Below the pieces are notes generated by a model. It ran no database searches, was not told the DNA's origin, and saw nothing but the letters and a program-made list of their open reading frames with translations. 49,674 nt of DNA from NCBI GenBank assembly GCA_009777445.1, contig WRLV01000007.1, positions 1-49,674 on the forward strand. The letters run 5' to 3'. Shown here piece after piece: positions 1-49,674 of the stretch (position 1 is the stretch's first letter; every line of letters starts with the position of its first letter). This DNA is from Oscillospiraceae bacterium. GTDB taxonomy: Bacteria; Bacillota; Clostridia; Oscillospirales; Ruminococcaceae. The translations under genes were made by a program, and so were the position numbers.

Positions 1-2
1 TA

Positions 3-818
3 AGCCTATTTATATTTCCTGTTTCAGCAAAAGCCGCCACAGCCGTAGACATAACCATCTCTGTAAATGAAATTCGGCAGATTCGAGTAACCCCAAAAGA
101 GAGTTTCAGTACAAAATGGCGCACAAGCGACAGAAATATCGTCATGGTCAGCAAAACAGGAAAAATCAAAGGCATAGCCGAGGGAAAAGCAACCGTCACC
201 GCAACAGCAGGAAAATCAACGCTCGAATTTAACATAATAGTCAAAAAAGCAGAAGAGCCGGTATTATTACCTAATGCGCCTGAGATTGTATTCATATTGC
301 TGTGCAGGGTTCTAAACCCACAAAAAAGTTTTAACGAACCCGATTATGTTTGGTGGGGGTTATTCATAGATAACAAGGGGAAAATTAAAGAATTTACCTT
401 TGCTGATGAAGATTACGAACCCGGGTTTACATTCATGTCTAACTATTTAATCAAGAACTACGGCAAAATTTTAGAATCGGGTAACGAAACAGAGCAAACG
501 GTCGATTCTGACACTTTAAAAAACTATTACAAAAAATTGTTAAGCATTGATAAAAATACTCGTGTAGCGATATATAACGATAAGTTTGTCATTACTAACG
601 ATGAAGAAATAGGATATGTTGACTACTATGGTCTCAAGAAAGATAGTGTAGGTAAAGTTCAGGTGGCGTTATTAAAGGGACGTGGTAATATAAAACTTGA
701 CAACATAGACCCGAACGCAGAAGAAATAAGTCAGTGGCTTATAACAACGATTTCTTTTGAACCATATAACAACTGGGGTGTAGATTATGAAAATTATCAC
801 AACGGCGCTGGCTTTTAA
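3..818 (+). CDS. Secreted BIG2 (Ig-like) domain protein, 5' end cut by window edge
   Basis: The reading frame is open to the left edge, so the true start lies outside the window. The first visible residues (FIFPVSAKAA) look like the end of a signal peptide with an Ala-x-Ala cleavage site. They are followed by a bacterial Ig-like group 2 domain at about residues 17-77, with the family signature of a W near WRTSD, then V-SKTGKIKGIAEGKATVTA. The remaining 190 or so residues (rich in Asn, Asp, Tyr and Lys) match no family I recognise. It probably acts outside the cell. A second BIG2 domain occurs in the SGNH protein at 40568-41398. The next gene starts 44 bases downstream in the same direction. 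An ATG at 144 could be mistaken for the start, but it lies inside the BIG2 domain. Confidence 0.8.
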   Translation, partial: SLFIFPVSAKAATAVDITISVNEIRQIRVTPKESFSTKWRTSDRNIVMVSKTGKIKGIAEGKATVTATAGKSTLEFNIIVKKAEEPVLLPNAPEIVFILLCRVLNPQKSFNEPDYVWWGLFIDNKGKIKEFTFADEDYEPGFTFMSNYLIKNYGKILESGNETEQTVDSDTLKNYYKKLLSIDKNTRVAIYNDKFVITNDEEIGYVDYYGLKKDSVGKVQVALLKGRGNIKLDNIDPNAEEISQWLITTISFEPYNNWGVDYENYHNGAGF

Positions 819-862
819 ACTCGTTAAAAACTAAAATTTATGAATAATAGGAGAATAAAATT

Positions 863-3800
863 ATGTTTAAAAGAACAAAAAAGACCATATCGGGCGTTTT
901 AGCAACGCTAATATTTGTTTCGTTGTTTGCGAGTGTTCCCGTTTTTGCGAGTAACATTTCAACGTATATCTATAACGGCTATACGGTTGAATATTTTGTT
1001 GATGCCGAATGGCAAGGGCATCAAAATATAAGCGTAACCCTAATCAATACAAGCGATGAAAATCTTGTTGACTGGGCATTAAAATTCGATGCGAGTGGCG
1101 ACATTATCACGATTTGGAACGGCGAAATTTCTGAAAATAACGACACAGAGTACATAATAACCCATGCCGGTTGGAATCGCGAAATTTGGGCAGGGCATAG
1201 AACTTCGTTTGGCTATATAGTTGCAGGCGACACACTTTTCGCGCCGCTCAAGTTTGAAATAGGTCCGGATTTTGACAATGGCGACACCTCGCAAGACGAA
1301 CCGGACATTCCGGGCGAACCGGACGTTCCGGGCGAACCGGAAGAGCCGAAAAATCCCGGTGATACAAACAGTTCCGGTGAAAACGAAAATGATGAGGAAA
1401 TTGAATTGTTCGATATTGGCGAGATTTACTTTAAAGATATTGTGGGCGATGAGGACATTGAATTTGGTGATAGCGTATACTATCAGAAAAACCAGTTTCT
1501 GCTGACGATTGAGCAGGGCGTTAGCAAATCCGAAATTAATGACATGCTTCAAGACTATAAGGCGCGCTTGGACGAAGGCGCGTGGTTGCACAGGGAGGAG
1601 GACAGCGGCTATCGGAATAGCCAATGGCTTCCACGGCTTCACAAAATCGAGATTGTGGGGTACATTGAGTTAGTCAACGAGGTTCAAGTTGAGTTCACGC
1701 CATATGAACCACGGGACTATGAGGATTATGAGATACTGAAGGAATCGAGAGCCTATGAAACTCTTTTTGAAAACGGAGTTTTTGAGGCCGGCGATGAAGA
1801 CTATTATGTAGGTGAATATTTCAACGAGAGCGGGTATTATTATAATTGGTACACTTATAAAGAGCATACACCAATGCAAGCACGTTTTCAAATGAATGAT
1901 TATTTAGACCGAACACATCTTCAAAAACTACTCGACTTCATCAGCCAAGACCCGATAGTCGAACACTCTTCACTCAACTACATAAGTTTTGATGAGGAAG
2001 AGGCTGCCCCCGACAATACGCACACCCCGAACGACCCGGCATGGCAAAATCAGAATTGGAATCCACAGGGCAGTGAATTGCCGGCTAATAATACAATCGC
2101 CAATCGCAATTGGGGTTTTGAGGCGGTAAATGTTCGTCAAGCGTGGGGAGCAGTCAGGAATGGGACAAGCGAAAACGTTCGTGTTGGCGTTATCGACAGC
2201 AATTTCAACCCACATAACGACTTAAATTTAACCACCCAAAACACCTTTAATAACACCACAAATCAAGGCGGTTCCCACGGCACGAAAGTCGCAGGTATCA
2301 TTGCGGCAAGGCACGGCAACAACAGGGGAATAGCAGGGGTTATGCCGAACGTCACTCTCTTGGCTTATTCAACTCGTGGGCAGAATACAACCGCCGCCGA
2401 TGGGTCAGATTACACAGAAAACGCCAACTCTTTAATGGCTCTTAGAACCGGACTTTCTCATTTAATAGGGCAAGGGGCAAAGGTTATAAATTATAGCATG
2501 GGTACCTCTCATCTTATGGGCTTCGCCGCCTCGAGAAGAAACGCAGCGGCGCTTAACGATTTGGACAGAGGCTCGCAATCGTTGTCAGTGTTTTTGGAAA
2601 GGCTTATAAACTTAAGGTACAATTTCGTAATCGTCACCGCGGCAGGGAATAACAATAATAAAGAGTATTATCGTCTACCCACCACAAGCACCGTTGCAAG
2701 CGTTGGCAATTTACGTTTCGATGGCGTTGCCGGAACGGCACAAAGAGAAGACTTTGAAAAATGGGCAAGATACGGCTTCGCCCCTGTGACAGATAATGCA
2801 ACATTGAGGGCGGTGGTAAGAGAAAGTGCGGATACTATAGTGTCTTTAAATGGTTTAATTACTACCTTTAATTTAGGCGTGCCAGCATTAACCGCAACCT
2901 CGACAGACGAGCAGATAGAAGCCACTTTCACGGCTACAAGAAACGCAATTAACGCTATGCCTAATGGCGCGACAAGAAATCAAGCACGAACAAGATACGA
3001 CACTATAAGAGAAACCTGGAACAATCGTCAACTAAAACTAACCTGGATAGGCGAAAATATAGTTAGCGGTAATGTCAACGCTCAATTCAACAGTTATCTG
3101 AACAATATAAACACTGCCGCTGTGCGCAATCGCATTATTGTGGTGGGGGCTTTAGACTGCGGCGTGGCTTTTAATGCCAATAACGATAATCATACCGGCG
3201 CGGACGGTGTGAGAGTTGGCAACGTTTTTTATAGCAGAGCTGCTTTCAGCAATCGTGCTGCCAGAGTGGATATTTGGGCACCGGGGGTTGAAATTTTGAC
3301 TACCGACACCGCTAACGCCGCATCCATCTACAGAACCCCTAACGGCACGTCTTATTCCGCGCCAATTGTTTCGGGCGTTGCCGGGCTGATGTACTCGGTA
3401 AATCCTAATATAAGAGCGACTGAAGTGAAACGAATAATCATGAGAATTAATTTTAGCGCCGGACCGAATTTTGTAGGCTCTACAACTCAACTTAGAATGG
3501 TAAACGCTCTTGAGTCTGTTGAGACAGCTGAAAACGCCCGAACTACCACGCTTACCCCACCGCGCGCAATCGTTTTTGGTGGAGTTTATTTTGATAACGA
3601 ACGATTAGGCGGTAGTCGTTCAAGGGATTATACCGATAATAAAAACTCTAATAACTTAAACAGGGTGTCGTTCGGAAGTGGAATAATCAAAAATGTGCGC
3701 TATGACTTTTGGGTGCAAGTTCAACAAAGAAATAGTAGCGGCAGACTTTCTCAATATACGGGCTACGCTTTTGATGTTGCGCAAGGGTTTTACAGATTAT

Positions 3801-5287
3801 ATTTTCAAGATGAAGGTCGCTATCTAATCAGTTATACTTTAACAGAAAGAGGTACAACGACTGAATTTTCTACTACTGACATTGAAGTCAATGTCACGGC
3901 AAACCGGACTCTTGCTATACAAAAAACATTAGCTTTTAACAGCGGTAGTTTACAAAACACAGTGCGAGTGTCAGACGATGACGAGGAAAACTTTATTGCA
4001 GATGTTGAGGTTAAATTGCACAGCATGGATGATGTGCTTGTTTTTGGCGAACTTTATCCCGATTTTGACGGTTCTTTCACCATGATTTCTGATGAAGAAG
4101 GCAAGTTAATTCTCGACTTGCCGGACGGCAGATATATACTTGTGTTGACTAAAGAAGGCTACAAAGATTTGAGTAAAACCGTTAACGTTATTGAGGGAAT
4201 TGTCTATTTTGACGGGGAAGTTCTTGAGCGAGTTTTGATGGAATCGCAAACTGCACGGGGTGACGATTGGAAATTTAGAGAAAAAATCGGAGAAGGTTTA
4301 AATTCAGTTTGTTATGGTAACGGTAAATTTGTAGCGGTTGGCTATAATACCATAGCAACCTCTATAAACGGCATTGATTGGAAAGAAGCGCAAGCGTTAG
4401 ACGGTGAATTTGATATTTACTGGGATTCAATCATTTACGGCAAAGGAATGTTTGTTGCCATTGGGTGGGTATATCATGAATTTGATAGTCAGTTAAACGA
4501 CTACATCATAATGACTTCACACGATGGAATTGAGTGGACAAAAAGAGAAAACCCCGATGGAATAGTCGGAATTAATTCAATCACTTATGGTAAAGGAATG
4601 TTTGTTGCTATTGCTACAAAGTTGTATTCTGCCTATGTGGATTATTATGATTCATACCCAACCATAATAATCTCAACGGACGGAATAAACTGGTCTAACG
4701 CCGAACTTCCCGAAGGCTTGGATAGAATTGATGTCATCGGTTATGGGAACGATTTATTTGTTGCCGCTGTTTATGTCAATTGGGGTGCTTATGTGATTAC
4801 ATCAACAGATGGATATAATTGGAGTTTGCAAGAGCAGAGAATTCTCCGCACACCATATGATGTTTGCTATGGCGAAGGTTTGTATATTTTTGCAATAACT
4901 TCAGAAGTAGGCGCGGACGTATTGATATCACAAGATGCAGTTAATTGGTCTGCTATAAGATTTACCGGAAGAACAGTATGGAATTCAATTGCTTATGGCG
5001 GCGGTGTTTTTGTTGTAATGAACAGGTATCAAGAAGGCTATACAATAGCAGGAGTATCAAATGACGGTTTAGAGTGGCGCATTGTTGAGGACAACGGTTT
5101 TAAGCAAAGCATTATTGAAGGGCTTGAACTTGAACTACACGAGCAAGAACTTATTGAGATTTTAGAGATTCCCGTTACAGTAAATTCACTTTGTTATGGC
5201 AATGGAATGTTTGTGGCGGTTAGCACATTTCATTGGGAAAGAAACGGTAAATGGCTTTCTGTCGGCACTATATTTACGTCTGAATAG
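863..5287 (+). CDS. Secreted subtilisin-like serine protease with N-terminal CBM2-like module and C-terminal seven-bladed propeller
   Basis: A 1474-residue exported protease. Residues 1-29 form a signal peptide ending VFASN. Residues about 32-135 resemble a CBM2 cellulose-binding module (conserved Trp, Asn-Thr and W-N positions and a Gly-Phe-Gly-like end). An acidic Pro/Gly linker follows at about 140-180. A likely propeptide precedes the S8 catalytic domain, whose triad is visible: Asp445 in VIDSN, His472 in GSHGTKVAG and Ser830 in GTSYSAP, with oxyanion Asn596 in AAGNN. The Asn-Ser distance (234 residues) is far larger than in plain subtilisins because of a helical insert at about 610-740. 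A carboxypeptidase-regulatory-like beta domain lies near 1050-1120. The last 360 residues hold seven YGNGxFVAV...S.DGxxW repeats, read as a seven-bladed beta-propeller. RBS AGGAG precedes the ATG. Its substrate and anchoring are unknown. Confidence 0.85.
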   Translation: MFKRTKKTISGVLATLIFVSLFASVPVFASNISTYIYNGYTVEYFVDAEWQGHQNISVTLINTSDENLVDWALKFDASGDIITIWNGEISENNDTEYIITHAGWNREIWAGHRTSFGYIVAGDTLFAPLKFEIGPDFDNGDTSQDEPDIPGEPDVPGEPEEPKNPGDTNSSGENENDEEIELFDIGEIYFKDIVGDEDIEFGDSVYYQKNQFLLTIEQGVSKSEINDMLQDYKARLDEGAWLHREEDSGYRNSQWLPRLHKIEIVGYIELVNEVQVEFTPYEPRDYEDYEILKESRAYETLFENGVFEAGDEDYYVGEYFNESGYYYNWYTYKEHTPMQARFQMNDYLDRTHLQKLLDFISQDPIVEHSSLNYISFDEEEAAPDNTHTPNDPAWQNQNWNPQGSELPANNTIANRNWGFEAVNVRQAWGAVRNGTSENVRVGVIDSNFNPHNDLNLTTQNTFNNTTNQGGSHGTKVAGIIAARHGNNRGIAGVMPNVTLLAYSTRGQNTTAADGSDYTENANSLMALRTGLSHLIGQGAKVINYSMGTSHLMGFAASRRNAAALNDLDRGSQSLSVFLERLINLRYNFVIVTAAGNNNNKEYYRLPTTSTVASVGNLRFDGVAGTAQREDFEKWARYGFAPVTDNATLRAVVRESADTIVSLNGLITTFNLGVPALTATSTDEQIEATFTATRNAINAMPNGATRNQARTRYDTIRETWNNRQLKLTWIGENIVSGNVNAQFNSYLNNINTAAVRNRIIVVGALDCGVAFNANNDNHTGADGVRVGNVFYSRAAFSNRAARVDIWAPGVEILTTDTANAASIYRTPNGTSYSAPIVSGVAGLMYSVNPNIRATEVKRIIMRINFSAGPNFVGSTTQLRMVNALESVETAENARTTTLTPPRAIVFGGVYFDNERLGGSRSRDYTDNKNSNNLNRVSFGSGIIKNVRYDFWVQVQQRNSSGRLSQYTGYAFDVAQGFYRLYFQDEGRYLISYTLTERGTTTEFSTTDIEVNVTANRTLAIQKTLAFNSGSLQNTVRVSDDDEENFIADVEVKLHSMDDVLVFGELYPDFDGSFTMISDEEGKLILDLPDGRYILVLTKEGYKDLSKTVNVIEGIVYFDGEVLERVLMESQTARGDDWKFREKIGEGLNSVCYGNGKFVAVGYNTIATSINGIDWKEAQALDGEFDIYWDSIIYGKGMFVAIGWVYHEFDSQLNDYIIMTSHDGIEWTKRENPDGIVGINSITYGKGMFVAIATKLYSAYVDYYDSYPTIIISTDGINWSNAELPEGLDRIDVIGYGNDLFVAAVYVNWGAYVITSTDGYNWSLQEQRILRTPYDVCYGEGLYIFAITSEVGADVLISQDAVNWSAIRFTGRTVWNSIAYGGGVFVVMNRYQEGYTIAGVSNDGLEWRIVEDNGFKQSIIEGLELELHEQELIEILEIPVTVNSLCYGNGMFVAVSTFHWERNGKWLSVGTIFTSE

Positions 5288-5308
5288 ACTCTACTGCAAG
5301 AAATTATA

Positions 5309-5339
5309 AAGGGGACACTTAGTGTTCCCTTTTGCTTTT
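5309..5339 (+). terminator. Rho-independent terminator after the subtilase gene
   Basis: Stem AAGGGGACAC (5309-5318), 3-base loop, and GTGTTCCCTT (5322-5331) with one G-T wobble. A T-rich tail TTGCTTTTG follows. It lies 21 bases after the protease stop codon. Confidence 0.75.
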
Positions 5340-5363
5340 GTCTGTCTAAACTCGTCGGAGGTG

Positions 5364-5392
5364 TTGACAAAATAATTAAAGTATGATATAAT
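5364..5392 (+). promoter_or_regulatory. Consensus sigma-A promoter of the IS1-like transposase
   Basis: TTGACA at 5364-5369, a 17-base spacer, and TATAAT at 5387-5392. This is a perfect match to consensus in both boxes. The RBS AGGAG at 5401-5405 and the ATG at 5416 follow. Confidence 0.8.
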
Positions 5393-5415
5393 ATCGGCAA
5401 AGGAGTTGATATTAT

Positions 5416-6087
5416 ATGAAAATCAAAATTACACGTTGTAAAAAATGCCAAAGCCCGAAAACTGTTAAAGCGGGTAAAGTCAATGGAAATCAGCGTTTCA
5501 AGTGCAAAGATTGCGGTTGCCAATTTCAACCTAATCGCCACCACGGAAGACCGGAAAAAACAAAAAGGTTTGCGATAATTCTCTATTTATTTGGGTTGTC
5601 GTTTCGCACTATTGCGAAATTAACCAAAACCGACCTACACGCCGTGTATCGTTGGATAAGGGAATTCGCCGAAGAGCATTATGAAAAACCGGAACCTAAA
5701 TCCAAGGCTGTGATAGTTGAGCTCGATGAAATGTGGCATTTTATCCACTCTAAAAAAACAGTGTTGGATATGGAAAGCTTATAATCCGCAGATTTCAAGG
5801 TTCGCTCAGCCGTCCGCAATTTATTGCGGCTAACGGCGTGCGGTTCTTATTGCCGCGATACCGGTCAACTTATCGACTGGGAGTGTGGAGGGCGAGATAA
5901 TGATACATTTAGACGGCTTTACAAGCGATTAAAAAAGGTGTCTATGGGGAAAAGCGTAGTTAATTTATACCGATATGCGGAAATTAGCAAAGCTGTTATT
6001 GCCAGATTTATAACCGATAATTACGTGGGAGCAAAATCATCAAGGTGGAGTAGTATATTTCTATATGTTTTACAAGACTTTTTTTAA
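5416..6087 (+). pseudogene. IS1-like transposase, broken (frameshift plus 68-bp insertion, 3' end lost)
   Basis: The first part is an InsA-like N-terminus. It has a zinc-ribbon (C8, C11, C32, C35 in CKKC and CKDC), a helix-turn-helix at about 45-75, and the start of the DDE catalytic region (VELDEMWHFIHSKK). Reading then fails at a run of seven A (5752-5758). With six A the frame would continue as KKQCWIWKAY, the expected sequence of this family. A further 68 bp (5783-5850) interrupts the gene after KAY. Beyond it the protein resumes as CRDTGQLIDWECGGRD and LYKRLKK. The two lesions add 69 bases, which restores the original frame. After about 5945 similarity fades, a third frame change near 5960 is possible, and the C-terminus is missing. 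A strong promoter and RBS are intact, so transcription may persist. Production of an active transposase looks impossible. Confidence 0.8.
5783..5850. mobile_element. 68-bp insertion inside the transposase pseudogene
   Basis: The segment is flanked by a 5-base direct repeat CTTAT (5778-5782 and 5846-5850). It begins and ends with inverted CCGCA/TGCGG. It also contains a strong hairpin (CCGCAA-TTTA-TTGCGG with outer GCCGT/ACGGC). Removing it rejoins the transposase frame between WKAY and CRDTG. This looks like a miniature mobile element or a palindromic repeat insertion. Its family is unknown to me. Confidence 0.55.
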
Positions 6088-6089
6088 AG

Positions 6090-6521
6090 TTTTTCAACAC
6101 GACCCAAAACTTCACCTCGCTGTCCGTAATCGACAGCAAAACCCTGCTCGCACTCGATTGCGAACCGCCGCTCTTCATCGTTTCGCGGCTTTTACCGACA
6201 GGCTTGGCTGTACTTGCAGGCAGTCCGAAAGTCGGAAAATCGTGGCTATCATTATGGCTCTGTCAGCAAGTTTCGCACGGTCTGCCCGTGTAGGAATTTG
6301 ACACGCTCAAATCCACTGTGCTGTATTTGGCACCCGAAGACACCGTTGACATACTGCATTTTCGATTGTCGCACATCACCGAAATGGCGAGTAAGAGTTT
6401 ATTCGGGAAGTATAGACTTTCAAGCAACGATTGGGACAAGGTTTCGACACTTGCAAAGGAAGCAATAAAGGCACGAAAAGCCGTTAAAAGAAAACAAGAC
6501 ATTCTAATAAAACAATTATAA
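6090..6521 (+). pseudogene. RepA-like AAA (P-loop) replication ATPase remnant
   Basis: One frame reads through the stretch FTSLSVIDSKTLLALD, then PTGLAVLAGSPKVGKSWL with a Walker A motif GSPKVGKS at about 6219-6242. It then meets TAG at 6291-6293, where the family has Trp (PVWEFDT). The frame continues unbroken as DTLKSTVLYLAPEDTVD up to the TAA at 6519-6521. These features match the AAA_25/RepA ATPases of phages and plasmids. The N-terminus (primase/DnaB-binding part) and most of the C-terminal half are missing, so the fragment of roughly 143 codons cannot be functional. Together with the transposase remnant it marks 5400-6520 as a graveyard of mobile DNA. Confidence 0.7.
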
Positions 6522-6596
6522 ACCATTTAGCTTAAAATGTCAATATTTTAATTAAATTTTGGTAATTTATTTAAAAAAATCAGAATTAACTTCTTT

Positions 6597-6625
6597 GAAT
6601 ATACTCCCTTAATTTACAAATACTA
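6597..6625 (+). promoter_or_regulatory. Candidate forespore (sigma-G/F type) promoter of spoVT
   Basis: GAATA at 6597-6601, a 17-base spacer, and AATACTA at 6619-6625. This resembles the sigma-G pattern (GNATR and CATNNTA). In Bacillus subtilis spoVT is under sigma-G control (known for the family). No sigma-A promoter is apparent in the 140-base gap. Confidence 0.45.
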
Positions 6626-6661
6626 TCAATATTGAATTAAATTTCAAAGGAGTTATTATAT

Positions 6662-7204
6662 ATGAAAGCAACCGGAATTGTAAGGAGAATAGACGATTTA
6701 GGGAGGGTTGTTATCCCTAAGGAGATTAGACGGACTATGCGTATTAGGGAGGGCGACCCACTTGAAATATACACAAATGTCGATGGGGAGGTAATATTTA
6801 AAAAATACTCACCGGTTGGCGAAATCACGGATTTTGCAACGCGATATGCCGAGGTTTTGTCAAAAATTGGAGGTTGTCCCACCGTGATTTGTGACCGCGA
6901 CCACGTAATTGCCGCTTCAGGCATACAAAAAAAAGAGGTGTTAGAGAGAAGGGTGTCTAACTCACTTGAAGATTTAATAGAACAGCGCAAAAGCCATGTC
7001 TATAAATCTTATGAAGACAAACGACTAACTCCTATTGAAGGGGTAGACAGATACGCTATAGCTTGCACGCCGATAGTTACTCAAGGTGACGTGGGCGGTG
7101 CAGTAATTATGTTGGCAAGCGACGGGCACGAATACGCAACCCCTGAACAAACCGCACTCGTAAATGCCGCCGCCATGTATTTCAGCAAGCAAATGGAAGA
7201 GTGA
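6662..7204 (+). CDS. spoVT: Stage V sporulation protein T, AbrB-family transcription regulator
   Basis: This 180-residue protein is nearly the length of B. subtilis SpoVT (178). Residues 1-52 are an AbrB-type swapped-hairpin DNA-binding domain, opening MKATGIVRRIDDLGRVVIPK, close to identical to SpoVT. Residues about 56-178 form the GAF-like sensor domain typical of SpoVT, which separates it from short AbrB proteins. SpoVT controls late forespore genes and spore germination properties (established for the family). The RBS AAAGGAG lies 9 bases before the ATG. The gene stands alone, between mobile-element debris and a repeat element that begins at its stop codon. Confidence 0.95.
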   Translation: MKATGIVRRIDDLGRVVIPKEIRRTMRIREGDPLEIYTNVDGEVIFKKYSPVGEITDFATRYAEVLSKIGGCPTVICDRDHVIAASGIQKKEVLERRVSNSLEDLIEQRKSHVYKSYEDKRLTPIEGVDRYAIACTPIVTQGDVGGAVIMLASDGHEYATPEQTALVNAAAMYFSKQMEE

Positions 7205-7208
7205 CGAA

Positions 7209-7271
7209 CAGTTGACAGTTGACAATTGAGAGTTGACAGTTATGTAGGGGACGGGCTTGCCCGTCCCCTAC
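7209..7271. repeat. Dispersed modular repeat, copy 1 (TTGACA array plus 28-bp palindrome)
   Basis: Starts 5 bases after the spoVT stop. An array of TTGACA/GTTGACAGT units fills 7210-7240. A perfect palindrome GTAGGGGACGGGC-TT-GCCCGTCCCCTAC follows at 7244-7271. The palindrome may also terminate transcription from both convergent neighbours, but it lacks a strong T tract. Confidence 0.85.
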
Positions 7272-7295
7272 TATTCTGTTTATCTTATAAAATAT

Positions 7296-8213
7296 TTAAT
7301 TACCAATAAACTCTCTCACTAACGAATTGTCGGGGATTAGGGCGTGTTCAACGTTTCCGACTTGTGTTAAAACAGTTGAGAGTGTTTTCATTTGAGGGGA
7401 ATAATCATCTGTTTTTAAAAGAGAGTCTAAGTCTTTTGATAAAACGCTTTTATACGCACAAAGCTCATACGGAATGAAGGTGTCTATGTCAAATTTCGCT
7501 CTTTCTTTATAGGGCATAATGTACTTTTCTTCACCAAGCTCGACATTACTGAAAAAATTGAAAGTTTCATCAAGGCTTCTTCCCCTGAACAGGCGGTCGC
7601 GAACAAAACGCCGTGCCAATCTCACCTTTGACGGGTGGAGCAATTCTCCTTCGGCGGTTTCAATCCTAGTGCGAACTGAGACATAAACCCCCACGCTTTC
7701 GTTTGAAGCCGCGCCGGTCACGGTGGGGTTAAGCGCGTGAATCCCCTCAAATATTACGCTCTCGCCCGGACGGCGGCGCCAGGTCTCGCCCGCTAAACTT
7801 TGTTGCGTTTTAAAGTCAAAGTGTGGAATGTGTATTTCCTTACATTCAAGCAGGGCTTGAATATGTTGCCCGATTAAGTCTCTATCCATTCGTGAGGGCG
7901 ATTCAAGGTCGAGATTGCCATCCTCGTCAACCTCATTTCGAGGGTCGTTGTGAGAAAGAAAATAGTTGTCCATCGAAATAACCTTAGCTGGGTGTGAAAA
8001 TCGGGCAAGCATATCTTTCAGCCTAAGCGATGATATTGTTTTCCCCGAACCGGATGGTCCCGACAACAACACAATAGGGCTGATGTCGGCGTGAGCCGCC
8101 GCCTTTTGAGCAACTAAGGTAATTTGTGCGGTATACTCCTCTTCGCAAAAGTTTATAAATTCTGCGGCACTTTTAAGCCGACGATTGATACTTTCAATTT
8201 TAATAATTCTCAT
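7296..8213 (-). CDS. Uridine kinase-like P-loop nucleoside kinase
   Basis: A 305-residue protein of the phosphoribulokinase/uridine kinase family, expected to phosphorylate a nucleoside in pyrimidine salvage with a nucleoside triphosphate. The Walker A motif GPSGSGKT is at residues 52-59. The VISMDNYF, DLESPSRMD and FEGIHALN segments match the substrate and magnesium regions of clostridial uridine kinases. Those clostridial proteins are often about 550 residues with N-terminal TGS and threonyl-tRNA-synthetase-like parts. Only the kinase portion with a short leader is present here. RBS AAGGGGGGT lies 8 bases before the ATG. A perfect promoter sits upstream, back to back with that of the toxin-antitoxin pair. 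The exact substrate is not proven. Confidence 0.85.
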   Translation of the reverse strand: MRIIKIESINRRLKSAAEFINFCEEEYTAQITLVAQKAAAHADISPIVLLSGPSGSGKTISSLRLKDMLARFSHPAKVISMDNYFLSHNDPRNEVDEDGNLDLESPSRMDRDLIGQHIQALLECKEIHIPHFDFKTQQSLAGETWRRRPGESVIFEGIHALNPTVTGAASNESVGVYVSVRTRIETAEGELLHPSKVRLARRFVRDRLFRGRSLDETFNFFSNVELGEEKYIMPYKERAKFDIDTFIPYELCAYKSVLSKDLDSLLKTDDYSPQMKTLSTVLTQVGNVEHALIPDNSLVREFIGN

Positions 8214-8237
8214 AAAACAACCCCCCTTATTTTATCA

Positions 8238-8266
8238 ATTATACACCTAAAAACATAACTTGTCAA
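8238..8266 (-). promoter_or_regulatory. Sigma-A promoter of the uridine kinase gene
   Basis: On the minus strand: TTGACA at 8266-8261, a 17-base spacer, TATAAT at 8243-8238. Perfect consensus. Its -35 box lies only 6 bases from the -35 box of the divergent promoter. Confidence 0.8.
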
Positions 8267-8272
8267 TAACTG

Positions 8273-8301
8273 TTGACAAAAAGCTTTAAATGTGCTATCA
8301 T
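8273..8301 (+). promoter_or_regulatory. Sigma-A promoter of the toxin-antitoxin operon
   Basis: TTGACA at 8273-8278, a 17-base spacer and TATCAT at 8296-8301. The TTG within the -35 box is in frame with the toxin gene, but it precedes the promoter start site and cannot be the start codon. Confidence 0.75.
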
Positions 8302-8323
8302 ATATGCAGATAGGAGTGTTAAA

Positions 8324-8575
8324 ATGCAAGTTAAATTAAGAAAACAACCCGATAAATATTTAAACAAATGCCCTCAAAACATACATAATAAGCTAATTAA
8401 CGCATTATTGGGCTTAGAGCTTTGGCAAGGCGATATAAAAAGATTAGAAGGCAGTAAAAACGAATATCGTCTAAAAATACCGCCTTTCAGAATAATTTTT
8501 ACTTATATTAAGGGTGAACATGTAATAACCGTGACAAAAATCAGTACACGGGGAGATGCTTATAAGAAAGGGTGA
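8324..8575 (+). CDS. RelE/ParE-type toxin
   Basis: An 83-residue basic protein with the RelE/ParE fold signature: a helical N-terminus (KYLNKCPQNIHNKLINALLGL), then strands in NEYRLKIPPFRIIFTY, and a C-terminal KISTRGDAYKKG (family pattern I-x-x-R-x-x-x-Y). Such proteins cleave mRNA on the ribosome or inhibit gyrase. Which one applies cannot be told here. The start was chosen at the ATG with GGAG 9 bases upstream, downstream of the promoter. The antitoxin gene begins 5 bases after its stop, so toxin-first order is clear. Low GC and small size fit a mobile addiction module. Confidence 0.8.
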   Translation: MQVKLRKQPDKYLNKCPQNIHNKLINALLGLELWQGDIKRLEGSKNEYRLKIPPFRIIFTYIKGEHVITVTKISTRGDAYKKG

Positions 8576-8580
8576 TAATA

Positions 8581-8784
8581 ATGGAAAAAATTTCAATCGA
8601 AGAATTTTTAAGAAGAGTCGAAGCAACACCGACTGTTAAGCCGGACGAGTGGGATTTAAAAATGTTAGCGGAAATTGAAGCAGAAACCGACAATAGCACC
8701 ATAAGTCTTGAAGAAGCGATGGCGCGGCGCAAATGTAGCGGAAAAATCTCTTTGCGCGTGCCAAAAGAATTGCATACAAACTAA
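8581..8784 (+). CDS. Putative antitoxin partner of the RelE-type toxin
   Basis: A 67-residue acidic protein. The N-terminal two thirds (EEFLRRVEATPTVKPDEWDLKMLAEIEAETD) resembles toxin-binding regions of small antitoxins. The end GKISLRVPKELH resembles the strand and first helix turn of a ribbon-helix-helix DNA-binding domain as in HicB-type proteins. It stops right after LHTN, so the helices needed for a full ribbon-helix-helix are absent. Either it binds DNA in another way or it is truncated. RBS AAAGGGTG overlaps the toxin stop, suggesting translational coupling. Start at ATG 8581 rather than the upstream GTG at 8572. Confidence 0.65.
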   Translation: MEKISIEEFLRRVEATPTVKPDEWDLKMLAEIEAETDNSTISLEEAMARRKCSGKISLRVPKELHTN

Positions 8785-8787
8785 TAA

Positions 8788-8820
8788 AAAGTCGAAGTTC
8801 ATTTTGTGAACTTCGACTTT
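8788..8820. terminator. Bidirectional terminator between antitoxin and transglutaminase genes
   Basis: A perfect 14-bp stem (AAAGTCGAAGTTCA/TGAACTTCGACTTT) with a 5-base loop, 4 bases from each convergent stop codon. T-runs flank it better on the minus strand. Confidence 0.85.
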
Positions 8821-8824
8821 AAAT

Positions 8825-10645
8825 TTAAGCTCCGTTTACCGTTAAGTTAAACCGTGCTACTCTGCCGCTTTCGTTGCAGGTTGCTGTCATTGCTACTCTT
8901 ACAGAGGGGGTGCCTTTGTTTCTGCCGGGTACTGAGAGGGCTCTCACTGTAATGCCGCCTTGCCCTAACGCACTTGTATCAAAAAGGGTTGAGCCTTTGC
9001 CTAATGGGACTCCTCCTTCAATGCGCACGAATGCGGCATCTGTCGGTTTCGCCAAAGCGACTGTGTATGTGGTGTCGGCAGGGCTTACTATCGTTGATGT
9101 TTTGCCCTTGTGAAACGCGTTTAGATAAAGTCTTATGCTTTCGCCCACTTTTACGCTGCCCGAATTGGTTCCTCTTCCGGTGACTCCCGTTGTCGCACTG
9201 AAGTTATCGGTTGAGGATAATGTGATATTGTTAGGGGCAATCCTTACGTTAACGGTTATAGGGCCTAAAACCGAGTCATTCCACCCAATATTATCACCCC
9301 TTTGAATATACCATAGATATGCGGTTCCTGATGAGGTTGCTGTTACTCTTCCGCCGCTTACGTTGGCAATGCTTCTGTCGCTTAAGTAATTTTTTCCGTT
9401 AAGTGGCGGGCGTTGAGTTGGGTTTTGGGTAATGGCCCATGCCCTTTGTCTTGACCTTGCGTTGTCGAAGAAGAGCGTTCCTTGTTGTTCAAATGCCGCG
9501 AGTTGAGCCTGATTTGTGGTGGCAATACCGCCCGATGATGAGGTTGCTCTGCCGCCGCCGAGCCATAAAGTCAAAGGGGCGTTTGTTGAGGTGGTATTGT
9601 CGTAGATTTTTGTTCGCCCACTGAAAATTTCGACAGATGCAGGGGGCGCGCTGTTAACGTGTTTTATGAAGGCATCAATGTCTTTGCTCCAACGTCTTGC
9701 GGCAAAAGTCCCGTAGCTTCTTGCGGTTAAATCAGATTGCCAAAAATAGTCGTAGCTTATGCCGCTTGAAGTTGTATCACCGTTTCTTTCTGCATCATTC
9801 CAGGTGACATCAACGAGATAGTAAGTTTGCGTTTCATCACAAAGCACCCAATTCCATCTGTGCGCGCCGCCTGCGTTGCCGCTTATGCCGGGGGCGTTAA
9901 TGCCGTGATAAAACGCCAAAAGCGAGAAGGCGTTAGCGTATCCTGCACAGACCGCCGTTTTGTCTCTGTATATATTTAGCGCGTGTTGCCCTTTTACGGT
10001 TCTTCGGGTATTGTCCCACTGTTCGGGGTTTCTGAAAGATTCTTCATCATAGGTGGCGTGCAAGGCGATTGCATCGTTAATAGCCTTAGCTTTTTCCATA
10101 TTTGTGGTGGCTAAGTCTATACCGGGAACGGGAAAATTCACGGTTTCCGTGAACTCTTGCGCGATGTAGCTTGTGTTTATGCTGATAGTAAGCATTATAA
10201 CGCCGTTTGAACTCTGCATACCCATTCCAAAAAAATGGGGATAATAGGTATAGATATTTTCCATGACAGAAGCGAGCTTAGGGGCTTTTTGCGAGCTGAA
10301 CGAGAAGTTAAAATTACCCAAAAGGGCGTTTCTTAAACCCCACTCTGACATCTCATTCAAAGTGGGATTTGCAGTGTTAAAGGCAGAAACAGGCCTCTCT
10401 TTCAGCCCCAAGACATCAAGCCAATCGGGGCTTACTTCCTCAAACTTAAAACTTTCGGAGTTTTCTTTTTGAGTTTCGAGGAAGAACTTGCGCGCCTGTT
10501 CGCCACTCACGACCACCACATTACCATTTTCATCAAAGTACCCATAGGAATAATCAGCATTATCAACGGCATAAATGGGCGTTGACATAAGCACAGCGAA
10601 AATCAGCATAAACGCTGTAAACATTCCGATTTTTCTATTTTTCAT
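8825..10645 (-). CDS. Secreted transglutaminase-like (cysteine peptidase fold) protein
   Basis: 606 residues from the ATG at 10645, which has RBS AGAGGTG 8 bases upstream; a GTG 9 bases earlier overlaps that RBS. Residues 1-27 form a signal peptide (core MFTAFMLIFAVLM, end IYA). A transglutaminase-like core spans about 185-300, with likely catalytic Cys233 (TAVCAGYA), His262 (GAHRWNWV) and Asp279 (LVDVTWND). Family members in Clostridia act on cell-wall or surface proteins as peptidases or crosslinkers. The activity here is inferred. The last 300 residues are Thr/Ser-rich beta domains with no enzyme signature. It is transcribed convergently to the toxin-antitoxin pair. Confidence 0.8.
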   Translation of the reverse strand: MKNRKIGMFTAFMLIFAVLMSTPIYAVDNADYSYGYFDENGNVVVVSGEQARKFFLETQKENSESFKFEEVSPDWLDVLGLKERPVSAFNTANPTLNEMSEWGLRNALLGNFNFSFSSQKAPKLASVMENIYTYYPHFFGMGMQSSNGVIMLTISINTSYIAQEFTETVNFPVPGIDLATTNMEKAKAINDAIALHATYDEESFRNPEQWDNTRRTVKGQHALNIYRDKTAVCAGYANAFSLLAFYHGINAPGISGNAGGAHRWNWVLCDETQTYYLVDVTWNDAERNGDTTSSGISYDYFWQSDLTARSYGTFAARRWSKDIDAFIKHVNSAPPASVEIFSGRTKIYDNTTSTNAPLTLWLGGGRATSSSGGIATTNQAQLAAFEQQGTLFFDNARSRQRAWAITQNPTQRPPLNGKNYLSDRSIANVSGGRVTATSSGTAYLWYIQRGDNIGWNDSVLGPITVNVRIAPNNITLSSTDNFSATTGVTGRGTNSGSVKVGESIRLYLNAFHKGKTSTIVSPADTTYTVALAKPTDAAFVRIEGGVPLGKGSTLFDTSALGQGGITVRALSVPGRNKGTPSVRVAMTATCNESGRVARFNLTVNGA

Positions 10646-10739
10646 AAATTTCACACCTCTTTTTTAAAATAATATTATCTATTATATCGACATATTTTTT
10701 GAATACTTAATAGTTAATCGAAAAGTTAATATCGCCATT

Positions 10740-11402
10740 TTATATAGCCCTAAAATCCATGCCGTCAATGCAATTATCATAAACGAATTTTTTAACCGGC
10801 TCCATATTGTCAGACTCGTAAAATTCTATAATCATATGTTTGAAAGTTTCTTGCTTTTCAATTGGCACAGATATAATCCCCACGCCGTTGGAAATCATGA
10901 TATGATTGCCGGCGAGCATGGCAGTGCGCTTGTTGCCGTCAATAAACATTTGCTTTCTCATGCCGTAAAGCATAAGAGTGACAGCCCTGTCGGTAGGGCT
11001 TGGTATGCTTAAAATATCCTCTATATTTTCTCTGATTTGTGATTCAATCGGCAGGGTGGGTTTCCAATTTGTCCCCCCAACGGTTGCAGGCACATTTCTC
11101 AAAAAGCCCGCGTTGTAAATAAGATTGCTCCCGACATATTGGTTTATCTTGCAGATGAAGGGAAAATTTATGGGGTGCTCTATATTTTCCAGTACGAATT
11201 TCCACGCGTGTTTAAGATTATTTACCGTAGTTATATCGTCAATGTCTAATCGCGCTACATTTATACCATTATATAGATTGTCTGTTTCAGGATAAGTTAC
11301 AGCAATTCCCTCAAAATTCGCGCTTTTCCAGATATAATCAACAATATTTCGTTTTGCAACAAATATATTTTGCTCAACGCTCATATTATATTTCGCTAAC
11401 AT
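10740..11402 (-). CDS. Fic/Doc-family protein with altered catalytic motif
   Basis: 220 residues from the ATG at 11402 (RBS GGAGGT 5 bases upstream; a longer GTG form begins at 11426). The Fic core spans about residues 80-185. The motif reads QMFIDGNKR instead of HxFx(D/E)GN(G/K)R, so the catalytic His is Gln at residue 151, while the phosphate-binding GNKR is kept. Canonical Fic enzymes transfer AMP or other nucleotides to target proteins using that His (established). This form may be inactive, or it may use different chemistry. Similar Gln variants exist in Firmicute Fic proteins as far as I recall. It stands alone, separated from the upstream gene by a terminator. Confidence 0.8.
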   Translation of the reverse strand: MLAKYNMSVEQNIFVAKRNIVDYIWKSANFEGIAVTYPETDNLYNGINVARLDIDDITTVNNLKHAWKFVLENIEHPINFPFICKINQYVGSNLIYNAGFLRNVPATVGGTNWKPTLPIESQIRENIEDILSIPSPTDRAVTLMLYGMRKQMFIDGNKRTAMLAGNHIMISNGVGIISVPIEKQETFKHMIIEFYESDNMEPVKKFVYDNCIDGMDFRAI

Positions 11403-11431
11403 TACGTACCTCCGAAAAAATTCCACACAGT

Positions 11432-11456
11432 AAAAATCAGCCCCCGTTAAGGGGGC
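11432..11456 (-). terminator. Terminator of the SCP2-like gene
   Basis: On the minus strand: stem GCCCCC (11456-11451), loop TTAAC, GGGGGC (11445-11440), then TGATTTTTA. It lies 8 bases after the SCP2-like gene's stop codon and before the Fic gene. Confidence 0.8.
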
Positions 11457-11464
11457 CGGAAAGG

Positions 11465-12031
11465 CTATAAGAAAAATTCTTTTAAAATCAACGCTTTAGT
11501 AACGTCACCTTGATACTTAATAGCACCGCTGTTGATTGCCGCCATATAGTCAAAGCCGCCTTTTGCGATTGCCATAGCGTTATCGGCTGTGCAACACAAA
11601 GTTCCGTCTCTGTCATAATACTCAGTCGGCAAGATGTGTTTTTCGCCGTTTTGAATTGCAACGAAGAAGATTCCGAGGTTGTCAATGTGAACTTGAACGG
11701 CAATAACGCCGTCAACCTTAGAAACATCGGCTTTCTCAAACTTTTTCCACAAAGCTGTGGTAATAGTGTCGAGAGTAATTTCTTTTGCCTTAGGTTTTCT
11801 TGTCGCCTTCGGGGCGGCTGTTTCTTTTTTAGCAGGAGTCTCTTTCTTTGCAGGCGGTTTTGCCGCCGGTTTTGTTTCTGCTACGGGTTGAGGTTTTGTC
11901 AGTGCTTTTGTCGCCGGTTTTGTTTCTGCTGCGGGTTGAGGTTTTGTTACTTTAGGTGTTTCTTTTGCTACCGATTTAACGGGTGTTTCTTTTGCCGTCG
12001 GTTTAACGGGTGTTTTTTTTGTGTCTGCCAT
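11465..12031 (-). CDS. SCP2 sterol-transfer-like protein with Ala/Lys/Pro-rich N-terminus
   Basis: 188 residues. The start was chosen at ATG 12031 with RBS AAAGGAA 8 bases upstream; a longer form would begin in poly-T sequence upstream. Residues 1-80 are low complexity, with repeats of KETPVK/KPQPAAETKPA/PAKKET. They are strongly basic and resemble histone-H1-like tails. Residues about 84-188 look like an SCP2 fold: ITLDTITTALWKKFEK, a central beta region, an IAKGGFDYMAAINSGAIKYQGD segment (the family's G-x-(L/F)-x...G.(I/L)..G-D end) and ALILKEFF. SCP2 domains bind lipids or hydrophobic molecules. The bacterial role is unclear, and no membrane segment or signal peptide is present, so it is cytoplasmic. 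The function of the basic tail (nucleic acid or membrane binding) is inference. Confidence 0.65.
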   Translation of the reverse strand: MADTKKTPVKPTAKETPVKSVAKETPKVTKPQPAAETKPATKALTKPQPVAETKPAAKPPAKKETPAKKETAAPKATRKPKAKEITLDTITTALWKKFEKADVSKVDGVIAVQVHIDNLGIFFVAIQNGEKHILPTEYYDRDGTLCCTADNAMAIAKGGFDYMAAINSGAIKYQGDVTKALILKEFFL

Positions 12032-12068
12032 ATCTGAAATTCCTTTCAAAGTTTTTAATAGTGTATCA

Positions 12069-12097
12069 ATAATAGCACAAAAAAAAAAAAAAAGCAA
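12069..12097 (-). promoter_or_regulatory. Candidate promoter of the SCP2-like gene with poly-T spacer
   Basis: On the minus strand: TTGCTT at 12097-12092, a 17-base spacer and TATTAT at 12074-12069. Thirteen of the spacer bases are part of a 15-base T run. Length changes in that run would alter promoter spacing. Confidence 0.45.
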
Positions 12098-12243
12098 GCT
12101 TTTTTTGAAAATTTATTTGAAAATAGCAAAATTCAGTATTATTTTTTAAGAAATCTGTAAAATTACACAATAAAAAACGTGAATATAGAGCCAAAAATCA
12201 ACCCCTGCCAAACATATGGCAAATTTTTCGTGTAATATGCCAA

Positions 12244-12272
12244 TTTACAAATATTACTAAATGTGTTATAAT
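12244..12272 (+). promoter_or_regulatory. Sigma-A promoter of nifJ
   Basis: TTTACA at 12244-12249, a 17-base spacer, TATAAT at 12267-12272. The strong RBS AAGGAGGAT at 12292-12300 follows. Confidence 0.75.
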
Positions 12273-12310
12273 GTCTGTGTTTAAAATTTATAAGGAGGAT
12301 GATATCTATT

Positions 12311-15300
12311 ATGGCAAGAAAAAAAATAATGATGGATGGAAACACCGCCGCGGGTCACGTTTCATATGCGTTTACCGAGGTGGCTGCCATTTATCCCATC
12401 ACACCGTCTTCGGTTATGGCTGAAGTTACCGACCGTTGGGCGGTTGACGGGAGGGAAAACATTTTCGGCGAACAGGTGAAAGTTGTCGAAATGCAGTCTG
12501 AAGCGGGGGCCGCCGGAGCGGTTCACGGCTCTTTGGCTGCCGGCGCGTTGACTACTACGTACACCGCGTCTCAAGGGCTTTTGCTTATGATTCCGAATAT
12601 GTTTAAAATCGCGGGTGAGCTTTTGCCGAGCGTTATACATGTGTCGGCGCGCGCTTTAGCATCACACGCACTGTCAATTTTCGGCGACCACAGCGACGTT
12701 TATGCTTGCCGTCAGACAGGCTATGCAATGCTTTGCTCTACCAATCCGCAAGAGGTAATGGATTTAGGGGCAGTAGCGCACATCGCAACCTTAAAAGGCA
12801 GAGTTCCGTTCTTGCATTTCTTTGACGGGTTCCGCACATCGCATGAAATTCAAAAAATTGGTGCGTGGGATAACGAGGGACTTAAAAAATTAGTTGACCA
12901 AAACGACATAGATGCTTTCCGTGACAGAGCGTTAAATCCCGAACAACCGGTACTCCACGGGACGGCGCAAAACCCCGATATCTTCTTCCAGGCGCGTGAG
13001 GCCTGTAACCCCTATTACAACGCAATGCCCGAAACAGTCCAAAAAACAATGGACAAGGTTAACGCGGCAATCGGAACTGACTATAAACTTTTCAACTATT
13101 ACGGCTCTCCCGATGCTGAGCATATTATCGTGGCAATGGGCAGCGGTTGTGATACCATTGAAGAGGCAATTGACTTTCTCATGGCAAGAGGAGAGAAGGT
13201 CGGCTTGGTTAAAGTCCGTCTTTATCGCCCGTTCAGCGTTGACAGTTTTGTGGATGCCATTCCCTCAACCGTTAAGAAAATATCCGTTCTTGACAGAACT
13301 AAAGAAGCAGGTTCGTTGGGTGAGCCGCTTTATCTTGACGTTGTCGCGGCACTCAAACGTGCGGGCAAATTCTCTGATGCGGCTGTTTTCGGCGGTCGTT
13401 ACGGCTTAGGCTCTAAAGACTTCAGCCCGGCTCATGTTATTGCCATTTACAAAAACACTTCTAAAGTGCAATTCACAGTGGGAATCGAAGATGATGTTAC
13501 CAATCTGTCACTTTCGATTGACGAGAACCCCGATACCACGCCTGTCGGAACAACTTCCTGCAAATTCTGGGGATTGGGCGCGGACGGCACTGTCGGCGCG
13601 AACAAAAACTCGATTAAAATTATCGGCGACCACACAGACATGTATGCCCAGGCGTATTTCTCTTACGACTCGAAAAAATCGGGTGGCGTTACCATTTCCC
13701 ATTTAAGGTTTGGAAAGTCTCCAATCAAATCCACATACTTTGTTAAAAAGGCGAACTTTGTTGCTTGTCACACACCTTCTTATATAAACAAATACGACAT
13801 GGTTCAAGACCTATTGCCGGGTGGCACGTTCTTGCTCAACTGTCAATGGGGAGTTGACGAGCTTGAAGAAAAAATACCGGACCCTGTTAAGGCGCACATC
13901 GCCAAAAACAACATTAATTTCTATATAATCAACGCTATTGACATAGCAAGAGAAATCGGGCTCGGCGGAAGAGTAAACACAATCTTGCAATCCGCTTTCT
14001 TCAAACTTGCCGCGATTGTTCCTTATGACGAAGCGATTGACTATATGAAGCAGGCAGCTAAAAAATCATTCTCCAGCAAAGGTGAGAAGATTGTTAACAT
14101 GAACTACGCGGCGATTGACAGGGGTACTGATTTTGTTAAAGTTGACGTTCCCGATTCGTGGGGACAACTTGGCGGAAAACTTCCTTTGCCTAAAGCAAGC
14201 GGCGACAGAAAAGATTTAGTCGATTTTGTGAACGACATTCTGATTCCCGTAAATGCTCAATACGGCGACACCCTGCCTGTATCTACCTTTAAGCACATGG
14301 CTGACGGCACATTCCCACAAGGCTCTGCCGCTTATGAAAAGAGAGGAATTGCCATTACTATCCCTGACTGGAAAACCGAAAACTGTATTCAATGTAACCA
14401 ATGCGTTATGGTTTGCCCTCACTCGGTAATTCGTCCGTTTGTTTTAAACGACGACGAAGCAGCAAAAGCTCCTGCCGCCACAAAGACCATGGATTTAAAC
14501 GGTCTGCCGGGCTTGAAATATTCGTTGTCTTTGTCGCCTTTCGACTGTACAGGCTGTGAAGTTTGTGTTAATATCTGTCCCGGCAAAAAAGGCAATAAAG
14601 CCTTAGAAATGGTGCCGTTTGACAGTCAAGTTGAACACCCTCAACAAGAAGTGTTTGCTTATTGCATGGGTGTTTCCGACAAGCCCGAAGTGTTTGACAA
14701 ATTCAAAGTTTCTTCGGTTAAAGGCGCGCAGTTCAAACAACCGTTGCTTGAGTTCTCAGGTGCTTGTTCCGGTTGTGGCGAAACCCCATACGCTAACCTT
14801 ATTACGAGACTGTTCGGCGACAGAATGTACATCGCCAACGCTACAGGTTGTTCCTCAATTTGGGGCGGCTCTGCTCCTTCAACCCCATACACCGTGGACA
14901 AGAAGGGAAGGGGGCCTGCATGGGCTAACTCGCTGTTTGAAGACACTGCTGAATTTGGTTACGGCATGGCTTTAGCTCAAAATGCACTCAGAAAAAGAGC
15001 TCAAAAATTAATTAAAGAGTTAGGAACGTCTGATTCAGCTCTTAAACCCTATGTTGACAAGTATTTTGAAACCGATAAAGACGGAAGTGCCAATCTCAAA
15101 GCAACAGATGAATTGCTCGCCGCTCTTGAAAAATCATCAAGCCCACTCAAAAACGACATTCTCAAACTTAAAAAGTTTATCGCCAAAAAATCCACCTGGA
15201 TGTTCGGCGGCGACGGTTGGGCTTATGACATCGGTTACGGCGGACTCGACCATGTTCTCGCAAGCGGTGAGAATGTAAACCTCATGGTATTCGACACCGA

Positions 15301-15856
15301 AATCTATTCAAACACCGGTGGGCAGGCATCAAAAGCAACACCTGTCGGAGCAACCGCTCAATTCGCCGCCGGCGGCATGGAAACCAAGAAGAAAGATTTA
15401 GCGCAAATAGCAATGCAATATGGCTACGTATATGTCACTCAAATTTCAATGGGGGCTGACATGAACCAGTGCATTAAAGCGATTGTCGAAGCTGAAGCGT
15501 ATGACGGGCCGTCACTCATTATCGCCTACGCGCCTTGCATAAGCCACTATATTAAAGGCGGTTTGGCAATTTCAAAACAGGTTGAAAAAGATGCCGTCAC
15601 ATCGGGCTACTGGCACTTATTCAGATTCAATCCTGCTCTTGAAGCCGAAGGAAAGTCACCTTATTCGCTTGACAGCAAAGCCCCAAGCACAGACTATAAA
15701 GAATTCATCATGCGTGAAACAAGATACAGCTCACTCATGCGCGCTAACCCCGAAAGGGCAACCCAACTGTTCGACCGTGCCGCAAAAGATGCAAAGAAAA
15801 AATACGATTATCTTGCCGGCTTAGTCGAATACTACGAAAAATTAGCACAGAAATAA
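12311..15856 (+). CDS. nifJ: Pyruvate:ferredoxin (flavodoxin) oxidoreductase
   Basis: A 1181-residue single-chain PFOR, the usual length for the homodimeric enzyme (about 1170-1200). It oxidises pyruvate with CoA to acetyl-CoA and CO2, passing electrons to ferredoxin, the central step of anaerobic pyruvate catabolism. Visible in order: the N-terminal pyruvate-binding domain (MDGNTAAGHVSYAFTEVAAI, YPITPSS), the CoA-binding/transketolase-C-like domains, the two 4Fe-4S motifs (C692, C695, C698, C702 and C746, C749, C752, C756), and the thiamine diphosphate domain with the proximal cluster ligands C819 and C822 (SGACSGCGETPY) and the GDGWAYDIGYGGLDH motif. The start is ATG 12311. An earlier ATG (12299) abuts the Shine-Dalgarno and is unlikely. 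The gene is monocistronic, with its own promoter and a following hairpin. Confidence 0.97.
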   Translation: MARKKIMMDGNTAAGHVSYAFTEVAAIYPITPSSVMAEVTDRWAVDGRENIFGEQVKVVEMQSEAGAAGAVHGSLAAGALTTTYTASQGLLLMIPNMFKIAGELLPSVIHVSARALASHALSIFGDHSDVYACRQTGYAMLCSTNPQEVMDLGAVAHIATLKGRVPFLHFFDGFRTSHEIQKIGAWDNEGLKKLVDQNDIDAFRDRALNPEQPVLHGTAQNPDIFFQAREACNPYYNAMPETVQKTMDKVNAAIGTDYKLFNYYGSPDAEHIIVAMGSGCDTIEEAIDFLMARGEKVGLVKVRLYRPFSVDSFVDAIPSTVKKISVLDRTKEAGSLGEPLYLDVVAALKRAGKFSDAAVFGGRYGLGSKDFSPAHVIAIYKNTSKVQFTVGIEDDVTNLSLSIDENPDTTPVGTTSCKFWGLGADGTVGANKNSIKIIGDHTDMYAQAYFSYDSKKSGGVTISHLRFGKSPIKSTYFVKKANFVACHTPSYINKYDMVQDLLPGGTFLLNCQWGVDELEEKIPDPVKAHIAKNNINFYIINAIDIAREIGLGGRVNTILQSAFFKLAAIVPYDEAIDYMKQAAKKSFSSKGEKIVNMNYAAIDRGTDFVKVDVPDSWGQLGGKLPLPKASGDRKDLVDFVNDILIPVNAQYGDTLPVSTFKHMADGTFPQGSAAYEKRGIAITIPDWKTENCIQCNQCVMVCPHSVIRPFVLNDDEAAKAPAATKTMDLNGLPGLKYSLSLSPFDCTGCEVCVNICPGKKGNKALEMVPFDSQVEHPQQEVFAYCMGVSDKPEVFDKFKVSSVKGAQFKQPLLEFSGACSGCGETPYANLITRLFGDRMYIANATGCSSIWGGSAPSTPYTVDKKGRGPAWANSLFEDTAEFGYGMALAQNALRKRAQKLIKELGTSDSALKPYVDKYFETDKDGSANLKATDELLAALEKSSSPLKNDILKLKKFIAKKSTWMFGGDGWAYDIGYGGLDHVLASGENVNLMVFDTEIYSNTGGQASKATPVGATAQFAAGGMETKKKDLAQIAMQYGYVYVTQISMGADMNQCIKAIVEAEAYDGPSLIIAYAPCISHYIKGGLAISKQVEKDAVTSGYWHLFRFNPALEAEGKSPYSLDSKAPSTDYKEFIMRETRYSSLMRANPERATQLFDRAAKDAKKKYDYLAGLVEYYEKLAQK

Positions 15857-15869
15857 TAACAAATAATAT

Positions 15870-15910
15870 ACAAAGCAGTTACCGTGCAAATAGCGCAGTA
15901 ACTGCTTTGT
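15870..15910 (+). terminator. Hairpin after nifJ
   Basis: A perfect 13-bp stem (ACAAAGCAGTTAC at 15870-15882 and GTAACTGCTTTGT at 15898-15910) with a 15-base loop, 14 bases after the nifJ stop. There is no clear T tract, so it may stabilise the 3' end rather than terminate fully. Confidence 0.6.
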
Positions 15911-15954
15911 ACCAACTTATAGCAACAAAAAATAAAAGACAAGGAGAATAAACA

Positions 15955-17514
15955 ATGCGTAAATTCAATGTAACCGGCAACTGTGTTAAAAATAAGCACT
16001 ACATGGTTGATATAAGCGAAAAGTTAAATAAAATTAAAGCAATGGTCGATGAAGAATGTTACTTCACTATCAACCGCGCCAGACAATACGGAAAAACCAC
16101 AACGCTTTACCTACTTCAAGAAGCGTTAAAATCCGAATACGTATGTATAAAAACCAGCTTTGAGGATGCTGAAGATGAGATGTTTTCTTCGGGGCCGAAT
16201 TTTTGTAATGTATTATTAGAACGATTAGATGAGGCAACGCAAAAAGTCTATCCCGGCGCAAATATTATCTGGTCAAATGATGAAGTAACCGATTTTACGA
16301 AATTAGGGAGACGTATAACAAACATTTGCAAAGACAATAAAGTCGTTTTATTAATAGACGAAGTTGATAAATCGAGCAATAACCGGATTTTCCTGCATTT
16401 TTTGGGATTGTTGAGAGCTAAATTTTTAGAACGCAACGGAAATAACACCCCCACATTTCACAGCGTGATTTTAGCAGGGGTGCATGACGTAAAGAATATC
16501 AAACAAAAAATGATAACAGCCGGAACCCACACCCAATCAAGTGGCGAAGGGATTTATAACTCACCCTGGAACATAGCGGCTAAGTTTAACGTTGATATGT
16601 CGTTCAGCGCGCAAGAGATTGAAACTATGCTGCTTGATTACGAAAGCGAACACTCATTGGGAATGAATAAAACCGAAATAGCACAGGAAATATACGATTA
16701 CACAAGTGGTTATCCTTTTTTGGTGACAAGGCTTTGTAAAATCATCGATGAAGAATTAGAGCAAGATTGGAGCCGCAAAGGTGTACAAGAAGCGGTTAAA
16801 ATCTTGTTAGAAGAAAGTAATACGCTTTTTGATGACTTACGTAAAAATTTAGAAAACAACAAGGAACTTTCGGAGTTAATGTATGAGTTAGTAATCACCG
16901 GCAGAAGAATAGGATTTAACTGGTTGAACACTATTATAGAATTGGGCAATATGTACGGATATATAGAAAAAAGAGATAACAAAGCTGTGGTCTCCAACAA
17001 AATATTTGAGATACAAATTACAGAGTATTTTATATCTAAAGAAGAAATTAAAAGACAGACCAAAACCGGTTCGGAAGTGGAAGATGTTGTAAACGGCAAG
17101 CAGTTCGACATGGAAACGTGTATTAGAAAATTCGCGCAACATTATTACGAAGTTTACAACAAAAAAGACATCGAGTTTCTTGAAAGACACGGGCGACTGC
17201 TGTTTTTGTATCACCTAAAGCCACTTATAAATGGCGTGGGATTCTATCATTTTGAGACAGAGACTCGCAATTCGCGGAATATGGATATTGTTGTAGATTA
17301 TAATCAACAGCAATTTATAATAGAATTGAAAATCTGGCGCGGTGAAGAATATAAAAAGAAAGGTTATGAACAATTGTTAGACTACATGTCTGCTAAAAAC
17401 GCAAAAGAAGGCTACTTGATTACCTTTGATTTTCGTAAAGAAACTAATAAAGAGCGTTGGGAAAAATGGGTTGAATTTGATGATGGTAGGCGGGTTTTTG
17501 ATGTGATGGTTTGA
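15955..17514 (+). CDS. AAA-type ATPase fused to a PD-(D/E)XK nuclease-like domain
   Basis: 519 residues. The opening FNVTGNCVKNKHYMVDISEKL and the degenerate P-loop NRARQYGKTTTL (Lys47) are typical of the AAA-ATPase-like family common in gut Clostridia and Bacteroidetes. Walker B is LLIDEVDK (Asp135-Glu136). The C-terminus (about 430-510) has a PD-(D/E)XK core: Asp444 in MDIVVDY and Glu457-Leu-Lys459 in IIELKIWRG, followed by the helix YEQLLDYM. The role is unproven; members are suspected mobile-element or defence proteins. RBS AGGAG lies 8 bases before the ATG. It may be reached by read-through from nifJ, since no clear promoter was seen in the 98-base gap. Confidence 0.75.
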   Translation: MRKFNVTGNCVKNKHYMVDISEKLNKIKAMVDEECYFTINRARQYGKTTTLYLLQEALKSEYVCIKTSFEDAEDEMFSSGPNFCNVLLERLDEATQKVYPGANIIWSNDEVTDFTKLGRRITNICKDNKVVLLIDEVDKSSNNRIFLHFLGLLRAKFLERNGNNTPTFHSVILAGVHDVKNIKQKMITAGTHTQSSGEGIYNSPWNIAAKFNVDMSFSAQEIETMLLDYESEHSLGMNKTEIAQEIYDYTSGYPFLVTRLCKIIDEELEQDWSRKGVQEAVKILLEESNTLFDDLRKNLENNKELSELMYELVITGRRIGFNWLNTIIELGNMYGYIEKRDNKAVVSNKIFEIQITEYFISKEEIKRQTKTGSEVEDVVNGKQFDMETCIRKFAQHYYEVYNKKDIEFLERHGRLLFLYHLKPLINGVGFYHFETETRNSRNMDIVVDYNQQQFIIELKIWRGEEYKKKGYEQLLDYMSAKNAKEGYLITFDFRKETNKERWEKWVEFDDGRRVFDVMV

Positions 17515-17549
17515 AAGGCACGGCCATATCAATGAACATTTTAAATAAA

Positions 17550-17578
17550 TTGACAAATAAAGGTTTATAGTGTATAAT
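17550..17578 (+). promoter_or_regulatory. Consensus sigma-A promoter of the giant GLUG protein gene
   Basis: TTGACA at 17550-17555, a 17-base spacer, TATAAT at 17573-17578. Perfect match. The spacer end and downstream bases (ATAGTGTATAATAA) are shared with the promoter at 46197-46225. Confidence 0.85.
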
Positions 17579-17623
17579 AAGAGTTAGAGTTGATTTATTT
17601 AATTGTTCATATTGGAGGTAATT

Positions 17624-20600
17624 ATGAAAAAGTTTTTATCAATGCTCGTGGCTGTCGCTATTGCTTTATCTATCCCTGCGACACTCACCCCCGTTTTTGC
17701 ACAAGAGGGCGAAAACAATTTCACCTTGCCCGATGCAGGGCTTTCCGTGCCGATTGAGCAGGTGGGCGCGGACGTTCAGGCGATTGCCGCCCTTGTCCCG
17801 ACTGTGGCGCAATCCGGCGAATTCCTAAAACCCTTAGTCGGCTCACCAAGCGGCACGGCGCTTTCAAGCGCGGCTGACTTTGAAAAGTTCAGACCTACCT
17901 ACACACCCGCTGAGGACAGGTTAGACCCGGCAGGCAACTATTACTTAACAGGCAACATCGTCTTCTCCGATGAGTGGGCACCGATTAACGCTACCTTTAG
18001 CGGGACTTTAGACGGGCGGGGCAACACCATTATCTGGAACAATATCGATGGCAACGCGGCATTGTTCAACACTGCAAACGACGCTACTGTCAGAAATTTA
18101 AGAATAAATTATGTAGCTGTATCCTCTCAAGGGCTTTTTGCCACGGTTAACGAGTTCGGCGTGTCGTTTGAAAACTGCTTCGCCGACGGCACAATTAGCA
18201 CAAGCGAGCGTTTTTCAGGCGCGTTTGTGGGAACAGCACCTGTTAACACAAACACAAACGAGACAAATATATTGACGTTTAAAGACTGTTACTCATCGGT
18301 GAATATGAATGTCACAGTCCTTGTCAACGGGCCCTATATTGGCGGCTTTGTTGGCTCGGGCAGGGTAGACATAACCGACAGCTACTACAACGGCAACATG
18401 GTAATCACTTATGACGACTCTCGATCTCCATCGATAAATGTGGGCGGTTTTGTCGGCGGTCAAAGTTGGGCAACATATGGCGGCGGCGGCTCTAAAATTG
18501 AACGCAGTTTCGCCACCGGTGCTCTAAGCGTTAATCTAATCCAACCAAATTCTGCTACAACATCTGTCGGCGGCTTTGCCGGCACAGGGGTTTCATATAT
18601 AAAAGACAGCTATTCAGCTGTTAACGTTCATGTGAACACTGCCGGTGGAAATTTAGGCAACAGTCAAGTTATCGCCGGGGGAATGGTGGGAGGTATTGAC
18701 GGAAGTGGCATTCTTGACAGTGAACCTTATGTAAAAGTCGAAAACGCTTACGTAACCGGTGATATTAAAATAATAAACAAAGGCACCGCTGCCGGGCCGG
18801 TCGGTGGGATTATGGCTCAAGCCAGAAGTCTTGGGGCGCGCCCCATTGACTTCATAAATGTGCATTATTCCGGCGACACTATAGAAAGTTGGCTTGAAGA
18901 CACTCCACGCGGATTTGTCGGTGGGCTGATTGGAACAGTGCAACTCTCTGACGGCACTATTAAATTTAACAAGTGTTATTCTAACGCCACTAACATTTTC
19001 GGCGGTCAAACCGGTGGGCTTGCCGGCGCGCTGAGAATAAACGCGGAGTATGAAAACTGCTACAATAAAAGCAATATTACAGCGAATGCTAACGGCGGCG
19101 GCTTAAGCGGTGGTTTTTCGGCGACGACCATCAAAAACTCCTTCAACGAGGGAAATATTTCCACCGATATTGCCGGCGGTTTTCTTGGGCAAAACGAAAA
19201 CTCTCGCGCTGACGTAACAATACAAAACAGCTACTCTGAATGTGACATTACGGCATCTCGCGCGGCGGGGCAATTTATCGGGTATTTATCAGAAAGTTCA
19301 GTTACAACAAGCTTGACTCAAGTTAATGACAGTTATGCAAAAGGCGAAATTACGGCAGAATTTGAAGGAATTGCGCGCGAAGGTGCCACTCAAGGCGGCA
19401 TCCCTATATCAATAGGCGGCTTAATCGGGCGCGGCTGTAATTTGTCCACCGATAATGTCTACTCTGATGTTAAGATTACAGCGAACTTAGCCAGACCGGA
19501 TTTCTCTGCCACCAATCAAGCGTATGTGGGCGGAATTATCGGATATGGATGGAATGTCAACGAAATGAAGGACACACGTGCAGATGGCGACATCACAGTA
19601 GCCGCAGACTTCACCACCACCCATGCAGGGGGTCTTGTCGGTGGCACGGATAGAGGCAACGCAGATAATGAAAGTTTAATTATGCAAAACGTAAACTATA
19701 ACGGCAATTTAAATATTGTCGCAACCGACGGAAGCGCGGTATCTGTGGGTGGTTTATATGGATTGCGAAGCGGTGCTATTTCAACATTGTGCGATATTCA
19801 ACCTATTATCAAAAATGCTCATGTGAACGGTGACATTTTTGTTCAAGGCTCTGGCAGATATAATGACGTTGGCGGTTTGTTCGGGCGTTTTAGTACAGGA
19901 GCGCGCTTTGTTGTATTTTTTGAAGACTGTTCTTTCACCGGAAAGTTTGAGAGCAAAACCAACATAACAACAAGCGTGGGCACCAACCCGTCAGACAGTA
20001 TAGGAGGGATTTTGGGATATTCCTCAGATACCTCTGTTAGCTTTGACAATGTCCGCGTTAATATTGTGGACGGCATGAAAATAGAAAGTAACATAATTGT
20101 CTACGCAGGCGGAATCATCGGAAATAATTCATTCACCAGCAACTCACCGCCAGACAACGAGGGCATCGAAATAATAAACAGCGTTTTCAACGGCGAAATA
20201 ATTGCGAATGTTTTAAGTTCAGGTCCTACCACTGCACAATCCATAAGAATAGGTGGCTTGGCAGGTGACCTTGTTGGAAATTTAACCTTAAAATCAAATC
20301 AATTTTTGGGTGGAATATCTGTTACCACTGATATTTCCTTTACAGGCGCCAGCCGTGGTGATTGTGCAGTGGGCGGCCTTATCGGTCGCGCTTCACTTCA
20401 GCGTGCCAGCGGTTATGGCGGTTCTTTTAACTATATTCTTACTATTGAAGAGTGCAGTTATATCGGTGACATTTCGGTTATCGACACCGCCCATAATGTA
20501 GAAGAACCTTTCCCCTTATATACAGGCGGTTTAGTCGGGCGCGCAAACTCAAGCACGGCATTACAAACGTTCATTACCGATTCTTACAGCAAAGGGGATA

Positions 20601-23600
20601 TTAACGTAAACACACATAAAGGCGTTGCCTATACCGGCGGTATTATTGGTGTAAGCCCACGAGCGAGCTTTAATAACGTAAATTATGAGGGTAACCTTAC
20701 CACCACCACCTCATCGGGTAGAAATACGGACGATATAACACACTACACCGGCGGTTTAATCGGCGAGTTATATATTTCTGCTTTTGCCGATGACACCGTT
20801 CAGGCTGTTATAAACTCAAGTGGGGCAAAGGGGAACATAACCGCCCGAACAAACGGTTTACAAAACACACGCACTGGTCAAACCGCGCTTCACAACGGCA
20901 CGCGAGTCGGCGGCCTTATCGGCGAGTTTGCGGGTGGTAACGCTACTACACAACGCCGCGCTTCTCTTAGTGTGCAGGGCAGCGATTATAAAGGCGACAT
21001 TTCAGCCGTTAACACAGGTTTCGGCAGTGGCAGAAGAAACCCGATATACGTGGGTGGTCTAATCGGTAATTCTGACTTCCCCATATCCGGTATAATTGAC
21101 AGCCGCGCTGATGGCGACATCTATGCTTTAACAGAGCAGGGGCAAATTTATGCAGGCGGCATAGTGGGAAACAGCAGTCGTAGAACATCGCTCGACAATG
21201 TTTATTATGCAGGAGACATTACCGCCATACTACAAGAAACTAAAATGTCAGACTCTGTTGGCACAGGCACACTCTTATCATCCCCCACCCCAAACGGTTA
21301 TGCGGGCGGTCTGTTCGGCTTCTATTACCTTGCCACAGCCGGAGATGAAGAGTCTATTAACTCGTCCGGCTTCAACGGAAATATTAGTCTCATTAACAAA
21401 AACCATATGTATACCAATTCCAACGATAACGCAAATTCATTCGCCGGCGGTTTAATCGGGCTTTATCAGACAGTCAACGTAACCACCACAGTCATCCCCC
21501 CAATCTTGAACATTAACAACTCCTATTGGTTCGGCGACAAGGATATGCAAAGGGGTACTTTGACGGTTTCTAACCCTAACGCCACAGACGAATTCACCGG
21601 TTCCACACAGGCACAATCGGCATACGCCGGCGGCTTGGTTGGGAATTCTGAAGGCACAACCTCAAGGGGCGGTGTATTAAATATTAACAGCAGTGGTGCG
21701 TTCGCAGACGTTTTCGCATATTCAAAAGGCGGCAACGTTTTCACAGGCGGTTTTGTAGGCTCAACAGCAGGGGTAATAAACATTTTTGACAGCAATCAGC
21801 GTGGCGAAATAGAAGGGAAAGCAGGCGACACGCGAATTGCCGCCAACGCGCAGGCAGGTGGTTTAATCGGCTCAATCGGCACAAATGCCACCGGCGGCAC
21901 AATAATAAACAGCACTGCCGACGGTTCGGTTAAAGGGCAGAACAACACCGGCGGTTTAATCGGGCAAGGGCGCGGTATTTGGATTGAAAACAGCCGAAAC
22001 GTAAATTCAAGCGGCTCGATAATCGGAAATAATCGCGTAGGCGGTGTGGTCGGGCATATCGTGGGCGGAACCAATGATGCGGACGCAAGCACGATTATTA
22101 AAAGCGGTTATTCAGGAAACGTCAGCGGCATTGATTACGTCGGCGGAATAATAGGCGCGGCAGGTCAACCGGGCAATAACGGTCAGCACAACAACTCCGG
22201 CAACGTCAAAGGTTACACCCAAATCAAAGACAGTTACAGCGAGGGCGATATCAACGGGGCAGGGAATTACGTCGGCGGTATTGCAGGCTATCTTTCCGGC
22301 ACAGCAACAAACTCAAGCGGTATTAGCGGTGGTTATTCCGCTGGCAAAATCAGCGGCGAGACTTATGTGGGCGGCGTTGTCGGCTCTGCCTACGGCACGC
22401 CAATTGAAAGGTTTCTTGTGCTAAACGCGGTTAACGGCAACAGCTACATCGGCGGTGTCGCAGGTAGCTTTGTTGGCGGCGAGAGCAGCGTTGTTGCGGC
22501 GGCAAATATTGAAGACAGCTTTTCTCACGGTGACGTGAGCGGTGAAGGTGATTATGTCGGTGGCATTGCAGGGCAAATTAACTTTTCCACAATGATTATT
22601 GACACCGGCAGTTGGGGGAATGTCAGCGGCGCTGATTATGTCGGCGGCGTGGTGGGCTACCTTCAAACGGGGAGTGATTCTCGACATTCAAGCTCCGGGG
22701 TTATTAACAATTACGCTAACGGCGACATAAGCGGTAAAGAATATGTCGGCGGCATTGTCGGCAACGCTCAAGGCAGAGCTGTAGAAAGACGCGCTCTCAT
22801 TACAAACAATCACTCCACCGGAAAAATAAACGGCGCGAATTATGTCGGCGGAATTTTAGGGCTCGCCCAAACAAACGTTGTTGTTGACGAAAACTATTCT
22901 TTAAGCGACATCACGGCTCAAACCCACGTGGGCGGCATAGTGGGGAACACAATAGGCGGCTCTACAGCTAACAGAAACAGCGTTACAAATTGCTATTCTA
23001 TGGGGAATGTCAGCGGCGTTGATTATATCGGCGGCGTGATAGGAAGCACCGGCACATCGCCAACCAACGGTAACGGTAACACAAATATTTCCAACAATTA
23101 CGCCACCGGCAGGGTAGAGGGGCAAAATTATGTTGGCGGCATATTCGGCTTTATCAGACCCATAACAACCGGCGAAAACAATATAGCACTGAACTTCACC
23201 GTAAGAGCAACCGGGGAAAACGTTGGACGAATAGCAGGGTTCAGACAAAACACAAACACAGCCATTCTAAACGACAACTTCGCCTTTTCAGGCATTTTAA
23301 CCGGCGGCGGCACAGCGTTCAGCGGTAATATCATGCTTGACGGCGAGAGCAAAACAGCGGCACAGTTAGAATATTTAAGCGGTTTTCCCGTTGGGTTTAA
23401 CCTTGAGCCGTGGGTGTATGAGCAGGGCATGTTGCCCGGTTTAGGCGCGGCGGTTGAAATGCCGGAACATTTAGAGCCGGGGTTCGTCGCCGAGGTTGCC
23501 TTTAACTTTAGCGTAAACGGCGGCAACGGAGGGCTTAAAGTCACAGTAAACGGCAGAGAAATAAACAGCAGCGACTTAGTTGAGCGCGGCTCAACTGTCA

Positions 23601-23962
23601 TAGTTACAGCAGAGCCAACCCAGGGCTACCGCGTAAAACAGTGGGCAGTAAACGACACACCACAAAACGGCAACAGTATGCGGATTTTTGTCACCAATAT
23701 CAGAACACCACACACCGCAACAGTCGAGTTTGAACAATTAGGCAGCGACCAATTTATTCGCGGCGATTGTAATGGTGACGGGCTGATTAATGCAACAGAT
23801 TTAAGCACGCTCAAAGCCGTTTTAACAGGACAAACGCCAAAGTCAAGCCTTACAGCGGGCAAATTAGCAGCAATGGATATAAACAAAGACGAAAAGCTTA
23901 ACATAGCAGACATGACTTATTTGAAATATTATCTTGTTATGGCTGTAGGGTTTGTCAGTTGA
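17624..23962 (+). CDS. Giant secreted GLUG-repeat beta-helix protein with C-terminal dockerin
   Basis: 2112 residues from ATG 17624 (GGAGG 6 bases upstream). Residues 1-27 form a signal peptide ending VFAQE. The first repeat block (APINATFSGTLDGRGNTI ... FENCFADG) has the classic start of GLUG/filamentous beta-helix proteins. From about 180 to 1900 the sequence is an array of some 40 imperfect units of 35-60 residues, each marked by G-G-(F/L/I/V)-x-G. About 42 such motifs were counted by eye. Repeats after residue 1450 are more uniform and contain (N/D)YVGGI(V/A)G. An InlB-B-like repeat lies near 1955-2040. The dockerin follows, with calcium loops starting at Asp2048 (DCNGDGLINATD) and Asp2085 (DINKDEKLNIAD). 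It is probably a surface or matrix adhesin held by dockerin-cohesin pairing (inference). Its stop codon lies inside a repeat element. Confidence 0.88.
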   Translation: MKKFLSMLVAVAIALSIPATLTPVFAQEGENNFTLPDAGLSVPIEQVGADVQAIAALVPTVAQSGEFLKPLVGSPSGTALSSAADFEKFRPTYTPAEDRLDPAGNYYLTGNIVFSDEWAPINATFSGTLDGRGNTIIWNNIDGNAALFNTANDATVRNLRINYVAVSSQGLFATVNEFGVSFENCFADGTISTSERFSGAFVGTAPVNTNTNETNILTFKDCYSSVNMNVTVLVNGPYIGGFVGSGRVDITDSYYNGNMVITYDDSRSPSINVGGFVGGQSWATYGGGGSKIERSFATGALSVNLIQPNSATTSVGGFAGTGVSYIKDSYSAVNVHVNTAGGNLGNSQVIAGGMVGGIDGSGILDSEPYVKVENAYVTGDIKIINKGTAAGPVGGIMAQARSLGARPIDFINVHYSGDTIESWLEDTPRGFVGGLIGTVQLSDGTIKFNKCYSNATNIFGGQTGGLAGALRINAEYENCYNKSNITANANGGGLSGGFSATTIKNSFNEGNISTDIAGGFLGQNENSRADVTIQNSYSECDITASRAAGQFIGYLSESSVTTSLTQVNDSYAKGEITAEFEGIAREGATQGGIPISIGGLIGRGCNLSTDNVYSDVKITANLARPDFSATNQAYVGGIIGYGWNVNEMKDTRADGDITVAADFTTTHAGGLVGGTDRGNADNESLIMQNVNYNGNLNIVATDGSAVSVGGLYGLRSGAISTLCDIQPIIKNAHVNGDIFVQGSGRYNDVGGLFGRFSTGARFVVFFEDCSFTGKFESKTNITTSVGTNPSDSIGGILGYSSDTSVSFDNVRVNIVDGMKIESNIIVYAGGIIGNNSFTSNSPPDNEGIEIINSVFNGEIIANVLSSGPTTAQSIRIGGLAGDLVGNLTLKSNQFLGGISVTTDISFTGASRGDCAVGGLIGRASLQRASGYGGSFNYILTIEECSYIGDISVIDTAHNVEEPFPLYTGGLVGRANSSTALQTFITDSYSKGDINVNTHKGVAYTGGIIGVSPRASFNNVNYEGNLTTTTSSGRNTDDITHYTGGLIGELYISAFADDTVQAVINSSGAKGNITARTNGLQNTRTGQTALHNGTRVGGLIGEFAGGNATTQRRASLSVQGSDYKGDISAVNTGFGSGRRNPIYVGGLIGNSDFPISGIIDSRADGDIYALTEQGQIYAGGIVGNSSRRTSLDNVYYAGDITAILQETKMSDSVGTGTLLSSPTPNGYAGGLFGFYYLATAGDEESINSSGFNGNISLINKNHMYTNSNDNANSFAGGLIGLYQTVNVTTTVIPPILNINNSYWFGDKDMQRGTLTVSNPNATDEFTGSTQAQSAYAGGLVGNSEGTTSRGGVLNINSSGAFADVFAYSKGGNVFTGGFVGSTAGVINIFDSNQRGEIEGKAGDTRIAANAQAGGLIGSIGTNATGGTIINSTADGSVKGQNNTGGLIGQGRGIWIENSRNVNSSGSIIGNNRVGGVVGHIVGGTNDADASTIIKSGYSGNVSGIDYVGGIIGAAGQPGNNGQHNNSGNVKGYTQIKDSYSEGDINGAGNYVGGIAGYLSGTATNSSGISGGYSAGKISGETYVGGVVGSAYGTPIERFLVLNAVNGNSYIGGVAGSFVGGESSVVAAANIEDSFSHGDVSGEGDYVGGIAGQINFSTMIIDTGSWGNVSGADYVGGVVGYLQTGSDSRHSSSGVINNYANGDISGKEYVGGIVGNAQGRAVERRALITNNHSTGKINGANYVGGILGLAQTNVVVDENYSLSDITAQTHVGGIVGNTIGGSTANRNSVTNCYSMGNVSGVDYIGGVIGSTGTSPTNGNGNTNISNNYATGRVEGQNYVGGIFGFIRPITTGENNIALNFTVRATGENVGRIAGFRQNTNTAILNDNFAFSGILTGGGTAFSGNIMLDGESKTAAQLEYLSGFPVGFNLEPWVYEQGMLPGLGAAVEMPEHLEPGFVAEVAFNFSVNGGNGGLKVTVNGREINSSDLVERGSTVIVTAEPTQGYRVKQWAVNDTPQNGNSMRIFVTNIRTPHTATVEFEQLGSDQFIRGDCNGDGLINATDLSTLKAVLTGQTPKSSLTAGKLAAMDINKDEKLNIADMTYLKYYLVMAVGFVS

Positions 23963-24041
23963 CAATTGACGAACAATTGACAATGTACAATTGACAATTG
24001 ACGAACAATTGACAATGTACAATTGACAATTGACAATTGAG
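23957..24041. repeat. Dispersed modular repeat, copy 2, with 32-bp tandem duplication
   Basis: A TTGACAA-type array beginning at the GLUG gene's stop codon. Two exact 32-bp copies run 23959-23990 and 23991-24022, each holding TTGACAATTGACG and ACAATTGACAATGTACAA. Shorter TTGACAA units follow to 24041. The same GACGAACAATTGACAATGTA string recurs at 47610-47629. Confidence 0.85.
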
Positions 24042-24052
24042 ATAGGGAAAAT

Positions 24053-24102
24053 CCCTACCCCTAATTGCGTGTAATTAGAATTATACGCAATTGGGGGTAG
24101 GG
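24053..24102. repeat. 50-base long palindrome upstream of the recombinase gene
   Basis: The left arm CCCTACCCCTAATTGCGT (24053-24070) pairs with 24085-24102 with one G-T wobble. The apparent loop itself pairs (GTAATT-AG-AATTAT), giving a stem of about 24 bp. The right arm ends in GGGGTAGGGG, which may also serve as a ribosome binding region for the recombinase at 24117. It differs in sequence from the 28-bp palindromes elsewhere. Confidence 0.75.
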
Positions 24103-24116
24103 GTAATAGAAAGGAT

Positions 24117-25196
24117 ATGTCTAAAAACATGAGAAAGCTTAAAATTGCCGAAATATCGCCCTATTATCTTAAGGATTTTCTGATTTATATGTCAACAATA
24201 AAAGGTCGCTCTGATAACACGATTGTAAGTTATCACAGCGACTTGAAGATGTTTTTGCGCTTCTTAAAAACCGGCGAGCCGCCGGTGGCAAATGGCGGGC
24301 CGCCGGTGGCAAATATTGATTTTAATGAAATCGACATTTCTGATTTAGACGAATCGCTTGTTAAATCAGCGACTCTTAATACCGCTATGGAGTTTTTTTA
24401 TTATATGAGTACCGAACGCGGCAACTCGACGAGAGCGCGCTATCGGCGTGCTGTCGCACTCAGAAAATTTTATAAGTTCTTGACTGATAACAAAATGTGG
24501 TTCACTATATCACCCATGGAAAAACTCGAACTGCCCAATACCAAAAAAACATTGCCCAAACACTTGACAATCGAACAAGCTTTAAAAATATTAAATAGTT
24601 TTAATAACTTAACCAATTCAAAAGCAGACGACATTAAGAAATCACGCGATTATTTTATTTTAACGCTGTTTCTTAATTGCGGTTTGCGGTTAAGCGAATT
24701 GGTGGGGCTTAACACCACCGACATAAAAATCTCACGCGGCGAGTCATCAGCAGCAGACTTCCCTGCCCCGACACCGGAATATACGATAAAGGTATTAGGC
24801 AAAGGCGGCAAAGAAAGAATTATTTATATGAACAACGCTTGCATAGCCGCATATGAAAAATACATAAATTTTCGTGAGCGTTTAGTGGCAGAAAACAGTA
24901 AATTAACGCACGAAAAAGCCTTGTTTTTGAGCAAACAAAACAAAAGAATTTCAAATCGCCGCGTTCAACAGGTCATCGAGGCTCTTTTGAAAGCCAACGA
25001 CCTTGACAACATGGGCTTTTCAGTTCACAAATTGCGCCACACCGCCGCAACACTGATGTATCAAAACGGGGTTGACGTTCGCGCTTTGCAGGAGGTTTTA
25101 GGGCACGAAAGCCTCGACACCACCCAAATCTACACGCACGTCGCAAATGAACAAGTGAGACGCGCTATAGAGAAGAATCCGTTGAATCAGGGGTGA
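24117..25196 (+). CDS. Tyrosine recombinase (XerC/XerD-like)
   Basis: 359 residues. The core-binding N-terminal domain spans about 10-130, the catalytic domain 145-355. The full catalytic set is visible: Arg191 (CGLRLSE), Lys232 (GKGGKER), His304-x-x-Arg307 (HKLRHTAA), His330 (LGHESLDTT) and Tyr339 (QIYTHV). It breaks and rejoins DNA at specific sites and resembles the chromosomal Xer or integron-like type more than phage integrases. A 21-bp in-frame duplication gives PPVANGGPPVAN at residues 55-66, within the N-terminal domain. The start is uncertain: ATG 24117 sits only 2 bases from AAAGGA, and ATG 24129 is the alternative. Its stop is one base from the convergent ligA stop. No attachment sites were identified. 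Confidence 0.88.
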   Translation: MSKNMRKLKIAEISPYYLKDFLIYMSTIKGRSDNTIVSYHSDLKMFLRFLKTGEPPVANGGPPVANIDFNEIDISDLDESLVKSATLNTAMEFFYYMSTERGNSTRARYRRAVALRKFYKFLTDNKMWFTISPMEKLELPNTKKTLPKHLTIEQALKILNSFNNLTNSKADDIKKSRDYFILTLFLNCGLRLSELVGLNTTDIKISRGESSAADFPAPTPEYTIKVLGKGGKERIIYMNNACIAAYEKYINFRERLVAENSKLTHEKALFLSKQNKRISNRRVQQVIEALLKANDLDNMGFSVHKLRHTAATLMYQNGVDVRALQEVLGHESLDTTQIYTHVANEQVRRAIEKNPLNQG

Positions 25197-25197
25197 G

Positions 25198-27821
<2,624 letters not shown>

Positions 27822-27845
27822 TCCGACACCCCCGATGGACAATTG

Positions 27846-29282
27846 TCACTTGCTGTTTGCAAATGCTGTGAACGCTTTATATGCCATATATATGTCTTTT
27901 TTGGCGGTTATTTCAAAGGGCGAGTGCATTGAAAGCATTGGTACCCCTACATCTATTGTGTCAACGTTAAGGGCTGATATAAATTTAGCCACTGTTCCAC
28001 CGCCACCGGTGTCTACTTTTCCAAGCATACCAGTCTGCCAACTGACATTATTTTCATCGAACAATGAACGAATATAGCCGACATATTCCGCCGACGCATC
28101 ATTAGTGCCGCTTTTCCCGCGTGAGCCGGTATACTTCATCAACACCGCCCCGTGGTTTAAATAAGGGGCATTCATCTTCTCTAATACATTAGCAAAAGTG
28201 GGGTCAAATGCCGCACTTACGTCAGCCGAGATACATCTCGAGTTTAAAAGCACCGTTCTGAGTGGAACGGATTTTACCTCTGCCAACGCTTCTATAAAAT
28301 GCTCAAGAAACTGTGAGTTAAGCCCTGTGTTTCCGTCACTGCCCACTTCTTCTTTGTCTGCCAATACGGTAACGACTGTTCTTGTTGGGATTCTGCAAGC
28401 CACTGTTGCCATGAGTGTAGTATAAGCGCAAACCCTGTCATCTTGCCCATACGCGCCTATCAAAGAGCGGTCAAAGCCGACATCAGTTGCTTTAAAAGCA
28501 GGGACTGCCTCTAACTCTGCTGAGCGAAAGTCGCTCTCGACAATACCATATTTTTCAAACAAAACGTTCATGATGTTCAGTTTCACCAAATCGCTTTCTT
28601 TGGTTCTCTCTCCACTTCTGAACGGCATAGAACCGATAAGTAGGTTCAATTCTTCGCCTTTAACCAAGTCGGCAGAAGGGCGTTTATACTGCTGTTGCGC
28701 TAAATGCGGCAACAAGTCGGTAATCACAAACACGGGGTCGTCTTCACTCTCGCCGATGTTCACCTTAACAATCGTACCATCGGCTTTGACAATAACGCCG
28801 TGAAGAGCAAGCGGCACGGTAGTCCACTGATATTTTTTTATTCCACCGTAATAATGTGTTTTAAACAGAGCAAGCTCGGCATCTTCATAAAGCGGATTTT
28901 GCTTTAAGTCAATGCGCGGAGAATCAATGTGTGAAGCTAAGATGTTAACGCCTTTGTCAAGCCCTTCTTTGCCGATTATAGCCGCAACTAACGCCTTTCC
29001 CCTGTTAAGATAAAACAGTTTATCGCCGGTTGTATAACGCTTACCCTCTCTAAATTCTGTGAACCCTTCCCTTCTCAAAATGGTAACAGCATAGTCAACC
29101 ACTTCTCGTTCAGTTTTTGATAAATCAAGAAACTTTTTGTATTTTTCACAGAACTTAACCGCTTTTCTAATGTCGCCGGTAGGCATGCTGTGCCCTAAGT
29201 TTTCTCTATTTAAGAAAAGCTTTTCTTTCAACTCTTTGATTTTTACGTTTTCTATATTGTTTTTATTTTCTTTACCTGACAT
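27846..29282 (-). CDS. M18-family aminopeptidase
   Basis: 478 residues, of normal length for bacterial M18 metallo-aminopeptidases, cytoplasmic enzymes removing N-terminal residues from peptides. Metal-site regions are visible: ASHIDSPRID (His), GQDDRVCAY (bridging Asp), DKEEVGSDG (catalytic and metal Glu), SADVSAAFDP (Asp) and LNHGAVLMKY (His). The two long inserts between the first His and Asp fit M18 rather than M42. GGAGGAAT precedes the ATG. It starts 2 bases after the lytic transglycosylase stop, within the prfA-ligA operon. Confidence 0.92.
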   Translation of the reverse strand: MSGKENKNNIENVKIKELKEKLFLNRENLGHSMPTGDIRKAVKFCEKYKKFLDLSKTEREVVDYAVTILRREGFTEFREGKRYTTGDKLFYLNRGKALVAAIIGKEGLDKGVNILASHIDSPRIDLKQNPLYEDAELALFKTHYYGGIKKYQWTTVPLALHGVIVKADGTIVKVNIGESEDDPVFVITDLLPHLAQQQYKRPSADLVKGEELNLLIGSMPFRSGERTKESDLVKLNIMNVLFEKYGIVESDFRSAELEAVPAFKATDVGFDRSLIGAYGQDDRVCAYTTLMATVACRIPTRTVVTVLADKEEVGSDGNTGLNSQFLEHFIEALAEVKSVPLRTVLLNSRCISADVSAAFDPTFANVLEKMNAPYLNHGAVLMKYTGSRGKSGTNDASAEYVGYIRSLFDENNVSWQTGMLGKVDTGGGGTVAKFISALNVDTIDVGVPMLSMHSPFEITAKKDIYMAYKAFTAFANSK

Positions 29283-29284
29283 TT

Positions 29285-29899
29285 TTATTCCTCCTTGTTT
29301 GCATAAGTTTTAATATAGGTATTATATGCTTTGTTTACTTTATCGACATAGTGTGCTGTATCTGATGCCGCTTCGGGGATTTTGTCTAATTTTATTCCGT
29401 CTTTTGAAAACTCGGGGTTTGCAAGCCACGAATCAACGCTTGAAGGGCCCGCGTGATAGGCGCATAGCGCAAGCTGTAAATCGCCGTAGAAATAATTCAG
29501 CAGATACCTTATATAATAAGCCCCGTATTCGATATTTTTATCCGGCTCATACATGTCAGAAAATTTAGCTTCGCTATCGCTCTTTCTGAATTTAATCCAA
29601 TCAAAGGTATCTTCCATAATCTGCATTAAACCGCGTGCGCCGACATTAGACTCGGCGTTTGCTCTGAAACTGCTCTCTTCATTTATAACCGCATAAATTA
29701 AATACTTGTCTAAATTTTGCTCATTTGCGTTAAACTCAACAAGCTCAGTGAATTTTAACGGGTAGCTCATAATTCTGTACTGCATTTCAAGGTAAACGTA
29801 GGCAACCTTTAAAACCACTGAAATAATAACGATTATTGACATTACTAACAAAAAAACTGCAATTTTCGTTCGCTTTTTCGCGCGTCTGCGTACTCTCAT
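29285..29899 (-). CDS. Membrane-anchored lytic transglycosylase (SLT domain)
   Basis: 204 residues. The basic N-terminus (RVRRRAKKRTK) is followed by a membrane segment (IAVFLLVMSIIVIISVVLKVAYV, split as read). A lysozyme-like SLT domain covers about 60-200: INEESSF holds the catalytic Glu, then GARGLMQIM, and AYHAGP (family AYNAGP). It cleaves peptidoglycan between MurNAc and GlcNAc at the outer face of the membrane. Its ATG overlaps the coaE stop (ATGA). In Clostridia this gene is commonly next to coaE and an aminopeptidase. Confidence 0.92.
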   Translation of the reverse strand: MRVRRRAKKRTKIAVFLLVMSIIVIISVVLKVAYVYLEMQYRIMSYPLKFTELVEFNANEQNLDKYLIYAVINEESSFRANAESNVGARGLMQIMEDTFDWIKFRKSDSEAKFSDMYEPDKNIEYGAYYIRYLLNYFYGDLQLALCAYHAGPSSVDSWLANPEFSKDGIKLDKIPEAASDTAHYVDKVNKAYNTYIKTYANKEE

Positions 29900-30495
29900 A
29901 TTATTTTCGCTATCAACTTTCTTACCTCACTTTTAAAACTCTCAGGCTCTGAATTATTCTCGATTACGAAACTTGAATGTTCGCGGAAAAAATCTTTGCT
30001 TTTTTGTGTTGACAGTCGTTTTTTGGCTTCAACTTGCGAAATGTTGTCTCTCTTCATAATTCTTTCGAGAGCAAGTTGTTCGTCTGAAACGACACTTATT
30101 ATAATATCGCATAGGTCGTGCACTCCGCTCTCAAAGAGTGTGGGGGCATCTAATAATACATTTTTCTTGGTTTGTGCTGCCCTGCAAGCTGTAATTTTTA
30201 TCAGCTTATAGATAATATATGGAAAAATGATTTTTTCATACCCACGTTTTAAATCAGCATCGCCGAATATAAGCCGTCCGATTTCAACTCTGTTTAATTT
30301 GCCGTTTTTCACAACCGAATCGCCGAAATATTCGACAATTTCACTAAAACATTTAGTCCCCGGCGCAAGTGTCTCAAGCGCGAGTTCATCACAATTTACC
30401 ACCTGAAAATCAGGGTACGCAGAAAACATATTGCACGCCGTTGTTTTACCTGCACCCGATATTCCGGTGATGCCGACAATCATATTACAAGACAT
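29896..30495 (-). CDS. coaE: Dephospho-CoA kinase
   Basis: 199 residues, the usual length. Phosphorylates the ribose 3'-OH of dephospho-CoA, the last step of coenzyme A synthesis. P-loop GITGISGAGKTT near the N-terminus; CDELA matches the family's DxDxIA-like site; LDAPTLFESG is the conserved (D/V)xPLLFE region; the lid segment is RIMKRDNISQVEAKKRLSTQ. The start at ATG 30495 (MSCNMIVG) has GGAG 7 bases upstream. The frame is open much further 5', but that part overlaps tsaC and has no family match. It starts 4 bases after the tsaC stop. Confidence 0.93.
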   Translation of the reverse strand: MSCNMIVGITGISGAGKTTACNMFSAYPDFQVVNCDELALETLAPGTKCFSEIVEYFGDSVVKNGKLNRVEIGRLIFGDADLKRGYEKIIFPYIIYKLIKITACRAAQTKKNVLLDAPTLFESGVHDLCDIIISVVSDEQLALERIMKRDNISQVEAKKRLSTQKSKDFFREHSSFVIENNSEPESFKSEVRKLIAKII

Positions 30496-30499
30496 TCCA

Positions 30500-31453
30500 T
30501 CACTCCAAATATACTGTTTTTTCTGCCGCTTTCTGCAATCTGTTGAAAACAGCAAGCCCGATTCCGTGTTTTTCGGGGGAATGTACAAATACGCGTTTAG
30601 CCCCCGCTGTGTCACATTCTCTCAACTTTGAGAACAAATTCCGCGCCTGTTCAACAGGGGTTCCCCCGTATGTTAAAATTAAGTCACCGCTTTGGTATTC
30701 TCTATGGCAATAGGCTTTAAATTTTTGGCTGTCATCTGTCACGACAAGGAACACCTTTGCGTTTGGTGAATAATGTTTATACTTTTGCCCGGGTGAAATG
30801 GGTTTTTCGTTGCTTGAAAACTCCCCGTTTGTAATAATTGCGTGGGCTGACAATTCTTCTTGCGTGATTGCGCCCGGGCGCAAAATGCTAATTCTCTCAC
30901 CCTCTAAAGGCAACACAACCGTGCTTTCAACGCCGTGTAAGCAGTCGCCACCGTCAATTATGAGAGGAATTTTCCCTTTTAAATCGTCATAAACATGAGC
31001 GGCTTTTGTCGGGCTGGGTGAGCCTGACAAATTCGCCGACGGTGCCGCCAAGGGAAAAGCGCATTTTTCAATCAGCTTGACTGCAATTTCGTTGCAGGGA
31101 AAACGCACAGCAACACTGTCTAAATCGGCGGTTGTTCCTTGTGGAACTTTTTTTGATTTCGGCAAAATTAAGGTGAGCGGCCCCGGCCAAAAACGTTCAG
31201 CTAAAACCAACGCTATATGAGGTATACGGCGCGCCAATAACCCTAACATATCCATGTTTGAAATATGGGTTATGAGGGGATTGTCTGGTGGGCGATTTTT
31301 AACCTCGAAAATTTTTCTCACCGCTTTCTCTGAAAAAGCGTTCGCCGCAAGACCGTAGACGGTTTCGGTAGGTATTGCCGTTAAACCGTCGTTCTTTAAA
31401 ATGTCGCACGCCATTTCAAGCGCATCGTCGTTTGGTAACAAGATTTTCGTCAT
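30500..31453 (-). CDS. tsaC: L-threonylcarbamoyladenylate synthase (Sua5/YwlC type)
   Basis: 317 residues, the long Sua5 form. Makes threonylcarbamoyl-AMP from threonine, bicarbonate and ATP for the t6A modification of tRNAs reading ANN codons. The YrdC domain (about 1-200) shows TAIPTETVYGLAANAF, the KNRPPDNPLI basic nucleotide-binding segment, WPGPLTLIL and SANLSGSPSPT. After ILRPGAITQEEL and the linker SPGQKYKHYSP comes the C-terminal Sua5 domain (about 215-317). It overlaps the prfA stop by 4 bases (ATGA), showing translational coupling. Confidence 0.94.
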   Translation of the reverse strand: MTKILLPNDDALEMACDILKNDGLTAIPTETVYGLAANAFSEKAVRKIFEVKNRPPDNPLITHISNMDMLGLLARRIPHIALVLAERFWPGPLTLILPKSKKVPQGTTADLDSVAVRFPCNEIAVKLIEKCAFPLAAPSANLSGSPSPTKAAHVYDDLKGKIPLIIDGGDCLHGVESTVVLPLEGERISILRPGAITQEELSAHAIITNGEFSSNEKPISPGQKYKHYSPNAKVFLVVTDDSQKFKAYCHREYQSGDLILTYGGTPVEQARNLFSKLRECDTAGAKRVFVHSPEKHGIGLAVFNRLQKAAEKTVYLE

Positions 31454-32526
31454 ATTGATGAACTATCGGCAAGTTTCGCCGCCTGGTCTGCAATTCGCAA
31501 AGCATCGAACACCTCATCGCAGTCGCCATTTAAAATAGACTCTAATTTATAAAGAGTAAGCCCGATTCTGTGGTCGGTCATTCTGCCTTGCGGATAGTTA
31601 TAGGTGCGAATACGTTCAGAGCGGTCGCCTGTGCCAACCTGAATTTTGCGCTCGGCGGCAATTTTATTGGCTTGCTCACTGATTTTGGCCTCATAGAGCT
31701 TGCTGTAAAGCATTTTCTTCGCCTTCTCTTTGTTCTTGTGTTGGCTTCTTTCTTCTTGACATTCCACAACTAAACCTGTTGGATGATGAATTATGCGTAT
31801 TGCCGATTCGGTTTTGTTGATGTGCTGACCGCCCGCGCCACTTGCTCTGAAAGTCTGAAACTCTAAATCGGCAGGGTTAATGTCAACATCAACTTCTTCA
31901 ACTTCGGGAAGCACTGCAACCGTGATGGTGGAGGTATGAACCCTGCCTTGAGACTCGGTTTCGGGAACACGCTGAACACGATGAACACCGCTCTCATATT
32001 TCATTTTGGCATAAGCCCCCTCCCCTTCTATCGAGAAACTGACTTCTTTATAGCCGCCAAGTTCGGTGGGATTCGCGCTGACTAATTCGGTCTTCCAGTT
32101 TTTGAGTTGTGCGTACATGCTGTACATTCGATAAAGTGAGTTGGCAAAAAGAGCCGCTTCATCGCCGCCCGCGCCACCTCTTATTTCAATGATTACATTT
32201 CTGTCATCGTCGGGGTCACGCGGAAGTAACAGCACTTTTAGCTCGTCTTTATATTGCTCCATATTCTTTTTAGCATCGTCGTGTTGAAGCTGTGCCATTT
32301 CTTTAAATTCAACATCGGAGACATTGTCGCTCAACAATCCCAAAGCTTCATTAAAATCACTTTCCGCTTTTTTATATTCGCGATATTTCTCAATCAGCGG
32401 AGTCATGGCTTTGTGCTCTTTCATAAGCGCGCGATATTTTTCTTGATTGCTAATCACTTCAATGTCGGTCAGCATAAGGTTAAGCTCTTCATATCTCTTC
32501 TCTGCTGATTTAAGTTTGTCAAGCAT
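31450..32526 (-). CDS. prfA: Peptide chain release factor 1
   Basis: 358 residues, typical RF1 length. Ends translation at UAA and UAG. The N-terminal helical domain, then the PETESQGRVHTST segment at about 188-200 (RF1-type PxT tripeptide region), then the GGQ motif at residues 232-234 in SGAGGQHINKTES, which triggers peptidyl-tRNA hydrolysis. First gene of the operon prfA-tsaC-coaE-SLT-M18-yunB-ligA. The methylase gene prmC, often next to prfA, is not here. No strong promoter was recognised in the gap before it, and the Shine-Dalgarno is weak. Confidence 0.96.
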   Translation of the reverse strand: MLDKLKSAEKRYEELNLMLTDIEVISNQEKYRALMKEHKAMTPLIEKYREYKKAESDFNEALGLLSDNVSDVEFKEMAQLQHDDAKKNMEQYKDELKVLLLPRDPDDDRNVIIEIRGGAGGDEAALFANSLYRMYSMYAQLKNWKTELVSANPTELGGYKEVSFSIEGEGAYAKMKYESGVHRVQRVPETESQGRVHTSTITVAVLPEVEEVDVDINPADLEFQTFRASGAGGQHINKTESAIRIIHHPTGLVVECQEERSQHKNKEKAKKMLYSKLYEAKISEQANKIAAERKIQVGTGDRSERIRTYNYPQGRMTDHRIGLTLYKLESILNGDCDEVFDALRIADQAAKLADSSSI

Positions 32527-32602
32527 TTCTTATGACCATGCCGCCCCACCTTGCATAAAATTTGCGGAATGGCGGTACCTTTCATTGATTATTTTCAGGG
32601 GA

Positions 32603-32640
32603 AAAACGGGCGAAGAAACATTTAACTCTCCGCCCGTTTT
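32603..32640 (-). terminator. Terminator of pckG
   Basis: A perfect 10-bp stem AAAACGGGCG/CGCCCGTTTT (32603-32612 and 32631-32640) with an 18-base loop, 8 bases after the pckG stop, with a short T run on the minus strand. It separates pckG from the prfA operon. Confidence 0.75.
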
Positions 32641-32648
32641 ACAGAGTA

Positions 32649-34454
32649 TTATCCTAATCTTTTTTCAAGTTGTTCGAGTTCATTGGCGAGTTCTTGTGGT
32701 AATTTGTCGCCGTAACTCTTATAGTTTTCTTTGATTGACGCAATCTCGGCTTTCCAGGCATCTTTGTCTATTTCTAAAAGTGTTTCCATGTCTGTGGCGG
32801 TTATGCCGTCAAGCCCTTCAATATCAATTGCATCGGCTGTCGGAAGGTTTCCGATTGGAGTTTCAACGGCTTTTCCGTCTCCTGAGAGTCTTTCGACAAT
32901 CCATTTGAGAACACGGCTGTTTTCACCATAACCGGGCCAAATAAACTCGTCTTTTTCATTTTTGCGGAACCAGTTGACAAAATAAATTTTCGGGAGTTTA
33001 GAAGCATCGGTTTTAGTCCCCATTTTAATCCAGTGTTTCAGATAGTCGCCCATGTGATAGCCCATAAACGGCAACATCGCAAACGGGTCTCTTCTGACTT
33101 GTCCGACTTTATCAGTTATATCGGCAGTGGTAATTTCAGAACCCATAATTGAGCCTAAGAAAACGCCGTGATTCCAGTTAGTGCTTTCGTTAACCAAAGG
33201 AATAGTGGTTTTGCGACGTCCTCCCACAAGAATGGCCGAAATAGGAACGCCTGCAGGGTCTTCCCACTCGGGGGCGATAACCGGACATTGTGCCGCAGGA
33301 ACCGTAAAGCGCGCATTGGCGTGTGCCGCAGGCTCTTTTGAGTCGGGAGTCCAGTCGTTACCCTTCCAGTCTATAAGGTGAGCAGGAGCAGGCATTCCGC
33401 TATTTTCCCACCAAAGGTCGCCATCATCGGTAAGCCCGGCATTAGTGAATATTGTGTTGGTTTGAATTTGTTTCATCGCGTTCGGATTGGATTTTTCAGA
33501 CGTTCCGGGAATTACGCCGAAAAAGCCCGCTTCGGGGTTAATGGCATAAAGTCTGCCGTCATCACCGAATTTCATCCATGCAATGTCATCCCCTATTGTT
33601 TCAGCCTTCCAGCCCGGGAAAGACGGTTGTAACATAGCTAAGTTAGTTTTTCCGCAAGCACTCGGGAACGCGCCCGCGATATAATAAACTTTTCCTTCGG
33701 GGTTTGTCAGCTTTAAGATAAGCATATGTTCAGCCAACCAGCCTTCGTCACGTGCTTGAACGCCGGCAATTCTCAAAGCAAAGCATTTTTTGCCGAGAAG
33801 AGCGTTTCCGCCGTAACCTGAGCCAATCGACCAAATCATCCTTTCTTCAGGGAAGTGGCTGATGTATTTTTCGTCAACATTAGGGATACATGGCCATTCG
33901 GTGTCTTTTTGTCCTTCAGCAAGCGGTTTGCCCACTGAATGAAGACATCTTACAAATTCGCCGTTTTCGCCCAAGGCATCTAACACAGCCGTACCGATTC
34001 TTGTCATAATCTTCATGTTAAAGACGACATAAGGGCTGTCGGTAATTTCAACCCCGATTTTCGCAATGTGCGAGCCTATAGGGCCCATTGAGAAAGGAAT
34101 CACGTACATAGTTCTCCCTTTCATACAGCCGTCATAAAGTGCTGTCATGGTTTTTTTCAGCTCGTCGGGGTTAATCCAGTTGTTAGTCGGGCCGGCATCC
34201 TCTTTGTTTTTGCAAGCGATGAAGGTTCTCTTCTCGGCGCGCGCAACATCAGAGGGGTGACTTCTGAAAAGATAACACCCGGGGCGTTTTTCTTGGTTGA
34301 GCTGAGTACCCAACCCTGCATCAACCATGGTGTTAATCATGGTTTGATATTCTTCTTGAGAACCGTTAGTCCAGTAGACGCTGTCGGGTTTACAAAGAGC
34401 TCTCACTTCTTCAACCCAGTCGAGTAATTTTTGGTTTTTAGTTATAGCTGCCAT
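32649..34454 (-). CDS. pckG: Phosphoenolpyruvate carboxykinase (GTP)
   Basis: 601 residues, GTP-type length (ATP-type is about 530). Interconverts oxaloacetate and PEP with GTP/GDP. In fermenters it may run in the CO2-fixing direction towards oxaloacetate and succinate (inference). Visible: the metal-binding EGWLAEHML, the P-loop [13 protein letters not shown], the substrate-binding [10 protein letters not shown], and the guanine-binding [16 protein letters not shown]. The start is ATG 34454 (MAAITK), since the ATG 18 bases earlier overlaps the RBS AAAGGA. It is a single gene with a perfect promoter at 34522-34550 and its own terminator. Confidence 0.97.
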
Positions 34455-34521
34455 TAATTTTAGTCCTTTCATAAATTAATAAATAACGGCGGCGTGTTAT
34501 GTCTGCCGGGTTATCAATATA

Positions 34522-34550
34522 AATTATACCAAAAAATGAAAACTATGTCA
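34522..34550 (-). promoter_or_regulatory. Consensus sigma-A promoter of pckG
   Basis: On the minus strand: TTGACA at 34550-34545, a 17-base spacer, TATAAT at 34527-34522. It leaves an untranslated leader of roughly 60 bases containing GC-rich GGCAGAC and CGCCGCCG stretches. Confidence 0.85.
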
Positions 34551-34594
34551 AGAAAAAGTTTTTTGAGATTTTTTTAGGTTTTTTTGTTAAAGGG

Positions 34595-34623
34595 TTGAAA
34601 TTAATTTGAAAATGCAGTATAAT
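34595..34623 (+). promoter_or_regulatory. Promoter of the VapBC remnant
   Basis: TTGAAA at 34595-34600, a 17-base spacer, TATAAT at 34618-34623. RBS GAGGTGG precedes the ATG at 34675. Confidence 0.7.
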
Positions 34624-34674
34624 TTAAGATATAACTTACAAATGTGTTTGAGAAAGAGCGAGAGGTGGTAAATT

Positions 34675-34950
34675 ATGCTGCAAGCGTATGACGGATATTG
34701 GAATAATGACGGCATTTTTCCAATTGGCGCACCGCAAAAGATAGTCGGATATCGCAAAGTTGTTATAACCGTGCTTGAAGAACGCGAAGAATCTACAAAA
34801 GAGAAAGCCTTAAGTATTGAAGAACAAAAAGCGTTTTGGGCTGAGTTTGAACGTTTATCGGAAGAATCGGCGCATGAAGAATTACACCATAAAAATTTCG
34901 AGCGCGCAAAAACTAACAGAGAATTGCTCATTTTTTCTGAGGAAAGGTGA
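34675..34950 (+). CDS. Small antitoxin-like protein (VapB position)
   Basis: A 91-residue, Glu-rich, largely helical protein (KVVITVLEEREESTKEKALSIEEQKAFWAEFERLSEE). It has no clear family signature. Its assignment rests on context: the next gene, 9 bases downstream, is a PIN-domain (VapC) toxin fragment. Its VITVL segment followed by an acidic helix fits antitoxins of the PIN-linked type. Promoter and RBS are intact, so the protein may still be made although its partner is broken. Confidence 0.55.
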   Translation: MLQAYDGYWNNDGIFPIGAPQKIVGYRKVVITVLEEREESTKEKALSIEEQKAFWAEFERLSEESAHEELHHKNFERAKTNRELLIFSEER

Positions 34951-34959
34951 CGTGTAGTT

Positions 34960-35136
34960 ATGGTATATGCAATTGATACAAATGTTATTGTAGAGATTTT
35001 AAATCGAAACAAGCTTGTTTGTTCGCGCCTCGACGGTTCGTTGAAACGCGGTGATAGGTTAGTTGTTCCTGTTATTTCTGATTATGAAATATGGCGTGGA
35101 TTTTACCACAAATCCACTGACCCCCCCTACATTTAA
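34960..35136 (+). pseudogene. VapC-type PIN-domain toxin, truncated after 58 codons
   Basis: The N-terminus MVYAIDTNVIVEILNR carries the first PIN acidic residue (Asp6), and VISDYEIWRGFYHKST carries the second (Glu43). In complete VapC proteins these are followed by some 70 more residues with two further Asp. Here similarity stops after HKST, and the frame ends DPPYI-stop just before the next gene's leader. PIN toxins are RNases; this remnant lacks half the active site. The break point (CCACTGACCCCCCC, near 35112-35127) is where the leucine-rich-repeat gene region begins. Confidence 0.7.
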
Positions 35137-35167
35137 CACTCACTATATTTATTGGAGGATTTTGGCA

Positions 35168-36010
35168 ATGAAAAAGAGGATTTTATCGGTATTTTTAGCA
35201 ATGGCAATTTCAATCGGTTTCATTTCGGGTGGAATGTTAACTGCAAGCGCGGCGACCTCGGGCGATGGCTGGTCGTTGGACGATAACGGTTTACTTATTA
35301 TCAGCAGCGATTCGGCTATGCCGGGGTTTAAAAATACAGTTTGCATTTCGGGGCAACCGGATTTAATAATTGATGTCATTATTGAGGAAGGTGTAACATT
35401 TATTGGTGACAGCGCGTTTGTAGAGTGCAAAAATCTAAAATCCATAATAATCCCCAATACTGTTAAAAGCATAAATAACGCCGCGTTTGCCGGTTGCGAA
35501 GGACTGACTTCTATAATAATACCTGACAGTGTAATCTCTATTTCTATTGATGCGTTTTTTCGCTCAGGTTTAACCTCTGTAACAATTCCGAAAAGCGTTA
35601 TGTGGATAGGTCCTTTTGCTTTTGCTTACTCTAAAAATATGACGGAGGTGACTTTCCTGTCAAGCACCCCGCCCGAGCTTTACAATTTTGTTTTTGGCAA
35701 CTGTGATTCCCTAAGCACAATAAACGTTCCCGTTGGCTCGTTGGCGGCGTATCAGGCGATTGAACATTTGGGAGAGTTTAATATTGTAGAATTCGAGCCA
35801 CCTGTTATCGGTGACTGTAATCGTGACGACAAAATAAATATAGCTGATTTAACTTATCTCAAACGGGTTGTGGTGGGATATATGCCGGAAATTTTCATAA
35901 ACCGCCCCGAATGTTGGTTGACAGATGAAACAAAAAGAACTCAAAAACCCGAAGCACGAGACTTAACACAGCTTAAAGATTTTCTTACAGGGAAAATTAG
36001 TAGCTTGTGA
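35168..36010 (+). CDS. Secreted BspA-like leucine-rich-repeat protein with C-terminal dockerin
   Basis: 280 residues from ATG 35168 with GGAGG 8 bases upstream. The signal peptide is residues 1-29 (FLAMAISIGFISGGMLTASA). About five LRR_5 repeats of 23 residues follow (FIGDSAFVECKNLKSIIIPNTV type), then a TPPELYNFVF...VPVGSLAAYQ cap. The last 65 residues are a dockerin-like module: GDCNRDDKINIADLTYLKR is a normal calcium loop, while the second half (TDETKRTQKPEARDLTQLKDFL) lacks most calcium ligands. It is a close paralogue of 47744-49096, with near-identical DNA at both ends. It is expected at the cell surface. Confidence 0.85.
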   Translation: MKKRILSVFLAMAISIGFISGGMLTASAATSGDGWSLDDNGLLIISSDSAMPGFKNTVCISGQPDLIIDVIIEEGVTFIGDSAFVECKNLKSIIIPNTVKSINNAAFAGCEGLTSIIIPDSVISISIDAFFRSGLTSVTIPKSVMWIGPFAFAYSKNMTEVTFLSSTPPELYNFVFGNCDSLSTINVPVGSLAAYQAIEHLGEFNIVEFEPPVIGDCNRDDKINIADLTYLKRVVVGYMPEIFINRPECWLTDETKRTQKPEARDLTQLKDFLTGKISSL

Positions 36011-36099
36011 TGACAGTTGACAGTGGACAATTGAGAGTTGACAGTTGTGGTGTCGCCTTGCGGCGACGGATTGTAGGGGACGGGCTTGCCCGCCCCGAA
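36011..36099. repeat. Dispersed modular repeat, copy 3 (all three modules)
   Basis: Begins one base after the dockerin gene's stop. The GACAGTTGACAGT/GACAATTGAGAGTTGACAGT array runs to 36047, then hairpin GTCGCC-TTGC-GGCGAC (36051-36066), then the 28-bp palindrome from 36073 with a degraded right arm (GCCCGCCCCGAAT). Confidence 0.85.
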
Positions 36100-36116
36100 T
36101 GAACACCGAAAATTAT

Positions 36117-36148
36117 ACACCGCCCGACACTTTTGTGTCGGGCGGTGT
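36117..36148. terminator. Bidirectional terminator between convergent genes
   Basis: A perfect 14-bp stem ACACCGCCCGACAC/GTGTCGGGCGGTGT with a TTTT loop, followed by TTTT on the plus strand. The related sequence CACCGCCC...GGGCGGTG recurs after the paralogous gene at 49196-49223. Confidence 0.88.
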
Positions 36149-36163
36149 TTTAAAAACAAAAAT

Positions 36164-37363
36164 TCATTCTACCAAAATCGGATTAAAGCTTTCCACCCAC
36201 GGCAGTCCCCATTTATTAAGCGCGTCCATGAACGGGTCTGGGTCGAATTCTTCGATGTTATACACGCCGGGTTTTTTCCAAGTGCCGTTCATAATCATCA
36301 TCGTGCCAATCATTGCCGGAACGCCGGTGGTGTATGAAATAGCCTGTGAGCCGACTTCTTTATAACACTCTTGATGGTCGCAGATATTATAAACGTAATA
36401 GTCTAACGGCTTGCCGTCTTTAACGCCGCTCATAATGCAACCTATATTGGTTTTGCCTTTGGTGCGTTGCCCTAATGATGCGGGGTCTGGTAACACAGCC
36501 TTTAGAAATTGGAGCGGTATAATTTCTCTACCCTCGTACATGAGCGGCTCGATAGAAGTCATTCCGACATTTTCAAGACATTTCAAATGGGTGAGATAGC
36601 TCTGCCCGAAAGTCATAAAAAACCTTACGCGCTTTATGCCTTTTATGTTTTGGGCGAGAGATTCAAGCTCTTCGTGGTATAACAAATACATGTCTTTTTC
36701 GCCCACGCCGTCAAAGTTGTAAGTCCGCCTTATTTCCATTGGCTTGGTTTCAATCCAGTTTCCGTTTTCCCAATATCTGCCGTTCGCGCTTACCTCGCGG
36801 ATATTAATTTCGGGATTAAAATTAGTCGCAAACGGGTAGCCGTGGTCGCCGCCGTTACAATCGAGAATGTCAATATAGTGGATTTCATCAAAATAATGTT
36901 TCATGGCGTAAGCGCAAAACACCCCGGTAACGCCGGGGTCAAACCCACTGCCGAGCAGGGCGGTTAGCCCCTTCATTTCAAAACGTTCGCGATATGACCA
37001 CTGCCATTTATATTCAAATTTAGCCTCGTCAGGCGGCTCATAATTGGCGGTATCAACATAATGCACACCCGCTTCAAGGCAGGCATCCATTATAGTCAAG
37101 TCTTGATAAGGCAACGCCAAATTAAGCACAACGCAAGGTCTGAACTCATTGAACAGTCTAACCAATTCAGGAACATTGTCGGCATCAACCTGCGCTGTAT
37201 GAATTTTTGTTTTTGTATTGTCTAACCGTGTTTTTATCGCATCGCATTTGGATTTAGTGCGGCTCGCGAGCATAATTTCGCTGAAGACATCGCTGTTTTG
37301 ACAGCATTTCGCGGCGGCAACAGAAGCAACCCCACCCGCGCCAATAATTAAGCATTTTCCCAT
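36164..37363 (-). CDS. Saccharopine dehydrogenase family protein, probable carboxy(nor)spermidine dehydrogenase
   Basis: 399 residues. The N-terminal Rossmann motif GAGGVASVAAAKC is at about 8-20, followed by ASRTKSKCDAI, VLNLALPYQDLTIMDACLEAGVHYVDTANYE and GSGFDPGVTGVF. The set and the length match carboxynorspermidine/carboxyspermidine dehydrogenases, which reductively condense aspartate semialdehyde with putrescine or diaminopropane in the alternative spermidine route. The agmatinase gene upstream on the same strand supports a polyamine role. The usual partner, carboxy(nor)spermidine decarboxylase, is not in the window. A ParA cassette separates the two genes. RBS AAGGAAA precedes the ATG. 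Confidence 0.87.
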   Translation of the reverse strand: MGKCLIIGAGGVASVAAAKCCQNSDVFSEIMLASRTKSKCDAIKTRLDNTKTKIHTAQVDADNVPELVRLFNEFRPCVVLNLALPYQDLTIMDACLEAGVHYVDTANYEPPDEAKFEYKWQWSYRERFEMKGLTALLGSGFDPGVTGVFCAYAMKHYFDEIHYIDILDCNGGDHGYPFATNFNPEINIREVSANGRYWENGNWIETKPMEIRRTYNFDGVGEKDMYLLYHEELESLAQNIKGIKRVRFFMTFGQSYLTHLKCLENVGMTSIEPLMYEGREIIPLQFLKAVLPDPASLGQRTKGKTNIGCIMSGVKDGKPLDYYVYNICDHQECYKEVGSQAISYTTGVPAMIGTMMIMNGTWKKPGVYNIEEFDPDPFMDALNKWGLPWVESFNPILVE

Positions 37364-37392
37364 TTTTTTGTTTCCTTATATATTTTTTTGAT

Positions 37393-37866
37393 TCAAACAA
37401 TAATATTATTATACGAATTATCCATTCTTTTATTTTTTACAACAGTATTGATTAAAGATAAAATTCCTTTCTTATCCTTTTTTTGGTATTTATTGTATTC
37501 CTTCGAGATAAGGTAAAGTATTACATTTAACTCAAATATAGTGAAATCATTTTTTTCATCATCGCTTAAAGAGTACCAAAAATCTATTATTTTATCCTTG
37601 TTATTTTGTATACGCACATCTAAATCATATCCGGATATATCTATTGGTTCGTTTGACAGGATAGATTGAAATTCCATTTCGCCATATTTATTTCTTTTTT
37701 GCACTTTTGTTTGAACGGAATGATTATTACCTTCAACAGGTTCAATTAAATTTAAAAAATGATTTAAAATATAATTGAATATCCTTTCATCATTTGTTAG
37801 TCCTAAAGAGGAACTAATATTTTTATATTTTTTAGTAACTTGTATAGCCGCTTTTACTTTATCCAA
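37393..37866 (-). CDS. Unknown 157-residue protein paired with ParA
   Basis: Unrecognised protein, very rich in Lys, Asn, Ile and Asp, mostly helical, with no membrane segment, signal peptide or clear DNA-binding motif. Segments such as SSSLGLTNDERIFNYILNHF and FTIFELNVILYLISKEYNKYQ are predicted helices. The start is uncertain: TTG 37866 has GGGGG at 9 bases, TTG 37875 abuts that sequence. It overlaps the ParA gene's end by 8-17 bases and so is translationally coupled to it. AT content by eye is clearly above the flanking polyamine genes, suggesting acquisition together with parA. It takes the position of ParB or a small ParA partner, but shows no ParB similarity. Confidence 0.6.
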   Translation of the reverse strand: MDKVKAAIQVTKKYKNISSSLGLTNDERIFNYILNHFLNLIEPVEGNNHSVQTKVQKRNKYGEMEFQSILSNEPIDISGYDLDVRIQNNKDKIIDFWYSLSDDEKNDFTIFELNVILYLISKEYNKYQKKDKKGILSLINTVVKNKRMDNSYNNIIV

Positions 37867-38740
37867 TATTATCAACCCCCATATTGCCTTCTTCTAAATA
37901 TTTGAGTCTATTTAGAAATTCTTTGGCAAGATTAACATATTCATAATTACTTGCTTCAGAACCCTCTCCCGCTTTTTCCGAAACATCTTTTAAATCTTTT
38001 ATTTCTCTTTCAAATAAGTATCCTATAGACTTTATCGCAGTTCTGTATTTTTTAGTATTTGTATTTCCTTTGCGCATTGTTTCAAAAATACCTATTAATT
38101 GAGGTTCATTGCCAAAAAGCAGAGATAATATATCAGCGCAATCACTATTTTTGCAATAATTCTCATAAATTTTTTTAACTACAGATATATAATGCTTAAC
38201 ACCTTTTGAACTCAATGGGTCCATAATAGTGGGTATAATATAATAATCAGAATACAAGAAAGCACTTTGGGTTATTAAATTATTACTTGGAGGACAATCG
38301 AAGAAAATGAAATCATATTCCTCATCAAAATTGTTTCCCACGATAAAATCCCGTAAAATTAATAAGTTGTCTGTACTCTTACCTATGTCCATACTGATTT
38401 TATCTAACCCACCGTATGGCGAAAACAAGCTATTAGGAATAAAACTAATACCATTCGCTCTTTTAACAATTTTTTTACTGCTTAATACAAAATTAGTGAT
38501 ACCGGTCTTTTTAGCTTGCATATATACCATGTAAATATAATTTAATGTCTCGCACTTTTCAATTTCATCAAGTTGTTTGCCATACGCCGTCATACACACA
38601 TCACTTAAAGATGATTGTGGGTCAAGGTCAACGAGAAGCACCTTCTGTTCAAATTTTTTTGCTAATTCAACAGCAACATTGTATGTGCTCGTTGTCTTTC
38701 CCACGCCGCCTTTATAGTTGCCCCAAAACACAGATTTCAT
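37859..38740 (-). CDS. ParA/Soj-family partition-type ATPase
   Basis: 293 residues from ATG 38740 (GGAGGGTGTT directly upstream). Deviant Walker A KGGVGKTTSTYN with Lys10 and Lys15, VLLVDLDPQSSLS (switch I/A' motif), and FIFFDCPPSNNLIT (Walker B, switch II). This type forms ATP-dependent dimers on DNA and moves plasmids, chromosomes or protein cargo. It has its own promoter. The downstream coupled gene is not a recognisable ParB, and no parS-like site was seen. The strong AT bias compared with neighbours fits a horizontally gained cassette inserted between agmatinase and the carboxyspermidine dehydrogenase. Confidence 0.88.
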   Translation of the reverse strand: MKSVFWGNYKGGVGKTTSTYNVAVELAKKFEQKVLLVDLDPQSSLSDVCMTAYGKQLDEIEKCETLNYIYMVYMQAKKTGITNFVLSSKKIVKRANGISFIPNSLFSPYGGLDKISMDIGKSTDNLLILRDFIVGNNFDEEYDFIFFDCPPSNNLITQSAFLYSDYYIIPTIMDPLSSKGVKHYISVVKKIYENYCKNSDCADILSLLFGNEPQLIGIFETMRKGNTNTKKYRTAIKSIGYLFEREIKDLKDVSEKAGEGSEASNYEYVNLAKEFLNRLKYLEEGNMGVDNIG

Positions 38741-38768
38741 AACACCCTCCAAAAAAACTAATAAATAG

Positions 38769-38797
38769 ATTATAGCATAAATTTCCATAAAGCGCAA
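38769..38797 (-). promoter_or_regulatory. Promoter of the ParA cassette
   Basis: On the minus strand: TTGCGC at 38797-38792, a 17-base spacer, TATAAT at 38774-38769, about 29 bases before the ATG. Confidence 0.65.
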
Positions 38798-38825
38798 GCG
38801 GTTTTGACTAAAAGTCAATAAAAAA

Positions 38826-39656
38826 TCACCGCAAGCTCAATATCAACTCCCTCACAACCTTACACGCTAATGCGGTTGATGCTCCTGTGTTGTCATAGGG
38901 CGGTGATAATTCGCAAATATCCGCGCCTACTATGTTCAACTGTGAGACTTGTTCTATTGCGTTTAGCAATTCGTTAAACGAAATCCCGCCCGCTTCGGGT
39001 GTTCCGGTTGCGGGAAAGACTCCTGTATCTAACACATCAAGGTCAATGGTGAGGTATACGGGCTTGTCTTTTAATTTTTTTATAATATTTGGGATTGTCT
39101 TTACGGTGAATTTTTCGGTGTAGACATGATTTTCGCCCCATCTAAACTCCTCACGCTCACCGGAACGTATGCCGAACTGAAAAACCCCTTCATCCCCGAT
39201 TAAATCATAACAACGCCGCATTACCGTAGCATGAGAGAGTCTCTGCCCTAAATACTCATCACGCAAATCGGCGTGCGCATCAAAATGAACAATGTTCACC
39301 TGCGGAAACTTTTCATGCACCGCCCTGAACGCGCCTAACGTAACCAAATGCTCACCGCCGAGCATGAGCGGAATTTTCTCGGCAGCTAAAACCGACTTAG
39401 TGTAATCACAGACCATGTCTAATACCGGAACAGGGTCGCCGAACGGCAGTTCTAAATCGCCGCCGTCATGTATTTTAAAATCGGATAAATCTTTATCCAA
39501 ATAAGGGCTGTATGTTTCCATGCCGTAAGATTCGGCGCGAATGGCTCTTCCCGCAAACCGCGCACCGGGACGGTTAGAAGTCGTTCCGTCATACGGCGCA
39601 CCGAAAATGACTATATTAGCGGCGGCAAAACTACTCTCACAACTTATAAATTTCAT
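38826..39656 (-). CDS. speB: Agmatinase / arginase-family ureohydrolase
   Basis: 276 residues from ATG 39656, with GGGGGAA 9 bases upstream. Binuclear manganese ligands are visible: His103 (GGEH), Asp126, His128 and Asp130 (FDAHAD), Asp205 and Asp207 (TIDLDVLD). TPEAGG at 219-224 is the family's substrate Glu region. Agmatinases split agmatine to putrescine and urea. The family also holds guanidinobutyrase and others, so the substrate is inferred from the neighbouring carboxy(nor)spermidine dehydrogenase. Together they would turn agmatine into spermidine precursors. It follows the Abi_2 gene by 28 bases. Confidence 0.88.
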   Translation of the reverse strand: MKFISCESSFAAANIVIFGAPYDGTTSNRPGARFAGRAIRAESYGMETYSPYLDKDLSDFKIHDGGDLELPFGDPVPVLDMVCDYTKSVLAAEKIPLMLGGEHLVTLGAFRAVHEKFPQVNIVHFDAHADLRDEYLGQRLSHATVMRRCYDLIGDEGVFQFGIRSGEREEFRWGENHVYTEKFTVKTIPNIIKKLKDKPVYLTIDLDVLDTGVFPATGTPEAGGISFNELLNAIEQVSQLNIVGADICELSPPYDNTGASTALACKVVRELILSLR

Positions 39657-39684
39657 GCCAAGACATTCCCCCTTTTTCAAATTA

Positions 39685-40548
39685 TTAGAAAATTAATACC
39701 GAATGCCAGTCGGGCGGAAAGCCGTAGGCTGAAGGCTCTAAGACATCGGCGTAATTGTCAAAATGTTTCTTCAGCTTGTCAACGATTACCGTGTTCCAAA
39801 CTTCTCGTCGCTTGTGGAGTTGTTTCATTATAAATATATAGCTGAACAGCGAGTTGTCAAGCTCACGCTGAATGGTCGATTTGGGTGCAAGATGAAACGC
39901 GTTGTCGTAAAGTCGATTATAATGGGCGCAACGGTTGCGAAGCTCTGCCAAACGTTCCAACCAAGAGTTAAGATGTTTTACATTTATGGGAATGTCTGAG
40001 AACCCCTCTTTCACAATAGCGGCTTTGTCCTCGGGCTTTAGGTCTAAGTAAAAGCGTTTGAGCATACCGAAGCTGAAAAATTCAACTATGGTCCAAACAG
40101 GAAACTCTCCCTTATATTTCCCCTTATGGTGGACAACCATGCTACTCGCGCTGTTGGTTTCGATTAAGCGATTTAGATTTGCGATAAACTGCGCCCTTCT
40201 GTGTCCGCGGTCAAAAGAGTCGGGGTTTTTATAGCCGAGGGCTCCGTATTTAAGCGCGTGATAGTTAGAGCAAAGTGCGCGTATATTTATTTCAATCTCT
40301 TCTAAGCCAATCAGCAAGGTATTTCGCATTTCACGGTCAAAGTCATAGATTCTCAACACCTTTTCAAATGTTGTGCCTTCGCGATAGCGCGTTTTGTCCG
40401 GCATAAAGAAGGGGGTGAAATAATGCGCCAATCTATAATAGTTCACCGCCTCTAAAACTTGTCGCGCACGGCTCATATCCTCAACCACACAACCGCGCTC
40501 AAGAAGTTTTTCTAATTGTTCGTCTATAGTAGCAGGTTGTTTTACCAT
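39685..40548 (-). CDS. Abi_2 (AbiD/AbiF-like) abortive infection protein
   Basis: 287 residues from ATG 40548 (GAGGTGA upstream). The hallmark segments are VNYYRLAHYFTPF, FDREMRNTLLIGLEEIEINIRALCSNYHA, FPVWTIVEFFSFGMLKRFY and the HEPN RNase-type motif Arg204-N-R-C-A-His209 followed by YNRLYD. AbiD/AbiF proteins stop phage growth in lactococci; HEPN members are usually RNases that cut tRNA or other RNA (family knowledge). No accompanying antitoxin-like gene was seen. It lies between an SGNH hydrolase (19-base gap) and agmatinase on the same strand, an unusual position for a defence gene. Confidence 0.88.
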   Translation of the reverse strand: MVKQPATIDEQLEKLLERGCVVEDMSRARQVLEAVNYYRLAHYFTPFFMPDKTRYREGTTFEKVLRIYDFDREMRNTLLIGLEEIEINIRALCSNYHALKYGALGYKNPDSFDRGHRRAQFIANLNRLIETNSASSMVVHHKGKYKGEFPVWTIVEFFSFGMLKRFYLDLKPEDKAAIVKEGFSDIPINVKHLNSWLERLAELRNRCAHYNRLYDNAFHLAPKSTIQRELDNSLFSYIFIMKQLHKRREVWNTVIVDKLKKHFDNYADVLEPSAYGFPPDWHSVLIF

Positions 40549-40567
40549 GATGAAATTCACCTCACGT

Positions 40568-41398
40568 TCATCTTTTCGCCGGCTTTTTCTCTGCTTCTTT
40601 GATTGCTTGAGCGACACATTCGGCATAGAGTGTCATAGATGTCTGCCCACCCATATGAACCATGTCGGGGGCGAGAACATGGGCTTGTGGGGCGATTAGC
40701 GCGCTCCAGTCGGCTATGGTGATAAAATCGTAACGTCGCGGTAAATCGCGCATCCACTCTGCCTTTCTTCTCGTCCATGTTGAGTTTTCGTTTGCGCGCC
40801 CGTCAAAAGGTGTTACGAAAATAATCCGATGCCCCGGTTTAATGCCGTCAATTATTTGGGTGAATAGAGCCTCATAATTATTATGCCCGTTTGTCCCGAG
40901 AGCAACCACGACATATTCTCTCAACAGCCCTTTTTCCTGCAACTCAAAAATCATGTCTCTGCCTGTGTTTATTGTCCGTGATACCGCGCCGTCATAAAAA
41001 CTGTTGGGGATTATGCTTTCTAATGTCGATTTAGCCCCCAAAGAAGTTGAGTCCCCCACAATCGTAACGCCCGACAAAACGGCAGGCGGCTCTTTCACCG
41101 TGACTATGCACCTGAGCGTGTTTGTGCTTGTGACGGCGGTTATTATGGCTGCGCCGGGGGCTTTTGCGGCGACTCTTCCCAATCGGCTCACTGCGGCAAC
41201 TGTGGTGTTGCTCGAACGCCATGTTACCGGGCCGCCTGAGCGGTTGATGATTTTAAGCTGATGAATTTCGCCAACTGTGAGGGTTATTCTCTTAACCGGC
41301 GTGACAGCTGAACCCAAGGCAACAGTTTCCCCCGCGAACAAACCGAAAAATATGAGCAAAGACATTCCGACAGACAAAATATATTTTAAGTATTTCAA
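40568..41398 (-). CDS. Secreted BIG2-domain SGNH hydrolase
   Basis: 276 residues, starting at TTG 41398 with AGGGGTGAAGCT upstream. The signal peptide is residues 1-23 or so (ILSVGMSLLIFFGLFAGE). A BIG2 Ig-like domain follows at about 34-103 (VTWRSSNTTVAAVSRLGRVAAKAPGAAIITA). The SGNH domain runs 110-270, with Ser117 in VGDSTSLGA, the Gly/Asn block VVALGTNGH, and Asp-x-x-His in APDMVHMGG. It resembles the SGNH parts of acyltransferase proteins such as OafA and is probably an esterase acting on cell-wall or surface polysaccharide acetyl groups (inference). Its promoter is perfect consensus. It heads the minus-strand run to 36164. Confidence 0.85.
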   Translation of the reverse strand: MKYLKYILSVGMSLLIFFGLFAGETVALGSAVTPVKRITLTVGEIHQLKIINRSGGPVTWRSSNTTVAAVSRLGRVAAKAPGAAIITAVTSTNTLRCIVTVKEPPAVLSGVTIVGDSTSLGAKSTLESIIPNSFYDGAVSRTINTGRDMIFELQEKGLLREYVVVALGTNGHNNYEALFTQIIDGIKPGHRIIFVTPFDGRANENSTWTRRKAEWMRDLPRRYDFITIADWSALIAPQAHVLAPDMVHMGGQTSMTLYAECVAQAIKEAEKKPAKR

Positions 41399-41434
41399 AG
41401 CTTCACCCCTAATTATTGATGTATTAACACATAT

Positions 41435-41463
41435 ATTATAATATAAATTTAAAATTTTGTCAA
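41435..41463 (-). promoter_or_regulatory. Consensus sigma-A promoter of the BIG2-SGNH gene
   Basis: On the minus strand: TTGACA at 41463-41458, a 17-base spacer, TATAAT at 41440-41435. It is divergent from the promoter at 41490. Confidence 0.85.
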
Positions 41464-41489
41464 GACTTATAAAAATTTTTAAACAACGC

Positions 41490-41518
41490 TTGACATTTTT
41501 GTGAAAAGATTGTAAAAT
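41490..41518 (+). promoter_or_regulatory. Sigma-A promoter of the solute-binding lipoprotein operon
   Basis: TTGACA at 41490-41495, a 17-base spacer, TAAAAT at 41513-41518. The start codon lies 43 bases further on. Confidence 0.78.
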
Positions 41519-41561
41519 ATAATTATGTATCTAAAAACCAATCAGTTGAGAGGTATAGTTT

Positions 41562-43115
41562 ATGAATGTTGCAAAAATTGTTATTGCCACGGCTTTGGTT
41601 TTGTCTTTTTGTGTCGGAACGGGTTGTTCTGACGAGAGCCTACATAATCCTGCGGTGACTGAAATTGATGTTGAAACGCCGGAATTGCCTTCGGAAGAGG
41701 TTGATAATGTTGATGACGAAGAATTAACAATCAGCTGGAAGGTTTTGCTCCACACCGAAAATCCTCCGTCAGAACTTGTGATGGAGCGGCTTTCAGAAAT
41801 TGTTGGGGCGAAACTCGAAACCGAATGGTATTACAACAGCGAAAAGGATGAGTTTGTGAACGAAGCGTTAGCCTCAAGACGGCTTGGTGATGTTATGTAC
41901 ATTCCCCAATTCGCCAACAATTCGTTTATAGTCGATGTGGTAAAAGACAAACTCTTTTGGGACGTAGAGCCTTATCTCGAAGATTTTGAGAATTTAAGCA
42001 AAATCTCACAAGGCAGGTTAGAATCGTCTAAACTTGAGGGTACGCTCTACGGCGTTCCGCATGAGCGACCGTATGCACGCTATGGGTTGCTCATCAGAAA
42101 AGACTGGTTAGACAATTTAGGGTTAGAGCCGCCGCAGACATTTGACGATGTTATGGCATTAGCGCGCGCGTTCACCGAAGAAGACCCCGATGGCAACGGC
42201 ATTGACGATACCGTGGGTTTGGTTGAGCGAAGCGAGTCGTTCAATTTAAGTTTCAGGGTAATCGCAGGCTATTTCGGCGCGCCGAACTTCTTTGAAATTG
42301 ACAACGGAAAGACTCGTTCGGTATTTGAACATGAGGGTTTCTTTAATGCCGCCACTAAAATGCGTGAGTTGTATGCAAGCGGTTATCTAAACCGCGATTG
42401 GTTCTCGTTAGACAAAGACTCGTGGCGTGAAATGGTGGCAGGCGGTGAGGGTGGAATGGCTTTCCTCACCATGTCCGACACGCGGTTTTTTAACAATGTC
42501 GCTATTGAATTAGGTTACCCCGAACCCGGACCGGGGTGGGTTTTGGTTAACGACATAACGGTTGACCGGGTTCCGCGCCGTTCTATTTCAGACACTGAGA
42601 ACGGTGTCGCGGGGTTTTTCGCGATTCCCACGGACATTCCCAAAGAAAGAATGCTTAAGGTTTTAGGCTTTCTCGACCGCCTTTACGGTGAAGAGGCGTT
42701 TGTTTTGATGTCTTACGGAATAGAGGGGTTGCACTTTGAACTCACCCCCGAAGGAAGATACAAAACGCTTGACGAGGAGAAGTATACAAACGAGGTCTTG
42801 CCGTTGTCACTTTCACGCCCGACGGATTTATTGTTCCATCGTTTTCCTTCTGACAATGAGTTTGACCGTATGGCATTTGACTTATTCCACTCTAACGAGC
42901 CGTTCGCGGTTTTGAACCCTTGCCAATCGCTTAACTCAGAGACCTTCAAAAGCGACTGGAGCAGAATTTCAGATATAATGCAAATGGCATATGCAAATTA
43001 TGTCATGGGGGGGATAGAACTCGATGAGTTCAAAGCCGAACGCGACAGATGGCTTGAAGAAGGCGGACGGGAAATTATGGAAGAATATGACGAACAGTTG
43101 ACAATTGACAATTGA
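41562..43115 (+). CDS. Extracellular solute-binding lipoprotein (family 1, LplA-like), copy 1
   Basis: 517 residues. The lipoprotein signal ends VGTGC with Cys22 (Gly at -3 is atypical). An acidic linker to about residue 55 follows, then a type I solute-binding fold: LYGVPHERPYARYGLLIRKDWLDNLGLEPP, the calcium-loop-like DPDGNGIDDTVGLVE, and PGPGWVLVNDI. Such proteins deliver sugars or oligosaccharides to ABC permeases. No permease or ATPase gene is present nearby, so its transporter is elsewhere or it acts as a sensor. It shares long identical stretches with the next gene, showing tandem duplication. Its final codons (EQLTIDN and stop) are encoded by a repeat element, so the native C-terminus was probably altered. 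Confidence 0.85.
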   Translation: MNVAKIVIATALVLSFCVGTGCSDESLHNPAVTEIDVETPELPSEEVDNVDDEELTISWKVLLHTENPPSELVMERLSEIVGAKLETEWYYNSEKDEFVNEALASRRLGDVMYIPQFANNSFIVDVVKDKLFWDVEPYLEDFENLSKISQGRLESSKLEGTLYGVPHERPYARYGLLIRKDWLDNLGLEPPQTFDDVMALARAFTEEDPDGNGIDDTVGLVERSESFNLSFRVIAGYFGAPNFFEIDNGKTRSVFEHEGFFNAATKMRELYASGYLNRDWFSLDKDSWREMVAGGEGGMAFLTMSDTRFFNNVAIELGYPEPGPGWVLVNDITVDRVPRRSISDTENGVAGFFAIPTDIPKERMLKVLGFLDRLYGEEAFVLMSYGIEGLHFELTPEGRYKTLDEEKYTNEVLPLSLSRPTDLLFHRFPSDNEFDRMAFDLFHSNEPFAVLNPCQSLNSETFKSDWSRISDIMQMAYANYVMGGIELDEFKAERDRWLEEGGREIMEEYDEQLTIDN

Positions 43116-43149
43116 CAGTTGACAATTGTTGTGTCCGCTTTCGCGGACG
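43093..43149. repeat. Dispersed modular repeat, copy 4 (array plus variant hairpin)
   Basis: The CAGTTGACAATTGACAATTGA array overlaps the last codons of the upstream gene. Hairpin GTCCGC-TTTC-GCGGAC (43134-43139 and 43144-43149) replaces the GTCGCC hairpin. GGGTTTTAT follows, so it can act as a partial terminator between the two lipoprotein genes. The RBS of the next gene begins 10 bases later. Confidence 0.8.
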
Positions 43150-43168
43150 GGTTTTATAAGGAGGAAAT

Positions 43169-44674
43169 ATGAGAAATTTAGTGTTTATTTTAGTTTTCGT
43201 GCTTGTGACGGGTTGCGTGGTTCAGCCGGAGGTGGTGCCGCCTGTTGTTGATGAAGTTGTGCAAGAGCAGGTTGAAACTGTTGAGCCTGAGTCAATCAGT
43301 TGGCTTAGTTGGCTTCATACTGAGTTTTCGCCTTCTGATGATGTTATTGATGCGCTTAGTGAAATTGTCGGCGAACAGCTTGAATTAAACTGGCAGCCTA
43401 ACGCCGAACGCAATGAAATTCTTACAAGTGCGATTGGCTCAAGAAGCTTAGGCGACCTTGTCAGCCTTATGCAGTTTGCACACAATACGGTTATTCGTCA
43501 AGCTATAGACGATGGGCTTTTTTGGGACATAGAGCCGTTTCTTGACGACTACCCGAATTTAGCGCAGATTGACAAAGACAGGCTCGAAGGCTCGCGGGTA
43601 AACGGCAAATTATACGGAATCCCATTCCAAAAACCATATGCACGCTATGGGCTACTTATCCGAAAAGATTGGTTGGATAACTTAGGGCTTGAACCACCCA
43701 AAACATTTGATGATGTTATGGAATTAGCAAGAGCGTTTACCGAAGACGACCCCGATGGCAACGGCATTGACGACACAGTAGGCTTGGTAGAACGCGATGG
43801 GGCTTTCAGCTCAAGCTTCAGAAATATTACAGGCTATTTCGGTGCGCCGAACTATTTCAGCATAAACGAACAAGGGCAGGTAATTTCTGCTTATCAACAC
43901 GATGGTTTCTTCACGGCGGCTGAAAAAATGCGTGAGCTTTATTCAAACGGTTATGTTAATCAAGATTGGGTAACCTTAGATAAAGACTCTCAAATAGAAT
44001 ATGTCATAAACGGAAAAGGCGGTATGGTCTTTATGGTCTTGACCGATGCCAGAATTTACAACATCGTAGCTATTTTGGCGGACGAACCCGACCCGGGTTG
44101 GGTTCTTGTGGGCGACATAGAAGTAGAGGGCATCGGAAGGCGGGTGATTTCCGACACCAACAACGGCATAGGTGGGCTGTTGGCAATTCCAACCACGGTG
44201 AGCGAAGAGCGGTTGCCGCGAGTGTTGAGTGTGCTTGATAAACTCAGTTCTAAAGAGGCGTTTGTGACTATGTCTTACGGCATTGAAGGCGTGCATTATG
44301 AAATCACAGACAGCGGCATATACAAAACGCTTGATGAAGAAGCGCACGGGCGTTACGTCCACCCCATGCACTCATCGCGCCCGAACGAATTGTGGATGTA
44401 TGAAATGCCAACTGAAAACGAGCTTGATGCGCAGGCGATTGAGTGGTTCCGCGAAAACGAAAAATATGTCGTGCTTAACGATTGTCAAACACTTCATTCG
44501 CAAACGCATTTTGACGAGTGGGGGCTTTTATTCCCAATCATGCACGGCGCGTATGCCAAATATGTTTTAGGGGAAATTAATTTAAACGAATTTTTAGCCG
44601 AACGCGACAGATGGCTTGAAGAAGGCGGTCAACGAATGATTGACGAATATGAAGCGGATTATGCCGCCCAATAA
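43169..44674 (+). CDS. Extracellular solute-binding lipoprotein (family 1, LplA-like), copy 2
   Basis: 501 residues, with a canonical lipobox VTGC (Cys16). The same architecture as its upstream paralogue, including KPYARYGLLIRKDWLDNLGLEPP, DPDGNGIDDTVGLVE, WVLVGDI, and ERDRWLEEGG near the end. The ligand-facing residues differ (for example MQFAHNTV against IPQFANNS), so a different ligand is possible. RBS AAGGAGGAAAT. Its stop is followed after 2 bases by the radical SAM gene, so the two are cotranscribed. Confidence 0.85.
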   Translation: MRNLVFILVFVLVTGCVVQPEVVPPVVDEVVQEQVETVEPESISWLSWLHTEFSPSDDVIDALSEIVGEQLELNWQPNAERNEILTSAIGSRSLGDLVSLMQFAHNTVIRQAIDDGLFWDIEPFLDDYPNLAQIDKDRLEGSRVNGKLYGIPFQKPYARYGLLIRKDWLDNLGLEPPKTFDDVMELARAFTEDDPDGNGIDDTVGLVERDGAFSSSFRNITGYFGAPNYFSINEQGQVISAYQHDGFFTAAEKMRELYSNGYVNQDWVTLDKDSQIEYVINGKGGMVFMVLTDARIYNIVAILADEPDPGWVLVGDIEVEGIGRRVISDTNNGIGGLLAIPTTVSEERLPRVLSVLDKLSSKEAFVTMSYGIEGVHYEITDSGIYKTLDEEAHGRYVHPMHSSRPNELWMYEMPTENELDAQAIEWFRENEKYVVLNDCQTLHSQTHFDEWGLLFPIMHGAYAKYVLGEINLNEFLAERDRWLEEGGQRMIDEYEADYAAQ

Positions 44675-44676
44675 AT

Positions 44677-45711
44677 ATGATAAACATATACGGGCTGACT
44701 ATAGAAAATTTAGAGAATTATTTTTCAAGTTTGGGTGAAAATAAGGCGAAAGCAAAAATCGTTTATAACGCAATATACAAAGAGCGAATAAACGATTTTT
44801 GTGAGCTTAGTTTAAGCACACGCGTGATTGACAGGCTGAATTGTGATTTTGAAAAACTTTCGTGCGGCTTGAAATTTATACGGCATGAAAACAGCGTTGA
44901 AGCAGCAAAACTGCTTTTCGGTTTAGATGACGGCAATATGGTAGAATCGGTTTTAATGCGCCATGATTACGGGAACAGCCTGTGCGTTTCAACTCAGGTG
45001 GGCTGTAACATGGGGTGTGCTTTTTGTGAGAGCGGCCCGCCGACTAAAAAAGGAAGAGCGAGAAACCTAAAACCCCACGAAATCGTGTTGCAGATTTTAA
45101 AAACCGAAGCGGCACTCTCAGAGAAGGTCAGCCGTGTTACACTCATGGGGATAGGAGAGCCGTTAGACAATTTTGACAACGTAATGGACTTCATAGATAT
45201 AATTGGGGAAAGTCAAGGTTTAAGTTTTGCTCCGCGGCATATCACAATATCCACCTGTGGGTTAGTTGAGCGGATTGAGCAATTAGCCCAAATAAAAACC
45301 CACAACAACTTAGCAATAAGCCTTAACGCCCCCACAGACGAACTCAGAAACGCAATCATGCCAATCAACAAGACTCATGGTATAAAAGAGCTTATAAGGG
45401 CAACTAAAGCATATTCCGACAAAAAGAATAAAAAAACAACCATTGAATATATAATGTTAGAAGGCTTCAATGATTCTAACGAGTGTGCGCACGCGCTTTG
45501 CCGCCTTTTAGACGGCATAAAGTGTTATGTGAATTTGATACCTTATAATCAAACCGCCTTGGGTTTTAAAAGAAGCTCACCTGAAACAATTGCGCAGTTT
45601 CAAAAAATACTATCTCAAAACGGAATAAAAACAACCATACGCAGAGAGTTTGGCAAAGATATTAAGGCTGCGTGTGGGCAATTAAGAGCTAAGAATGGAG
45701 GAATTTTATGA
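44677..45711 (+). CDS. RlmN/Cfr-family radical SAM RNA methyltransferase
   Basis: 344 residues. Radical SAM cluster Cys110-x3-Cys114-x2-Cys117 in CNMGCAFC; SAM-binding LMGIGEPLDN; ISTCGLVERI and AISLNAPTDELRNAIMPIN; C-terminal methyl-carrying Cys333 in AACGQLRAK. RlmN makes m2A2503 in 23S rRNA and m2A37 in some tRNAs; Cfr makes m8A2503 and gives antibiotic resistance. The insert ESGPPTKKGRARNLKPHEIV after the cluster differs from the usual RlmN text, so this may be a second, divergent member. It sits between solute-binding lipoproteins and a zinc-ribbon membrane protein, with a 4-base stop-start overlap downstream. Confidence 0.85.
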   Translation: MINIYGLTIENLENYFSSLGENKAKAKIVYNAIYKERINDFCELSLSTRVIDRLNCDFEKLSCGLKFIRHENSVEAAKLLFGLDDGNMVESVLMRHDYGNSLCVSTQVGCNMGCAFCESGPPTKKGRARNLKPHEIVLQILKTEAALSEKVSRVTLMGIGEPLDNFDNVMDFIDIIGESQGLSFAPRHITISTCGLVERIEQLAQIKTHNNLAISLNAPTDELRNAIMPINKTHGIKELIRATKAYSDKKNKKTTIEYIMLEGFNDSNECAHALCRLLDGIKCYVNLIPYNQTALGFKRSSPETIAQFQKILSQNGIKTTIRREFGKDIKAACGQLRAKNGGIL

Positions 45712-46193
45712 ATAAATGTCCTAAATGTGATTATAGTGTGCCTTCGGGGGCGCGCTATTGCCCGTCTTGCGGGTGTAATGTGACGAACCCTAATGATTTT
45801 AACGATAAAATCAATGAGTTTGGGGATAAGCTAAAGTCGTTAAACGAGACCGATGACTTTTCTTACAGATTTACAGATGATGATATAAGAACGTCAAAAA
45901 ACGTGGCTGCGTTGTCTTATTTGGGGATTTTGGTTTTAATCCCACTGCTCACCATGCCGGATTCTAAATTCGCAAAATTTCACGTTAATCAAGGGTTAAT
46001 TCTTTGCATAGCGCACGCCGCCGCCCTGTTTTTGAACTTTCTTCTGGGCTTTGTTTTTATCATAGGCTGGTTAGTCATGTCAGTCATCGGAATTGCACTG
46101 TTCACCCTTGTAGTCTTAGGTCTAATCAACGCCTTCACGGGAAAAGCAAAAGAACTGCCGGTTATCGGTGGGTTTAGAATAATTGACAGTTGA
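45708..46193 (+). CDS. Zinc-ribbon membrane protein (DUF4870-like)
   Basis: 161 residues. The N-terminal zinc ribbon MNKCPKCDYS...RYCPSCGC (four Cys as two CxxC) leads to an acidic linker, then a membrane domain with helices at about 66-80 (NVAALSYLGILVLIPLLTM), 92-112 and 116-145. The KNVAALSYLGIL and FHVNQGLIL segments resemble DUF4870-type proteins. The function is unknown. It overlaps the RNA methyltransferase gene by 4 bases (ATGA). Its stop codon is formed by the start of a repeat element (ATTGACAGTTGA). Confidence 0.75.
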   Translation: MNKCPKCDYSVPSGARYCPSCGCNVTNPNDFNDKINEFGDKLKSLNETDDFSYRFTDDDIRTSKNVAALSYLGILVLIPLLTMPDSKFAKFHVNQGLILCIAHAAALFLNFLLGFVFIIGWLVMSVIGIALFTLVVLGLINAFTGKAKELPVIGGFRIIDS

Positions 46194-46214
46194 GAGTTGA
46201 CAATTGACAGTCAA
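46182..46214. repeat. Dispersed modular repeat, copy 5 (TTGACA array only)
   Basis: ATTGACAGTTGAGAGTTGACAATTGACAGTC with no palindromes. It overlaps both the stop codon of the upstream gene and the -35 box of the downstream promoter. Confidence 0.75.
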
Positions 46215-46225
46215 TAGTGTATAAT
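46197..46225 (+). promoter_or_regulatory. Consensus sigma-A promoter built on a repeat
   Basis: TTGACA at 46197-46202 belongs to the repeat array. A 17-base spacer leads to TATAAT at 46220-46225. It drives the SGNH lipoprotein gene at 46254. The RBS AGTTAGGA lies about 10 bases before its ATG. Confidence 0.82.
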
Positions 46226-46253
46226 AAATAAAAAAAGAGTTAGGAATTTTAAA

Positions 46254-47060
46254 ATGACTAAGAAAATTATTGCTTTAGCTATGACAATTTTTGTTTTTGC
46301 GGTTGGGTGTTCTGAATCCGAAACCGTGATTTCAAGCCCACATACGGCGGCTGTCGTATACACTCCGGAAGTCGTTTCCGATACACAGAGCGTTTCAGAG
46401 AGTGTTTCAAACACTCAAACCACCACGCAACCCGAAATTTTTGATGATGACATTCCACAAACAGAGATTGAGACAACCCAAGAAATTGTTGCCGCCGCCG
46501 ATTTAGCCGATGATGACTTTGTCGATGACCTTTTTATCGGAGACTCGATTGCGACCGGGTTTTATCTCTATGGTTATGTTGATAAGAGGAATGTCTTTGC
46601 TGATGTCGGACTGTCTCCCGGGGCGGTATTAACCGCTGCCGTTGACGGACAAACCCTCGCCGACAAGCTCAGCGCGATTGAACCCAAAAACATCTACATC
46701 ATGATAGGCACCAATGGTATAGGCTATCTTACCCCCGATAACATGGCGAGCAATGTGTCGGCTATAGTTAAACACCTGTCGCAAACCGCGCCCGGTGCAA
46801 ATATTGTTGTGTTATCAATTTCTCCCGTCACACAAGCGCGCGAGGCAGCTCATCCCCAAAAAATGGCGGATATTAATGCCTATAATGCACTGCTTTCGCA
46901 AGTCGCCGCAGAAAACGGCGTGCAATTTTCAGATGTGGGCGCGCTGTTGAAAGACGACACCGGTTATTTTGATGCTCAATACGCTGAAGCCGACGGCCTT
47001 CACTTCAAAAGCGCGGCTTACAAAGTGGTATTAGGACATATAAAAGAAAGGAATATCTAA
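46254..47060 (+). CDS. SGNH/GDSL hydrolase lipoprotein
   Basis: 268 residues. Lipobox AVGC with Cys19. A Thr/Ser/Glu-rich linker reaches to about 80. The SGNH domain then shows Ser in FIGDSIATG (block I), the Gly block ADVGLSPGAVL, the Asn block MIGTNGIGYL, and Asp-x-x-His in EADGLHF. Probably a surface esterase that removes acyl groups from cell-envelope polymers (inference from family). The next gene, 4 bases downstream, encodes a DUF4358-like lipoprotein, a pairing consistent with a shared envelope role. There is a perfect promoter upstream. Confidence 0.85.
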   Translation: MTKKIIALAMTIFVFAVGCSESETVISSPHTAAVVYTPEVVSDTQSVSESVSNTQTTTQPEIFDDDIPQTEIETTQEIVAAADLADDDFVDDLFIGDSIATGFYLYGYVDKRNVFADVGLSPGAVLTAAVDGQTLADKLSAIEPKNIYIMIGTNGIGYLTPDNMASNVSAIVKHLSQTAPGANIVVLSISPVTQAREAAHPQKMADINAYNALLSQVAAENGVQFSDVGALLKDDTGYFDAQYAEADGLHFKSAAYKVVLGHIKERNI

Positions 47061-47064
47061 AAGA

Positions 47065-47622
47065 ATGTCTAAGAAAATGAAAAAAACAAGTCTGATTATT
47101 GTGTCAGCCCTTTTGTCTGCTTGCCTGTTGGCGGGCTGTCAAACAAATGAAACTGTTGACGAACTCAACCCCGAACCCGTTCCAACACCAGAAGAAACAG
47201 TCGTTGAGGTTGAAGAACCACACGTTGCAACGCCAAAGGAAATCCTCGCCGAAATTTTAGCGCAAATACCATTTCCAAGCCCTGTAGAAAGGGATGAAAC
47301 CGAGCGGCATTTCGGCGAATTCTACAGAATTGACACCACTGATTTGCAGGCGGCATCATTCGTGAACAGCGGTGCAGGATACCAACCCGATGAAGTTGCT
47401 GTATTCAAGTTTTCGTCACCCGAAAGTGCAGAAGCTGCCGTTGTAGTGTTAAAACGACATCTTGAAAGAAGAACCGTCACCTTTTCAGAATACGCCTCCC
47501 CCGAGGACATGAGAAAACTTTATGACGGCGTAGTTATGTCAAGGGGCGATTATGCCTTCTACATCGTTAACGCTGACAGTTCTAAAACTAAGGAAATTGT
47601 AGAACAATTGACGAACAATTGA
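47065..47622 (+). CDS. DUF4358-like lipoprotein
   Basis: 185 residues with signal peptide and lipobox LAGC (Cys25). A Pro/Glu-rich linker precedes a globular domain at about 60-180 with PDEVAVFKFSSPESAEAAVVVLKRHLERR and VMSRGDYAFYIVNADSSKTKEIVEQL, typical of DUF4358, a family of unknown function often next to acyltransferases or SGNH proteins. It directly follows the SGNH lipoprotein gene. The last residues (EQLTNN) and stop are encoded by the repeat element. ATG 47077 is an alternative start. Confidence 0.78.
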   Translation: MSKKMKKTSLIIVSALLSACLLAGCQTNETVDELNPEPVPTPEETVVEVEEPHVATPKEILAEILAQIPFPSPVERDETERHFGEFYRIDTTDLQAASFVNSGAGYQPDEVAVFKFSSPESAEAAVVVLKRHLERRTVTFSEYASPEDMRKLYDGVVMSRGDYAFYIVNADSSKTKEIVEQLTNN

Positions 47623-47702
47623 CAATGTACAATTGACAATTGACAATTGTGGAGTCGCCTTGCGGCGACTGATTGTAGGGGACGGGCTTGCCCGTCCCCT
47701 AC
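47601..47702. repeat. Dispersed modular repeat, copy 6 (all three modules, best preserved)
   Basis: The ACAATTGACGAACAATTGAC... array overlaps the upstream gene's last codons and runs to 47649. Hairpin GTCGCC-TTGC-GGCGAC is at 47654-47669. The perfect 28-bp palindrome GTAGGGGACGGGC-TT-GCCCGTCCCCTAC is at 47675-47702. The layout is the same as copy 3. Confidence 0.88.
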
Positions 47703-47743
47703 GAAAAATCACTAAAAATAGCAATTAATGGAGGGCGCAGGCA

Positions 47744-49096
47744 ATGAAAAAAAGAATTTTATCGATATTTTTAGCAATGGCAATTTCAATAAGTTTTATT
47801 ACAGTTGAAATTTTAAGCGTAAGCGCGGCAGACTCTGGCATTGATTGGTCGTTAGATGATGACGGCTTGTTGATTATAGAGAGTGATGCCGGTATGACAG
47901 ACTGGACACGGAACGGGAGAGGTGTAAACAGATTAGCAGTGCGCTCGGTTATTATTCAAGACAGCGTGACAAGTGTAGTCGATTCTGCATTTTGGTATTG
48001 CACCGGATTAACAAGTGTGACAATCGGCAACGGTGTGATAAATATAGGCAATGATGCATTTTCCGGTTGCATAGGATTGGCGGAAATTATAATCCCCTAT
48101 GGCGTAACAAGTATAGGTGCTCAAGCATTTGAAGCTTGCATAGGATTGACGGGAATAACAATCCCCGACAGTGTGACAAGTATAGGCGTTCGGGCATTTT
48201 TTGGTTGCATAGGATTGACGAGCGTGTCCATCTCTAACAGAGTGACAAATATAGCCAATTTTGTATTTTCCGGTTGCACGGGGTTGACAGAAATCATAAT
48301 CCCTAACAGCGTGAGAACGATAGGTAGTTGGGCATTTGAAAATTGCACGAAGTTGACGGAAATAATAATCCCCGACAGTGTGACAAGTATAGGAGTTGGG
48401 GCATTTGAAAATTGCGCGGAATTGAGAAGTGTGACATTTGGCAATGGCGTGACAAGCATAGGCGATTATGCATTTTCCGGTTGCACAGAATTGACACAAA
48501 TAAAGGTTTCAGCGGACAATCAAATTTACAGCGACATAGACGGTGTATTGTTTAATAAAAATGTCTCGTTCCTTTGGCAATATCCACCCGGGAGACAAGG
48601 GGGTTATACAATCCCTGACAGCGTGACAAGTATAGGCGCTCTGGCATTTTCTTATTGTGAAGGATTGACGAGTGTGACAATTCCAGACGGCGTGACAAGT
48701 ATAGGCAGTGTTGCATTTGGCAATTGCACCGGGTTGACAAGCGTGCTTTTTAAATCTCAAACTCCGCCGACATTTAGGCCTGATGTTTTCCGTAATGTCC
48801 CGTCAAACATGACGGTGTACGTCTCAATAGGCGCGAAGGCGGCTTATCAAGCTGAATTGAATGAATTTAACATTGTTGAAGGTGAACCTATTATCGGCGA
48901 TTGCAACCATGACGGCAGAATAAATATAGCCGATTTAACTTATCTCAAACGGGTTGTGGTGGGGTATATGCCGGAAATTTTCGTGAACAGACCGGAGTGT
49001 TGGCTGACAGATGAATCGAAAAGAACTCAAAAACCCGAAGCGGCAGATATAACACGGCTTAAAGATTTTCTTACAGGGAAAATTAGTAGCTTGTGA
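47744..49096 (+). CDS. Secreted BspA-like leucine-rich-repeat protein with C-terminal dockerin (paralogue)
   Basis: 450 residues. Signal peptide 1-29 or so. About eleven LRR_5 repeats of 23 residues (CTGLTEIIIPNSVRTIGSWAFEN type) run from 60 to 260, then a VLFNKNVSFLWQYPPG hairpin module and two more repeats. The cap is PPTFRPDVF...VSIGAKAAYQ. The dockerin-like end GDCNHDGRINIADLTYLKR has one good calcium loop, and the degenerate second half is TDESKRTQKPEAADITRLKDFL. N-terminal and C-terminal DNA is nearly identical to 35168-36010, while the repeat number differs (about 13 against 5). Such LRR_5 proteins are adhesins; dockerin suggests binding to a cohesin scaffold (inference). Confidence 0.87.
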   Translation: MKKRILSIFLAMAISISFITVEILSVSAADSGIDWSLDDDGLLIIESDAGMTDWTRNGRGVNRLAVRSVIIQDSVTSVVDSAFWYCTGLTSVTIGNGVINIGNDAFSGCIGLAEIIIPYGVTSIGAQAFEACIGLTGITIPDSVTSIGVRAFFGCIGLTSVSISNRVTNIANFVFSGCTGLTEIIIPNSVRTIGSWAFENCTKLTEIIIPDSVTSIGVGAFENCAELRSVTFGNGVTSIGDYAFSGCTELTQIKVSADNQIYSDIDGVLFNKNVSFLWQYPPGRQGGYTIPDSVTSIGALAFSYCEGLTSVTIPDGVTSIGSVAFGNCTGLTSVLFKSQTPPTFRPDVFRNVPSNMTVYVSIGAKAAYQAELNEFNIVEGEPIIGDCNHDGRINIADLTYLKRVVVGYMPEIFVNRPECWLTDESKRTQKPEAADITRLKDFLTGKISSL

Positions 49097-49105
49097 TGAA
49101 TTATT

Positions 49106-49176
49106 GTAGGGGACGGGCTTGCCCGTCCCGAAATTGATGTTTGCAGAAGACGGGGTGGGCAAGCCCAACCCCTACA
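49106..49176. repeat. Dispersed modular repeat, copy 7 (two palindromes)
   Basis: The GTAGGGGACGGGCTTGCCCGTCCCG palindrome at 49106-49130 has its right arm cut. A second, variant palindrome lies at 49152-49176 (GGGGTGGGC-AA-GCCCAACCCC), in opposite orientation. No TTGACA array is present here. Confidence 0.75.
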
Positions 49177-49195
49177 TTAACCACCGCGAATCATA

Positions 49196-49223
49196 CACCG
49201 CCCGGCTTATGTGTTGGGCGGTG
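49196..49223 (+). terminator. Terminator-like hairpin after the second dockerin gene
   Basis: An 8-bp stem CACCGCCC/GGGCGGTG with a 12-base loop, related to the terminator at 36117-36148 but decayed. It is followed by GGGTTAT. Confidence 0.5.
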
Positions 49224-49245
49224 GGGTTATATATAAATTTAACTA

Positions 49246-49274
49246 TTGACTTTTGATTGTGAATGTGATAAAAT
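49246..49274 (+). promoter_or_regulatory. Promoter of the PD-(D/E)XK protein gene
   Basis: TTGACT at 49246-49251, a 17-base spacer, TAAAAT at 49269-49274. Confidence 0.7.
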
Positions 49275-49305
49275 AACATTATAAAAAACATCGGAGGTTA
49301 AAATT

Positions 49306-49674
49306 TTGAACGCTCAAGACAAAAACTTTGTACAAATACCAACCATGCCGGAAATTCTTTCACCCACTGATGATTATATTTTCAAGCTTATATTCGGTGA
49401 CGAGAACGATGTTGAGCAACTGACGAGTTTATTGCGTTCGGTGGTGAAAGTTTCGCTTGATGAATATAAAGAAATAGCGATTGCAGACCCGCACTTGCTT
49501 CGCGAACATAAAGGCGATAAACTTGGAATACTTGACGTTAAAGTCAAAACCAAATCCGGCAAAATCATAAATGTGGAGATTCAAGTTGGGCTGTCTCCGG
49601 TTTTGCGCGAGCGTATTTTGTACTACGCTTCTAAAATGATTACAGGACAGATGAAGTCGGGTAACGACCATTCT
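49306..49674 (+). CDS. PD-(D/E)XK nuclease family transposase-like protein (Rpn/PDDEXK_2), cut by window edge
   Basis: The frame is open to the right edge; 123 codons are visible. The start is TTG 49306, with GGAGG 8 bases upstream; ATG 49345 is a weaker alternative. The text PTDDYIFKLIFGDENDVEQLTSLLRSVV is the N-terminal signature of Rpn/YhgA-like proteins. LGILDVKVKTKSGKIINVEIQV gives the nuclease core: Asp in LDVK and Glu in VEIQV (E-x-Q variant of E-x-K). RERILYYASKMI matches the next helix. These proteins are recombination-promoting nucleases abundant in Clostridia. Its own promoter and RBS look good. Confidence 0.85.
   Translation, partial: MNAQDKNFVQIPTMPEILSPTDDYIFKLIFGDENDVEQLTSLLRSVVKVSLDEYKEIAIADPHLLREHKGDKLGILDVKVKTKSGKIINVEIQVGLSPVLRERILYYASKMITGQMKSGNDHS

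Follow-up and report, generated by a model that had tools for sequence, protein, structure and literature searches.

The window analysed here, a stretch of 49,674 nucleotides from an Oscillospiraceae bacterium, contains seven sites of a modular repeat. With somewhat better than an even chance, we believe, these sites are copies of a dispersed composite element of gene 3′ ends, of mobile origin, in which a heptamer array that supplies the stop codon is joined to hairpins that can fold in the gene's transcript. The basis for this reading is the placement and orientation of the element, its supply of TGA codons, the order and spacing of its modules, the presence of hairpin doublets, stems that change but stay paired, and empty orthologous sites in relatives. 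The modules are the array, a small hairpin (H, in forms α and β), a palindrome (P), and a terminator-like hairpin (T), arranged in the window as follows.

7202–7211, plus strand: leader TGACGAACAG; its TGA is the stop codon of the SpoVT-like gene at 6662–7204
7212–7239, plus strand: heptamer array
7244–7271, plus strand: full 28-bp palindromic P, ending in the rare CTAC
23952–24036, plus strand: heptamer array, the leader-array composite twice; TGA stop of a 2119-aa dockerin gene at 23960; without H or P
36010–36044, plus strand: heptamer array; TGA stop of an LRR_5 gene at 36008
36052–36067, plus strand: H α, GTCGCC-TTGC-GGCGAC
36073–36096, plus strand: P with one stem change
36118–36147, plus strand: T, terminator-like hairpin
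43098–43125, plus strand: heptamer array enclosing the TGA stop (43113) of the gene at 41562–43115
43133–43148, plus strand: H β, GTCCGC-TTTC-GCGGAC
46183–46210, plus strand: heptamer array enclosing the TGA stop (46191) of the gene at 45708–46193; without H or P
47608–47646, plus strand: heptamer array enclosing the TGA stop (47620) of the gene at 47065–47622
47654–47669, plus strand: H α
47675–47702, plus strand: full 28-bp palindromic P, ending in the rare CTAC
49106–49129, plus strand: P without an array, 9 nt past the stop codon of the LRR_5 gene at 47744–49096
49152–49175, minus strand: degenerate P in inverted orientation; with the P at 49106 it makes a pair that has GTAG outside

The seven modular sites listed in the initial annotation are real, with modules at all seven: an array at six, H at three (36052, 43133, and 47654), and P at four. 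However, the site at 49106 has no array, and the inverted P at 49152–49175 had been overlooked. The sites had also been described as lying mostly 0–10 bases past a stop codon. They do lie at gene ends, but at 23960, 43113, 46191, and 47620 the TGA is inside the array; the stop codon of the upstream gene is TGA at all six window arrays. A single window array, at 46197, forms a full TTGACA-17-TATAAT. The heptamer contains TTGACA, but arrays were rejected as promoters in general, no further TTGACA-17-TATAAT being noticed, in an untallied survey, in the other listed contexts.

The genome as a whole (assembly 91.6% complete; about 8% may be missing) is estimated to hold hundreds of arrays, placed strongly at gene ends, rather than a few copies located at random. 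The (TTGACAR)n arrays are estimated at 325 genome-wide, with 189 counted in 1.15 Mb. P is present in about 140–155 copies: 73 + 65 places with at most two mismatches over 25 nt, and 81 + 74 in another search, a few fully palindromic copies being scored on both strands. One mononucleotide shuffle of 848 kb contained no array against 143 observed, and the P pattern read backwards found no place at the same stringency; for the heptamer, the backwards control is not independent, because the reversed heptamer resembles itself. The modules keep the fixed order that had been claimed, that is, array, H, and P, often with T after them. Among 188 arrays surveyed, H is 3′ of the array in 113 and 5′ in 1, P is 3′ in 50 and 5′ in none, and H precedes P in 17 of 17. 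The same composite arrays turn up repeatedly, their variant units in constant positions, and a 33-nt array composite has 37 exact copies in 848 kb. What had been missed is that the array is the basic piece of the element: in the congeners G047 and G041, arrays occur although this H and this P are both lacking.

The array is closely tied to the stop codon. For 108 of 136 evaluable arrays, a gene on the same strand ends between −15 and +40 nt of the array start, against 1 for the opposite strand, in a control (used for other phyla as well) that missed antisense arrays read through by the gene. The stop codon is TGA at 97 of these 108 gene ends, compared with 29% elsewhere. A held-out 305 kb with 38 arrays gave 26 sense and 0 antisense gene ends, 23 of the 26 with TGA. 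Read in the sense direction, a TTGACAR array carries TGA in every frame. The leader is present at 70 of 113 gene-end arrays, in frame at 40; it also occurs with its TGA in another frame. In a count that leaves out the viral-set entries L301 and L282, the sense bias extends to TAA stops (43 vs. 13), which an array is unable to provide. For annotation, this means that the array encodes C-termini such as -LTIDN and that TGA usage at array-bearing genes reflects the element and not codon preference.

In the reading favoured here, a sense TTGACAR array at a gene end terminates translation after no more than a few codons, serves as the stop codon, and leaves a spacer between this stop and the next module. 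The 3′ half is any of several hairpins (H α or β, P, or T), each able to fold in the transcript of the host gene; P is a GTAG-tagged REP, and H is often one arm of an α-spacer-β doublet, a REPIN-like unit. Copies may have spread by transposition in trans, and for P, the mover was probably a Y1 transposase of the RAYT type that is no longer present in this genome. By ending translation 14 nt or more upstream of the hairpin, the array may keep insertions from doing harm, and the folded form presumably acts as RNA. The distance from stop to hairpin is 14–94 nt; since this distance follows from array length, it is not in itself proof of insulation.

The suggestion of a REP-like family holds for P, although not in the form of a general 28-bp palindrome. 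In the window, the full form occurs only at 7244 and 47675, and among 83 genomic P copies sampled by GTAG and TT loop, the CTAC continuation is found in 6 and lacking in 77. P is therefore, in most copies, an unpaired GTAG tag and a 20-nt hairpin with a 9-bp stem and a TT loop. Fifty of the 83 copies are identical, the variants are partly compensated, and 50 of the 83 lie within 60 nt 3′ of an array. Inverted pairs have GTAG outside in 15 cases, with none having GTAG inside and none in tandem. Stem variants on the GTAG strand are G-T in 18 copies, possibly of shared ancestry, vs. A-C in 2 (13 vs. 2 distinct variants). GTAG-tagged REPs, as described by Di Nocera et al. (2013, PMC3733652), have a stem of 6–13 bp and a loop that is often TY, and their description allows for RAYT loss. 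P resembles them in its unpaired tag, short stem, TT loop, many copies, placement mostly 3′ of coding regions, and GTAG-outside pairs. In contrast to them, it stands behind a heptamer array, in a Clostridia-type host and with no RAYT found; the terms “Clostridi” and “Firmicutes” are absent from the main text of that paper.

A linked Y1 transposase had been anticipated, but the assembly, at 91.6% completeness, contains none: no PF01797 was found, and the RAYT expected of both GTAG-tagged REPs and REPINs is missing. Nor was a reverse transcriptase found in this assembly, and copying by such an enzyme was dropped on that ground. An order-mate, G060, has a broken RAYT (NF047646, 40 bits against a cut-off of 80 bits) with P-type REPs inside and beside it. 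Arrays and Y1 genes occur together in 4 of 29 congeners, arrays only in 9, Y1 genes only in 7, and neither in 9; a link between the two was rejected (p = 0.70). TnpB is listed for relatives.

An H of one form is nearly always paired with an H of the other, with 25 α-β neighbours sharing spacers against 2 α-α and 1 β-β; a tandem duplication at L330 supplies 3 of the 25, 1 of the 2, and the only β-β. The α-β doublets have inverted array-H ends. Inverted doublets occur as a dispersed unit both for P and for H, and with their conserved spacers they look like a copied unit, as do the REPINs described by Bertels and Rainey (2011, PMC3116915). Unlike REPINs, the α-β doublet consists of two different hairpins and is flanked by arrays, in a genome without RAYT. 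H was rejected as a CGTC-tagged REP, which is defined by a CGTC tag outside an 8–9 bp stem beginning with A-T pairs; the H stem is 6 bp and G+C-rich, with GTC inside it. The array+H composite, searched with a single stem form and a fixed loop length, had no match in a genome collection, but given this narrow pattern and the possible omission of own-genome records, confinement of H to this species does not follow. Paired stems with other letters occur in other Clostridia; the 54 of 54 paired cells in the covariation count are so by construction, since rows were picked because they fold.

Comparison with relatives supports that part of the proposed mobile modular family which concerns dispersal as a unit, seen in exact composites and empty orthologous ends, while a linked Y1 transposase in this genome is not supported. 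The array is absent from 40 of 44 usable orthologous gene ends and present at 4 (3 of 11 in G041 and 1 of 15 in G047), and the protein ends within 4 residues of its orthologue's end in 37 of the 44. Three of 47 rows (a079, a080 in G041, and a098, which had been marked as array-sharing) were left out, the stop preceding the aligned end. The SpoVT site lacks the array in 19 of 19 fetched loci. A congener, G006, which is 86% complete with 1% contamination and may hold stray contigs, has a 124-nt array-P-T unit that is 91% identical, with flanks that have no match in the source genome. The pattern used detects no array in 28 of 47 congeners or in 282 of 291 genomes of the class.

Among the matches listed, gene ends of Cyanobacteria, Bacteroidota, and other Clostridia carry the same array in the sense orientation. 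Culturable carriers include Pseudoflavonifractor sp. MSJ-30 (L161), with an array and a hairpin, and Bacteroides stercorirosoris DSM 26884 (L184), with an array. Gene-end arrays in these matches are 40 sense vs. 3 antisense in Cyanobacteria and 15 vs. 2 in Bacteroidota, where the TGA excess is not significant (9 of 15, baseline 41%, p = 0.19). Four stretches classed as “other” show no orientation bias (1 vs. 2). When the control was repeated with read-through allowed and the source genome left out (n = 332), the sense ends among the matches listed were 98 in the array, 58 at 1–15 nt upstream, and 4 beyond, and the antisense ends were 2, 15, and 22, reducing the bias to about 4:1. The viral set includes source-genome contigs (L301 is G000:C63, and L282 has the same IMG genome number), so its counts are not independent.

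This distribution bears on a second explanation, in which the element is a host-maintained 3′-UTR signal, with (UUGACAR)n RNA as a binding site for a protein or RNase and the hairpins as 3′-end stabilisers or processing sites, spread long ago and kept by selection. The sense bias in the two distant phyla, the bias of TAA stops, the stems paired with other letters in other Clostridia, and the wobble asymmetry of P all fit such a signal, and the arrays shared at some G041 and G047 ends suggest retention, as host function would also give. We nevertheless consider it rather unlikely. The array is missing from most orthologous ends, congeners, and class genomes, and near-identical composites recur in one genome, as expected of recent copying.

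That the sites are plain intrinsic terminators with decoration is improbable. T does resemble a terminator, with at least 5 T within the next 10 nt after 28 of 38 array-linked T hairpins, and for 39 of 124 gene-end arrays the next gene is convergent. But 67 of the 124 are followed by a codirectional gene, and H and P are mostly without a T run in the listed contexts (not tallied), being followed by GGATTT, GAA, and similar sequences. The scanned window stretch has 16 terminator-like sites vs. 15.5 in shuffles, and the array, the TGA supply, and the α-β rule are left unexplained. Slippage at the replication fork, making the arrays microsatellites grown in place where tolerated, is marginally less probable still: the homogeneous, mostly TTGACAG arrays of Cyanobacteria and other named bacteria are what it yields, and the “other” group is unbiased, but the source genome carries identical composites at loci that are not linked, with variant units in constant positions and a leader shared even out of frame, and TAA stops show the orientation bias as well; slippage could hold only for homogeneous arrays elsewhere.

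Returning to the composite element, it is tempting to extend it, tentatively, to a class of sense (TTGACAR)n 3′-end elements common to at least three phyla. We regard this as possible rather than probable. The array would be a portable all-frame stop and insulating spacer, which in some Clostridia forms a fixed platform for lineage-specific hairpins, such as H, with its two-form pairing rule, and the REP-type P. If so, the array would be what lets REPs in these bacteria spread at gene ends without harm. Stop codon, spacer, and hairpins would be copied together, in a genome that yielded no RAYT, while gene ends in groups as far apart as Cyanobacteria and Clostridia bear the array half. The question of whether a sense array between stop and hairpin protects termination, and hence the spread of the composite, becomes directly testable. 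Among the papers searched by words and by letters, none was seen to deal with stop-codon arrays of TTGACAR, the letter matches being judged unrelated.

REPs and heptamer repeats are known as separate things. Elhai and colleagues reportedly described, in 2008, tiny folding elements of Nostoc, the SDR elements, some of them within heptamer repeats. To our knowledge, there is no settled answer as to why REPs crowd gene ends. The TAACTGA heptamer repeats of Beggiatoaceae, Cyanobacteria, and Bacteroidetes, as described by MacGregor (2015, PMC4679880), are likewise intergenic arrays with stops in all frames and a patchy distribution over the same phyla. In the Beggiatoa genome, most are just upstream of start codons, and no hairpin modules were noticed in that description; the arrays studied here were rejected as members, as their unit, TTGACAR, and their position at stop codons do not fit. 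REPs that lie no farther than 15 nt from a stop codon are said to stall ribosomes in E. coli, with distance being important (summarised in PMC12306157). The hairpins of our element are also 3′ of the stop codon but, unlike those REPs, 94 of 95 are at least 15 nt from it, because the array stands between.

Repeat modules are present on re-inspection at all seven places in the window (49,674 nt, 43% G+C) where the initial annotation had put them. Its description of the elements as built from up to three modules held only in part, as follows. The array, a run of TTGACAR heptamers, occurs at six of the seven places, the small hairpin H at three, and P, a REP-type hairpin with an unpaired GTAG tag, at four; the element at 49106 is P alone, with no array. 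The further features needed here are these:

36118: T, a terminator-like hairpin and fourth module, in the window
49152: inverted P, partner of the P at 49106
H alpha: hairpin with a GTCGCC..GGCGAC stem
H beta: hairpin with a GTCCGC..GCGGAC stem

The window is contig C7 of genome G000 (1.98 Mb, 91 contigs, 91.6% complete) and carries genes of Clostridia type, including SpoVT, GTP-dependent PEPCK, dockerin and BspA-type LRR. The LRR_5 gene ends at 35800-36013 and 48886-49099 are 88% identical in DNA; the former is followed by array-H-P-T and the latter by P alone. An array-H element separates adjacent paralogous genes for solute-binding proteins (41562-43115 and 43169-44674), and 17603-23962 encodes a 2119-aa protein of many short repeats with a dockerin domain at its end. 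A full-consensus promoter, TTGACA-17-TATAAT (46197-46225, +), takes its -35 box from the array at 46183 and lies upstream of a gene at 46254.

The family is not limited to a few copies. A first G000 set of 848,134 nt, window included, contains 143 arrays, against none in one shuffle. A 25-nt pattern for P, with no more than 2 mismatches allowed, matches G000 at 73 + 65 places, whereas the pattern read backwards matches at 0; a 24-nt pattern gives 81 + 74 places. After the 143 arrays stand H alpha in 42, H beta in 42, a gamma form in 4 and no H in 55; P follows 41, with H in between in 13. The fixed module order was borne out in a larger set of 188 usable arrays, where the order is H then P in 17 of 17 cases, H lies 3′ of the array in 113 and 5′ in 1, and P 3′ in 50 and 5′ in none. 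Of 51 T hairpins in 1.15 Mb of G000, 38 lie within 170 nt 3′ of an array, in zones making up about 2.8% of the sequence.

The placement by gene stops, in sense orientation, likewise holds across the genome. At 113 of 136 evaluable arrays, a frame of 100 or more codons on the same strand has its stop inside the array or within 150 nt before it, and in 108 of these the stop falls within -12 to +36 of the array; the mirrored, antisense test yielded a single tight case. TGA serves as the stop in 97 of the 108, compared with 29% TGA, 54% TAA and 17% TAG in 432 array-free frames of at least 200 codons. A held-out set (304,772 nt of G000; 46 arrays, 38 evaluable) gave 26 sense and 0 antisense cases, with TGA in 23 of the 26. 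A leader, TGA(C/T)G..CA, stands at 70 of the 113 gene-end arrays and provides the TGA stop in 40; since the leader is also present where its TGA is out of frame, it belongs to the element. Many of the 23 arrays lacking such a gene are second arms of convergent pairs, and a few are unexplained. One lies directly 3′ of a tRNA-Gly gene (L078 8751-8831), which has a second array, in opposite orientation, beside its 5′ end.

Empty sites are common in relatives. In 44 usable comparisons of orthologous gene ends, covering 30 genes in six relatives after 3 of 47 rows had been set aside, 40 lack an array and 4 have one (congeners G041, 3/11, and G047, 1/15; the other four relatives, 0/18). None of 19 other SpoVT loci examined in the genus has an array behind the gene. 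In 37 of 44, protein and orthologue end no more than 4 residues apart, and the element therefore sits at the native gene end; 15 of 44 end at the same residue, five of these being SpoVT. Judging from stop usage, the element usually took the place of a TAA or TAG stop. Arrays number 11 in 400 kb of G047 and 23 in 310 kb of G041, where neither G000-type H nor P was found; they behave like those of G000, with same-strand genes at 9/11 and 13/21 and TGA at 9 and 11. Congener G006 has a 124-nt array-P-T unit 91% identical to that of G000; of the query there, positions 1459-1645 of 3024 are the only ones to match G000. At least one array match occurs in 19 of 47 congeners, and arrays occur in 9 of 291 class genomes sampled, G000 included.

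Arrays extend to other phyla. A 29-nt array pattern matched at least 117 stretches in named genomes, which were thus selected on sequence alone; by record title, those among the matches listed are 78 from Cyanobacteria, 19 from Bacteroidota, 16 from Clostridia/other Firmicutes and 4 others. Tight gene ends among these listed matches are 40 sense vs 3 antisense in Cyanobacteria (n = 94 arrays), 15 vs 2 in Bacteroidota (n = 26), 10 vs 2 in the Clostridia among them (n = 23) and 1 vs 2 in the four others (n = 6). The sense bias among the matches listed shrinks but persists once read-through of antisense arrays is allowed, and it extends to TAA stops (43 vs 13; 35 vs 12 without G000). A TAA stop cannot be made by a TTGACAR array. 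Again among the matches listed, the TGA excess is clear in Cyanobacteria (21/40; baseline 26%), and no clear excess was seen in Bacteroidota.

In G000, a hairpin, in some cases P, starts within 16 nt of 115 of 143 arrays (shuffles, 3.9), and 83 of the 115 start 7 nt after the array. Other Clostridia have one at 10 of 26 arrays, nine at 7 nt (shuffles, 0.8), with different stems (GTCCC/GGGAC, ATCCCC/GGGGAT, ATCGCC/GGCGAT, GTTGCC/GGCAAC); two-sided changes occur in 5 of 6 pairs among nine such hairpins, rows picked because they fold. The array-linked hairpin is mostly absent from Cyanobacteria (7/117; shuffles, 2.8), Bacteroidota (1/30) and congeners (2/35). On the GTAG strand, P stems have 18 G-T vs 2 A-C mispairs (13:2 counting distinct variants only) and 15 other mispairs; the G-T excess points to folding of this strand, as RNA or single-stranded DNA. 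In contig IMGVR_UViG_3300031885_000043 (L285, L288, L296, L298), dense mixed TTGACA/TGGACA arrays converge on short central palindromes about 20-30 nt apart, an arrangement different from that of the G000 elements.

Convergent arrays pair their H forms by a rule. Of 22 such pairs in the first G000 set, 16 could be typed on both arms: 12 alpha-beta, 3 gamma-beta, 1 gamma-alpha and none like-with-like. A further 4 separate alpha-beta pairs came from the held-out set. When neighbouring hairpins were sought, 25 alpha-beta, 2 alpha-alpha and 1 beta-beta cases emerged; a tandem duplication (L330) accounts for 3 of the alpha-beta cases, for one alpha-alpha and for the sole beta-beta, leaving one true alpha-alpha. 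The spacer GTATTTTAAAAAC is identical in five doublets and differs by one base in two more, a related 19-nt spacer is common to five, and the doublet unit is found in both orientations; the most plausible source of the rule is therefore common descent from a small number of doublets, with the doublet as the copied unit, a case like that argued for REPINs (PMC3116915). Selection against perfect inverted repeats is a less probable alternative.

As far as the literature was searched, by words and by sequence letters, we found no description of these modules in combination, of an array supplying stop codons, of such placement across phyla or of the alpha-beta rule. P and heptamer arrays are of known kind: P fits the structural definition of GTAG REPs, and the array is alike in kind to the TAACTGA heptamers of MacGregor (PMC4679880), from which it differs in unit and place.

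We suggest that the composite is non-autonomous mobile DNA that would owe its high copy number to insertion at the ends of genes. Such insertion would be rendered harmless by the array, which closes all three frames and keeps hairpins away from the stop. In E. coli, ribosomes are reported to stall where a REP lies within 15 nt of a stop (summarised in PMC12306157). In G000, the stop-to-hairpin distance is at least 14 nt (median 39, n = 95) because of array length. Neither a Y1 transposase, the linked type that the initial annotation had envisaged, nor a reverse transcriptase was found in the G000 assembly (91.6% complete). A pointer to the machinery of P comes from order-mate G060, where a broken RAYT gene (L361 9226-9620, G060:C50) contains a P-type GTAGGGG REP in frame, translated VGAGLARPE, and a second lies just beyond the gene. 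G000 has one TnpB-type gene (L348, G000:C87), closely followed by a GTAGGGG hairpin of a different kind, GTAGGGGCGCACATTGTGCGTCC.
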